DNA from: Beroe forskalii
Lineage: Eukaryota > Ctenophora > Nuda > Beroida > Beroidae
Direction of reading: 5' to 3'
DNA: 64,000 bases
Assembly (NCBI GenBank): GCA_011033025.1
Contig: WFMF01000261.1
Location: forward strand, 62,001-126,000
Shown one piece after another: positions 1 to 64,000 of the stretch. A program made the position numbers and the translations under genes. Below the pieces are notes generated by a model, which was not told the origin of the DNA, ran no database searches, and saw only the letters and a list, made by a program, of their open reading frames with translations. Positions within the stretch are counted from its first letter, which is position 1. Each line of letters opens with the position of its first letter.

Positions 1-1150
1 TCACTCGAGCCGAAGGCGAGTGTGATAATTGATATAAACGTATCCTTAGGGTGTTTGATTGATCTATTATATAACGTGAGAAACGGGCGGATATTTACAC
101 TAGTTTTCCAATAAGAAAGTGAATTTAGAAGCCTTTAAATATAAAAATCCTTTGAACTAGAAGGCCTGAAATTTAATCTTGAAAATATCAGCTTCGAAGT
201 GGCCGGTAATTTTAGATTAGATGGTGAAGAGTGGCTATGTATATTTGAATTTGCCTAAGAAAGTATGAATAAAACGCAAGTCCGGAATTCATAAACTTTG
301 GTCGTATCTTTTGATTCAACAAGGTACTATAAAGTGATTGTCGATTGAAATGTACAACAATAAAATAGATAGGACATTTTCGTGTAAGTGTGCAACGCCG
401 TAACGGACGCAAATGTATCGGCAAATTGCGGGCGGTAGCATTTGTTTAAAATGTATAAAGATGTAAGAAGGGAAACATGATTCAAACAAGCGAAATTTCA
501 CCAACGTGTACAACAAGTATACAAAACACCGAAACAAGAAACCAAAGCAAGAGAATAAATTTGTATATGCTCGTGTATCGTTATTTATACAAGTAGTGAG
601 GGTAAGTGGTCCTTGGGGCACGTGCATGCACGGCTCATATAACGACTACTGAGTATACATAAACTCATTAAATCAAAACAAGATAACATGATAATGTATT
701 CACTGATGTATTGTAATGGAGTGAGCAAGTGGTCTTCAGGTTTTACTGGCACGTGCGTGCGCGGCTCATTTAACGACTAAAGTGGACACATGAAACGAAA
801 ACAAGATAACGTAATATGTATACACCGGTGTATCGCAAGGGAGTGAGAGCATTAACTAAAACTCTAAAAAGTTAGATTTAAATGATCTTACATTGTAGAT
901 AAATACTAATCACAAAATTCAAAAGTTTTCATTTTTGGGGTGTGATAATTTTTCAAAGATGTGATAACTGTTCTTTGAGGGGTGTGATAACTGTACAGTT
1001 ATCACACACCTGGAAAAATTATCACACCCCAAAATTTCGAAAATTTTAAAATCTTATGAAAACTATTAATTGACCCCTAAACTCCATTTTTGAAGCCGTT
1101 ATATAACAAAAATTATCGGAGCAAGAATTATATAACGATCGTTATATAAT
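1..1150. other. Unassigned AT-rich DNA with a short tandem duplication
   Basis: No gene is recognised here; the short open frames on the minus strand have no family features. Two imperfect tandem copies of a unit of about 125 bp lie at roughly 600-850. Each contains an AAGTGGTC start, an ACGTGCRTGC core, CGGCTCAT, AACGACTA and AAAACAAGATAAC. A palindrome follows at about 932-1041 and is listed separately. The stretch ends where the large direct duplication begins. Confidence 0.5.
932..1041. repeat. Palindrome (foldback) of about 110 bp
   Basis: The left arm, with TTTTGGGGTGTGATAA and later GTGTGATAACTGT, is mirrored by ACAGTTATCACACAC and then TTATCACACCCCAAAA. The axis is near 990. It would form a near-complete hairpin in single strand. 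It is probably the ends of a small foldback element. No coding content is seen. Confidence 0.75.
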
Positions 1151-1330
1151 AACTAATAATAACCATTAGGATATTGTGCTTTGAGCTCTAAAAGGATATT
1201 GACACCTATAGGTTTAAACTTCTATTCTGGCAAAAGCATTAATTCAAGACCTTTCGTACTCGAATCAACCATTTTTGAAATTTTGACTAATCATCTCAGC
1301 TTCAAAAACGTGTTTGTAGGTTTGTTAATA

Positions 1331-4300
1331 TAACTAGCAGGGCCCGTGGCCTCCGGCCACCGTTCACCAATTTTTCGCTTCAGCAATTCGTACAGTAAAA
1401 TGTAGTACTGTAGTTCTCATCAGTGATGAGGTCATATTTTAATCAGGTGTGCCTACTCCTCTAAGTGATGTCTATATACTTGGTGGTGTCAAACGTCACT
1501 GGTTCTTTCGTATGAGCATTCCGATCATCAGTATGCTTGATTGGGTACTGAGTGGTGTCAGAGAGGTCTGTGGCTATATATAAGGAAGACCGGACAGACA
1601 GATATATATTTATTAATTTATTAATTTATATATGAGGAAGAATTATAAGTAGTAAGATATAACGCTTCGAAACTGCTCTGAATGGCTCCATCTTGAAATG
1701 ACCGCTTACAACTCTACTCTCCATGAATCAGACAAGGTTAAAACATACGGAAATGCGTGTCGAATGTCAACCAATTAACTAATTCTTCAGTTTTGGACCT
1801 CAACGGTCAAAATATGTCCTGATTAGTGAAAAACAACGGCATTCATCGGCTCATCGCCTAGAACTCTAGAAGATGTTAAATTGGCGGAGAATCTAATAAA
1901 TAATAAATTTAAAAACAAATAACAAGCTGGATAACCTGCTCAGAATTATTCGTGAACACTGAAAAGTTGAACTTCAGTCTGGAAGAGACCATTATTCTTG
2001 AATATGTTGAAACTTTGACATGCTTGGTCAAAATTCGTCATTTTCAAATGCCTTTAGCGACAATCATTTCCCATTTCGGAATGCCCAAATATCTAATTAC
2101 TTAATTGACATGTGTTAGTTCTGTATACTTGAGTTTTCCAGCTGAGTCGGCGTTAACTGTCGAGGAAACTATCGCGAAGGGCTTAGGGCGACCGAACACA
2201 ACAGCGATCCTGCCCCTTCTATTCAAGAAGGATTAAATTTGGAAGAATAATAAACATTAAAAATCCGGTCGATAAATAACGCACACAAAAATATATTACA
2301 AAATTTTATGACATTAATATTTTTCCGGCACGCTCTCCTTTGAGTTTGACGCGACCTATTTCAATAGTTCACGAGAGCCGGAACTTTTTAAGTCAGAACC
2401 TTTCATACCATAGCAAGAAGTCGTTTGTTATGTCTATGTTTTATTTATTTCATGCTGTTTTTGTCGGAACTTTTCATGCTCTAAAAAGAAGTCGCATGCT
2501 GTATTATTTATTGTTTACTAAATAATACCTATTTTTATAAAGGGAACGGCTTTTCCCACATCATTTGCAAATTATTTGTTGAGAACTTTGTGACTGTCTC
2601 TTACCGGAAACCAAAAAGGATAAATTGGTCTGTGGTGGTGAGGTGGTTACTTAAGGGTGGTTACTACAAAATCAAAGATGTGAAAACTCTCGCAGCAAGC
2701 AATTTAAAACTTTTAAAAGGGAGTACCTAAAATATGACGCAAATTGGTAAAATCGCCTAGAATTACCAAGCTCGACTGATGACTTCACAAATGCATGGAA
2801 AATTCGAAAAATCATTTGTCGCCAATTTTAATCTTTTAATGAACATTTGGAACTGCTAACGATAATATATACTTATCTGAAGATGAAGTCCTAGATTGGC
2901 CACTTTCTCTTGCAAGGCTGGCAAACAAACTTCGGATCCTTTGGGCCTTTGGAGGCACTTCGGAACCGACGACGAGTTTTCGGACGTTCGCCGTAACTAA
3001 CTTGCCCTCGCTCTCGCGATCAAAAGATCAACCACAGGGGCTCTTTGATTAACCAGCAGGTGTTGGCCAGGATGGGCTGGATGTGTACCAACAATTTGGC
3101 GGTCCATTATTGCCCATGTGAAGCCTTGAAGCAAAAAAGGGATCCAAAAATCAAAATTCTAACGGAAGGAGATAGAGCTTTGCCTTCGATTTGTCTTGTC
3201 GAGCTGATTTGTTTGTGACAATCGGATGAAAAGTGGCCAATTTATGGTGCGTGCCAAAGTGGCAGTTGGCCTGAAGATGACCAGATATGAGCTCAGAACT
3301 TGTTTTGCCCATCAAAATACATTAAATTGCTTCATCTCAAAACGCAATTTTTCCAAAGTGCTCCACTAATAACTTCGGCCAGGATTAATATTTGTGAGTT
3401 TGTGCATAATTCTTTTTGTACAAGGGCGTGAATTTCATTTCAGGCTTTGTTGGTTTGTTTTGCTATTCTCCTGGAGCGCATAACTTTGGTTTTGGTTTGC
3501 ATTTTTCGATGCAGTGAATTTTGTTCATAAGTTCGAATTGCATTGGTTGAAAATTGCGAACGAGGTGCTACGAAGCAGCGCCGAGTGAGCTGGGGGTCTT
3601 CCATGAACGCATTTTGACACACTTACGAACACTGTCACGTGACATTTACGAATACTCTACAAGAATTTTGTCCATGAAACTCGGACCCTTCTTCTTAAGT
3701 GAAGCGATTTGCGATTACTCTTGGACATTTACGAGTACTCCCTAAAATCCTTCTTAAGTGTGCGTGATTCACTGCGTGAGGGTGCGTGACCCTAATAAGA
3801 GTGTGCGTAAGTCAAAGATTACTCCTAAGTCAGTTCGTAAATTGTGCCAACTTACGAAAAATCCTACGACCACTCTGGAGGGGTCTTACGAATACTCTTG
3901 ACCCATTTCTCCTTAATAAGTTGATGGTAGAGTTGGACTTTGGCACGGTATTTCATGAAATATTTTGAGTTTTTGTGGCATTGAGCATTCCGGCTCCCAA
4001 GTCCAACCTCCAAATTTACCACATAATCCACATTAAATAAATTCATTCAAAAGCAAAATGATTTGGAAATGATGATAAAACGTATAATGACAGCCTCTTG
4101 CGTCACTTGAAACGATGATTGTTGACAAATGACATGCCCTCGATAAGCTTGTATCAATCAGGTTACACTGATCGCCTATCATTTCTATTTTATAATTGAG
4201 GTTAGGTCACTCATGATGCTCGAGATGAAAAAAGTACAAAAAAATTTGTTTGCCATCTGTAAATGATCACGAGTAATATGGATCATTTGTCAAGTGCCTA

Positions 4301-5250
4301 TGTGAGCTACTGGACTTATAAACTATCAAGACAGCGAGCATTATTGAACTTTAATGTATAGTTCATACATCTACGACCAAATACTGTACAAGTTCAGGTC
4401 TCAGGAGCACGAATTTTTCAACCCTGCGATAGAAACTGAATAAAAGAATCAAGGTGCGTTCAAAGTTCACTGAAACTGTACAATGTACATCATTGCTCAA
4501 AAAACTGTGCCTTTACCATTGCCTCTAAAATCAAACAAAAACATAAGGTACGTATAACATCACATTTAGATCAAATAGGAAGGTACACAAAGACAATCGA
4601 AGCAATATCATATCTAATCACTTATGTTTCATGTTATCAAATCGGAAATATCATGGACAACTCAAAATGGACCTACCGAACGTTTCCAAAATTACGATAT
4701 ATTTTGGAATACATCACGGTAGACACCATTGTGCAAATTCGGCTAAATTCAGACGGTGAACATTCAAATTTCAAAAGCATAAATGCATAAAAATGATGAA
4801 CACGGTCGACAGTAGAACCAGAAAACGCTAAACAGTGAACGAAGCAGCAAACTAGAAGGCAACATTACAAATAGGTACATGAAATAGCTATACTCAAAAC
4901 ATGTAACACTCATACCAAAACAAGTTTCCATATAAGGAATAATGAGTGTACTCTCCCGCTCTCAAATGCAGGAACTGCGTAAGTGCGTGAGAAATACTCA
5001 AACCCTATTGGTTGGTGTTCATTACACGTGACCATTTGAGAGAGTATTCGTAAATCAGAGAGTATCCGTAAATCAGTGTTCGTGGACAGTGCGCGTGATA
5101 TTTTCGGATCGTCCAAACACGGTCCGAATGTTTCATGTACACTCTTGGAGAGTATTCGTAAAATTGGTACCTTATTCGTAAGTGCTACGAGTACTCTTAT
5201 ACGATTGTTTCATGGAAGACCCCCTGTGCATTAGCAAGCCCAACGGGCCT
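1331..5250. mobile_element. Possible older transposon with ACTAGCAGG ends
   Basis: ACTAGCAGGGCCCGT near 1333 is nearly the reverse complement of ACGGGCCTGCTAGT near 5237. This suggests one old inverted-repeat element that later received the 3593-5223 insertion. In duplication copy 2 the right end survives (about 23693-23707) but the first 330 bases on the left are missing. The interior has no convincing coding region; the open frame at 2340-2525 recurs at 22302-22580 only because the DNA is duplicated. The grouping is an inference from the two ends. Confidence 0.4.
3593..5223. mobile_element. Non-autonomous inverted-repeat DNA transposon, 1631 bp
   Basis: Both ends carry the 15-bp inverted repeat GGGGTCTTCCATGAA. 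It is flanked on both sides by CTG. The duplicated copy at about 23675 gives the empty site, GAGTGAGCTGTGCATAAGC with a single CTG, so ends and a 3-bp target duplication are defined directly. Subterminal copies of ACGAATACTCT and its complement AGAGTATTCGT line both ends. No transposase frame is visible. A 3-bp duplication fits PIF/Harbinger-like or CMC-like families, but the family is not decided. Confidence 0.85.
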
Positions 5251-5923
5251 GCTAGTAAAATTATAAACTTAGGAACGTCAAGTTATTCGAAAAATGACAT
5301 TGACGCGACAACATTGCTATATTCAACTTACGTTAGAAAAATAATTATTATGTCAAGGGGAGGCATTAGAATCAGAGAATTTAGCGTATTATAAAGCACC
5401 ACAATATTATGTTATGTTGGACAATGAATGTTAGTAAAAATCATGTGACCTAAAAATAATACCGATGAAAAGAATAATTGACGATTATATTGCAACCTAC
5501 GATTTTGCTCGAGCAGCATAACAGTCTTTAAGATTATTGGAGAAGAATAACGATAAATACCACCGTCTAATTTTCTAGTATTCTAAGGGAATGATATTGT
5601 CACATAGGTTTCGCCAATTCGAGAAATGAGTTTTATTCTGAAATTTCCCAACGCGCGGCGCCATATAAGTACGTTTATATACTGTTAAATCAGCATTAAG
5701 TACATACAATTAATGGTGGCTAAGTGGAAATTTCACACACCGATCTCAGAGATGGCGACATCTCTATTTGGGGTATCTGCAAAAAATCCTTACTAAGGTT
5801 TTAGTGGTTTAATCGACTCTGCCAAGAGGTATCTTTCGTTCAAAACAGACTTCTACGTTGTAGAGCCGTTATAGCTTTCATTAAAATTATGATGAAAAAA
5901 CTTAGATTTTGATCCCTTTTCAG

Positions 5924-7880
5924 AACGTTACTGCATCGATCAGAAGTCTTGGAATCAGCTGATCCTGATCCTGAAGAAGGACTTCACTGAGATCCAGAGT
6001 CAGTTCATGTTTGACATGTTGGATTTGGAGGAGAAGGGGAGTCTGGATATCCTGGATTTCCTGAACATTACGGAGGCTATGAAGCTGCAATACGATCTCA
6101 GGAATGTTACCACTTCTATAGAAAACACAAAGTTCGGAGTCATAGCCAGGTAACCATGGGTGTTAGTCTGATAGCCTGGTAGCCAGGGTGATTGCTAGGA
6201 AACTATGGCCAGGGTGATTGCTAGGGTGATTGCTAGGGTGATTGCCAGGTAGCCAGGGTGATAGCCAAGTAAACACGTATGTTTGCCAGGGTGATTGCCT
6301 GGTAGCCAGGGAGATAGCCAGGTAACCAGGGTGATAGCCTGGTTACCAGGTCCTGGTAACCATAGGTGATAGTCTGATAGACTGGTAATTAGGGTGATAG
6401 CTAGGGTTATTGCCAGGGTGATTGCCTAGTTGCCAGGGTGATAGCCTGGTAACAGTAGTGATAGATGGCGATTGCCGATTTAAGACTGTTTCGCTTATTG
6501 ATTTATTGAGAGCGAAATCTCGGTTAGTTAATAAGTTAATAATATTGCCTTCAAGATATTTTGCTCGGCTTTTTGAAACATTTCGGTTTATATTTACTGA
6601 ATTTCGGTTGCAGACAGTACCCACACTTTTTCAGGCGTATAATAGGCTTGAGACTTAACCTATCCTTCTGTGGTCTCCTCTCCCCTAAAACCATCACCAT
6701 CAAATCCATCGGGACCTGCGTCCTGATATCCCACACCGTCCTAGCTCTGTCCTGTACGATGATAGAGAGTGAGTCCGCCATCACTGTAATCCGGATAATC
6801 AACACCTGCCTGCTGCTCCTCATGGTCATGGAGCAGGTTCTAAGACTCCTGGCCAAAGGAAGGGGATTCTTTCAGAGCCTTACTAACAGATGGGACTTCT
6901 TCATTGTATCCATGTCCTTCCTCTCAATGGTCCTCTTCTGGATAGTGTGAGTGTGAAATGAATATAGGCAAATGCTTCCCATTTGAAGCATTTGCTTCTA
7001 GAAAATCAACATTCATATCACAAAATAAAAGCAAAACTGCGTGTCTTATTAAAAGCATAAACATTGCCAAACCCCTGTTTATTTTGACTTGTCACTTGCC
7101 ATGTTGCGAAATAATACCCTTCATTTTGAGAGTCTTTATCGCTTCACAACCCCTTGATATAATGCTGCACATTTCAGTTCAGTAGTGGTGCCCCATGAGA
7201 GGACCATCATTAGAGACGTGTGTCAGATAATTTGGGAAGTTCTCATCATTATCAGACCCGGTATCTCAGGGACCATTCTTGTTTTCTTCTACAAGGTAAC
7301 GGCTTTGGATGCAAAGTGAAGCTAGCTTTTCGTAGAAATCTAAGTGTCGCAACACTAAAGAATGAGTCTGAAATTTCCACGCGTCCACCGTTTTGAACTA
7401 TGATAATGTGAAACATATAATGTGGATTTCTCAGAATTTAATTTTCCTGCCGGTCAGCCCTCGGGGTTGCGAAACCGGCATATAACGCATATAACGCATC
7501 TGTTTGTTCCATGCATTGACATGGATGATGCAGTTCATGAATACTGATGTTCACATTATAACACTACCTATTTAACACACTTGTGCGACATGGAATTTTC
7601 AGAACGATTCTTATTTTTCGGTGTCATGAAACCCTGTAACGCCTTTCAGTACTGTAATATTCTTCACAGTTCATTCAGGACCAAGCAACACGAAAACACG
7701 GTGATATTAGAATAATGGCACCTATATACTTATATAACGCCTTTTAGTGCTAAAATATTTTACACACGTCATTAAATCATTATGTTATAGCAACACGCTG
7801 ATAACACTACACAGTGATAATCAATGTCATTCCGTGCAGGTGATAAACGTGTTATCAGAGCTGTTTCTCTTCATAGTGGT
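5924..7880 (+). pseudogene. Duplicated 3'-half fragment of the two-pore channel gene
   Basis: Exons at 5924-6149, 6635-6946, 7178-7295 and a partial one from 7840 match the later gene at 24770-24995, 25220-25531, 25762-25879 and 26377 onward, with the same lengths and phases. All three complete exons are open and keep their splice sites. They encode the linker between channel domains with a degenerate EF-hand (DLEEKGSLDILDF), then S1-S3 and the S4 region of domain II. The fourth exon breaks off at AGTGGT, where an 84-bp minisatellite takes over. No S5, pore or S6 exon follows before the next gene, so it cannot encode a complete channel from this window. It could be the tail of a second TPC gene whose 5' half lies upstream of the window. 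Confidence 0.8.
6138..6460 (+). repeat. Minisatellite on the splice donor, GCCAGGTAAC-type
   Basis: The exon ends ATAGCCAG|GTAACC. The following 310 bases are irregular repeats of GTGATAGCCAGGTAACCAGG, GATTGCTAGG and GATAGCCTGGTAGCC, so the exon end and the donor are copied many times. The second gene copy has only two or three units at 24985-25045. The array expanded after the duplication. Confidence 0.8.
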
Positions 7881-8282
7881 GCTGAAAACACTACACAGTG
7901 ATAATCAATGCTACCCCGTGCAGGTGATAAACGTGTTATCAGAGCTGTTTCTCTTCATAGTGGTGCTGAAAACACTACACAGTGATAATCAATGTCATTC
8001 CGTGCAGGTGATAAACGTGTTATCAGAGCTGTTCCTCTTCATAGTGGTGCTGAAAACACTACACAGTGATAATCAATGTCATCCCGTGCAGGTGATAAAC
8101 GTGTTATCAGAGCTGTTTCTCTTCATAGTGGTGCTGAAAACACTACACAGTGATAATCAATGCTACCCCGTGCAGGTGATAAACGTGTTATCAGAGCTGT
8201 TCCTCTTCATAGTGGTGCTGAAACACTACACAGTGATAATCAATGCTACCCCGTGCAGGTGATAAACGTGTTATCAGAGCTG
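7799..8282 (+). repeat. 84-bp minisatellite containing an exon start (6 copies)
   Basis: Each unit holds AACACTACACAGTGATAATC, the acceptor CCGTGCAG and the first 41 exon bases beginning GTGATAAACGTG. Exon starts recur at 7840, 7924, 8008, 8092, 8176 and about 8259. The period is 84 bp (28 codons), so the array reads as one open frame repeating VINVLSELFLFIVV. The intact gene has a single copy at 26377. The 171-codon open frame is a repeat artefact, not a separate gene. Confidence 0.9.
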
Positions 8283-8800
8283 TTTCTCTTTTCTGAATGA
8301 TGAAAGTGATAGAACACTATCACTTCTTCCAATTTGATGGAAAAAGGGCTCATGTAAATGCACCAGTGAGGGCCAAAGTGACAGTAATAGAGGATATTCC
8401 CCACTTCTTTCTGAATTGATGGAGGCCCTTATTCAAATAATGGCAGGGTGAGAGAACACCCTCACTTCTTTCAAATTGATAGGAAAAGGCCCTCGTTCAA
8501 ATGATAAAAGTGAGGGCCTAAGTGAGAAACACTCATTCATTACAAGGTGATATTAAAATGTTCTCATTCAAAAGATAAAAGTGAGGGTCAAAGTGAGACA
8601 ACACTCACTTCTCACTAGTTGATAGGGAAAGGCTCCCATTGAAATGATAAAAGTGAGGGCCCAAGTGAGAAAACACACACTACTTACAAGTTGATAGGAA
8701 AAGGCTCCCATTGGAATGATAAAAGTGAGGGCCAAAGTGAGACAACACTCTCACTTCATCGAAACTGATAGGAAAATGCTCTCACATCTCTTGAATTGGT
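8283..8800. repeat. Minisatellite of GATAAAAGTGAGGGCC units
   Basis: Imperfect units of about 60-110 bp contain AATGATAAAAGTGAGGGCC, AAGTGAGACAACACTC and TGATAGGAAAAGGC. It abuts the 84-bp array with no unique DNA between. No gene is seen. Confidence 0.75.
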
Positions 8801-9830
8801 GGAATTGAGGCCTTCATTTTGGGCACTGGTTCACACACAGGTAAGTTTGACAAAATCCCCTCACTTTTGAAAAAATCCCCTCGGTTACAGTGTAACCCGT
8901 GCAACCCAACTTTGGAAGGTAAGTATGCATCCATTGTCGACGATGAAGATCCACTTTCAAAAACTAGGCAATACATTTTCGACGACAGTGAAGATCAAGT
9001 GTCCACAATGTCTTCTCTGTCGCCATTCATGGTTGCCAAATTTATTGACTATGAATCGCAAACATGTTGACAGTGAATCCATATCCTTTGTCGACAATGA
9101 ATCCATTGTCGACATTTCACAGGTCTTAATTGACCTTGCAACATGGACTACTGATATAATGCTTCATGTTTTAGTGTGATGTGTCACATACCTTATCATT
9201 CAATGTGTTGAGTGCCCTTGAAGGGATTTTATTTATTGTTATTGTACTAATTTATTTCTTTCAAAGCCCTTAGAGGTACCCCATCGTGGGTTTCAATCAT
9301 TGTCAGCAATAGCTCCATTGCCAATGAATGAATAATTCATATTTCATTGTCGAAAATCTGCCGATTCACCATTGTTGACAATGAATCACCATTGTCACCA
9401 CTTTCGTCGATCCATTTTCATTAATTTTCGACAATGGGATGATTTTCGACAATTGTGGTCCATTCTCAACAATGGTGGTTATGAATTGATTATCGACAAT
9501 GAATCGCCAATGTCGACAATGGATCCAGTGTCGACAATAGATTTTTGACGATTGGCAATGGCAAGAGTAAGTGGCCCCATTGTAGCGAGTCAATTGATTG
9601 TCATATCAACGACAACCACCATTGACGATCCAATGTCGGCAATGGCATTTAATGAGACGATGCTAGTCCTGAGGACACCTGATATTTCCCCTTGTGCCCA
9701 AATGCTCCATGAGAAAATACTGATTAAACAGTGCCTACCTATATCCACATATGTACATGGTGCTGCACGACTTGGAATCTTCAAATGATTCTCATTTCTC
9801 GAACACTCAACAGGTTGCAACACTCGCTTA
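8801..9830. repeat. Region rich in ATTGTCGACAATG units
   Basis: From about 8920 to 9650 the self-complementary core TTGTCGACAA and variants (CATTGTCGACAATGAATCC) recur many times at irregular spacing, on both strands by symmetry. No long open frame with family features is present. The core contains a SalI-like GTCGAC palindrome. Confidence 0.6.
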
Positions 9831-9831
9831 G

Positions 9832-10075
9832 AGCATGGCTGTGACTGTGCTAAAAAATTATTGCACGAGGCTAGCCACAAGTTGAGTGCAATAATTTGTT
9901 TTGCCGCACGAGGAGCAAGCCGAGTGCAACAATTCCAAATAATTGGACGAGGAGCAGCCCAGTGCAATAATCTTATTAGCGACGTGACTATAAGTTATCA
10001 TGCTCTAAGTGTATTAACCCATGGGAGGATTGCACTATTACACGCCTAGGAGCACCCTCAAAATGGGCTTATACT
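9832..10075 (+). repeat. Dispersed repeat, TGCACGAGG...GAGTGCAATAAT type, copy 1
   Basis: It begins GAGCATGGCTGTGACTGTGCTAA and includes three turns of TTGCACGAGG...GAGTGCAATAATTT. It closes with CATGCTCTAAGTGTATTA and GCACCCTCAAAATGGGCT. The same order occurs at 35177-35430 inside an intron of the MZB1-like gene. GAGCATGGC near the start is answered by CATGCTCT near the end, so it is probably a small interspersed element with a foldback core. Confidence 0.75.
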
Positions 10076-10099
10076 GATTAGAACTCATTGTAAGTCATA

Positions 10100-11000
10100 T
10101 CAAAATGGCTGTCAGGTGTGGCTTCCTACTCTTCCCATTATCAAACACCTTAACTCCAGTCTAGAAATGCATCATAACATCAATCATTGCCTTCCTAAAA
10201 TAGCAAAGTTGGGTATGGAACAAGTTCATCTACGCCATACCAAATATCTTCTTGGCATCCGGCGTAATTCTTCCAACTGTGCAGCGTGGGGTGAGACAGG
10301 CAATTTCCTTCTAATCATCAACTGCCTAAAACTTTGTATCAAGTTCTTTAAAAGAGTCATCGACCTTGATCCATCAAACTTGTTAAGGCAGCCATGAACG
10401 AACAAATCTCTCATGGTCTATCCTGGTTTACCACAACATTAAGTCCACAATCATGAACTTTGGTACTGAAAGTGAGATTACCACTTCAATCAGAACTCTT
10501 CCGATCTTATCAACTCTACTTCGCTTGCCAATGATGTCTCTCCTCAAATCTTCACCAGAAAACTTCAAGAATCCTTTAATCAATCATGAAGAGTGTTATC
10601 GACCAGTCATAGACTATCATTCTACAGCAAGCTAAAGAATGAAATCGGCTGGGGAAGCTTACCTTTACCACTCCCGCTCATATGATGACAGGAAAATATC
10701 CTCAAGACTCCGCTTGTAGTGCACACAAGCTACACATCGAAACTGGAAGACACTTGAACACGCCAAGAGCCGACAGAGTACGATTTCTGTTCAGCAGAAA
10801 AAATGGCACGCAGATCATCGAGGATGAAGACCACCTTTCTCAATCTTGTCCAGTTGGTGAAGCACACAGACAGAAGATGAATTCTCTGCTCAGTGAGCTT
10901 CATGGCTCATCTGGACCTTCATTAGACAGCATCAGCATAGCGAGGATAATCCCAGTTTTTACAAAACCTCAAACATCAACGAGATCATTATTCCAGTACA
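10100..11000 (+). mobile_element. Decayed non-LTR retrotransposon, C-terminal tail
   Basis: Two adjacent open stretches in different frames resemble the tail after the reverse transcriptase of jockey/CR1-like elements. The first, around 10220-10395, has VHLRHTKYLLGIRRNSSNC and later an AAWGETGNF stretch, the known 'K-x-L-G-V ... Y-G-E-L-G' pattern. The second, around 10725-10905, has HIETGRH and IIEDEDHLSQSCP, matching the terminal 'EIETGR ... IEDExHF-x-x-C' zinc-knuckle-like end. The catalytic reverse transcriptase part is absent and the frame changes between the pieces, so this is a 5'-truncated dead copy. The class is inferred from motifs. Confidence 0.65.
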
Positions 11001-14000
11001 TACAAATAGTGACAGGGGCCACTAAATGTATGTATAATTGTGCCCTGGAAATACAAAAAAAGTCATCAGCTTATCAATGGAACCTGATTATCCATCTTCA
11101 TTCAGCAACCAGTTCTTTCCCTTTGCTCCCCAGCCCCTTTTCTTCCATTCTCATTTATTCTCCCTGGTAGCGATGATAATGTCCCACCTCAGTTTGATCC
11201 CAGATGGCTGAGTGAAAGAGGGGTGTTTCTGACTTGCGCTGGTAGTGATCCAGCCACTGCTACATATGTGTGGGGCGGTGCCCTCTCCGATGCTCGCCTG
11301 GTTGCGTACCGTTGGGCCTGTGTCCTATGCGTGGGGCATGCAGATCAGGGATGTCATCGTTACCAATCATACTTCTTCCTCCCAGTTCTTCCATAGCCTA
11401 TTCCGCCATCAGCACCCCATCAGTTTGTGTCTCATCTGGACCTTGTCCTCCCCCTTTCAGTCGCCAGAGCAGGGGTCTCCTGTCGACAGGACACTGACTC
11501 CTACACGTTTGTTCCCATGTTGCTTACTCCCACCCTGTGCACCTTGACCTTCCGATCCCTGCTCCACCCTATCACCTTTGCCTGTTCTACTCTTTTTTAG
11601 TTTCTGCTCCCCTGCCCCCTTCCCGCAATCCGTGAATTGCCTCCCTTCCCTGTCCCCTTACCCCGTCAGCACACTGGTCAAATCACATTTTAGTATCATA
11701 ATCCTCAGCTTCATCAGTTTCAGTTTCTCTGAGGTTACCACACTTACTTGACCTCCTCTCATCTGATCATCAACGCACCATTAGTCTATATTATCACCAA
11801 CTCACCACATCACTGTATTTAACTTTACTGCTGAATTGTATGTGAGATTTGTATAACAATGCTTTTGTTATAAATTATATTTAAAATTCCTGTAAAAAAA
11901 TTCCTGTAAATTCCAAACTGAAAATTATGAATGCTTATGAGCTTTTGGAAAATAGAGATGGCTACTGGTTGGGAAAAGGGAAATAAAGCACCTGTAAAAT
12001 GCAACAAAGAACGGGTTCCATTCATTTTGAAATCACAGTACATCATAGTCGTGGAATGCTGATGAATCTACCAAATAATGTTTTCACAGTAGATCAAAAT
12101 CGTGTTTTTCTGTAGGTAGGTTTCGACTGTGTTCACGAGTGCTGTGGCCTGTGACGGCAGTACATCATAATATGCCCTGTGCTGTTTCCCACAGCTAATT
12201 AAGTAATTAAATAGATTGCTCTCTACAGAGTGTATATCCTAACTCCTCCTCTCTCAGTATAGCCGGTATAATATACTTACGCACTTTAGTACGGTAGTAT
12301 CACGGATACAATCCTCAGCACGATATAAAGAGTTCGCCTAAGTGGGCAACAATAGGCCAATGTTCGCAGCATAATGAGATAAGAATGTGGTCAAATTGGT
12401 GAGGCCGTAGTCTCTCATTTAACGAACCTGCTCATGCTTCTATTAGCTTGGAATGTTTCTTCACAGCTTTATACTTTTGACTCTGTCAAAGTTTCTATAT
12501 ATATCTACATCCTTTTCATTCCTTGGCATTGGTATATTTTATATGTTTTAGAAATGATGATGACATTGCAATTTCTGATTACAATTAGGCAAGTAGGGAG
12601 ACAATGTCCAGCCCTAAGTCCATTCCTCTGATAAATCAAAGATATACACAGTTCAACTGGGTTACACACGTATTTGTGCTTATCTGTCTTACTCTTCAAA
12701 AGGATTGTAAAATAACCACGTCAAGAGATATGCAGCTCTTGCATTTGTTGTCGTTGCTATACCGATCGAGATAGATGATTATCCGTTTTTCTTGAAGAAT
12801 AAACCATCATTACGGGGGACCTTAAGACCACTCCTAGTTCTTTTCACACGTAATTAGCAAATGGGAGGAGTTCAATCAGATGTTCATCAAAGAATTCCCG
12901 GCAAGCAGGAGACAATGGAGATTGAACAAGGGCATATAGTACACCAACCGACCAGATAACTACATAAGAGCACGTCTTATAATGTTTAAATTAGGAGCTA
13001 GTGTAAATGAGAAATGTTTCGACTGAAACTTGAGGCATGAGATGTGTGTTTTAAGAAGACCAGGTACCCCGTATAGAGGCTATGTTATCACGGGTTTACT
13101 TAGGAGAGTGCCCTCGCCGCATCAACATATGGTAATGGCTTCTATGCAGTGATGTACTCCTTGCTTCTTTGAATAATACTCTCTCCTTCTCTCCTATTAG
13201 GGGCTTTCAGTGTTCCCTTGACCTGTTGTAAACTCTTCTATTTGATTAGGATCTTGTGTATAGTATAATGTGTATTCTATTTTCTCATCTTTACGTTAAT
13301 GTCCCCTCGGCTGGGCTTTTTCTGAGTTTATCCATTATTTGAGCTAAGTAGTGGTTCCATGGAATAGCAAACATGAAAGCATTCATCGAGTCTGCAATTC
13401 CTCAAGTCATTCTACCTTATTGGACGTATAATGTTGTTTATGTCAGTTCATGTCCAGTACGGTCTTAGTAAAGACGCCGTTTGCAATCATTTCATTTATA
13501 GAACAATAGAAACGCACCACGTACCTCCTAAATAATAGTTTAGAAATATTACGAATAAAATGCTGCCAACTGTTTACATCTGTATAGCAACATGCCAATG
13601 TGTTATTGCTATTCAAGGCATAACGAATCACATGCCATTTGTAGAAAATTAGAAAATGACATGAAATTTAAATTACCTACTTGTTTCCTTCGTTTTTCTC
13701 ACATCATTCCATTCTGACAGGTGCTAAGAAACTAGGAAAGACATGTCACCTGATCAGCACAATACGATCTCAGCTCGTTACTTGTAGAATGTGTCAGTGT
13801 TCGCTCTGCAGTGAACTCTCATGGAGCATTTCTTCAACAGGAGGCCTACTAAAGGTCGGTTTATTCAGTAAAAGAAATAGTTCAGTATTTTATTATTTGA
13901 CGGGTTTGTAATGTATTTTGATCGAAAATGCGATGTAGATGAAAATGATATGTCGGAATGAACAGAGGCTGAACTGCTGCTAGTATTCATTTTTATTCCA

Positions 14001-14179
14001 CACTCTTGGGAACAGATCCAGCAGATGTTAAGTGACCTAAAAAGTAACCTGAAACCTATTATTTCAAGCACTTAAATGTCTATTATCCAATATCAGTACA
14101 TGGTATGTGGACTAGATTGTTATCTATTATGCACTATAATATATCGGCTATATCCCTCTATAATGCTATATCGATAAAG
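11001..14179. other. Unassigned DNA upstream of the TPC exons
   Basis: About 11390-11740 is pyrimidine-rich on the plus strand and may be the 3' end of the retrotransposon remnant before it. The rest is AT-rich and has only short frames with no family features. The first coding exon or exons of the two-pore channel gene, with its start codon and promoter, should lie in this stretch or be very short; I could not identify them. The frame at 13681-13911 lies behind an acceptor-like tract but shows no recognisable channel sequence. Confidence 0.4.
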
Positions 14180-17100
14180 GTTATCTGGACTACGTGAAGG
14201 ATCTAGAAGAGAGTGATGATATTGAGGACGAGGATGTGGAGGTTCCTGAGCACATCAGCAAAGCAGCGTGTTATGTGGAGGATGCTCATGACGGAAGGCT
14301 GAATAACGGGAAGGGGTCCATGTCGGAAACATCCAAGAGGATACAACTGTGAGTAGAGAGGGAGATCGATCAATCGTGGCAGAATAGTTTTCCTGAACCC
14401 TTGCATTTTTAACTTAAATAGTTTTAATGAGAAACTATCGAGTAACGAGCTGTAGATACTCATCTTATTGGTATAGATCGTATCCCTATACTGAGTTACT
14501 ATTTCTAAGATGCATAGACACGCACATATCAGGTCCATTTTAGGACATTTCTGGAAGTTTCCAGTTTAGACACTAAGACCTGTAGCCCGAGGTGAGGAGC
14601 TCTAGGTCGGGGGACTCTGGGTTGGCAGCCCTAACATCCCCATAGGGTGGACTCTGACTAACACATGATCCCGCATTCCCGCGCAGGTTTTTCTTCATCC
14701 AAACACACCGGTGGTGGAACGTGTCCGTGTACCTGGCTGTCTTCTTCATCTCCCTCCTCGTGTTCTTTGAACCGCCCTCCTCTGCAGCCATAACGGCCTG
14801 CAAACAAGATCTCTTTAACTTCTCCCTTAACATGAACATCTGTAACAACGTGTCTCAGAGGTGGCTACCCTGGACATTGCTCGTCGAGTTCATCCTCATT
14901 GCTGTGAGTTGTTGGTAACACGGGACAGGGGACATGGGTGGCAAGATCACTCTAACAGTGAGAGGTACAAGAAAAGTAATATAGTAGTCTCACGACAAGT
15001 TTTGACCGATTTAAAGGGTAGTACTATATGTGTAGAGTCGTGTTCTACACGCGTTTTATATCATGTGTCTGTTATGACTTACAACTTTAAATGTAAATCT
15101 ATGCGACCTTTGTATTTGCGTTACAAAATGTGCATATCTCGAGGTTTTTTGAGCAAACTTGATGAAACTTTCAGGATATTTAGAGCTAGATACAACATCT
15201 CAGTGAAGTTTAGATTCATTTGTGACGAAGCGGAGTTATGACCGAAAAGCCACTTATGGCGGTAACTTTAAAACAAAACACCAGTTTATTTGTCATATCT
15301 CAATTTCTGGAGGTCAAAAATGTTAGCTACTCCAGGATTATATTGGTCATATGTTGCCCGTAATATCCTGAAAATTTGATCAAAATTGCTCAAAAAACAG
15401 CTGAGTTATGTTTTTTTTTTTTTAATAAACAAGCATTTTTATTATTACCATATAAGGTAATGCGTGCTTGTTGTGTACAGGGTGTGTCTTGTGTACACCG
15501 TTCGACTACTATAGTACTTTAGAGGCTCAAACTCACCGCATTTTATGATTTAACGCACTCGGCTCAGCTTCGCTTCGCCTCGCACTCTAAATTATTTAAA
15601 TGTCTCCAGCTTCGCTGTCGACATTTAAATATTATATAGACTTATAGAGCCCTGCTCTCGCAGGGCTCTATATTGTCTGCGTGTTCGTCTTACGCCTCTA
15701 AAGTACATATATTGTTCAGAATTAACAAGATCGGTTTCACTTAGAATCCAATACCTAATTTAAAGCCAAATTAAAAGAGTCAGCTTGAAGTGATTATTAT
15801 AAACCTAATTTAGGTGTTTGTTTCGGATGTGCTCATGAAGCAAGCATACATGAAGCCTCTTGTCTACTGGACCAAGAAATGGCACAAGTAAGTGAGCGAG
15901 TCTGATAAGTGATATCTCGCATAGTCAAAAGTATAATATCACTATATCAGAAACTTTCGAAAATAATGTGATTATAAATTTGTCTTTTTCCCAATAACCT
16001 ATCCGGGCTAAATGGACAATCTGCACCCCAGGATTTCGGGGTTCTTCATCCTGGTGTTCACAGTGGACTTACTGATATTCCTGCTCACCTGGACTATCTA
16101 CGATGGAAGTGGAGTGAGTCGACTTAACAACTTCATGAGCTCATTAACGATGAATTGAAGGATTTAATATATCGATTTACAGTAATCCAATTTAATGTTG
16201 TTATCTTAAAACCAATCGGTTTCTGGAATAAATAACCACTGATTTGCTAATAAATGATTTTAATAACTTTGCAGATAAGGTTCAGCAGACCCTTCCGACC
16301 TCTGCTTCTCATCACACGATACAGAGAGTTGAGGAGGATTCTGGAGACTCTACTGTCAATGAAGAAGAACTTACTACGACAGTGCTTTATCATCTTAGTC
16401 TACATAGTGCTGTTTGCCTGGGTTGGAGTGGTAAGTGTGCAAAACTTCCTTTTAAGCTTTTAGTCACTGGAAACAAGCCAATTCAAAAATATTTGAATAT
16501 TTGAGGTAAATTTTGAGAAAAAATTCTCACACATTTATAGTTGAAGTTTTATGAAGATGCCTTTAATTGCTAATATATCTCTACATCTTTTCTAGATTCT
16601 GTACAAGAAGACGTACAACTTCACGACAGAGTGCATTGACACGAGTAACGAAGAGATCCTTGCTCACCTGAGGAATGACTCCTCCTACTGCAAGGACAAT
16701 CCCTGCTGGGACAGGAGCAAATACCTCTTTTGTGTGTGCACGAGTGATGACAACAATACCTCAGGTAGGAAGCGACTGGGTAACCGAACCGAAACCGAAA
16801 TGCCGGTTAACCGGGCGTTTTTAGGCAACTGGTGTAGAATAGGGATTTCTTCGTCGATTTAATCAGAAATAGTACGAGTAGAACAAGAAAACGACGTTTC
16901 AATTGTTGCATTTGAAGATGTTGGTAACCACTCTACGTCCTATTTCTTCTGATTAAATTTTAAGGCAACCAAAACTGTAACTGGATTTATTGACAAATGG
17001 TAACCGGTGGTTTGCTAATCACAGGAATCACCCTCAGGGTTGCAGACGGGGTGCGACAAGGAAACACTACACTACAGGGAGCCTTATCTACCCGAGGACT

Positions 17101-20100
17101 ATGTCGTGTTTGATGGGTCCTTCAACAGTATCTTCTACGGAACCATCAGACTCATGGTCCACCTTTCTACTGAGAACTTCCCGGATTTCATACGTGAGTT
17201 ATGGTGTCAAATCAAACCTCATCCTGGCAGTTATAAACTTAAAATGAAATAAATATCTGCGGTCTGTCGTCGATCGGGATGTTTTTGATTACAGTTTATT
17301 AGCTTATTAGGGCAGAAAGATATTGCAAATTTCACACTGCTCTTGATTATGAAAAAAATTATTTTCAGTGCCAGCGTTCAAATATCAGCCCTATAATTTC
17401 AGTAAGTCTTTGAATGCAATTTCTTTGCTTGTTGCTCAATGACATGTTGCAGGATTCAGAATTTTTGAAACATTTCATCTCTAGAAAAGTAGGTAAGTAG
17501 GTAGAGAGCTAGAACCCCATCTTCCAAAATTATATTTGTTTGTACTTTTGATCTAAAGACCGAATAAGTCGAATAGCTCCTTCGAGATTGGCAGCTCTCG
17601 AAGCTCTCCTTTTCATCCCCTCTAACCATCTTAATTTCAGTCTATTTCTTCCTCTTCCTGTTCATTGGGATGTTTCTGTTGCTGTCCGTGTTGCTGGCGG
17701 TAATTGTGGAGTTCTGGCTGACGTTCCTCAAGAAGACTAACGATAATGAGAAGCTGAAGGAGAGACAGGGAATAGCCAAAGCCTTCACCTGGATAGACTA
17801 CGAAAGTAAGCTGCAACCCGTTTGTGTAAAGCTGTAGTACAACTAATGCTAAACTATTGAATAAAAGCAACAATCAGTTGTTTTATCGTTCCATCCTTAA
17901 TAAATTGCACGCCTCAAAATTTTGGTTTGGGGGCGTGAGCATGCCCCAGCACGCCCCCTTGGATCCATGCCTGGTGACTTAGGAAAATCACTGAGGCATC
18001 ACTTGTAATCAAGTAATAAATGACGAGTCATTGATTTAAGGATGCAAAAATACAAAATTACCAGTCAACATCAGCTCAATGAAAGAAAAAAATAAAGTTT
18101 TTTTAGTATCCTCCTCTCAAGTAATGTTATTATTACTAACTCGGCTAGATAATACCAAATTTGCACTAATTTAGTAATTATAGCTTTCAAAGTTCTTGAA
18201 TACTGTTTAAAATTAGGGAAAAATCACCTTGAATATCAAATATTATCTACAAATTCAATTTAAAGGCAATTCAAAAGCAAAATTATCATCTCAGTCGATT
18301 CAATTTAAAAGCAATTCAAAAGCAAAATTATCAGCTCAGTCCATTGGGTCGAAACAACAGTCGTGTCTCTATATTCCTTGTTTAGTTGCGATAAATTGCT
18401 GCTGAGTGGTGAAATTTTCAGCCTTTTTACTTTTAGATTCTATACTTGTTTAGTTGCAGCCAGTGCAGTACTTACCGGAGACCCTCCACCTTCCATCCTA
18501 CTCCTTCAATCCTTCTTGGAGGTGTGTCAAGCACAATGCCTGCCTTGGACGCCTCGTGTCCCCCGACCTCGTGTCTGGTTCCCAAATTTTCTGTGCGATA
18601 GAATTTAAACGCCATGTCGGCGGTTTTGAATTGGAATACCACTCCCAATAAAATCACTCACCAACCCCAACACTCAGGATCCAGTAGTCGGGATCTCCAT
18701 TGTCAATCACAAGCGTCCATTTATCGACCGAGAAGTGATATTGTAGACAGGTAAAACCCTAATCGTCGGCAAAAACTGAGGCCGAATCTTCAGTCGATTA
18801 TTGTAGGCGTCATAACTCATATAGTGCTGAATGCTGTGTTATCAAACTAAACGGGTGCCCATACAGGAATCCTGTCTTACTCTTTCAGTAATACTCACCG
18901 TATTTGGAGAGGAGTTTGTTAGTATGACCTAACAAAGGCCCTCCATAACTCCCAAAGTCTCCAAGTCAACTTCCTGTAGACCCCGCTGTAAAACACTGGG
19001 TTCAGCAGGCTATTGAGAGGGATGACGATCAAGGCAAACAACTCAAATACCAGAGGAGGCGGCTCCCTGCCAAGGAATTCGAATATTATTATTGTCAAAA
19101 TAAATGGTACCCAACAAAGGAGCTCAGACCCGATCATGAGAATAATTTTCAACTTCATTGATGACATTCTTTGAACTCTTTTCCCCATGTTTGCGCCTCG
19201 ATTGCCAGATGCTAAGGCCAAATTTTTCTTTGTTTTGTTTTGTTTGATTATGATATTTGTGTAAGTTGCGATAACAGAACCCAATAACAAAGTTAAAGAT
19301 GCACAAAAAGAAAGCTTGTAGATTTTATAGGAACCCTTTGTCTTGAAGATGTTGTGTATGCACAGGCCGGTGTTTCCATAGTAACCGATTTCTTCAACAT
19401 CAAATATGTCATTCTTTGAGGTCACATTCCTCATCTTATCAATTATTTCATAAACATCAGATGTGGAGTGATTGAACATTCCTTCATAAACTGAAAGCAG
19501 ACGAGTCCTGTTGATTGGACTTTCGTTGAAAAATGGATTGTGCTTCAAATTCTTGAAAAAAATGTCGGTGCCAAACAGATCTTTCACCATTGGCATGGGT
19601 AACAAAGGTAAAAACGAATGGAAGTAGTTGGTAAGGTTGACCAATGTGACCACGGCAAAAACATACTTCTTTTTGACATGTACCCCGATCCTGGAGCAGA
19701 TCATCCATCTTGTGTGGCTGATAAGAGCTATAGTAAGCAATGAACCATGGGCGGAGGAGCTGAAGAAAGCGCCAAAGAAGGAACACACCCAACTGGATCT
19801 CCAAGCACTTTCCAACAAGCAATACCTACCTTTCAACCTGATGACAACACCCACACAAACAATTCCTGCGAGATAGAGCCCCATCACCAAGTCATGGAAG
19901 AACAGATTGATGAGGTAAATCCGATCAGTAGCTTTGGCATTGGTAGAGCATCTCATTGTCCAGGTTTTGAAGATCTGAATGCTGTTCATGGTTATAATCA
20001 AGATAGCTATCATCCCTGTGGAAGCGGCCACTATCTTTGATTGAATAAGAAACTCCGATGATGAAAAGCCGTCAATTTGACAAGTCCCACATTCATCGGC

Positions 20101-23100
20101 CCCGTTGGTACAATCCTTGGAGTGATCACAAACCTTTTCAGGTGCAACCCACTCCGTGGTATTCAGACCGCAGTAGAACCGACCCGGACATCCTATCTCA
20201 TCCACCCCGGACTCACAGTCCACAACCTCATCACACAAACCATCTAGCATTATATCTTCCGAGTAATAGTTAGGGGCAATTCCGCACATAAAATCAAAGT
20301 TGTGGGGATTTCCTCTCGCGACTCTATCGCAGAAGTGCGTCCAGTTGCCCTCCACAAAGCCAGGCACACGAGAACAGTTTGTCTTGCAGAACGCAGGAAC
20401 GGTAAAAGGGTTATCCAAGAACATACCAAGGATCTCGTTATCAGAAAACGCAGCTATCATACACTGTACTAGAGGGTTATTCTTTGAGTGCTTGAACTTC
20501 TTACAATTCTCCCGTATCTCTTTGTAAATGTTGGGACTGACCAATCCCTTAAATATCTTGGGTTCTGTAGAACAAAGCTCAATTTCCGAGGTGCATATGT
20601 TTCCGAGTTTTTCTGTTCGCTGGACAAAGTGCCCTGGACAGAAGCACTCGTCTGATCCGTCCAAACAGTCCTGAATGTTATCACACAGCTGGTTAAATGT
20701 AATGCACCCGGAACCATCCCTGCAGTAGAAAACATCAACCGACGAACACTTGCACTCGTCCACCAAGCACAGAGAGGTGCCGTCACAAAGCAAATTCTCA
20801 TCTTCAAACTCACACCACCACTCCGATGACTTGAATTTACCGTAAAACGACATGGCAATCATCTGGTAAGAGAACGCGTCAAAATTAAACCTGCAGTAAA
20901 AGTGATCACTTTCCTCGGATATGTTTTTCTTGCTCGTTCTCACGAGTTCGGATACTGTTTTTTGAGTGAAAACCCCCTCAAAGCATGATTCAAAACCAAT
21001 CCAGTCATCAATAACGTTATACGCTGAATGCATTTCATCGTAATCAATGATAATCTTGTCGGATGTAACAAGTTTCAGGAAGAAAATGATTCCGATTCCG
21101 TTCATCATTTCCTCTTTAAAGTGTGACCTCGACGAACACTGACCAACTGAAGTGACCTATAAGAATAGAAACATAGAATTGTAAATAAAAAACATATAGG
21201 TACTGCACTTTGCACCACTTACAGATCCGTGAAAATTTAAATAAAATAAGTGCATTCGGAAAAGATCGTCACTGACGATTTTCTGGAGAAACGCGGGCTG
21301 CCGGGAATGATTTTTTGATGTGATGTGAGTTTTTCCAGGCGTTTTGGATTAGGTTCACCAGTTTTTACAGATTGCTAAGTTTTTTCAACCCATTCTGCAG
21401 ATTGAAGATTACTTATTCCCGATTGTTTCCTCTGCTGTATGAGACTGACCAGGAATATCGTTGTATACATTAAAAAAACGCTATGAAAGGGCCCAAGAAG
21501 TGCGACATAACCAAACTGAGGCGCACGTGGATGCGAGCCAGAATAAGTGACCTGTTTCCGTCCGATTGTAATGACCATTAGGATATTGTGCTTTGAGCTC
21601 TAAAAGGATATTGACACCTAAAGGTTTAAACTTCTATTCTGGCAAAAGCATTAATTCAAGACTCGATTCAACCATTTTTTTGGATTTCGACTAATCATCT
21701 CAGCTCCAAAAACGTGTTCATAGGTTTAAGTGTGTATAACGCTTCGAAACTGCTCTGAATGGCTCCATCTTGGAATGACCGCTTACAACTCTACTCAATC
21801 AGACAAGGTTAAAACCTACGGAAATGCGTGTCAAATGTCGACCAATTAACTAATTCTTTAGTTTTGGACCTCAACGGTCAGAATATGCCCTGATTTGTGA
21901 AAAACAACGACATTCATCGGCTCATCGCCTAGAACTCTAGAAGATGTTAAATTGGCGGAGAATCTAATAAATTTAAAAACAAATAACAAGCTGGATAACC
22001 TGCTCAAAATTCTTCGTGAACACTGAAAGTTGAACTTCAGTCTGGGAGAAACCATTATTCTTGAATATGTTGAAATTTTGACATGTTTGGTCAAAATTCG
22101 TCATTTTCAAATGCCTTTAGCGACAATCATTTCCCATTTCGGAATGCCCAAATATCTAATTACTTAATTGATATGTGTTAGTTCTGTAGACTTTAGTTTT
22201 CCAGCTGAGTCGGCGTTAACTGTCGAGGAAACTATCGCGAAGGGCTTAGGGCGACCGAACACAACAGCGATCCTGCCCCTTCTATTGAAGAAGGATTAAA
22301 TTTGAAAGATTTAACAATAAAAACCGGGATATATAACGCAAGAAAATATATGACAAAATTTTATGACATTAATATTTTTCCGGCACGCTCTCCTTTGAGT
22401 TTGACGCGACCTATTTCAATAGTTCACGAGAGCCGGAACTTTTTAAGTCAGAACCTTTCATACCATAGCAAGAAGTCGTTTGTTATTTCTATGTTTTATT
22501 TATTTCATGCTGTTTTTGTCGGAACTTTTCATGCTCTAAAAAGAAGTCGCATGCTGTATTATTTATTGTTTACTAAATAATACCTATTTTATAAAGGGAA
22601 CGGCTTTTCCCACATCATTTGCAAATTATTTGTTGAGAACTTTGTGACTGTCTCTTACCGGAAACCAAAAAGGATAAATTGGTCTGTGGTGGTGAGGTGG
22701 TTACTTAAGGGTGGTTTACTACAAAATCAAAGATGTGAAAACTCTCGCAGCAAGCAATTTAAAACTTTTAAAAGGGAGTACCTAAAATATGACGCAAATT
22801 GGTAAAATCGCCAAGAATTACCAAGCTCGACTGATGACTTCACAAATGCATGGAAAATTCGAAAAATCATTTGCCGCCAATTTTAATGAACATTTGGAAC
22901 TACTAACGATAATATATAATTATCTGAAGATGAAGTCCTAGATTGGCCACTTTCTCTTGCAAGGCTGGCAAACAAACTTCGGATCCTTTGGGCCTTTGGA
23001 GGCACTTCGGAACCGACGACGAGTTTTCGGACGTTCGCCGTAACTAACTTGCCCTCGCTCTCGCGATCAAAAGATCAACCACAGGGGCTCTTTGATTAAC

Positions 23101-26100
23101 CAGCAGGTGTTGGCCAGGATGGGCTGGATGTGTACCAACAATTTGGCGGTCCATTATTGCCCATGTGAAGCCTCGGAGCAAAGATGGGGTCCAGAAATCG
23201 AAATTTTTACGGAAGGAGATAGAGCTTTTGATTTCATTCGATTTGTCTCGTCGAGCTGCAGCTTTTCATCTGATTGTGACAAACAAATCATGATTTGTTT
23301 GTCACAATCAGATGAAAAGCGGTCAATTTATGGCGCGTGCCAAAGTGGCAGTTGGCCTGAAGATGGCTAGATATGAGCTTAAAACTTGTTTCGCCCATCA
23401 AAATCCATTAAATTCCTTTATCTCAAAACGCAATTTTTCCAAAGTGCTCCACTGATAACTTCGGCCAGGATTAATATTTGCGAGTTTGTGCATAATTCTT
23501 TTTGCACAAGGGCGTGAATTTCGATTCCGGCTTTGTTAGTTTTGTTTTGCTATCCCCTGGAGCGCATAACTTTGGTTTTGGTTTGCATTTTTCGACGCAG
23601 TGAATTTTTTTCATAAGTTCGAATTGCATTGGTTGAAAATTGCGAACGAGGTGCTGCATAGCAGCGCCGAGTGAGCTGTGCATAAGCAAGCCCAACGGGC
23701 CTGCTAGTAAAATTATAAACTTATGAACGTCAAGTTATTCGAAAAATGACATTGACGCGACAACATTGCTATATTCAACTTACGTTAGAAAAATAATTAT
23801 TATGTCAAAGAGAGGCATTAGAATCAGAGATTTAGCGTATTATAAAGCACCACAATATTATGTTATGTTGGACAATGAATGTTAGTAAAAATCATGTGAC
23901 CTAAAAAATAATACTGACGATTATTGCAACCTACAATTTTTCTTCGGCAGCATAACAGTCTCAAAGATTATTGGAGAAGAATAACGATAATTATACCCCT
24001 CCCAAGCTTGTTTTAGCGACCGTATAAGTTTGGTTATACGGTCTCCACTGAATAACACTGCAAAAAAGCTAAAAATGAAATTTGATTTTAGAAAGGAGCA
24101 CTCAAAAATCTACTTGAGCGATGAATCCGAACGAGGGTCGTCAGACCCGAGTGGGAAGAAATACTGTTGTTTGGCCGTAGAATAGTCAGTCCCAGCTGTT
24201 CCCGGTCGGGGTATAATCCGGTTCCATGATCTCAGCTGTGACCGTATACCTACGATAATGAACTCGGCACGCCTCGTCCATTATCCGACTTACACAGTCT
24301 CGGCTGTCGCCTCGACCATGTAAGTTGCGGTATACGGTCACCACTTCAACATGTAACCGCTTAATACCGCCGTCTAATATTCTAGTATTCTAAGGAAATG
24401 GTATTGTCACATAGGTGTCGCCAATTCGAGAAGTGAGATTTATTCTGAAATTTCCGAACGCGCGGCGCCATATACGTACGTGAATATACTGTTATTAAAT
24501 CAGCATCACGTACTTACAAATGGTGGCTAAGTGGAAATTTCACACACCGATCTCAGAGATGGCGACATCTCTATTTGGGATATCTGCAAAAAATCCTTAC
24601 TAAGGTTTTAGTGGTTTAATCGACTCTGCCAAGATGTATCTTTCGTTGGAAACAGACTTCATTCATTACAGTTTTAGTCATAACTTCATAAATACAATCA
24701 AATATTACGTTGTAGAGCCGTTATAGCCTTCATTGTGATGAAATAACTTAGATTTTGATCTCTTTTCAGAACGTTACTGCATCGATCAGAAGTCTTGGAA
24801 CCAGCTGATCCTGATCCTGAAGAAGGACTTCACTGAAATCCAGAGTCAGTTCATGTTTGACATGCTGGATTTGGAGGAAAAGGGTAGTCTGGATATCCTG
24901 GATTTCCTGAACATTACGGAGGCTATGAAGCTGCAGTACGATCTCAGGAATGTTACCACTTCTATAGAGAACACCAAGTTCGGAGTCATAGCCAGGTAAC
25001 CATGGAAGCATTGCCTGGTAGCCAGGGTGATATCCCGGTAACATTTGTGATAGATGGCGATTTATGATTGCCTTGCTTATTGAAAGCGAAATTTTGGTCA
25101 GTTAATAATATTGCTTTCATGACTAACATTCAGATTTCAGATATTTTGCTCGGCTTTTTGAAACATTTCGGTTTATATTTACTGAATTTAGGTTGCATTC
25201 AGTACCCACACTTTTTCAGGCGTATAATAGGCTTGAGACTTAACCTATCCTTCTGCGGTCTCCTGTCCCCTAAAACCATCACCATCAAATCCATTGGGAC
25301 CTGCATCTTGATATCCCACACAGTCCTAGCCCTGTCCTGTACGATGATAGAGAGTGAGTCCGCCATCACTGTAATCCGGATAATCAACACCTGCTTACTG
25401 CTCCTCATGGTCATGGAGCAGGTGCTAAGACTCCTGGCTAAAGGAAGGGGTTTCTTCCAGAGCCTTACTAACAGATGGGATTTCTTCATTGTATCCATGT
25501 CCTTCCTCTCAATGGTCCTCTTCTGGATTGTGTGAGTGGGAAATGATTGTAAACAAGGGCTTCCCATTTGAAGCATTTGCTTCAAGAAAATCTGCATTCA
25601 TATCACAAAATAAAAGCAAAACTGCGTGTCTTATATTAAAAGCATAAACATTTCCGAACTTCTGTTTAATTTGACTTTTCACTTGCGATGTTGCAGAATA
25701 ATACCCCTCATTTTAAGAGCCTGTATTGCTTCCCAACCCCTTGATATGCTGCACATTTCAGTTCAGTAGTGGTGCCCCATGAGAGGACCATCATTAGAGA
25801 CGTATGTCAGATAATTTGGGAAGTTCTCATCATAATCAGACCTGGCATCTCAGGGACCATCCTTGTTTTCTTCTACAAGGTAACGGCTTTGGATGCAAAG
25901 TGAAGCTAGCTTTATTTTTCGTAGAAATCGGCGTGTCGCAACACTAAAGAATGAGTCTGAAATTTCCACGCGTTCGCCGTTTTGAATTTACTGTAGTAAC
26001 TATAATAATGTGAAACTTATAATGTGGATTTCTCAGAATTTGATTTTCCAGCCGGTCAGCCCTCAGGTTTGCGAAACCGGCATATAACGCATCTGTTTGT

Positions 26101-29100
26101 TCTATGTTTTACCAACATGGATGATGCAGTTCATGAATACTCAAATTCTGAACCAACGCCTTCTGAAACAAATAACACTACCTATCTAACACTGTGCGAC
26201 TTGGAATTTTCAGAATGATTCCCATTTTTCGGTGTCATGACACCTCTGTAACGCCTTTCAGCACTGAAATATTCTACACAGTTCATTCAGGACCAAGCAA
26301 CACGAAAACACGGTGATATTAGAATAATGCTACCCTGATAACACTACACAGTGATAATCAATGTCATTCCGTGCAGGTGATAAACGTGTTATCAGAGCTG
26401 TTCCTCTTCATAGTGGTTATTGTGTACGTGTACATGGTCATTGGGTTGGAGCTGTTCGCTGTGGCTAGCAACGCCCCCGAGGATAACTACTTCGAACAGT
26501 ACGGCTGTGGACTGGTGAGTTAGGGGGGAATTCAGAAAATATGGAGTCAAATTGCTAAATTGATGAGAAATTAAGAGTAGTATAGATTTATTTGTCTCGA
26601 TTACTTGGGTTTTTGAACAACAGGAGATATATGATAGTAATTTCAAGGGAATATAACATTTCACTCGAATACTCTGAACAAACAAAAGTGGCTAGCCCGA
26701 TGCCCTTTGAGCGCCTCCTTGGTGGGACGCTAAGGGGACGCCAAAGGGCATTAGGCTGGGAAGAGGGAACTTAAACCCACCTGGGAACAAACTGCAATTA
26801 TCTCCAGGGTTTCAAGCGGCCTGCTTGCTCTCAAAGTGAAATGGTGTTATTTCTCATATCACTCTCTGCAGGGGTTCAAGCGGCCTGCTTGCTCTCAAAG
26901 TGAAATGGTGTTATTTCTCATATCTCTCTCTGCAGGGGTTCAAGCGGCCTGCTTGCTCTCAAAGTGAGATGGTGTTATTTCTCATATCCCTCTCTGCAGG
27001 GGTTCAAGCGGCCTGCTTGCTCTCAAAGTGAGATGGTGTTATTTCTCATATCACTCTCTGCAGGGGTTCAAGCGGCCTGCTTGCTCTCAAAGTGAGATGG
27101 TGTTATTTCTCATATCACTCTCTGCAGGGGTTCAAGCGGCCTGCTTGCTCTCAAAGTGAGATGGTGTTATTTCTCATATCACTCTCTGCAGGGGTTCAAG
27201 CGGCCTGCTTGCGCGTTCTTCACGCTGATCCAGCAGATCACGAGCAGCAACTGGCACGAGATGATGAACTCTGTGACAGCTGCCAGCGGGGTGTGGGCTT
27301 ACTTCTACTTCTGTATCTTCTACATCACCATCAACCTGGTGCTACTGGATCTCACTATTGCCATGACCATAGAGATGTACAACGCCATCAAGTTCCAGTA
27401 CTTTAACAAGAGCAAGAGTGGGGCCGTGGGGGAGGAGAACGAGGGCGTCATTTTCGAGGTTATTAAAATCTACTGCAATTGATGTCAGTTTTTGATTGAT
27501 CCTGGTGCCATATCCAATAGAAGGTAGTTGCAGGATCTAGTTTACAGAATAATTATTAATTGGATACAAAACTGCAATCTCGATGACTGATGAACACCCT
27601 AGAACCGCACGATGATTCCATAGTACAGAGTCTGTACAGTTCGAATTTTAGAATTTACGGAGTTCCTACAAATTGAATTTTAGGACTTATGCATGCTTCC
27701 ATGCCTCAGTACCGTACGATGATTCTGCACGATTTGAACTCCCCCTTGCCTCAGGTTGACGAGAACACCCCAGAAAAGCAGCACTCGGAGTACGACACTC
27801 TGCGCAAGAAGAGCTGGTCCATGGGCTGGAGACACCTCCAGGTAGGTCATGTGATATCGTGGGTGTCGTGTGTTCTGAGAACGGCTGGAATTCCCACATG
27901 ACCGCCACTTAGCCATTCGTACCTCCGTTTTAACAGTGTATCCGCGAACGTTCATGGTGCCGCACGATTCGGAAATTTCAGAATGATTTTCATTTCTCGT
28001 GACTCTATACCCATTCATTATCATTGAAAACTGCCAACATCGAAAAGACTCGAGGTGGAATAATGGAATCCTCTCAACGAATTTCCTCCCAGGTGACCCA
28101 AAACACGAGTGGTTCGTGGAGGAAGAGTGTTCTTAGCACGGAAAAGGACGCGGGTAAAGTCAGTAACGAGGATTTGGAGAAGATCCAGAAGTTTCTGGAG
28201 AAAGTGGAGATAGAGCATGGGGTTCTCAAGGGTAAACCCTACCTGGGTGCTAAAGATAGGGATATCGTCAATGTCAAGCAGGTAATTCAAAACAAACATG
28301 CTTCACCATGACTACAAGGATTCTTATTCGATTTCAAATTCACTGATTCTTAGTAATAATTATGATAAATGACTTAATGATTCTGCCGAAATTCTGCTTT
28401 CTACTAACGACATTTATTAAGCAAATCTGTGTGTGTACCATATCATCGCGCAGTTATCGGAAGACAAGGTCTCTGAAGCCAGGAACCGTGAGAACCCAGA
28501 GTGCATCCTTCATTTCTGGTACGCACTGCTGGACAGCAAGGAGAAGGAGGTAGGGGAGGTGTTGTTGGAGTTAAAGGACCACCACACTCACGAGGCTTCC
28601 ATCAAACTCAACTTCAACTCCCCAACGTACGTGACTAAGTCATAACTTGTGATTGAAGAATCTACGTATAAGATTCATTGCAATGGACTTATTTTATAGT
28701 CTCTCACTGTTTATAAAATGATTGACTATTTCACTAGTAATTTTATCACTCGCGATTGAAGTATAGGTATGTTCATTTTCAGCGAAAGCAAGTTCCAATG
28801 AATAATAAACACAGCTAACCAACTTACTAAACTACTAAAGTACTGAGTCACAACTCACAATATGAATATTGAATTGTCGCATTAAACTCAACTTCAACTC
28901 CCCAACGTACGTGTCTGTATCATCACTTGGAGCATGTAAGCATATTCATTCAGCAATGTACATAAACTCATTGAGGCTTTCACTATTCGTGAAGAATTTC
29001 ATTAAAATGAATTCATGTCCACAGAGTCTTGTGTGATACTGAACACAACGCACTTGCCACTCTATTTCGCTGCTAACTAACATGACTGCCCCATAACAAA

Positions 29101-32100
29101 ATAACAATAACATCATCATATTATTTTCACTCGCGATATTCATTTCCAGCGCAAATCATTTTCAGTGAATCCTAAAAACAATTCACTATTCAATAAGTCA
29201 CAATTCACTAAGTCACAACGTTTAACATTGTTGCAGGCGTCCGGTGAGTTGCCGTGTGATGGGCGGTGACGATGTCTACACAGACAACATCACATTCCTG
29301 AGCAGGGATGAGTTGGAGGCCCCGGAGTGGGATTACCACGGCTTCCTCTCCACCAACTGGGCCGTCAAGAAGTCACACAGGTAGGCTTCCTCTCCACTAA
29401 CTGGGCCGTCAAGAAGTCACACAGGTAGGCTTCCTCTCCACTAACTGGGCCGTCAAGAAGTCACACAGGTAGGCTTCCTCTCCACTAACTGGGCCGTCAA
29501 GAAGTCCCACAGGTAGGCTTCCTTTCCACTAACTGGGCCGTCAAGAAGTCACACAGGTAGGCTTCCTATCCACCAACTGGGCCGTCAAGAAGTTACACAG
29601 GTAGGCTTCCTATCCACTAACTGGGCTGTCAAGAAGTCACACAGGTAGGCTTCCTCTCCACCAACTGGGCCGTCAAGAAGTCACACAGGTAGGCTTCCTC
29701 TCCACCAACTGGGCCGTCAAGAAGTCCCACAGGTAGGCTTCCTCTCCACTAACTGGGCCGTCAAGAAGTCACACAGGTAGGCTTCCTCTCCACCAACTGG
29801 GCCGTCAAGAAGTCTCACAGGTAGGCTTCCTCTCCACTAACTGGGCCGTCAAGAAGTCCCAAAGGTAGGGAAAGACCGGTTTACCGAACCAAAACCGGAA
29901 TTTTGAGCAACCCACAAACGAAACCGTAAGCGAATATTTTGATTTCGCAATTGACCGTGTAGGGAGTGCTCGGTTAACCGAACCGAAACACCGGTTAACT
30001 GGGCGCTTTTAGCCAACCGAAAGCGTAGCCAGATTTTTCGAGAAGTTGCAACCAGTCGTTTGTTACCCACAGGGCCCAACTCAAGAAGAACAAAGTCCGG
30101 TTAGAAGTCCTGCTGTATGACGCTAAGATGGGACAAGTTTCGGAAAAGAAGGCAAAGAGGCAAACTCTAACTGCTTCCATCACAGGCTATGAGGTATATA
30201 ACTACCGTGAATATTGGAGAACAATGTAAATGATATTCAATATGCTCATCGTTTTGTTGACGCAAACTCGACGAATAGAAATAGGGCGTTCAATTAGTTC
30301 AGATAATTCAATGCTATGATTATCAAACAATCAATTCCACCGTGCGTATGGTATCTTGAAGAACACTGCACAGGAAAGCAGGAAGCGATGGGATGAAAGT
30401 CAGAGGGATATCAGGAAGATAAACAAGATGTTTGGGAATATCTCGTATCTGATCCAGAGAAACGCGTACAGAGTAACATCAACTACTGAGGACGACTGTT
30501 CGGTGTACAAGATGAAGGATGTCGAGGGGTATTACTTATCGGTGAGTGTGTCTTAAAGCACCTTTGAAAGTTTAAACTTGATTCAATATTCTATGTATGT
30601 AAGAACCTTTTGAGATTCAAACTCTACTCCTTATTCATGGCCAAATCATACTCTGAGGTGATCAATTTCGTTGTTTACACCTAGCACTATGTCACATATT
30701 CATCAAAACACAGCACAGTGATTGATATTAATTTTACTAAACACATCCTACCAGAGTCAGGACGACCGAGTGATCTACAGGATAAAGAAGAGTAGCAGTG
30801 AACGAGTACTGAGCAAGGCTGAGCAAGCGTGGAACCAGTGCATGAACCTGGGCAGATCTACGGTAAAATACCTTCAATATTACTATATTAAACATCTCAT
30901 TCTGATCTCAGTTCTTCCTGAGCGATTGACTAAATTTACAAATTGGGTGGAAGACGGAGTAATAGTATGCACTTGAAATTGCCGCATTGAAGCGAATTTC
31001 GTCAATTAACCTATGACATTTTCAAGCTGAAAGGATTTAATTATTACAATACTTACTGGCAAATAATTGATAACCTAAAGCTAAAGGTATGAAAAACGTC
31101 TTCCTATCAAACATGTAAAGCATAAAACTTTTCAAATAAAACTTTGTGCCTTTTTGCAGATTGCCTATAAAATATCTATAATTCAAAATTGGATGAAGGA
31201 AGTATCCTTGGTTTTATCCTCGGTAATTCTTATCTTCTCGTCATATTATAATGTCCGAAACACCATTCTCCTGTATTCTAAACACGCACACTTCCGTCGT
31301 TTCAGTGGGGTAAGAGCAGATCTAGCAAGCCAAGTCGCATCTACCCAACCCTGAGATCGCTGGTGTTCTCAGACGAAATAAACCCTGGGGACTTGCTGGG
31401 TCCTACTGAGAACAGGTCAAGAGACCAGAGCGATATCATCAGTGGTGCCAGCGATGAGGATACTGACGACTATAGTGTCGGCTCTGATGAGGGTCAAGAG
31501 ACAAAATCCAAAGCAAAGCGGAGGAAAGCCAAGAAACTGACGAGTGATAACGCGGATAATGTCAGGAAAATCATAAGGCTGGGACTGAGCAACCTCAAGA
31601 TAAAACAACCGAGTTTTAGAAGGTTAACTCCCACATCCCTGAAACCTCCTGATATGAAAGACTCATCTTCAACGCCAACATCTGTCAAGAGTTGCAAAGG
31701 TATTTGAAGTTAATTTAGGTTTTTAATTGAATGTTTTGCAATTTCGTCACAAATGCAAAGCTTATTAAACTTCTCAAGCCTATCATGCAAATCCATATCA
31801 ATGAAAACTCATCCAATTCACCGCAGATTTCCGGAACTTGATAAAAGATGACAAGTCAGACGAAGACAAAGCCGTCATTAAAACAATGTCCTTGCCAGCT
31901 ACACCCATCTCAAAGGCTAAGTTTCATTCAGGTGCTTTTGGGAAGGGTCTACGAGGAAAGTTCACTAAAAGTGATGAAACAGACTTAATGAACTCCTCGC
32001 TAAGCTCTCCGAAGCAACCATGGCAGAGAGAAAGATCCAATACTGATGCTGGTGATAATCTACACGAGTTTAAGAATGGGGAAATAGTAGAAAAGCCAAA

Positions 32101-32158
32101 AGTCAAGATTTCAGTAACCGGCCCCGATGATGAAGGTTTGTTGTATTTAATTGTTTAA
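14180..32158 (+). CDS. Two-pore channel (TPC) with long C-terminal extension
   Basis: TPCs are two-domain cation channels of endosomes and lysosomes. Exons: 14180-14348, 14687-14903, 15814-15887, 16032-16113, 16275-16430, 16596-16764, 17038-17193, 17369-17401, 17641-17805, 24770-24995, 25220-25531, 25762-25879, 26377-26514, 27192-27458, 27755-27841, 28093-28281, 28454-28626, 29237-29380, 30073-30193, 30374-30541, 30755-30862, 31306-31699, 31827-32158. All phases agree. That gives about 1330 residues without the missing N-terminus; animal TPCs are usually 700-900. Domain I: S1 has LLVFFEPPSS; S4 has RFSRPFRPLLLITRYRELRR; the pore has TENFPDFILPAF; S6 follows in 17641-17805. The linker holds a degenerate EF-hand. 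Domain II: S1-S4 in 25220-25879; the pore has ITSSNWHEMM. After the last S6 come about 570 residues with no domain I recognise, acidic and basic near the end (KSKAKRRKAKK). The paralogue (TPC1, 2 or 3) is not assigned. Confidence 0.88.
14930..15780. other. Intron 2 of TPC with probable inserted repeat
   Basis: The intron between 14903 and 15814 contains a poly-T run and AATAAA-like sequence near 15411-15440. It also has a CTCGGCTCAGCTTCGCTTCG stretch near 15558 and a hairpin AGAGCCCTGC/GCAGGGCTCT at about 15645-15670. These look like parts of an interspersed element, but no ends or target duplications could be fixed. The open frame at 14861-15241 runs out of the exon and is not coding beyond it. 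Confidence 0.4.
17806..18918. other. TPC intron 9, part before the antisense gene
   Basis: The splice donor is GACTACGAAA|GTAAGC at 17806 and the acceptor is at 24769, giving a 6.96-kb intron. In this part there are two near-identical AATTCAATTTAAA...AGCAATTCAAAAGCAAAAT units at 18250-18340. Otherwise only AT-rich unique DNA is seen. An open stretch at 18680-18775 looks exon-like, but the flanking exons join in frame without it. Confidence 0.5.
18919..21108 (-). CDS. Intronless GPCR with LDL-receptor class A modules
   Basis: A 729-residue uninterrupted frame. It starts with a signal-peptide-like MMNGIGIIFFLKLV. The ectodomain (to about residue 350) has an LDLa module at about 120-155 (cysteines plus DCLDGSDEC) and two further LDLa-like modules at about 275-307 (DCESGVDEIGC) and 313-343 (DCTNGADEC). 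The acidic calcium-binding signature is visible in each. Seven helices follow at about 355-381, 398-423, 435-466, 481-507, 600-622, 652-680 and 686-707. TM2 has NLFFHDLVMGLYL, TM6 has LLCWVPF and TM7 has NSLLNPVFY. These resemble relaxin-receptor/LGR rhodopsin-type receptors, but there are no leucine-rich repeats. TM3 ends in TRWM instead of DRY. The second extracellular loop is very long (about 90 residues). It lies antisense inside TPC intron 9; lack of introns suggests retroposition. The ligand is unknown. Confidence 0.9.
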   Translation of the reverse strand: MMNGIGIIFFLKLVTSDKIIIDYDEMHSAYNVIDDWIGFESCFEGVFTQKTVSELVRTSKKNISEESDHFYCRFNFDAFSYQMIAMSFYGKFKSSEWWCEFEDENLLCDGTSLCLVDECKCSSVDVFYCRDGSGCITFNQLCDNIQDCLDGSDECFCPGHFVQRTEKLGNICTSEIELCSTEPKIFKGLVSPNIYKEIRENCKKFKHSKNNPLVQCMIAAFSDNEILGMFLDNPFTVPAFCKTNCSRVPGFVEGNWTHFCDRVARGNPHNFDFMCGIAPNYYSEDIMLDGLCDEVVDCESGVDEIGCPGRFYCGLNTTEWVAPEKVCDHSKDCTNGADECGTCQIDGFSSSEFLIQSKIVAASTGMIAILIITMNSIQIFKTWTMRCSTNAKATDRIYLINLFFHDLVMGLYLAGIVCVGVVIRLKGRYCLLESAWRSSWVCSFFGAFFSSSAHGSLLTIALISHTRWMICSRIGVHVKKKYVFAVVTLVNLTNYFHSFLPLLPMPMVKDLFGTDIFFKNLKHNPFFNESPINRTRLLSVYEGMFNHSTSDVYEIIDKMRNVTSKNDIFDVEEIGYYGNTGLCIHNIFKTKGSYKIYKLSFCASLTLLLGSVIATYTNIIIKQNKTKKNLALASGNRGANMGKRVQRMSSMKLKIILMIGSELLCWVPFILTIIIFEFLGREPPPLVFELFALIVIPLNSLLNPVFYSGVYRKLTWRLWELWRAFVRSY
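21109..21571. other. Upstream flank of the GPCR
   Basis: This holds the presumed 5' untranslated region and promoter of the minus-strand receptor, up to the start of duplication copy 2. No TATA-like or other element could be supported, and no gene is seen. Confidence 0.4.
21572..26417. repeat. Large direct duplication, copy 2 (inside the TPC gene)
   Basis: This is the counterpart of 1152-7880 in the same orientation. It runs from intron 9 through exons 10-12 into exon 13 of the TPC gene and ends at the AGTGGT in exon 13. It lacks the 1631-bp element of copy 1, so shows its empty site near 23675. It contains about 370 extra bases at 23992-24362 (see separate entry). As it carries the intact continuation of exon 13, it is the parental copy. 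Confidence 0.85.
23992..24362. mobile_element. Insertion present only in duplication copy 2
   Basis: Copy 1 reads AACGATAAATACCACCGTC, while copy 2 reads AACGATAATTATACCCC, then about 370 bases, then ATACCGCCGTC. The inserted DNA has several ACCGTATAAG, TTATACGGTCT and GTATACGGTCACC motifs. It has no open frame of note. Exact ends and target duplication were not resolved, so a deletion in copy 1 is also possible. Confidence 0.5.
26804..27215 (+). repeat. 64-bp minisatellite multiplying a splice acceptor (7 copies)
   Basis: The motif TTCAAGCGGCCTGCTTGC lies at 26811, 26875, 26939, 27003, 27067, 27131 and 27195, exactly 64 bp apart. All but the first are preceded by CACTCTCTGCAGGGG or a one-base variant; the first has ATCTCCAGGG. 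Only the last continues into the pore exon of TPC (27192-27458). Because 64 is not a multiple of three, choosing an earlier acceptor would usually shift the frame. Confidence 0.95.
29341..29880 (+). repeat. 44-bp minisatellite multiplying a splice donor (12 donors)
   Basis: The exon at 29237-29380 ends AGTCACACAG|GTAGGC. The GTAGG donor then recurs every 44 bp at 29381, 29425, 29469, 29513, 29557, 29601, 29645, 29689, 29733, 29777, 29821 and 29865. Each unit repeats about 38 exonic bases (CTTCCTCTCCAC, CTGGGCCGTCAAGAAG). The first donor joins in frame to 30073; later donors add multiples of 44 and mostly break the frame. Confidence 0.95.
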
Positions 32159-33262
32159 CTTAGTAACTTTGGAGGTATTATTGGCTCAAAATTTTGCTGT
32201 AAAATTTGGCAAGCTAAACATTGTTGTAACACGCGGTAACAATTTAAGGTAAGTACCGCGCATGACACGCGCGACCTTTAATACACGCTGCCGCGCGCGC
32301 TAGCAATCGATTGTTCAGGCGTTCTCAGAACTCTCAACATATCGTTCACCAATTACGTAATCACCTATGGTGGGAGGGGTTTTTTCGAATGATTACGTTA
32401 CATGTTATTGTAACTAATAAAACTACTGTAGACTTGGTTATGAGGGGGAAGGGGTTAAAATCGGCCAAAATTGATTACGTAATATGTGAAGTGTGAACGT
32501 TAATACCAAAATTTGAAACATGAAAGTTCAGGCAACATAATTGATGGTACTTTCAGAGGGAAATACGGAGCTATCAAATCTGATATTCTCAATGGGTTCC
32601 AGTGAGAATAACTTGTCTGACGAAGCGGAGATGTTATGAAAGACTGGATGGACTTTTTACATACTTCATCATACAGTTTTTCCAAATAACACGTGCTTAT
32701 GTCGGTTACAGTAACAAGACATATTTTGTGAGACTTTGAGAAGCTTTTGTACCTTTGTTTTTGTATAATCTTATCCTGACAGTTTTAAGTGCTGTAAACT
32801 TTCAATTCATTGGATGATATTTGACTTAAACTGCTTTGATTTTTTAAAACACCGATCATGATTGAAAATCTCGAGGTTTATTGAATTGTAAGATATGCAT
32901 TACTTCATTTGTTTTTAAAATCGTTTTTAAATTGTTCAAATGAATAAGTCAGATTTTTATTAATCGTGGAATATCATATGGGATAGGATGATAGATTGAT
33001 TATCCAATAAACAATACTTCATGTTAAATAGAGATCTATCTGCTAAAAGAGGCCCTAGCTTACATACAGCTGCCGAGTTGGCAATATACACACACAATAA
33101 AATAATAAGATATCAAAAGCTTCGGTAAGATTCCTAAAACAGCAAAATATGTGCAATACGTCAATAAATTCTGAATCCTTGAATGGTAAAAACACGAATA
33201 TGAAAAAATACATGATATGATCGCAACTAAATCTATGGAATAAACATTTCCAATCTCAACTC
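32159..33262. other. Intergenic region between TPC and the MZB1-like gene
   Basis: The two genes converge here. It should contain both 3' ends. An AATAAA at 33006-33011 could serve the plus-strand gene, and TTTATT near 32955 (AATAAA on the minus strand) the other; neither is proven. A short run CGCGCATGACACGCGCG near 32260 is GC-rich. No further coding exon was recognised. Confidence 0.4.
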
Positions 33263-36130
33263 TTAAAGTTCTTCTCTGGTTAAAGTGCCCTGTTGTTTCC
33301 TGCCAGGCCGAATGTCCAGAATATCAGGCGTGTGATCGATCATTCCTTTACAATCCCGCTCCAGACACAGCATCTTGAAAAGGGTTCCCTCTCGGTATGC
33401 CTCGTACGCCTGTCGGAGGGGAGGTGCGTTACAATATACAATATTACAAGAAATAAATTAACTGGTGTAGTCCAAGCCAGTTATAAATTCATATGCATTA
33501 AGGTACGCAATATTGTAACCATTTCTAGTAAGGTTTGATGTTATGATCGGGGCTAGGGTTAAGTAATGATTCATCTTTAAAGCAATTCAGCTGTCATTGA
33601 TTTGCTCGGACCAGAGCCATTGTTTTACCACACGTAGACTGTAGAGCCACGCCCCTGGTCAAAGGAAATCCTGCATGCTATCGTATTTGATACGTGTCCT
33701 GGCAGAAAATTGAACAAAATTCCCACGCCGCGCGCGTTAATTTGCAAATTGCGCGACATGAAAAGTAGTTCAGACGATGCGCCGTACGTCTTAGAGGAAG
33801 AATTCCTGACGATGGTTGCCACAAGGTGACAGATCTGCGCGTTTTGCCACACAGAAAACTATGCCACACTCCCAGATTGGACCTTTACAGTGCCACGCTT
33901 TTTAATCCATCGAATAGTGTAATTCCTTATCCTCTTGTAAGATTGTACCTATTGCAGGTTCTTGCTGGAAATCCGAGGACTCCGGGGTACTGGTGTATAA
34001 AGCTCACCCCTGACATGAAATGGTCGACTCAAGTCAAGGCTTCTGTCGAAAGTGCAAAAAAATGGTAAACTGGGTGCTCAGTGTCTTCTCAGACAGATCC
34101 CAAAACACAATGCTCAAGTCCATTGTTCGAAGCAGACTGGAATAATTCTGTCCAGTATGGAACCCCACACTAACGAGTGATATCCAACGGCTAGAATCAC
34201 CACAAAGAGCCTTCACCCGTCGCATCTCCGGCTGTAAAGGTCTCAGTAAAGGAGCGTCTAAAGAACTTCTTAAACTTGATGCCAATCCAGAGACGTCGAG
34301 AAAGATTCAACATCATCCAGGTATGGAAAATTCGAAGGTATTGCTCCCAATGATCTCCAACTAAAGTCCTACGAACACATCCGGCTAGGAACTCGATGCT
34401 CTGTTCCACCTCTACCCAGGAAAGCCCCATCCTACGCCAAGTCACTGTTTGTTAAATCATTCGCAGTGACTGGCCCCAAGCTCTGGAACATTCTCCCCTA
34501 CAGCGTCACCTATGCTCCGTCCATAGAGTCTTTCAAATCGAGATTGACATCCCACATCATGAGGACTTATCTAGATCAACCACCAGTACCCGGGTATACT
34601 TCGCCCAATTTTAACTCGCTACTGGACTGGAGCACAGGTGGTCTACAACAGATGGTCTAGCTCGGATTTCCAGCAAGAACCTACAAGAGGTAGAGGTAGG
34701 TACAAGAGGTAGAGGTAGCTACATGCGTCAAAATAAAGACAGTTTATAAAATTTAGAAGGTACCTACCCAGGAAACGTGACCTAGTCGCTACGACGAAAC
34801 TAATGAACTAGAGTATTCGGTTAAGACCATGATTTAGAAACCCACCTCGGACTCCTCTATATCCTCGAAGACACTGCCGCAGTAGTTGGTATAGCGGATG
34901 GGCCACAACCCTCCGCCCATACTCATCCCGGCTTCCTTGCGATCAGGGAAGGCAGGACCCTTGAACGTGACCTTGCCTCCAAAGTCTTGGATGGAGTAGC
35001 TGGGGAAATAGTCAGTGAAGAGCGGGGTAATTTCATTAGATCTGACTTTATTTCATAATATTGAGTATTTGAATAAGTTTGGAAGTGAAAGTCTGAAGCA
35101 TAGACAGAGAACTAAGCTCTTTGAAGGCAATATACTTGAAGGCTATATTTCTACACGAGTATGATATTATACGCTTAGAGCATGGCTGGGAATGCGCTAA
35201 TAGAAATTATTGCACGAGGAGTAGCCGAGTGCAATAATTTGTATTGTCGCACGAGGAGCAGGCCGAGTGCGACAATACCAAATTATTGCACGAGGCTAAG
35301 CCGAGTGCAATAATTTTATTAGCGTCATGACCATTTGCCATGCTCTTAGTGTATTAGCCAATGTGAGGAGTGCAATATTACTTATTATTGCACGCCTACA
35401 AGTACCCTCAAAATTGGCTAATACTTTTTACTGAACAGTATTTCTTTATCTTAATATTTTCACTCCATGAGACTTAGTCCTTGAATTTATCCTTTGAGCA
35501 AACTTCCTCAACAATTTCCATAACTTCAACGTCACCTAGAGTCCTCTTCTTTGTCTTCCTCGGGATCTTTGACTCCGCCTTGTTGAAATCAGATCCCAGC
35601 TGAAGAAAATATATCATTTGTAAAGGTTAAAATAGCAGTTTTTAGGCAAATAGTCTCAAATAAGAGGAAATCACGTTGGCCGACAGTATAGACATTAAAC
35701 ATGTGAAAGGTGGATGAGCGGTCTGAGATAGCAGACAATAAACAAATGGAAACAGCATTTGATTTAGTGCTTTCACACTAGTATATCACAATTTGATAAC
35801 CCCTCTCCTTACATTGTGAGTGATGATCTGGCAGGCATCGCATCTGTACCGGTCAGGGAAATGATAACTCTTCTGTTCCTCCTCACTTAGAGACGGCTGT
35901 GAGAAGGAAATCTTCTGTCCAACGTCCGGCTCTGGTGGGCTGTCATCTTCATCTTCATCATCATCTTCATCTTCATCTTCATCTTCATCCTCATCAGGAG
36001 TTACATCAGGAGTGACATCAAGAGTTACATCTTGGGTTTCGTCATTAACTACGTCATCTTCCTGCTCGACAGTGCCTTCACTACACACAGTGGAGAAGAA
36101 GAACAGGGAGAGGAGAAGGAATGTGAACAT
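33263..36130 (-). CDS. MZB1/pERp1-like ER-resident protein
   Basis: Vertebrate MZB1 (pERp1) is a saposin-fold ER protein that assists oxidative folding and secretion. Four exons encode 246 residues: 35813-36130, 35478-35599, 34846-34999 and 33263-33409. A signal peptide (MFTFLLLSLFFFSTVCSEG) is followed by an acidic DEDEDED tract that vertebrate MZB1 lacks. The conserved core follows: RCDACQIITHN, the KAESKIPRK region, EEVCS, GGGLWPIRYTNYC and the cysteines of LCLERDCKG. The protein ends in REEL, the same ER-retention tetrapeptide as human MZB1. Human MZB1 has 189 residues; the acidic tract accounts for much of the excess. The exon 2 donor reads CTAAGT where GTAAGT is expected; the phase fits only this position. 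It faces the TPC gene tail to tail. Confidence 0.85.
33945..34665 (+). mobile_element. Decayed non-LTR retrotransposon tail in an MZB1 intron
   Basis: Frames change several times, but in order one reads a PGYWCIK/LTPDMKW start, SKVQK, QIPKHNAQVHCSK, RLESPQRAFTRRISG-like and IAPNDLQLKSYEH. Then come GTRCSVPPLPRKAPSYAKS and VTGPKLWNILPYSVTYAPS. This is the standard tail after the reverse transcriptase in jockey-like elements ('TGPKLWNxLP ... SxxxFKxxL'). It is opposite in orientation to the host gene and lies between its exons 3 and 4. The active-site region is missing, so it is 5'-truncated and inactive. Confidence 0.75.
35177..35430 (+). repeat. Dispersed repeat, TGCACGAGG...GAGTGCAATAAT type, copy 2
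   Basis: It has the same order of motifs as 9832-10075: GAGCATGGCTGGGAATGCGCTAA, three TTGCACGAGG...GCCGAGTGCAATAAT turns, then CATGCTCTTAGTGTATTAGCC and AGTACCCTCAAAATTGGC. It sits in the intron between exons 2 and 3 of the MZB1-like gene. No coding potential is seen. Confidence 0.75.
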
Positions 36131-37183
36131 TGCTATTGGAAAAGGTGGTTATTAGTCGAAATGTTTTGAGTTAATACTATTTTAGATGTATTTAATTATA
36201 CTACCTTACAAGACAAAATTGAAAATAACATGGGACAATAATTCCGGGGATCGAAATTTTGGGGGTTCGAAAATATGAGGATTTTTTCAAAAATCCCCAA
36301 ATTTCGTACCCCAAATTAAATTAGGGGATATTCGCCTTTCTTCAAATTTGAAAAAAATAAGGTTACTTTCGGGAATAAATCATAACTTCAGAAAGGCCAA
36401 TATCACTGAGGTGATCGATGTAGTAGAATTTCCAGTACAAGAACACTCTTATCGAGTCCAGTTTAGATGGTTTTATTTAAAATTAATGCGTCTCAGGTAC
36501 TTATTTTGAACTCTTCTGCATTGATATACTTATTTGGGAATTCCATATTTTATGCACTGATAGTCAAATCACAAACCTGCAATTAACTAATTTGGGGGAA
36601 ATAATTTTGGGGATCGAAATTTTGGGGTACGAAAAAATGGGGATTTTTTCGAAAAATCCCCAAATTTCGTACCTTTTAAATATGTCTCGTAAGGTACTCA
36701 TTTTTTTCATGATAGATTTACACAGTGTAAAGTACGTCATTGATAATTAAATTTCTGGAATAATTCAATATTATGTTCTGTAGCCTGCAGGAGGAAAACT
36801 GATTTTCATGAAAGGAGTAAATGAATTACTTCAGCATTTCAGGCGAGCAAAAAGAACCCAGATCAATTCGAAATCAATTACATACATTTTTATACAAATC
36901 CCACAAAAAGTCTCAAACCAAAACTCATTGAAATCGTTGCGTGCATCAAAATAAAGAATACTCTCAAGTCTCATGCAATTAATTCAAAATCTACTCGAAA
37001 AAACTTTCTAGCTTTACGTCAATTCAGTACATGTTCAAACAGAAAGTTTACAAGATCACCATTCACCGTGTCATGTGAAAAGTATCACTATCTCTTACTA
37101 AATGCCCCGGTGAATCCCCTGTAAGACACGAAGGTAGCATACTATCTCTTACTAAACGCCCTGTATGACACCAGGGTAGCATA
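36131..37183. other. Intergenic region with a duplicated hairpin
   Basis: This separates the 5' end of the MZB1-like gene from the 3' end of NBAS; both are on the minus strand. Two copies of a self-complementary unit lie at about 36235-36325 and 36592-36675: GGGGATCGAAATTTTGGGG and AAAAATCCCCAAATTTCGTACC. The NBAS 3' untranslated region should start below 37184. Two extra copies of the NBAS stop region lie at about 37080-37180. No gene is seen. Confidence 0.55.
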
Positions 37184-37236
37184 CTATCTCTTACTAAATG
37201 CCCCGGTGAACCCCCTGTAAGACACGAGGGTAGCAT
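37078..37236 (-). repeat. Tandem copies of the NBAS stop-codon region
   Basis: The unit CTATCTCTTACTAAATGCCC...GGTAGCATA occurs three times on the plus strand, starting near 37089, 37142 and 37184. Read on the minus strand, each copy contains a GCATTTAGTAAGAGATAG-type end with its own stop. Only the copy at 37184 is joined to the last NBAS exon; the two beyond it lie downstream of the stop. Confidence 0.8.
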
Positions 37237-40200
37237 ACCCAGACCGCGTGAACTGTGCCATGAGACTGAGGGCCTCCACGAGATTCCCTGCCTCTCTGAG
37301 TCTGCCTGCTGCTTGTCTCACACTGTCCAATGTCACCCCCTCCCCTTCTGTCATGTGTCTAGCTACCACAGGGTAGAGCTCTGTGTGGGTGAGGTGGGTG
37401 TAGAGCTGTCTGTCTATCACCAGGTGGAGTAAGGTGGGGTTGTCAAGGTGGGTTAAAGTCAGTTCAGGGAGGGTGTCAAGGTGGAGATCATGGTAAGGGG
37501 AGGAGAGTGTTATCAGGTGGGAGAGAGGAGCGGGGAAGAGGCGGGAGCAGGAGGTTATCTCATCTTCAGACAGGGGCCCACAGGGCAGAGAGATGATGTC
37601 AACCAGGAGGGGGCTGAGAGAGGGGCCTGCTGCTGCGTCCTCAGGCAGACTGAAAAGTAGCGGAGGGGTCAGCGTTCTGTGTTGTGATACGAGTTCCAGA
37701 ACAATAATTTCTAAATATCATCTCAAAACTAAATTTAAAATACATTTAGTCAATACATAAAGTCAATCGAACTTTAAGTCAATCACAATGTGAAGTATCA
37801 GAGAACCGAAAGAGATAATCAACGTGTCAGTACCTAGCAATAGTAATCTCTTAATCAACGTGTCAGTACCTAGCAATAGTAATCTCTTAATCAACGCGTC
37901 AGTACTTAGCAATAGTAATCTCTTAATCAACGCGTCAGTACCTAGCAATAGCACGAAGAAGTCGTATCTTCCATGATGACGTGTCGTCCGCTTCACTCCA
38001 CAGTTTCACAATATCAAATAACACGTGACAGATTTCCAGGTCTTTGATTGGTCGACACAGATCAGCGAAGAACTCTTCAGACAGTACACTACTGGGCTGT
38101 ATATCGAGATCTGGCCAGTGTGAGTTGACGAGGGGCTTTGTTTTGAAGAAAAGGAGGAGTTCCGTGTCATTTTCTGTCGTGAGATGCTTCTCTGTGGGAA
38201 AATTACAAAATTAGTTATGAATTAAATAATTTCATCCAAGAATAGTGCCCTTACAAAAAGAGCATGAGAGAACTTGAGAATATGATCATAGGTATATCAA
38301 TAAAATTATCTGGAGCAGTTTTGTCATTGCTTCCGTTGATTTGCTGGAGGTCAATGACTTGGAATCATAAAAGTTTAAAAGTTCTGTTCTTACGTAGTTA
38401 CGTTCTTACCTAGTGCAGCTATGACAGCCTCTTGAACACCTGGCACCAGATTGGTGGCACTACAAACTGCCTTTAGCTTCTCTATGATGACTTGATGAGG
38501 CACTAACGTGTCCGAGACATGGATTAGTCGCTCGAACAACTCGCTTAGGTTTGTCTGAGGTGAGGAATATGACAATAAATCGCACGTGTAATGTTAATTA
38601 TATTATACTGGATTCGAAACCACATGAAACCCTGAAACTTTGAACTGGAACCAGGTCGTTTTACCTGGTACTGTGTTCGGCATATTGATTGAAAGGATGG
38701 GAAGAACCTGTAAAGGAATAGCTGAATAGGTGACACTGTTTCTTACCGATTTTAGATGTTCAATCTCTGGGCGGTTATCCAACTGCACCGGGACATTCCG
38801 ACCACTAAGTAGAAACTCTATGGTTTTATCAGCCACCTCCTCAGGTTCCATAGCAGGAACCCTGGCTGTGAGCAAGGACTTCACATCCACAAAGGAGATG
38901 GGATCTAGCCACATTGCCATGACCACTACATCCAACACATCCACAGACTGATAAGAGAGGAGGTAACTCAGGAAGTAGGAGTCCCAATACTCCGCAAGCA
39001 GCTCGTCAGGGAATCTCCGCAGGAATTCCGCTAACTGAGGGAGGGAGCTGCTGATCTCCAGCCTCAACTCCATGCCGATGTCGGTGTTGTCTGAGAGACA
39101 GATGTCTGTGAGGAGTTGTTCTTTAGTCGTCTTGTCCAGGTTCTTTAGCAGGGTCTGCACTTTACTCCACCGAGCGGAGTAGGAGGTGGCGGCGCTCTTA
39201 CCTGGTGAAGTGAGAACTTGGTACTTTAGTAGGTACTGGGGTACCGATATAAAGTATAACCTTATAACGACTTTGAAAATCTATGTACAGAAAACATAAA
39301 ATCAGTCACCACAAAACCAATGTTTGGAATCCCTCATTCGATCAAAACAAAATAAATGGCGAAATAGACCATCGCCCCGGAGTAAGCCACGAGCTCACAA
39401 GAAAATAATTTTCTTCCATACCGGGCAAGGATCTGCATTAACTGCATAAGTGCATAAGAAGTGGTGGCTCCCTCACCCTCTCCATAATCGGATTCAAATA
39501 CTACAAATTTAAACGCTCTTATTCTAACCTTCTCCATGGAAGAAGTACTTGTGAGCGTAGCAGGAGAAGACTGCTGACTTGTTCAGGTTGGGATGTAGAG
39601 TGGGAGCAACTTTAGCTATCACGTGCACGTTTCCTGGTGATGAGTGGGAGTTATTAAGGGAGTGAGTTGGAGTTAAGGTAGTGAGTGGGAGTTAGGGGAG
39701 TGAGTGGGAGTTAGGGGAGTGAGTAGGAGTTAGGGGAGTAAGTGGGAGTTAAGGGAGTGAGTGGGAGTGAGGGGAGTAAGTGGGAGTGAGGGGAGTGAGT
39801 GGGATTATTAAGGGGAGTGAGTGGGAGTGAGGGGATTGAGTGGCAGTGAGTGGGAGAGTTAGGGGAGTGAGTGGGATTGAGTGGGAGTTATTAAGGTAGT
39901 GAGTGGGAGTTAGGGGAGTGAGTGGGAGTTAGGGGAGTGGGTGGGAGTTGAGTGGGGTTAGGGAGAGTGGGGAGTTAGAAGAGTGGGAGGTTGTGGAGGG
40001 AGGGAATGGGAGTAGGGAGTGGGTGGGAGTTAATGGGAGGAGGGGGAGTTAGTGGAGTGAGTGGGAGTTAGGGAGTGAGTGGGGAGTGGGGTGGTAGTGG
40101 GAGTTGGGGGTTAGGGGGATTGAGTGGGAGTTAGGGTTGGTGGGGTTAGGAGCCGGGAGTTAGGGGGACTTGGGATGTTTTAGGGATTGGGGGGAGTGCG

Positions 40201-43200
40201 AGTTAAGGGAGTGATTGGGAGTTAGGGGAGTGAATGGGAGTTAGGGGAGTGAGAGGGAGTTAGGGGTGAGGGAGTGGGATCAGGGGTTAGGAGAGTGAGT
40301 GGGGTTAGGGAGGAGCAGGGTTGGGGGGAGTGGGAGTTAGGGGGAGGGGAGTTGGGAGTTAAGGTTGGAGTTAAGGTAGTGAGTGGGAGTTAGGGGAGTG
40401 AGTGGGAGTAAGAGGGGTGAGTGGGAGTTAGGGGAGTGAGTGGGAGTTAGGGGAGTGAGTGGGAACTGGGAGTGAGGGGAGTGAGTGGGAGTTAGGGGAG
40501 GGAGTGGATGTGAGGGGGCGTTAGGGGAGTCAGTGGGAGTTAGGGGATACAATGGGAGTTAGGGCTTTAGGGGGGTGAGTGGGAGTTTGAGGTTTAAAGA
40601 TCTCTAATTTACCATCATTAAGAAGAGGTTTTACCATCATTAAGGAGAGGTTTGAGTATCTCCAGCTGAGCTGTAGGGGAGGAAGCAGCAAGGAATTCCT
40701 TGTAATCGAGAGCAGGGAGAGCGGATCTGATCTTGTTAACTGCTGCCAAGTTCACCTGATCCTCCACTAGGGAGTAGTAAGCTGATAGAGTAGAGTACTT
40801 AGTGCCTCCAATCAGGGGGTAGATATCCTGCTCACAGAGGGCTCTGAAGTCTTCCTTCTTAGAGTACAGCACTTCCTTGATGCTCTCAGAGATCTGCGGA
40901 AAAGTGCAAAGTAAGGACTTGGGTTATGTTGTTTACTGCACAATCAACCGACCTCACGTAATCTACTTTTTGATTGATGAAGCATCACAATCAAGCAAAT
41001 AAAGGGCTATTTAAGATTCCCTAAGTCCCACCCACCCTCTTGTCGTTGAGGAGAAGCCACTGAGCATGTTTGAAGTGTATCTCCCACAAGTCCATATCGT
41101 ATTTCTTACCCAGAGATATAGCCAGGTCAGGGCACTCCTGAGCCGCTATACTCAGCACAACCTCCCTTCTGTACGCCTTGTCGTACGTGAAACGTGGCAC
41201 GTGCACGTTACCATGCAACTCCTTCAGAATGTTACCTTGAAGAGTGGTAATCAGTGAAACGTTACCATGTAACTCCTTCAGAATGTTACCTGGGAGAGTG
41301 GTAATCAGTGAAACATTGCCATGCAACTCCTTCAGGATGTTACCTGGGAAAGTGGTAATCAGTGAAACGTTACCATGCAGCTCCTTCAGAATGTTACCTG
41401 GGAAAGTGGTAATCAGTGACACGTTACCATGCAACTCCTTCAGAATGTTACCTGGGAAAGTGGTAATCAGTGAAACGTTACCATGCAACTCCTCCAGAAT
41501 GTTACCTAGGAGAGTGGTTATAACTGAAACGTGGCACGTTATCATACGATTGCAAATAAGATATATTTTGCAAAATGTTAAGAGTAATGAACATCACTTC
41601 ACAGATTATTCACCTTGTAGAATATCGCTGATTTTGTTAGAAATCATCTTGATATCATGGGATGGAATGGTGAGGGCACTGCTGATGATGCTGTTGACGG
41701 AGTGTTGCTTGTCAATATGACAGCTGGTTTGGTGGATTGACCTCCCTAGCAGCATGTAGTACAACTCCTCCAGGGAGTCAGTGTTGCTTATCCTGTCTTC
41801 TATGTCTGGGGGCAATTAAAGAATTGATATTACTATGTTTAGAAGATATTCAGAACAGCAAAAGAGAATTCGCCCTGAGCTTGAAGGAATCATATTCCAT
41901 TGATAGCAGCCAGAATGTAAGGAATTTGTGACATTGGCTTATTTATACATCATTTTTTCAAAAAGGTTATATTGCCATTTTTCACATAAAAAGTTAGTTT
42001 GGACATCTGTAGTGACCAAAAATCTTTTTTGAACATGATATTACCTTATTTGTGGCAACTGTGAGGTTAAATATGAGGCTGATTTGAGCAAAAAATGCCT
42101 AACTTCACAGCTTTTGGCCATTTAATGCATCAAAGGAGTGTTTTAGTCCTCCAAAAGTATTTTTTTTCTTGATCTGGAGGTCAAAATCCACCTTTTAGGT
42201 CAAAATTTAGGAATTTGTGACCTTGCGTTGTGGATTTGAGGCTAACACAAAATCCAATTTTTTGATAAAAACATGGGAAGGAAGACACTTATCCTCACCT
42301 GAAATCTGCCAACAAATCTTGATGAGTAAAATTTTGATTTGAGGTGATCTTAGACAGTTTCAGCTTCATTTTGGTATCAAGAATATGTCTTTACTTGCTT
42401 TTGTTGCTGTTTTGAGGCTAAATTTTGTCGCGACATCTCAAAAACCTGGATTTTACTGTTTTAGCCACTTCAAGCATCAAAGAAGTGTTTGAGTCCTCCC
42501 AAATTATCAGTCTCAATCAAAAGGTCAAAATATACTTCCTTGGTCAAATTTGGGAGTTTTTGACCTTGCGTTGTCCATTTGAGGTTAAAAAATGGCCTGA
42601 ATTTTTGATAAAATCCCCGGGAGGAAGTCACTTAACCTCTCCTGAGAGCCACCAATCCATCCCATGAAGAAAAATTTGGGTTTGAGGTGATCCTAGACAG
42701 TTTCGGCTTCATTTTGCCATCAAGAATCTGTTTTCATTGGCTTTTGTTGCTGTCTTGAGGCTAAAACTGTGTCGCAACATCTGAAAACCTGGATTTTACA
42801 GTTTTTAGCCATTTTTAACCTCATGGAGGTGCTTCAGTCCTCTTAAAGAAATGTAATCTTAATCAAGAGGTCAGAATATACTTCCTTGGTTCAAAGTTGG
42901 GAGTTTTTGACCTTGCGTTGTTCATTTGAGGCAAAAACAAGGCCAAATTTTACGATGAAATTCCCGGGAGGACATCGCTTAACCTCTCCTGAGAGCCACA
43001 AATTCATCTCATTGTGCAAAATTTTGGTTTGAGGTGATCCTTGACAGTTTCAGCTTCATCTTGGTAACAAAAATATGTTTTCATTGGCTTCTGTTGTGGT
43101 CTTGAGGCTAAATTTGTGTCGCGACATCCGAAAACCCGGTTTTCGGAAAACGGGCCTAAGATTAACCCCTGAGGGACAACATAAAGAGGTAGGACCAGTT

Positions 43201-46200
43201 TAATGCCACCAACTTGTAGCCACCATGGGTACTACAAGTTGGTAAGACAACTTCAGGTCAGGCCCTCTCCCTCTGGGAATAATAGGTCGTCTACGCGCGA
43301 AGGTACACCGCCTCTTTGGACCAGACCACGGAAAAGTAAAGCAGGTAGCCAGATCTATCCATGTCAACTTGTAGCAGCCATGGGTACTACAGTTTGGTGT
43401 AGGATTGGTTTCTTCTGTGTTGATATTGAGGTTAAGAAGGTCGGTCTACGCGCTGATACATAATCGCCTTTCTGATAACCTCAACCGGCCACGAAGGACT
43501 TGACCTTTCCAGTGAAGACTCTTCTTGTAAGAGGGTCTTCGAATTTTTGAGACAGGTCCCAAGGCTGTATCTCTTTTAGTTTTTGAGTTATGAGCTCTTT
43601 GTGAGGGAAAATCGAGTCGCATGTCACAAATCGAAAGCGACTTTTTAGGTGGTTTTAACCTCATAAAATCTCAACGCAAGGTCGGATTTTGATAATTTTT
43701 GTTGCAAATGATAGATATCAATGAGTTCTTTCATATAAGACTGTTTCCAAGCATCTGGGATGCCTATTTCACTGCACAGAAGTCTTTAAGTGTCAAAAAT
43801 GGCCAACCTGCATTCTGGCTGCTATCGATGATTCGTTAAAAATCAAAATATAATAATCTCATCGTTTAATACTACTCCTTAATTTTAAATTTATAAAGAA
43901 AAATGACGTGAAGTAGACATCTCACCGCATAATTACTCACCAAACACCTCGTGGTGGGACGCCACCCTCTGAATCTTGAGACAGGTGTCCACTTCCCTGC
44001 TGTCTGGGAGCTTCCTCTTCCTGTCCTCCAGATAGACCGGCAAGGAGTGGTACACGTCCAGCAACCCGTCCACCTGAGGGGAGTGGGGGAGTCAGTTGGG
44101 CCCTGCCTAAGTAGGTATCAAAAGTATTATCTAAGCAGCTCACCAGATTAGAGCGACAATATCGTTATAACCACTACTTTCAGACAAGCTTTGATTTTAT
44201 AAAAATAAAAAGCAGCTGACGACGTATCACATGATACTCGAAAGCTTCTGATCTCACGTATCAGTCAACCGTTTCAACTTCTTACCCTTAGATCTTAAAG
44301 CACTGTAACGTTAGGTAACGAACAGTGCTTACAAAGCACTGTTTGTTACCTAACGTTAGAATCTATCTACTTTCCCACAATCCTTACTCCCTACGACTTA
44401 TTAAAGTATTAAGTACGGAAAGCACTGCTACTTAACGTTAGAATATCTCTAGGTTCCCACAAACCTGTCCAGCGGGCACGTGCACTAAGGAGAAGTGGAG
44501 GAGACGACTCTTTCCTTCCTCGTCAGAGTAGGCAGAGTTCCTCAGCAGACGGACACACACAGGGACTATCTCAGTGTAGTCTGGGGGGATGAGTTACAAA
44601 AATAGGGTAGAAAATTAGGATGTGAGGGTGAAGAGTGAAGACTGTAGATATTTAAGTACTAACAAAACCATCCTACACAAGATTTATGCGGTCGTTGACC
44701 GTTCTAAACCGCTTTGAAGACAGAAAGACAAACCACAGATCATCCTAGATGATTCATCAGTAAGTATCAATTCAATGTAAATGAACCATATGACTACCGA
44801 AGAGCTGATGTCACCAAACCTCTGTCAATAGCCTTGAGGCAGATGTGTTGGCAGTAAGAAAGGTTGGAGTTCTGATAGGCTATCTCAGCTATTCTAGGGT
44901 AGGTGTAGGACCGGGGTACATTCAGCTTGTCAGACAGACTTATCAGTAGGTTCTCCTGGTGGGCGGGTTTTAGGATTTGAAATTTTAAATACTATCGAAT
45001 AAGATATGATAGTGAAGAATTGAAATATAAGATCTAGATAGTAACCTACAGCACACTCCCATACACATATAAAGCCTTATTTAGTTTTTAAATGATTTTA
45101 ACGATATTTCAAAAGCTTAGAAATTGGGAACCTTCAGTTCCTACACCCCTACAGTATGTCAAAGCTCCCCTCTAACCTGCAGGTAGTTGTTGGGAGAGTG
45201 TGAGATGCAGTTCCAGGCCAGGTTTTCAGGTGTCTCCGTGTCCAGTTTACCAGGGGCAGAAGGACTCCCAACCTCTTCATATCCACCAGAACATCTAGTT
45301 TTAGACGGTACGAGGCGAGAAGGGTGGAGGTTACACCGGAAGTCAGCAGAAACCTGAAAGACTCGTTACTAAGGCCCGTATTCACCAAATTTGCGTTAAG
45401 TGGGACCTTTAAGGACGAATTAAAGTAGTACATTAAAGTATCAGTTTTAAAGTTGCCACTTAAAAGTTAAACAAAAGTCGTATTCGCCAAAACGATGAAA
45501 TCTCGGACTTAATTTTTCAGTGCGACCTCCCACTTTTGTAAAGTTAAAGTGGCAGCTCGTAAGTTTAAGGTTGACGTTGAGGTACCTTACAAAAAGCCGG
45601 TTTAAGTACGAGCTAAAGTGCCACCTGATCCCAATTTTATTTGGTGAATACCAATTTTATAATTTTTAAAGGTCGTACTTTAAGTTAAAGTAACAAGTAT
45701 GACCTCACACTTAAACACAGATTTGGTGAATACGAAAACGGAAGCTGCCACTTAACTCCACTTTAAGGACGAGGTCACCCTTACAAGGCCGTTTAAGTAT
45801 GAACTTTTCGATTGGTGAATACGGGCCTAAGTTATTTTGGCCCATATTCACCAAATTTGCGTTAAGTGGGACCTTTAAGGACGAATTAAAGTAGCACATT
45901 AAAGTATCAGTTTTAAAGTTGCCACTTAAACAAAAGTCGTATTCGCCAAAACGATGAAATCTCGGACTTAATTTTTCAGTGCGACCTCCCACTTTTTTAA
46001 TGTTAAAGTGGCAGCTCGTAAGTTAAAGGTTGACGTTGAGGTACCTTACAAAAAGCCGGTTTAAGGACGAGCTAAAGTGCCACCTGATCCCAATTTTATT
46101 TGGTGAATACCAATTTTATAATTTTTAAAGGTCGTACTTTAAGTTAAAGTAACAAGTATGACCTCACACTTAAACACAAATTTGGTGAATACGAAAACGG

Positions 46201-49200
46201 AAGCTGCCACTTAACTTCACTTTAAGGACGAGCTCACCCTTACAAGGCCGTTTAAGTATGAACTTTTCGATTGGTGAATACGGGCCTTAGACAAGCTATC
46301 TTTTGAAACTCATATTTAGTTCATCAAATCTATTCTTAATAGTTAATAACGGAAATTTAAGAACAACTATTTGTCCGTCGAAATCCCATATGCCGTTTAT
46401 GTCACATGTACGACGCAATGCGCATATTTTCTTCTCCTAGTGTATTTCAGCTGTACAAGGCTAAAAGTTTACAACATGCCCATTTAGTGTATTTAAATGC
46501 AGTGCAGTCTTTTATGATAGGTACATAACGTGCAATGATCTGCTATATACTTGTATAGTGCTATGGCTTCCATATTATGCGCCCATAACCCAAGAATCCA
46601 ATATAAGAGTTCGATTGTTGGAATCTTACGACTAATGGACCATATTTTCTCGCATCTGTTTCAGTGGTAGCTGTGTAAACTTGTAAAGCTCTGCTATTTC
46701 AATTTGCATTTTGGAATTGGAAGTGATCCAATACAGCTGTCTAGGCCTGTCTTGCTAATGAAATGATTTCTAAATAGAAAATTCAACCTACAAATCTAGG
46801 TTTGCTGGGTATACCTGTAGCCTAAAATAATAGCCCCCATATCATTATACCAAGATCTCCAAGTTTGAAGTTTGATAAGAGATGACACTGTACCTAACGA
46901 AGTCAATGTAAGGATGGTCTATAGAGTTACCTAACAGAGTCAATGTAAGGATGACCTATGTTAGTAGCCACAGTACCTAACGAAGTCGATGTAAGGGTGG
47001 TCTATGGAGGTAGCAGCTTGGAGGTAGAGGAGAGAGTATTTCTCAGCTAGATCCCGCCACTCTGCATCACCCAGATACTCCTGTCTGTAGATGGAGATGT
47101 TCTGTAACATCTCCAAGTCACCCGTCTCCAGACACTGCTCAAACACCAAGCTGAGGGGAGGAGGGTTGGGGAGGAGACTCAGAACAATAGGATTACTGGT
47201 TCAAGCAGCCTACGTTTCGCAACCTGCAGTGCAGGCGAGGCATATAGCCTCCAGAGCCCCAAGGAGGTTATTGGTATAGCGGCGATACTGATAGCCGATA
47301 TAGCAGCAAATAATGATGAAAAAACTAAAAATTAAAGGTAAAGGAGTAACTGGGCAGCACATTTGTAGTTATTGTTGCTATTGTATACGTGGACAAAGGG
47401 CTACGTATGTTAAAAGATAAATGTGTTAGTTCTCCGTTTGTGAAAAGAGCTTTCTTAGCTCTGAAGTACACGTGTTTTTACGAATAGTGCTGGTGACGTG
47501 GAAAAGTAAACGTTTTACTGTTTTACGAAAACAGGGTCGTTAGTACCTGGAAACAGAAATCAAACACAATGACCCCGTTGTCGACCAGCTTCCTGACTAA
47601 TTCGACAACAGATAAATCCTTGTGTTTGAAGGAGGTTCGGACTAGGGGCTCCATGAGCTGACGACACAGGGTCTCGTCTGAGAAGGAGTTGAATATCCTG
47701 GAGGGAGTGATTCCTTCTAACATCTTGTCAGCATATTCTCCGTACTCAAGCTTCAGGCGCAGCTCACTGAAAGTGAGGAGTTGGGGAGTTGATAATAGCT
47801 ACTGGAGAATAATAGCTACTAAAGAATAAGCTACTGGAGTTGGTGAGTTGATAAGAGCTTCTGGGAAGTGGTTCCTGAAAGCTGAAAATCATCATCGGTT
47901 TTTTTTAAATCATACATTCAGCTCTTATTTATTCTTTTATTGTAATGCTCTGTTTTTTCGGGAAATACGAAGCTTTTTGTTCTAATTTTCAATAACTACA
48001 GTTCACTGTTATCGAGGGTATCGATGATCTCCTTAGCAATAGGAACCCACTTCTTCTGAGCCTGACATCTGCAGAGACACTGCGAGACGAATTCCACCTC
48101 ATTCTCTTTTGGGATGAGGCTGTTGAATTCCTGCGGAACAGTGGGCTAATGATAGGGACAGGTTTAAATAAAACCATGATGTTTTGGAAGTCACTTTTAC
48201 CACATTTCTTGTCATGGAGAAAAATACAATAATTCACCAAAACCAGAACCTTTATGAATTATTGTTAGCAGTGTCTGAGTGCCCCACTTCCCACTCACCA
48301 GACATTGGAGAGTCCCACTTCCCCACTCACCAGACACTGCAAGACCTGTAGAGCAGGTAACAAGCTCTCCTCTGACACCTGCACCACATAGTCCCAGATG
48401 ATGCTCCTCACATCTAGATTTGATGACGTCACACTCTCGAGATCCTGCACAAAGGGCAGGAAGACCTCCACCATGTGACCCACTCTGTCAGAGAGCTGGC
48501 AGTTTGCCAGCAGACAGGAGAGGAGTTGGGGGAAGGGGACAGAGAGGATGGAGCTAAACCCTTCACCCTGTGGGAAAGGGAAGGTGGCATGAGATTAATG
48601 GGTTTTTAAATTTGGAAATTTGGAAGAACTCATTGAAGACAGTATTCGGGAAGTGATGCTCGATTTGGGAATTTTTTACAATAATTGAAGCAGCTTTAAA
48701 CTTTTAAAGTTCTAAACACAAAACCTGGAAGTTGAGAAGTGTGACGGACTCCTCTATCAGTTTCAGGACACTCTTGTAGATGTGGATGGGAACCAGCCTC
48801 TCCAGTGCCAGGTCAATAAGGGCAGCAGCGTGGTCAAAAAGCCCAGACTGCGAGAGGATCTGATCCACTCGTGTGGTGTACCAAAGGTACACACTTTGTG
48901 GGGTCATGGGTCCCAGCAAGGGGGTGAGGGAGGTGGGGATGTCCAGGGAGTCAGGGACTCTGAGAGGGAGGTACAGTCATGGTGATTTGTGTGATGAGAA
49001 AGAACATGGAATTTTATTGAGATTTGCAACTGTGCAATCAAAAGTAATGTTACAAAATGTTACAAAATTGTTGGTGCAAAATTGTTGCAAAATTGCTAAT
49101 GTTGCAGAATTGCTAATGTTGCAAAATTGAGGTACAAAATTGAGATGTATACTCCTACTTCAAGCAGCTTGTTAAAAATGCACAACCAAGATCAATCTTG

Positions 49201-52200
49201 CGCTTGTAAAGGGCTGAACTTTCTTGAATCCAATACATATTCATGAGAGAATGTAAGAATGTACAACTCACTGCATGCTGGGGAGGGTCGCTAAGTCCCA
49301 CTCCTCCCCCTCCATCTCCTCTTCCTCCCAGTAGCCCACCTCAATGTTCAGGAACTCTTCACCAGTCTCTTCTACAGCTACTTCTTCACTACTCTTTTCT
49401 ATATCCTCCAAACTTGCCTTACAGCCGTACCATGTGTCAATACTTGACTGTGTATCTACTCGGTAGCTGAAAATAAACGGCTCATTGATTGATTGATTAA
49501 TCATTCATTGATTGGAAGTGAGATCAACATTCAAAAGTACTCCTAGAAGTAGGCAGACTAACTACTGTCAGGTTAAACTGACATTTAAGATCTGCAATAC
49601 CTACTCTAGAGACAGATTAAATTAAAAAAAGATTGAGAGATTACTTAAATGATTTCACCATCTTATAGCAAATATACGAGTCTGACACATCTCAGTATTT
49701 AACAAGGTAGTTACAGTAACTGAAGGTTGGTTGGGACACGTATTCAGGAAGAATATCTGAGTAGTTGTAAGGGTCCAAGGTTTCAGGGAGTGATGACAAC
49801 ATCACCAGCCAGTAACGCTCAATTAGGGGCCGTGTCTGAAATAAAGTCTCACTGAATACTGCTCAAATTATATGATAGATTTCACTTTATTTGAGACAAC
49901 AGACATTAGCAACAAAACTGCTCAAGGATATCGAATTGCATGGGGTCTCAGCTCGGGTTTTACTGGTACCAAATGATCTACTGTAGAATTTTATAGTACT
50001 AAAATCATACTGATATTTTCCTAGATCATAATATCTACCTTTGATTTTGTCATCAGAACATCCAGAGCAGTCCAAGCCCCTCTCTTAGCGAAAAGTATGC
50101 CCATTTCAACGATTGATATTGTACACAACACCTTGAATAACTCCCCATCGAATTCGAGGGAATCATCACGTCCCAGTATTTCAGTGTACAGGGAGAGCAC
50201 CACTTTGCTGTTCAGGAGAAAGACTTCCTTTTCACTTATTTCTTCATCGCTGAGACCCTTTTCAGTAACTGTGCTCGGACTTGCTTCCATCTCCTCTGCA
50301 TCATCTTCTGATAAAGGTGTAACATGATTGGAGTCATGATCGAGGATTTCATTGCTTTGGTCGTCCTCTTTTAGGTCTGTGGATGTATCAGTCTGGATTT
50401 TCCTGGAGCAAAATGTTGTAGTATCGACAGTTAGAATATCACATCATGAATTTACTGCTAATATTATGAAAACCATATAAATTACGCTTGAGAAAGAATT
50501 TGTAAAACAAAATAGGCATGAAAATTTTATGAAAACTTAGTTCTGAACACTTACATTGCATCTATTATATTCAAGCCATGGTCGAAGAGTAAGGTAGCAA
50601 ATTCAGCTGTGGGAGGCACAAACTTTTCAGTCTCATCAAGAACCCACAGATAATCTGTTATCTTACAGAGAAAATCCTGATACGATTTTTATTAAGTTAT
50701 TAGTTTCAAGCATGTGCTATAGCATGTACATATACATTTTGTTGTATGAAAATACTGAATACACTGGTATGCCAGAGTTATCATTTTGAATTTAAGATTT
50801 ATATCATTTAAAAAAAAAAAACGCCCTAAAATAAAAATAAGGGCGCATCTAAATACAAGACTGCATTAGCATTTTTCAAAGATTGAGTTTCAAATTTATT
50901 TTTAATGGTGTTATTTGCATTTTTCAAACGTATCAGTGACACCGCATTTACGGCGCGGCGGAACGGGTCGCTGCTGTGCACGGGTGCCCGTACAGCTGCC
51001 AAAACAAAAATTAACATTGCAATTGGGCGTGCGCCATGCGTGCGCGCTTGTCTATATGCAAAAAAGGTGCATTATACGGAAAAATTCTGATCAGCCTGAT
51101 CCAGTCCTTCTTTTAGTTTGATAACTATTCAATTTAAATTTAATTAATTTTAAAATACAAGTTCGATGTTTTGGCTATTTTGATTTAATCTTATTTTGAA
51201 CTTAAATCAAAGCTCAAAATGTAAAGTTATAAAATTTTTGAGTAGTGTTACCCTGTTGTCTCTGGACCTTTCGGGCGCTGTGTCTTCGCGCGCCGCCTGG
51301 GTTGGTGCTCTTTCGGGTGCGCTGCATTGCTGCGCCAAAAGTGCCTGCAGGATGCCGCGCACCGCGAGAGGGCATCATCATCCGGGCATGAAGCGTGGTG
51401 CGCTGCACCTGGGGAGGTCGGCACACCTGGGCCATGTTTAAAAATGGGTGATTTATTGGGATAAGGAAAGGAATTGATTTGATTTGACTTTTATTATGTA
51501 TTGAAAATGTTGATAAAAAATAAATTTTGTTTCCCTAAAATTTTGTTTCCCTAATACTTTATCAAGCTCAAATACCACATCAAAATATAGTTGTAACTTG
51601 TTTACCACAAGAGCATCTGGAAAAATATTCCAAGTTTTTTCGGCCTACACTCACATTAACGGCAGATATATTAGCATTGCCCAACATCCACTGAGTCTTA
51701 TAAACTTCATTCTTATCAAGATTGAATTTATTCGCAAGCAGCAAAGCTTCGCCATATTCCCTGTTCTCTATCTTTTGGTAGAACAGAATAGAGGGCGATG
51801 TTTGGAGAAGTTGGTAGAATTTATAGTTAACAGGGGCAGTCGAAGGTTCTTCTTTTGACCAGGATAGAAGCTGTTGCATCGATTTTAATACATCAGGAGA
51901 AAGGCAATCACCACTTTGCTGCGAATTCATGAATGATTATTAATCATTTAAGTTGATCTAGGTATCCCATATTATAATTACGAAACCATGAATATTATTC
52001 TGTATTGCTACTGAACAGTAGGTAGCAATGAATTTGTTTGGTAGTACAATTAATATTAATTATAAGCATTCTTTGATCTTTTTCTGATATTCTGTAATGG
52101 TACTTTTTCTTACTAGAGAATATATTATATATTTTTGATATTATATTGAATATTGATGCATTGAATAAAATTTCCTCAATCTCATATCTAGAATAGAAGT

Positions 52201-52441
52201 GGGATACAGTATATTATCATTGTTATTATTTCAATTAGAGAACACTTACCTCTAAGACAAAAATTGAATTTATTGGTGATGGAATAAAAACTGAAGGCAT
52301 TGTAAACTTTTCAGCTTCGATTATCTCCATATTCTTGAATGGCAGCAGAATGAATTTGCCAGTGGAGGAAAGTATAGCAATTATATCCTCAGACCACCAT
52401 CCTCCATCCACAACTGTCTCAGAAGCACCAAGTTCTGGTAT
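37184..52441 (-). CDS. NBAS: NBAS, NRZ-complex subunit (C-terminal two-thirds)
   Basis: NBAS sits on the ER, where the NRZ complex tethers COPI vesicles and aids Upf1-linked mRNA decay. Exons in transcript order: 52250-52441, 51655-51918, 50555-50676, 50039-50402, 49715-49835, 49272-49466, 48725-48959, 48331-48567, 48000-48130, 47547-47766, 46977-47150, 45177-45353, 44820-44955, 44465-44580, 43941-44073, 41614-41805, 41036-41235, 40636-40893, 39529-39633, 38747-39201, 38410-38554, 37942-38191, 37184-37649. Family matches: GGWWSEDIIAIL at the propeller end; FYQKIENREYGEALLLANKF; AKRGAWTALDVL with LSSLPETLDPYNYSDILPE; the Sec39 part with VDQILSQSGLFDHAAALIDL; PENLAWNCISHSPNN; YDMDLWEIHFKHAQWLL; IYPLIGGTKYSTLSAYYSL; the end GRLREAGNLVEALSLMAQF. 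Most junction phases agree. Exceptions: an internal one-base shift near 45245 and mismatched phases at the 47547/47150 and 49715/49466 joins. The N-terminus is not in the recognised part. Confidence 0.88.
37832..37945 (-). repeat. 36-bp minisatellite multiplying an NBAS splice donor
   Basis: The exon 37942-38191 ends (minus strand) GCTATTGCTAG|GTACTGAC. The donor recurs with a period of exactly 36 bp at 37940, 37904, 37868 and 37832. Each unit runs from GTACTGACRCG to ACTATTGCTAG (one copy reads TGCTAAG). The whole unit starts GT, ends AG and contains a TTGAT branch-like motif. Confidence 0.9.
39640..40595. repeat. G-rich minisatellite GTGAGTGGGAGTTAGGGGA in an NBAS intron
   Basis: About 950 bp of degenerate 15-20-bp units occupy most of the intron between exons 40636-40893 and 39529-39633. 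Viewed from the gene strand it is CCCTAACTCCCACTCAC, so it forms a very long pyrimidine-rich tract right up to the acceptor ACTCATCACCAG. The plus strand has repeated GGG runs able to form quadruplexes. The proline/threonine-rich open frame at 40337-40552 (-) is a by-product. Confidence 0.9.
40610..40658 (-). repeat. 23-bp duplication of an NBAS splice donor
   Basis: On the minus strand the exon ends CCTCTCCTTAATGATG|GTAAAA, then repeats CCTCTTCTTAATGATG|GTAAAT 23 bases later. The first donor (exon edge 40636) preserves the reading frame into the next exon; use of the second leads to a stop. Confidence 0.85.
41218..41560 (-). repeat. 54-bp minisatellite at an NBAS acceptor, open in frame
   Basis: On the minus strand, units beginning GTAACATTCTGAAGGAG and ending CCACTTTCCCAG lie head to tail. 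Possible exon starts are at 41235, 41289, 41343, 41397, 41451 and 41505. The 54-base unit encodes GNILKELHGNVSLITTFP and is open in the NBAS frame, so any acceptor keeps the frame and adds multiples of 18 residues. Each unit also has the layout of a tiny intron: GT start, CTGAT branch-like motif, pyrimidine tract, AG end. Confidence 0.9.
41940..43180. repeat. ~345-bp tandem repeat array in an NBAS intron
   Basis: The intron between 41805 and 43941 contains three to four diverged copies of a unit of about 345 bp. Landmarks are GTCGCGACATCT near 42428, 42772 and 43118, plus TTTTTGACCTTGCGTTGT, CTTAACCTCTCCTGAGAGCC and TTTGAGGTGATCCTAGACAG. Further related sequence lies at 43180-43700, where CAACTTGTAGC(C/A)(A/G)CCATGGGTACTAC occurs twice. 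There is no coding signal. Confidence 0.8.
44299..44365. repeat. Inverted repeat in an NBAS intron
   Basis: AAAGCACTGTAACGTTAGGTAACGAACAGTGCTT-type sequence is followed at once by its near reverse complement AAGCACTGTTTGTTACCTAACGTTA. Both arms are about 30 bases. AAGCACTG and TAACGTTAGAAT recur near 44415-44445, so this may be a remnant of a small foldback element. Confidence 0.7.
45373..45827. mobile_element. MITE copy 1, GGCCCGTATTCACCAA ends
   Basis: The 16-bp inverted ends are GGCCCGTATTCACCAA and TTGGTGAATACGGGCC, and TAA flanks both sides. That fits a TWA-duplicating PIF/Harbinger-like MITE. It lies in the NBAS intron beyond 45353. It has a neighbour 11 bases away with the same sequence and orientation. 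The open frames on it are artefacts. Confidence 0.85.
45839..46286. mobile_element. MITE copy 2, tandem with copy 1
   Basis: About 448 bp, nearly identical to 45373-45827, including both inverted ends (left end GGCCCATATTCACCAA, right end TTGGTGAATACGGGCC). Only small substitutions and short deletions separate the two copies. This points to a recent tandem duplication or a second insertion next to the first. Confidence 0.85.
46880..46985 (-). repeat. Triplicated NBAS splice donor
   Basis: On the minus strand, CCTTACATYGACTTCGTTAG|GTAC occurs at exon edges 46977 and 46894, with a variant ACTCTGTTAG|GTAACT at 46931. The spacing is 46 and 37 bases. The copy at 46977 belongs to the exon; the others lie in the intron and repeat about 35 exonic bases. 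Confidence 0.85.
48270..48345 (-). repeat. 32-bp duplication of an NBAS splice donor
   Basis: On the minus strand, CAGTGTCTG|GTGAGTGGGGAAGTGGGAC is followed 32 bases later by CAATGTCTG|GTGAGTGGGAAGTGGGGC. The first donor (exon edge 48331) gives the right phase to the next exon at 48130. The second is a copy in the intron. Confidence 0.85.
50677..51654. other. NBAS intron with a GC-rich insertion
   Basis: Sequence at about 50815-51440 contains GC-rich stretches (GGCGCGGCGGAACGGGTCGC, GCGCGCCGCC) in an otherwise AT-rich intron. It may be an inserted element, starting near ACGCCCTAAAATAAAAATAAGGGCG, but I could not fix ends. Open frames there are arginine- and alanine-rich and look like composition artefacts. 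Confidence 0.45.
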
Positions 52442-54770
52442 CTGTAATTAGGAGAAACTTATTGATTTCATAAAGTTGTGAACCTAAAACTTAAATTTCT
52501 ATGATAATTGAATGAATGGCTTAGTTCTTAATCTAAAGATCAAAGTTATGTGTTTTACGATCATACTAAATGATGAATGTTCAAAGTCAAAGTTGAAAGC
52601 ATTTCACAATAATATGTAGGATACTAATTAAATGAAAAAAAACCATATTTTGGAATACTCAATATTCTTTGCAATCCTCAGAGATGGGATATAATGTATT
52701 GATATCATCTTGCATTCATTTCCAAAGACTACTAGGAATTTTTCCTTGACATCTCAATTTACAGAAATTACAGTATTCCATTTCAATCCTTATGGTAGAA
52801 TTTATTCAAGAGTTGGACATTAGGGGTAATCTGTCTTGGTACAGATCCCAAATCTTGATAAAACCTGCAATCATTTTATTAAATCTTCAATTCAAATAAT
52901 TAACATATTATGATCAACAAAGTTTGAATGGTAATACACCGACTTTTCTATCCAGAAATCAAAATCTTGACTTCAAGCATTCCTAAAGACCTGGATATAA
53001 TTGAATGACAACCTTCTCATAGTAATTTTGGGTCCTAATTACCTGATTGAGTTAAGTGTGAAGTTATCAATTTGCTGCTTTTACCAAGCATGTCATATCT
53101 AATACTCTAACAGAAAATGCAAATTTTGTATCTTTGTAACATCTATGGATGAAATGAAACAAAAGTAATCCTTCCTTCGATAGGATCAAGAAGCGATAGC
53201 CATTATCATTCCAGATACCAAAAGTTCTGATCTTATCTTTTGGATAATTTTCTTCGATTTAAAACATCTTTTCCCTTCAACATTATAGAAAATATATTCT
53301 CATCATGGTAACCCCAAAGAGTCATCTTTAAAGAGACCTGCAATATTAACTGAGTTCATTCAAACGTTTTCCCTTAGATACTGAAAAGAAAAGGTTTTGT
53401 CAAAACAATGATATAATGCCATAAAATTACAAGGGTTTTTCCCATTAAAGGGAAAACTGAGGGTTTTGGGGCTACAAATTATAATAATCACATTGATCCG
53501 GGTAAAATTTTTCCCCTGCTTTTTTAATTTTTATGAACTGTTGAATAACTGCTGGCAATGCACATCAATTTCCCTTGATTTTATCTTAAGTTCATACAAC
53601 ATTTTAGTGTCAGGTAACAGGATCATATAAATCCATTCCCCCAAAAGATAAAATTATGAGATAGAAATATGAATGAGTTTTGAAAGCCCCCATGCAAACT
53701 AGAAAAAAAATTCAAAATTTCCCTAATTGCCTTGATATCTCCATAAAGGAAATAGATAGTCCCAATTTTATCTTTTAAAGATGTGGGTTACTACAAACAT
53801 TAAAAAAAACAATCAATTTTTAATTTAATGATCAATGATAAACAGAGGGGAAGAGACTAAACTGTGAATCATCCATTTGGACAATTGGGGATTGGAAATT
53901 TATCAATTATAATTTTGATAAAAGATGTGTTTAAATAGTAAATTTTTTGTTGTAGGAAACAACAAGTTTTGCCATTAAAAACAATTCAAATCATGGGACC
54001 CGTAAAAAACATCTTTGTTTAAATGGGTTTATCATGAAATTCCCTTTGTTTAAAAAACACCCCTACAGTTTTGTTTTAAAGGGTTCCTTATCTCAATGTA
54101 AAATTTCTTTCTTTGTTAAAAAAGAAAAAAAAAAGTTTTTTTTTTATCAACATTACAAAAAAATTAAAAAACAAAACAAATATCCTTTCCTTTTTCCCCT
54201 AATTTTCCCAATTTTAAAATTAAAAACGTGCCCCCGCAAGCAAACAGGGGAAAGGGGATAAATTTTTTTGCAACAACGGTCTTCAATGTCCTCATTGTAT
54301 GAATACGATAATCTCCCAAAAAAATTTCATACTTTTTGATATAAATATTAGTAAGAAAGATAACATTTTGTTTGAAAACAATGGAAAACCACACATTCTT
54401 TTTTTGAACAATCTCAATAAAAAATAATTAAAACTGAAATTTAAAATTTTACCCAAAATAAATAAAACAGGTATTTCATCTTTACATTTAAGTTTTTGAA
54501 ATTTTCTTATTTAAAAGGTTTATCAATTAAAATTTTTGTTGGGGCCAGTAGAATTTGGTAATAATTAAAAATTTTTCCCCTTTTTCAGTTTAAAATTTTT
54601 TTTCAAGTTACAGAAAATCTTTCTTGTGACAATTTTCGTATTGTTTATTATCTTAAGGCCCTTAGGGGTACCAATTTGGCGTGATAAAAAATGATACTTC
54701 TATTTTTAGTTCAGAACAGTATACTTGAACAGTAAATTTGTCCTCCAGATTCATTACATTCTGAAAGTGA
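52442..54770 (-). pseudogene. Possible upstream NBAS propeller exons, degraded or poor sequence
   Basis: On the minus strand short fragments fit the WD40-like part of NBAS: FIKIWDLYQDRLPL at about 52800-52860, GIWNDNGYRFLILSKEGLLL at about 53140-53220, and TLWGYHDENIFSI at about 53285-53330. At 54686-54760 a tract NVMNLEDKFTVQVYCSELK follows an acceptor-like CTTTCAG. Frames are interrupted. From about 53400 to 54650 the DNA is made of long runs of A, T and C or G that look like either decay or low-quality consensus. I cannot assemble continuous exons. Either the 5' part of the gene lies farther right, past the repeats, or the locus is broken here. Confidence 0.35.
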
Positions 54771-54929
54771 AAGTGAACTAATGATTAAAGTAAAACTATT
54801 ACTGGAATTAATTGCGATTTTTTAAATTGGCTTGAAATTGAATTCAACAGCTTTAGAAATATAATGCTTATAGTTATATGATGAGCCTGAGAATGGGACA
54901 TATTAATATTATAAATCCTATTTATGCAA

Positions 54930-56205
54930 AACGCCGATTCGGCGCCGCAAAGCGCCGAATCGGCGCCTATAATCTTTAGGCACCTATAGGCGGTACCGCT
55001 TTTAGGCGCCTATGGCTATAGTTAACAAGACGTGTTGAATTATCGGCGGTCATCGGCGCCGAAAAGCGCCTATCGCGCCGTCGGCGTTTTTTGACCGCCT
55101 ATACTTATAGGCGCCTACGTTTTTCATCGCCTAAAGGCGCCGATACTGGTTTTTGTCCTCAGCGATGTCCTAAGTATCGGCGCCTATAGGCGCCGATATT
55201 GATCTCTAGCAATCTGTATTCCTCCTTTTTTTCGGCGCCGATGAATAAAGGCAGTACTAAACTCCTAAATTGGGCTAGAGTTAGGGTTTGGGTTAGGCCG
55301 AAGGCGTAGAGGTCAGACAACGTCTGACAAGGGTTTGGGTAAGGGTTTGGGTTAGAGTTTGAGTTGACCCAAACCCTAACCAGACCCTGACCAAACCCTA
55401 ACCCAAACTCTTACAGTTACCCAAACCCTATTTAGAAGTTTAGGACTGCTTTATTTCATCGGCGCCTATAGAATTTAGGACGATGAATTTAATACTTTGG
55501 CTGATAATTGACTCGAAGCTCAGCTAATAAAACTCATCCTTGCCAATTCAGCACTGCCTTAATTCATCAGCGCCTATAGGCTCCGACAAAAAGGAAAAAC
55601 ACAGTGTGTTTTTCATTTTTTGTCGGAGCCTATAGGCGCTGATGAATTGTAAGGTGGTTTCATCGTTCCGCATCGATCGAATGGATTGATCAAATGAAAA
55701 ACGCGCGCAATACACTTTTATGTTTTACGATGACGTCCGCGCAAAACAGCAAGCAAGCGCAATTGTGTGCGTTTTTCATTTGAATTTGATCAGTTCATTC
55801 GATCGACGTGGAACGATGCAGGTGCCTTAAGGCAGTGCTGAATTGGCAAGGATGAGTTTTATTAGCTGAGCTTCGTGTCAATTATCAGCCAAAGTACTAA
55901 ATTCATCGTCCTAAATTGTATAGCCATAGGCGCCGATGAAAAAAGGAAGAATACAGATTGCTAGAGATCAATATCGGCGCCGATACTTAGGACATCGCTG
56001 AGGACAAAAACCAGTATCGGCGCCTTTAAGTTTAGGCGATGAAATAAAAACGTAGGCGCCTATACTGCCTATAGGCGGTCAAAAACGCCGACGGCGCCAA
56101 TAGGCGGTGTATACTATTACTTATAGTTATAGGCGCTTTTCGGCGCCTATAGGCGCCGATGACCGCCGATAATTGGACACTCGTTAACTTTAGGCGCCTA
56201 ATTGA
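54930..56205. repeat. Large nested palindrome of GGCGCCTATAGGCGCCGAT units
   Basis: Left and right arms match in reverse complement at several levels. The tract 55194-55232, with ATCTCTAGCAATCTGTATTC, pairs with 55938-55975. The tract 55490-55570 (TGATAATTGACTCG, CATCCTTGCCAATTCAGCAC) pairs with 55825-55905. The tract 55660-55690 pairs with 55780-55815. ATCGGCGGTCATCGGCGCCGAAAAGCGCC near 55040 pairs with its complement near 56140. The word GGCGCCTATAGGCGCC recurs throughout. No transposase is visible; it resembles a foldback transposon. Confidence 0.8.
55265..55440. repeat. Telomere-like GGGTTTGGGTTAGGG stretch, inverted
   Basis: Imperfect TTAGGG/TTTGGG units run one way (GGGTTTGGGTTAGGC, GGGTTTGGGTAAGGG). 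After TTGAGTTGACCCAAACC they turn into their complement (CCCTAACC, ACCAAACCCTAACCC). It lies within the left arm of the large palindrome and has no counterpart in the right arm, so it arrived later or was lost from the other side. Confidence 0.7.
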
Positions 56206-56209
56206 TCCT

Positions 56210-57095
56210 AATTGCTAAACACTTATACCCCTGTTATCGTCGCGCGGGGCGTACACACACCTATGCTATGCGGGCTTAGGAAAATTCCTAAGCCCGCATA
56301 GGTGTGTGTACGCGCCGCGCGCTTCCCTGAGGAAGCGCGACGATAACAGGGACATACGCGTTTAGCAAGGTATTGTGGTAATATCGAATAGGTTGCTCTA
56401 ACCAAGTAACCAGATCCCTAGTTTTACGCGCGCGCCGCGCCTTGTTCGTTTTGAGACGACGCGACGCCCTTGGTTAGTGGTATCGAATATTACTTCATGT
56501 TTTCCCCTAACCAGGGGTGTCGATACGCTTGCCGCGCCGCGCACTCCGCGCGCGTAACCAGGGCCCTGGTTAGGGCAACTTCATGTTATGGAGCCCATTT
56601 TGCGAGCGCAAGCGCGACTCTTCAGATAGGAGGCACAATGCAAAATGTTTCATGTTTGTGACTTTTCTATAGAATTAAAGTCACAAACATTTTGTGCCTT
56701 TTCTCTTGCTAAACACGTATATCCCTTGTCTGACGTCGTGGCTTCCTAAACCCGCATAGGTGTGTGTACGCGCCGCGCGCTTCCCTACGGGAAGCGCCGC
56801 GCGAGCCACACAGGGATATACGTGTTTAGCAACGTCGTGGCGCGCGCGCTTCACGCGCGCGAGGGGGTCAGGCAACGCCTGACAATATATCCCTGTGTGG
56901 CTCGCGAGTCGCGCGGCGCGTTTCCCCAGCACAGGGAAGCTTAAGCGCGCGGCGCGTACACACATCTATGCGGGCAATTAGGAACCTCTTTTCTGATTCC
57001 TAAGCCCGCATAGGTGTGTGTACGCGCCGCGCGCTTCCCTGGGGAAGCGCGCCGCGCGAGCCACACAGGGATATACGTGTTTAGCAACTTTTCTG
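56210..57095. repeat. Cluster of GC-rich hairpins with AAACACGTATATCCCTG ends
   Basis: At least three hairpins share parts. One at about 56215-56370 is centred on AGGAAAATTCCT. The second is at about 56705-56850. The third is at about 56880-57090. Common modules are GCTAAACACGTATATCCC / GGGATATACGTGTTTAGC, CCCGCATAGGTGTGTGTACG and CGCCGCGCGCTTCCCT. CpG-rich cores are embedded in AT-rich flanks. Long open frames here are arginine/alanine artefacts of GCGC repeats. Confidence 0.8.
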
Positions 57096-57099
57096 AAGA

Positions 57100-57600
57100 G
57101 GTGCGCTTGCGCGCGCGAAATAAGGCTCCGTAACATGCAGAGTAATATTCGATACCTATTTTTTCATTTTGCCCTTTTGGAACACTGGAACAGTTTGTCT
57201 GACGTCGTCAGACCCATTATTTCAAATTTTAAATTCCATTTAAAATAAGGCTCTTCGAGTCGTGGCAACGCCTGACAAGGAACAGTGCAGGTGTTCCAAA
57301 AGGGCCAAATTGACCCCTTAAGAACAGCCTGTGTTCCAAAAGGGCCAAAGTGGCCTTTTTTAGCTTGGTGTTCCATAAGGGCCAAATGTACTCAAAGTTT
57401 CTACAGCTTTCAAATGTTTACCAAGCACCTAAACAGGCTTTTAGGAAATGGAATGTTAATGCAATGTGACAATTTGGCAATTTACCCTAATTTCGTTCCA
57501 TAGGGGCTATAAGTTCACCAAAAACAACTTTTACATGAACAATGATGTTTTTATAGCTTGCTTAGATGGTCAACAAAATCGTGCATAGTTCCAAATACCT
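57100..57600. other. Unassigned DNA before the retrotransposon
   Basis: The phrase GTGTTCCAAAAGGGCCAAA recurs at about 57292, 57334 and 57369 (last variant CATAAGGGCC). The stretch may include the 5' flank or a truncated 5' end of the non-LTR element that follows. No coding exon is recognised. Confidence 0.4.
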
Positions 57601-57768
57601 TTCAATTACCTCAAGAACACTTTAAAAACACAGCATTTTGACCGTTTTTGTGCAATCAGCTAAGTCTGTGAGAAATATCAAGGATATGAATATAGAAGAG
57701 TTTCAGAAAGACATTATGGACTGTGACCTCAACAGACCAGAAACTTTTATTGATATAAACAACGTAGT

Positions 57769-58372
57769 CATGGGTGGAGCAGGAGCCGGGGACAGGGGGT
57801 TTTTTCCCCGGCTTAATTTATGGAGCCGGGGAAAAGTATCCTTTTTCCCCGGCTCAAATTTGACAAAATTTTCAACCTTCTTATATAAAATCGCAAATTG
57901 TGACCAGCTTTGAGCCTTACTTTTCAAGTTACACTTTCTGGCCAATCTATAATTGTGTAAAATTTGCTTTTGTTATTTCAAGGCTACTTTACCTTGACCA
58001 AATAGGATTATGACCATCATTAACCGATACAAACTAGATTCGGTGTGGTTACACGACTTTTTCATTTGATAGGCGGTTTTACCAATCGGTAATTCAGTGC
58101 AATAACACAATATTATGATGTCACTTCCATATGCCTATCATTTTGATATGCTGCAACATGAGAACATGTAGATATTGGTCCGACCTGATTGCTTTAGGAA
58201 AACAAACAACCTTGGGAGTGGGAAGCTAATGTTTCATACAACTACGTTACTGTTCGTCTTTTGGGATCAAAAATGTTGTTGGACTGCTATAATTAAATTA
58301 CCATAATTCAATTAGCGTTAATTTTCGAGGGAAAAATTCCCCGGCTCAAAAATCAACATTGCTCCACCGTTG
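57769..58372. mobile_element. hAT-like MITE (604 bp) inside the retrotransposon
   Basis: It is flanked by an exact 8-bp duplication AACGTAGT at 57761-57768 and 58373-58380. The ends are CATGGGTGGAGCA and the near complement TGCTCCACCGTTG. Removing element and one duplication restores the reading frame of the host element. GAGCCGGGGAAAAA / TTTTTCCCCGGCTC pieces recur just inside both ends. The size and the 8-bp duplication fit a non-autonomous hAT element. Confidence 0.9.
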
Positions 58373-59036
58373 AACGTAGTAGATCTTTATAATTCAAACC
58401 TGAAGAGAATTATTGATAGTCATGCCCCCCTCAAGACAATTAAGGTCTTTCCAGAACAAAGTGTTTGGTTTAACTCTACATGTCAAGAGGCAAGGCGTCT
58501 TAGGAGAAAAGCTGAGAGGAAAAAGAAAAAGCTTAATACAACAGAGTCCTGCATTGCATGGGGTGAGGCATCGAAACATGCTGCTGAAGTCATTAATGCC
58601 ACCAGGGATGCTTACTATAAGACTCAACTAGACAAAAGTACAGCTGATAAGAAGAAGACATTTGCTATTGTAAATCACTTAATGGATAGGAATATCTCAC
58701 AATCATACATTTCATCTCATAAGCCTGATGAAATTATTGCAACTGAGATGAAAGATTTCTTTGCAACAAAAGTGCACAACATATATGACAAAATAGAGGA
58801 AGCAATTTACAGGGAATCCATATCCTCCTTTGAAACTCCAGATTTTGAAGGTGAACCCTGGACTCAGTTCGAATTGATAACAGAAGAAGAACTGTCAAAG
58901 GTTGTAAAATCTCTGAACTTGAAATTTTGTGAGCAAGACCCTATACCAAGCAAGTTGTTTAATGATTGCTTCCATGAGCTCAAGACTAGCACTCTTTATA
59001 TAGTGAATGAATCTCTCAAATCTGGTGTGTTCCCAT

Positions 59037-60105
59037 AGATAGATAGATAGATAGTTGACGGAAGGCTTACTAAAGCCCCCGTAGTGCCCCCAACACACAG
59101 GATTGGAGGACATATATGCCCGACCATACCCTTCCAGAAACATTGGCCGACATGTTTCCTTGGTGGTATGCGAGCAGTAATCATATTTAGTACTCCAGTG
59201 AGTACGTCTCTGCATTAGCATAGCTCTAGTGCAGAGATATGATTGTGATGACTGCAGTCGGCCCTGTCTAGTGAAACCAGGTAGGATGTGGGGTCTCTTT
59301 AACTAGACTGGATCCAGTGTTCTGGTAGTTCCACATGCTCCAACTGCTGCAACAATGCCCTCAAAAGGTTAGTGCTGCGCACAGGTTCTCCATTGGCTAG
59401 TGTCTATGCACAGCCGTACAGGGAGGCCTGCACACTGCACAGGGGACATGATCGATTGTACCTAGGGAGTAGTCCTGAAAGAGTTGCTGAAAGGTTTCCT
59501 GAAAGGGTTAGTCGTTGAGACTTTTATGGTAACAACATAACTGATAAGCTGCATGCAGCATGCGCACGCACTGCATGCGCATGCGCTGCGCTCTTGATAA
59601 GCTCGAAAATGTTTTGAATAGGTGTAATTGGTGGGATCTGGGTGTGTTCGTTTGCATCTGTTTGCGATCAAAGTGGAGTTGTGACTCATAGTATACCTTG
59701 TGTTAATCTGCGTGTCAGATCACCAGTCTCTGGGAGATGCCTGAAGGGGGAAGAGAGGAGGAAAGTAGCAGAACTGCAACAAGAAAAGGGATTCAAGGGA
59801 ACTGGGGAAGAAGATGGTTACGAGGGAAGGAAGAAGAGAGCCAAGGAAAGGGCTGCGAGGTGTGAAGTAAGGTGAGGAGGGTGAAAACAGGGGGGGACAG
59901 AGAAGTGGGATGATATGGACACAGAGCTGGATGAGAGTCAGCTCTGTGCTGCCTGAACCTTAGCATGACCCGGGGTGCACCTGGCAGAGCGAAGTAAGCC
60001 GGAGGGTGGAACAGGACTTAGCTGGCTGCCTCGTGACACAAGAAGTGCCAGAGACAAGACCACCTTATAAGAGAACATGCTGCGCAATATCCTCCCAAGG
60101 ACCCC
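59037..60105 (-). mobile_element. Retroposed element (1069 bp) with (TAGA)n tail
   Basis: An exact 12-bp target duplication GTGTGTTCCCAT lies at 59025-59036 and 60106-60117. The left end is AGATAGATAGATAG, so on the minus strand the element finishes in a (CTAT)n tail, as many CR1/SINE-type elements do. There are no inverted ends. The interior has no convincing frame or reverse transcriptase. It was therefore copied in by another element's machinery. It splits the host retrotransposon at codons for GVFP. Confidence 0.85.
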
Positions 60106-60759
60106 GTGTGTTCCCATCTGAACTTAAAAATGCTGATATAAAACCTTCAGTCAAGGAATCAAATGGTAATCTGGATGATTACAGCAACTATAGACCCATC
60201 AGTAATCTACCATTTTTATCTAAGATCCTAGAAAAAGTTGTACATAAGCAGCTTTGTAACCACCTCCAGAAATATCAATTGCATGCTGAGTATCAGAGTC
60301 CCAGTGGCATAATGTAGGGAATGAGGGAATGGCAAGCCCAGCCAAATTTTGGGACAGAATCTGTGAAATCGGACTCAAAAAGCCAAATTCACGCAAAATT
60401 GAATTAAATATTTTTTCAATACAGTGGTTGTTTGATTTTACGCCGGGCACTGTGTCTCATCGACTTCGAAAAAAATGATTTCATAAAGGAGCAGCCTTTT
60501 GCGCCAATTTCCAATTTTATTTAGATGGTTTTACTTCTATTCCAACAGCTGAAACAGCCAATGACAGGAATCGAAGGATTCAAGTGTAATCAAGCCAGTG
60601 ACGGTTAAGGAAGTGTAATCCATACTTTCATCGCCCGAGACTTCGCTGCAATGGGTAGCTCCTCATTTAACCCCCCCCCCCCGTACAGTTTCCAGTACGC
60701 TCGGCTGAGTGAACCGTGTGGCTGCTTAGGTGAGAGTTCTCACCCTTAGCACGATAGGC

Positions 60760-60836
60760 AAGGCCGGGAATCGAACCACCAACCTCTCGATTGAAAGCAC
60801 GAAACCCTAAACCACTGCGCTACCTGGCCACGGAAC
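60760..60836 (-). repeat. tRNA-derived sequence (SINE head or tRNA pseudogene)
   Basis: On the minus strand, GGCCAGGTAGCGCAGTGGTT has the tRNA A-box, and GGTTCGATTCCCGGC has the B-box. The first seven and last seven bases (GGCCAGG / CCTTGCC) pair with one mismatch. The anticodon arm does not pair well, so a working tRNA is unlikely. Confidence 0.65.
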
Positions 60837-61407
60837 GCCGCGCTTCCCGAACCAGCCATTAAATTCCCAGCCCAGCCGGCTGGTTGGGGAATGTAGTGGC
60901 TGGTTTGGGGAATCTACAGATTCCTAAAAATCCCGACATATGATAAACTTCTCGGCTGTTTTAACGATTTGGAAGGTGTGGGCAGACTATTTTTGCTATC
61001 TTTTTGTGACTTTTTTTAATATGCCAGTATAAAATTTGGGCAGTTCAAGGAAATGGAAAAGGTTTTTTGCCATGGGTCGAAGACCCTGCTTACTAAGAAC
61101 TTTAAATAAACGCTTTCATGGTTTACCAAATCTTTAGCATGGTTTAAAGTACTATGGAAGACAGAATACAGATTTAGAGTGGCAGATAGTGTGCAATACA
61201 TTGTGTAATATGATTCTTCATACTAGATAGATTTTGAACACCTTGTACATACCATGATTCATGACTTTTGCTCCCAGGCTGCTTAAAACACACTCTCACA
61301 CACTCAATACACTTTATTCTGCATAAAAGATTCCTGAAATGGTTTGAAGAGTCATATCACACATAGCTTGATGAGTTATGAATAAATAGTGTAAAACTAT
61401 TTCCACA

Positions 61408-61483
61408 CCATCTGGTGGTGGCGCAATGGTTATACCTCCTGCATAGCACACAGTTGTCCCGAGTTCCAACCCTGCTGGCACAC
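61408..61483 (+). repeat. Second tRNA-like sequence
   Basis: GGTGGTGGCGCAATGGTTAT resembles an A-box and CGAGTTCCAACCCTGCTGG a B-box at the usual distance. The acceptor stem is weak. It is best read as a SINE fragment within the hAT-like element. Confidence 0.5.
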
Positions 61484-63095
61484 TTTTTGAAAATTATCGA
61501 AAAATCTTATTTTATTGCGTGTTTCGAACTTACTGAACACATTGAAGGTTATGCTATGTTCCCGAGCAAAAATTTCTGATACTGGGATCGCAGTGAAAGT
61601 AATTGGTCAAAAAAGCCAATTTACGACCAAATTCCCATTCCCAGCCACTTTAAAAAATTATGCCACTGGGATCAGAGTGGGTACAGGGTAGACCACAGTT
61701 GTGAAACAGCAACCCTGGCAGTTTACAATGATCTTTTGACTATCAGTGATAAGAAAAGTAAGGTTATATTACTTCTACTAGATCTCAGTGCTGCCTTTGA
61801 TACCATCAACCACGAACAGCTACTTAATAAGCTCAAGTATAAATTTGGTATTGCTGGGAATGTCCTAACATGGTTCAAATCATACCTCAATGATAGGTCA
61901 TTTAATGTTACAATCAATAAGGCTAAATCTGGAAAATCATATCTTTCAATTGAGTACCTCAAGGCTCTATTCTAGGACCAATAATACTCTTCATTCTATT
62001 CACTAAAAGATATTGAAAATATTGCAAAGAGCCATGGTTTTAATGTACATCTTTATGCTGATGACACAGTTGTATATAGAATTTAATCCTATCTTGTCAG
62101 ACCTTGTTGATTTTGAAGATAAAATTGTTGAATGCCTTAAAGATATCAGAGACTGGATGCTTTTAAATCACTTAAAACTCAACACAGATAAAACTAAGGC
62201 ACTTATCATCAAAAAGCATAACAATTTCATTTCCCAAGATATAGATGATCTGAAAATCAGCTCAGAAGAACTTGTTCAGCCAGTGAAATGTGCCAAAAGC
62301 CTTGGTGTATATCTTGATGATTATCTTTCTCTTGAGGTTCAGATCAACAATGTCATTAAAGCATGTTTCATCAATCTCCGTAACTTGAGGGCCATTGCAT
62401 CAAAACTCTCTTTCTCTCTCAAGAAGCAGTTGGTTTACTGTTTTGTATTGTCACGACTGGATTATTGTAATGGACTCTATATTGGACTACCTAATTATTT
62501 GATAAGCAAACTTCAGAAAGTTCAAAATGCATGTACACGATTTCTTTTTGGGAAGAAAATTAAAATGTTTGATCATATAACTCCATATTTAAAAGAGGCT
62601 CATTTCCTACCTGTCAAATTTAGAATTGAATACAAGATAGCACTTTTAGTATACAAGTGTATCAACAATATTGCACCTTCTTATTTATCTAAGCTGTTAA
62701 CTATCAGAAGTGAGTTAAATATATCATTAAGAAATGAATCTGATTATTTTTTGCTTGAAACTCCTAAAGTGCCTAATTATCTACAGACTGATAGAGCATT
62801 TTGTTATGCTGCTCCCTACGTATGGAATAGACTCCCTTATGAAGTTAGGACATGTAGTAATATTGAAATTTTTAAAAAAGAACTAAAGACATATCATTTT
62901 CAGATAGCTTTTGGCTAAGTAAAGCTTAGTGATTTGTTTTTCAATTAATTTATATGTTAAGTGACTTATTTCATCTACATGAGTCGCTTTAGATGGCTGG
63001 GTTAATTCTTGTTAGACATTGCGCCTAAAAGTAGATACCTATTTTAGCTTTAAAGCGATGAATAAATTTCTTTTATTTATTTATTTATTAGCTGT

Positions 63096-64000
63096 TGTAA
63101 AGGCCAATCATAATTTTATTGAATTTTATATTATTTTAATTTGATTTAATAAAGATAACTCATAACTAAATTTAATTTAATTTGGAACTAATGGTTTATA
63201 CCCACAAGCTGCATAATAATCCCATTTAAACTATTCTTTAAGGTGAATCTGACAGAGCAGCCACTTATCTTTAACTCTTCATTCTTAATTTATCTGTTGG
63301 CTTCTCAAACCTCAGGCTTGCCTTAACTTTGCATATTTTGTTTTGGTTCATACAATAGCCCCAGCAAGTATGATTCCTATGCCCTGGAATATGCTATTAT
63401 TGGCTGCATGTGAGATTACACCATGGGGTAGTTGTTGACCACTCAGCCTGAATTACTCGGAAATTAACGTTTATTGGTCCCAAAATCTGTTCTCAGGATA
63501 ACAAGGCAGCAACTAACCATGATATTCCCATCCTTGATAATTTTATTTTACTTGTACGATCTCTATGTTTGTAAAAATGGCATGAAATTTAAATATCTTG
63601 TTTTCTTCAAAATATCTTGTTTTCTTCAAATCTCCAATGATCTTTTTGTCCAATTGTCATTGCCTCTCTTAACTATGATGCTCACAGCTCAAAATTCAAG
63701 AGTTCTTGTCAGGTATTTCCTGTCCTCCTTCATGTCTGACAAAAGAGTTCTGGGTGGCCCAGCCTTATATCTAGATGTGAGGCGTATAAAAGTGGGCTGA
63801 ATCCTCTCCATAGTCCATCACTCACCTGCTGATGCAAGAACCTCATCACAGTTGACAAGGGAAGACCTCCCAATTTATATCTGCTTGGTGACTGTTGATG
63901 ATTCCCAATCCCTTCCCCTTTGATTCAAAAGTTGATATACTTCAGTTAGTATTCAAGTAGGTTATTTGAATCATAAAGACTTGAATCATAAAAAAATCAT
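63096..64000. other. Unassigned right end of the window
   Basis: AT-rich DNA after the (TTTA)n tail of the retrotransposon. A short direct repeat TATCTTGTTTTCTTCAAA occurs twice near 63595-63630. The 108-codon frame at 63474-63800 has no start context or family features that I can support. Confidence 0.4.

Follow-up and report, generated by a model that had tools for sequence, protein, structure and literature searches.

Do tandem repeats that copy the edge of an exon owe their position to the splice site itself, or do they merely persist there? The question is raised by the window, by which we mean the whole stretch of 64,000 nucleotides analysed here. Tandem Repeats Finder (TRF) and reading of the sequence both reveal brief segments that lie across the edges of coding pieces and have been copied in tandem into the adjoining noncoding DNA. 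The original prediction described minisatellites seeded at about ten such edges. Seven of the ten sites (37942, 40636, 41235, 29381, 27192, 7840 and the NBAS-like 3' end) have a TRF row across an exon or coding edge; of the others, 6149 is a degenerate array at a donor, and 46977 and 48331, with no TRF row at score 50, are visible by eye alone. The arrays are as follows.

6150..6453, + strand: degenerate array of 12-20 bp units from the donor after exon 5924-6149, sharing about 8 exon nt (TRF and reading).
7797..8290, + strand: 84 bp unit, 5.9 copies, across acceptor 7839/7840, with 41 exon and 43 intron nt (TRF and reading).
26801..27212, + strand: 64 bp unit, 6.4 copies, across acceptor 27191/27192 of the Ion_trans gene, with 21 exon and 43 intron nt (TRF).
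29340..29869, + strand: 44 bp unit, 12 copies, across donor 29380/29381, with 41 exon nt plus GTA (TRF).
37117..37203, - strand: 42 bp unit, 2.1 copies, at the 3' end of the NBAS-like coding sequence, with an in-frame TAG or a donor there (TRF).
37816..37951, - strand: 36 bp unit, 3.8 copies, at the donor of exon 37942-38191, with about 10 exon nt (TRF).
39641..40587, - strand: 19 bp minisatellite filling the intron that it shares with 40608-40653 (TRF).
40608..40653, - strand: 22 bp duplication, 2.1 copies, at the donor of the exon ending near 40636 (TRF).
41205..41532, - strand: 54 bp unit, 6.1 copies, at the acceptor of the exon starting near 41235 (TRF); its copies remain open in frame.
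46893..47012 (limits approximate), - strand: about three diverged copies of an exon end plus donor, matching at 27 of 30 positions (by eye).
48285..48338 (limits approximate), - strand: two copies of a donor region, 32 bp apart, with about 7 exon nt (by eye).

Some details of the original description change on closer inspection. Arrays were said to begin exactly at a splice site, but tandem units lack a defined starting point, and in the window arrays the copied segment ends anywhere from a few to more than 40 nt away from the junction. The array at 40636 does lie at the donor, but with a unit of 22 bp rather than 23 bp; the one placed at the NBAS stop is present, but the edge there could be a donor instead of an in-frame stop. 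Units that start with GT and end with AG were taken to have the form of an intron. We rejected this form as evidence, since any tandem repeat containing AGGT automatically rotates to GT...AG, which renders it uninformative. The 19 bp minisatellite, for its part, is intronic, crosses no edge and stands as a counter-example.

As for the host genes, the 370-aa translation of the channel named TPC matches Ion_trans in Pfam; in the PDB it comes closest to T-type calcium channels, and TPC1 is a weaker match. The name NBAS is unconfirmed because the NBAS-like translation (944 + 687 aa) has no Pfam match up to E 0.01. For the gene holding 29381, neither Pfam (up to E 0.01) nor the PDB (below E 0.3) gives a match. 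The array at 7840 lies in a truncated paralogue, where the exon counterpart of 26377-26514 breaks off after the array.

Edge-copying repeats in unrelated genes are real, and they occur in genes far from the window as well, at predicted donors and acceptors and at stop codons.

L040:3001-4308: acceptor array at a predicted edge, MCM gene (Pfam MCM, 1.1e-87).
L040:310-414: donor array at a predicted edge, same match (Pfam MCM, 1.1e-87).
L045:1197-1346: acceptor array at a predicted edge, KAP gene (Pfam KAP, 3.1e-18).
L034:7198-7263: stop-codon array, NSF-like gene (Pfam AAA, 1.1e-9).
L011:2270-2346: stop-codon array, kinase gene (Pfam Pkinase, 8.6e-59).

The MCM 55 bp unit comprises 44 exon and 11 intron nt at its predicted boundary, and across the ion-channel, NBAS-like, MCM and KAP genes both predicted donors and predicted acceptors are affected. 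Unit length shows no signal of coding constraint: by hand count, it is divisible by 3 in 6 of the 13 units that cross an edge. The observation of edge copying was largely right, and the interpretation placed upon it is partly supported.

The present arrays are of the kind already named 'mirages' in lancelets. Amphioxus mirages have been described in Adh3, the globins BflGb6 and BflGb9, TnC and PGBD5; they are minisatellite-like duplications over donors and acceptors, in several unrelated genes, whose units combine exon and intron sequence and in many copies retain AG/GT (PMC3087553, PMC3902484). Here, likewise, repeat units span predicted exon–intron boundaries, both 5' and 3', in several unrelated genes. 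Their length of 22-84 bp resembles that in Adh3 (10-72 bp) and is shorter than in the two amphioxus globins (about 150-160 bp). The present genome differs in that stop codons are also crossed. In lancelets, splicing is reported to be undisturbed (PMC3087553). Internal tandem repeats of human segmental duplications offer a further parallel, with units of ~30 bp, some at exon–intron boundaries, expanding in recent paralogues; about half alter coding sequence and possible new introns have transcript support (PMC2812944), whereas the copies here are mostly intronic and known from DNA alone. AGGT also recurs in tandem at the dual-specific splice sites of UBC and other human tandem repeat genes, although there the repeated units are coding and their alternative splicing has been demonstrated (PMC10809524). 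Boundary repeats outside lancelets have been published already, for humans (PMC2812944) and as single cases elsewhere (PMC4974935). Our literature search, which left most subscription journals outside its reach, found no genome-wide survey of boundary repeats in another phylum. The host of the present arrays appears not to be a cephalochordate: a COX1 fragment (TGA=W, on a 13,339 bp contig) is very divergent, 45% identical to mouse (59/131). We take this to be too divergent for a lancelet, whose COX1 would presumably lie far closer to mouse. So divergent a COX1 raises the suspicion, no more, of a comb jelly; in one published comb jelly genome, TRF called 13% repeats (PMC8527503). The identity of the host bears on the known range of mirages, not on their mechanism.

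How might such arrays come about? Most probably, in our judgement, they are chance tandem duplications that straddle an edge, are tolerated, and then expand. Short duplications (about 20-85 bp) would happen to fall across the edge of a coding segment. A duplication inside an exon would usually damage the protein; one over a donor, acceptor or stop codon would leave one coding copy intact and place the extras in an intron or 3' UTR, so that it could be tolerated and free to grow, probably through slippage or unequal exchange. Tolerance would be a matter of selection, and the array copies would normally go unused in splicing. Splicing is in any case not required, as the stop-codon arrays attest. 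They suggest a simpler rule, under which duplication is tolerated wherever coding sequence has an edge, and which deserves testing ahead of splice-specific models.

A pure matter of geometry could also suffice, and we put its chances a little short of even: random tandem duplication in a minisatellite-rich genome with short introns, lacking any preference for edges, would leave edge-crossers as one share of the survivors. This account overlaps with that of tolerated edge-straddling duplication, and the two are not mutually exclusive. Noncoding arrays with periods of 20-120 bp number 44 in the window plus 180 kb, in keeping with it. So too is local-repeat coverage, which is flat from -30 to +240, with 15/195 at the junction and 10-18 at intron offsets; the lack of a junction peak, together with the crossing of stop codons, also runs against the specific choice of splice junctions that had been proposed. 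Stops are crossed in 2/15 cases versus 9/195 splice boundaries (Fisher P=0.18), the 15 stops being 14 kinase stops (14/30 loci with a usable one) and that of the NSF-like gene, with the ambiguous NBAS-like stop left out. What geometry fits less well is the unit-level null, where 9/24 arrays cross edges versus 3.26 expected (P=0.0011), though the discovery window drives this result; without the truncated paralogue 8/23 cross, with 2.99 expected (P=0.003). Outside the window 3/14 cross versus 1.41 expected, which is not significant (P=0.14); the excess reaches significance only with the discovery window included. The 24 arrays include six intronic ones that meet the same limits or lie in doubtful introns, 6286-6453 counts as intronic, and 46977, 48331 and all stop-codon arrays are left out; the list of events and the lengths of units and introns were entered by hand and involve judgement. 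Exons throughout are ab initio predictions made without transcripts; a gene-finder setting with a lower exon penalty was rejected, its 1567-2012 exons per round being judged mostly false. Arrays of period >120 bp and L048:1896-2275, inside a predicted exon, were excluded from the counts, and false exons in the L045 63 bp array were excluded from the coverage count and are not among the 203 boundaries.

Seeding specific to splice junctions strikes us as quite improbable; on this view, junctions would be duplicated under the influence of AG|GT itself or of a process coupled to transcription or splicing, and new GT...AG introns would be fed in this way. Intron gain by AGGT tandem duplication has been published for ATP2A1/2, a fission yeast 24 bp case and potato RdRp, and a duplicated AGGT-bearing segment can indeed give a GT...AG unit; there the duplicate became a new intron, whereas the copies here adjoin an existing predicted edge (PMC4974935). 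Genome-wide, and irrespective of position relative to exons, the ratio of tandem pairs to single sites is highest of eight words for CAGGTAAG (945/6031 = 0.157), again as junction seeding would have it. Yet tandem pairs per site are equally frequent for TTTCAGAA, an acceptor word that lacks GT (1426/30779 = 0.046), and for TTTCAGGT (797/16291 = 0.049): AGGT has no advantage over another acceptor word, which weakens the case for an AGGT-specific process. Nor do the arrays themselves demand AG|GT, which among five acceptor arrays is absent from the 64 bp (AG|GG) and MCM (AG|GC) arrays and present in 1/3 copies of the KAP array. All three splice-like words exceed all five controls in pairs per site, a point against pure geometry, but the controls vary widely (0.006, 0.008 and 0.025 for three reversed words; ~0.015 for AACAGTTT and ~0.026 for TTTGACAA, with single counts scaled from a sample), and by separate loci the splice-like words stand only ~1.3- to 2-fold above TTTGACAA, a modest excess that geometry can accommodate. 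Among the matches listed, contigs C1-C155 hold 10 loci for CAGGTAAG, 19 for TTTCAGGT, 29 for TTTCAGAA, 10 for TTTGACAA and 2 for GAATGGAC, or ~1.7, 1.2, 0.9, 0.75 and 0.4 per 1000 sites; these were counted by hand from the first 100 matches listed of 945, 797, 1426, 352 and 122, respectively, with dispersed families set aside for CAGGTAAG (C2, C14) and GAATGGAC (C2, C58, C113) only. Across C1-C196, CAGGTAAG has 17-19 loci among the matches listed versus 3 for GAATGGAC (P=0.005-0.002), a weaker control than TTTGACAA. Relaxed words were no commoner in tandem in sampled DNA: NAGGTRAG gave 3 arrays/105 sites versus 4/152 reversed, and YYYCAGGT fared no better (4/101 versus 2/80 reversed); no predicted exon edge stood within 90 bp of any of the seven splice-word arrays. 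It is also improbable that G/C-richer exon edges simply attract slippage, as had been suggested: exon windows do average 52% GC versus 38% in noncoding DNA, but the median GC of noncoding arrays with periods of 20-120 bp is 35%, their rate is flat at 30-60% GC and higher only below 30% and above 60%, and edge-crossing units span 32 to 59%. Least probable is an assembly artefact of collapsed or falsely expanded repeats, given that copies within the 44, 64 and 84 bp arrays differ (mean pairwise identity 95-97%) and that the one NBAS-like stretch checked (1801 bases) is single-copy; a second copy of that stretch was rejected on its single match in the assembly.

If mirages extend beyond lancelets, they provide a natural experiment on how introns originate, splice sites shift and protein ends change. 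In a genome that carries them, one could test directly at which of the repeated sites the spliceosome acts, and whether arrays turn into introns. It is conceivable, if unlikely, that this lineage harbors a duplication process which favors coding edges throughout the genome and has arisen or persisted independently of lancelets. Such a process would constantly yield extra splice-site copies, often GT...AG-shaped, beside real exons, and these would form a permanent reservoir of shifted splice sites and intron precursors.

The paralogue pair in the window gives some of these arrays a relative age. Coding divergence between the two copies is 29/697 (4.2%), and copy numbers of arrays differ between them. 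For instance, the 84 bp array has as its counterpart a single copy at 26335-26417, and the 485 bp intron at 6149 corresponds to one of 224 bp (24996-25219) with a stub of the array only. Both arrays gained in the part of the truncated copy that is shared with its paralogue sit at exon edges, and their gain is recent, postdating the gene duplication.

Minisatellites are abundant in the window (G000:C316:62001-126000, on contig C316 of a 216 Mb genome in 1134 contigs), where Tandem Repeats Finder (TRF) returned 44 rows. The original prediction placed arrays exactly at splice sites and at one stop codon: seven TRF rows do span a named exon or coding edge, while three more of the proposed sites are weaker. 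On our reading, the unit in every clear splice case combines an exon part with an intron part:

Splice-crossing arrays in the window and the composition of their units
7797-8290: 41 nt exon and 43 nt intron
26801-27212: 21 nt exon and 43 nt intron
29340-29869: 41 nt exon and 3 nt intron
37816-37951: about 10 nt exon and 26 nt intron

The position of the junction within the unit differs widely between arrays, as expected if duplications merely straddle an edge. The GT...AG shape of the units, previously read as the form of a new intron, carries no evidential weight, because a tandem array can be divided into units from any point, and one whose unit holds AGGT can be cut GT...AG. Long-period repeats at 42328-43143 and 45373-46287 (347 bp x2.4; 459 bp x2.0) lie within introns of the NBAS-like gene, away from edges.

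The genes called TPC and its duplicate, copies A and B, are ion channels (joined translation of copy B: Pfam Ion_trans, E 2.1e-19), although T-type calcium channels outscore TPC1 in PDB. The name NBAS is the original prediction's alone, a Pfam search of that translation giving no match, and for the gene that carries the 44 bp array Pfam gave no match and PDB none below E 0.3. Also in the window, the minus-strand single-exon ORF at 18919-21156 (745 aa) presumably encodes an LDL-receptor-repeat seven-helix receptor.

Copies A and B show 29 differences over 697 coding positions and are carried by a segmental duplication (1157-7880 / 21569-26417) whose longer pieces are 89-95% identical. Two copy A arrays, 6150-6453 and 7797-8290, both at exon edges, are absent or a mere stub in the common sequence of copy B, a recent gain that followed the gene duplication. 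Copy A ends at 8290; the second array sits where the match between the copies ends, and thus belongs to the truncated copy.

Outside the window, we sampled nine large contigs (18 pieces of 10 kb, taken at round coordinates) together with 30 kinase loci; their exons were predicted by a small gene finder that had learned from this same genome. Here too, arrays cross edges:

Edge-crossing arrays elsewhere in the genome
MCM gene, acceptor: 55 bp x24, unit 44 nt exon and 11 nt intron (predicted exons)
MCM gene, donor: 41 bp x2.7 (predicted exons)
KAP gene, acceptor: 52 bp x3 (predicted exons)
NSF-like gene, stop codon: 27 bp x2.4
Kinase gene, stop codon: 36 bp x2.1 (one of 14 kinase stops examined)

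MCM, KAP and AAA assignments are Pfam results; we take the AAA gene to be NSF-like partly from its NSF-lid match, just short of the cut-off (26.7 bits against 27). A further predicted gene, L044:1978-9130 (plus strand), presumably joins scavenger-receptor and LDL-receptor-like repeats to a seven-helix receptor. At L048:3783-3879 (minus strand), TTTCAGG-type units of 20 bp form an array whose TTTCAG end lies a short way before an ORF; this ORF opens with a signal-like stretch and has no Pfam match, and the array is possibly one at a 5' UTR or trans-splice acceptor.

Were duplication units placed uniformly, 3.26 of the 24 arrays in predicted introns, window and outside together, should cross an edge; nine do (P=0.0011), or 8 of 23 with the truncated paralogue removed (P=0.003). 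The window, in which the pattern originally came to light, contributes 6 of 10 (1.85 expected, P=0.002), and the outside sample 3 of 14 (1.41 expected, P=0.14). Per position, local-repeat coverage stays flat across the junction (15/195 at the junction, 10-18 at intron offsets). Together, these tests indicate that the junction is not avoided, and arrays may favour it.

Genome-wide, identical 8-base words paired 22-52 bp apart were counted per single site, by spacing and not by exon placement. CAGGTAAG gave 945/6031 (0.157), TTTCAGGT 797/16,291 (0.049) and TTTCAGAA 1426/30,779 (0.046; about 68 pairs expected by chance), the equal rates of the last two arguing that AGGT confers no advantage. Reversed versions of the three gave 122/4967 (0.025), 62/10,021 (0.006) and 87/11,160 (0.008); controls TTTGACAA and AACAGTTT gave 352 and 168 pairs against singles scaled from a sample (~13,300 and ~11,500; 0.026 and 0.015). 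Splice-like words thus rank above controls, but one array alone can yield dozens of matches, and separate loci counted by hand on contigs C1-C155, among the matches listed, put them only about 1.3- to 2-fold over TTTGACAA. Relaxed splice words in sampled DNA did not exceed their reverses in tandem occurrence. Noncoding arrays show no GC preference across 30-60% GC, with higher rates below 30% and above 60%. Two minisatellite families, on GAATGGACCCTCCGGA and CAGGTAAGAGTCGCCAGTAGGTCAGATAAG, are dispersed across many contigs.

Tolerance of duplications straddling coding edges is the most likely explanation of the arrays. Short tandem duplications are common in this genome; over a donor, acceptor or stop, one coding copy would stay intact while the others shift into intron or UTR, so that such duplications would survive and then expand. 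Since stops are crossed too (2 of 15 examined), the shared factor would be the coding edge rather than splicing.

Tandem duplications straddling exon-intron boundaries are known in amphioxus as mirages, from Adh3, globins, TnC and PGBD5; the reports on them describe undisturbed splicing and propose intron gain (PMC3087553, PMC3902484), and another report links human variable tandem repeats at exon-intron boundaries to new introns (PMC2812944). The present arrays follow the same pattern, and from their sequence we class them as probable mirages from a host other than amphioxus, to which the stop-codon cases are an addition. Intron gain from them is a possibility. The host is suspected to be a comb jelly. 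Lancelet COX1 is expected to lie far nearer to mouse than the 45% identity of the COX1 fragment (TGA = Trp; very divergent, rich in serine and phenylalanine) on the 13,339 bp contig G000:C1134 (L049).
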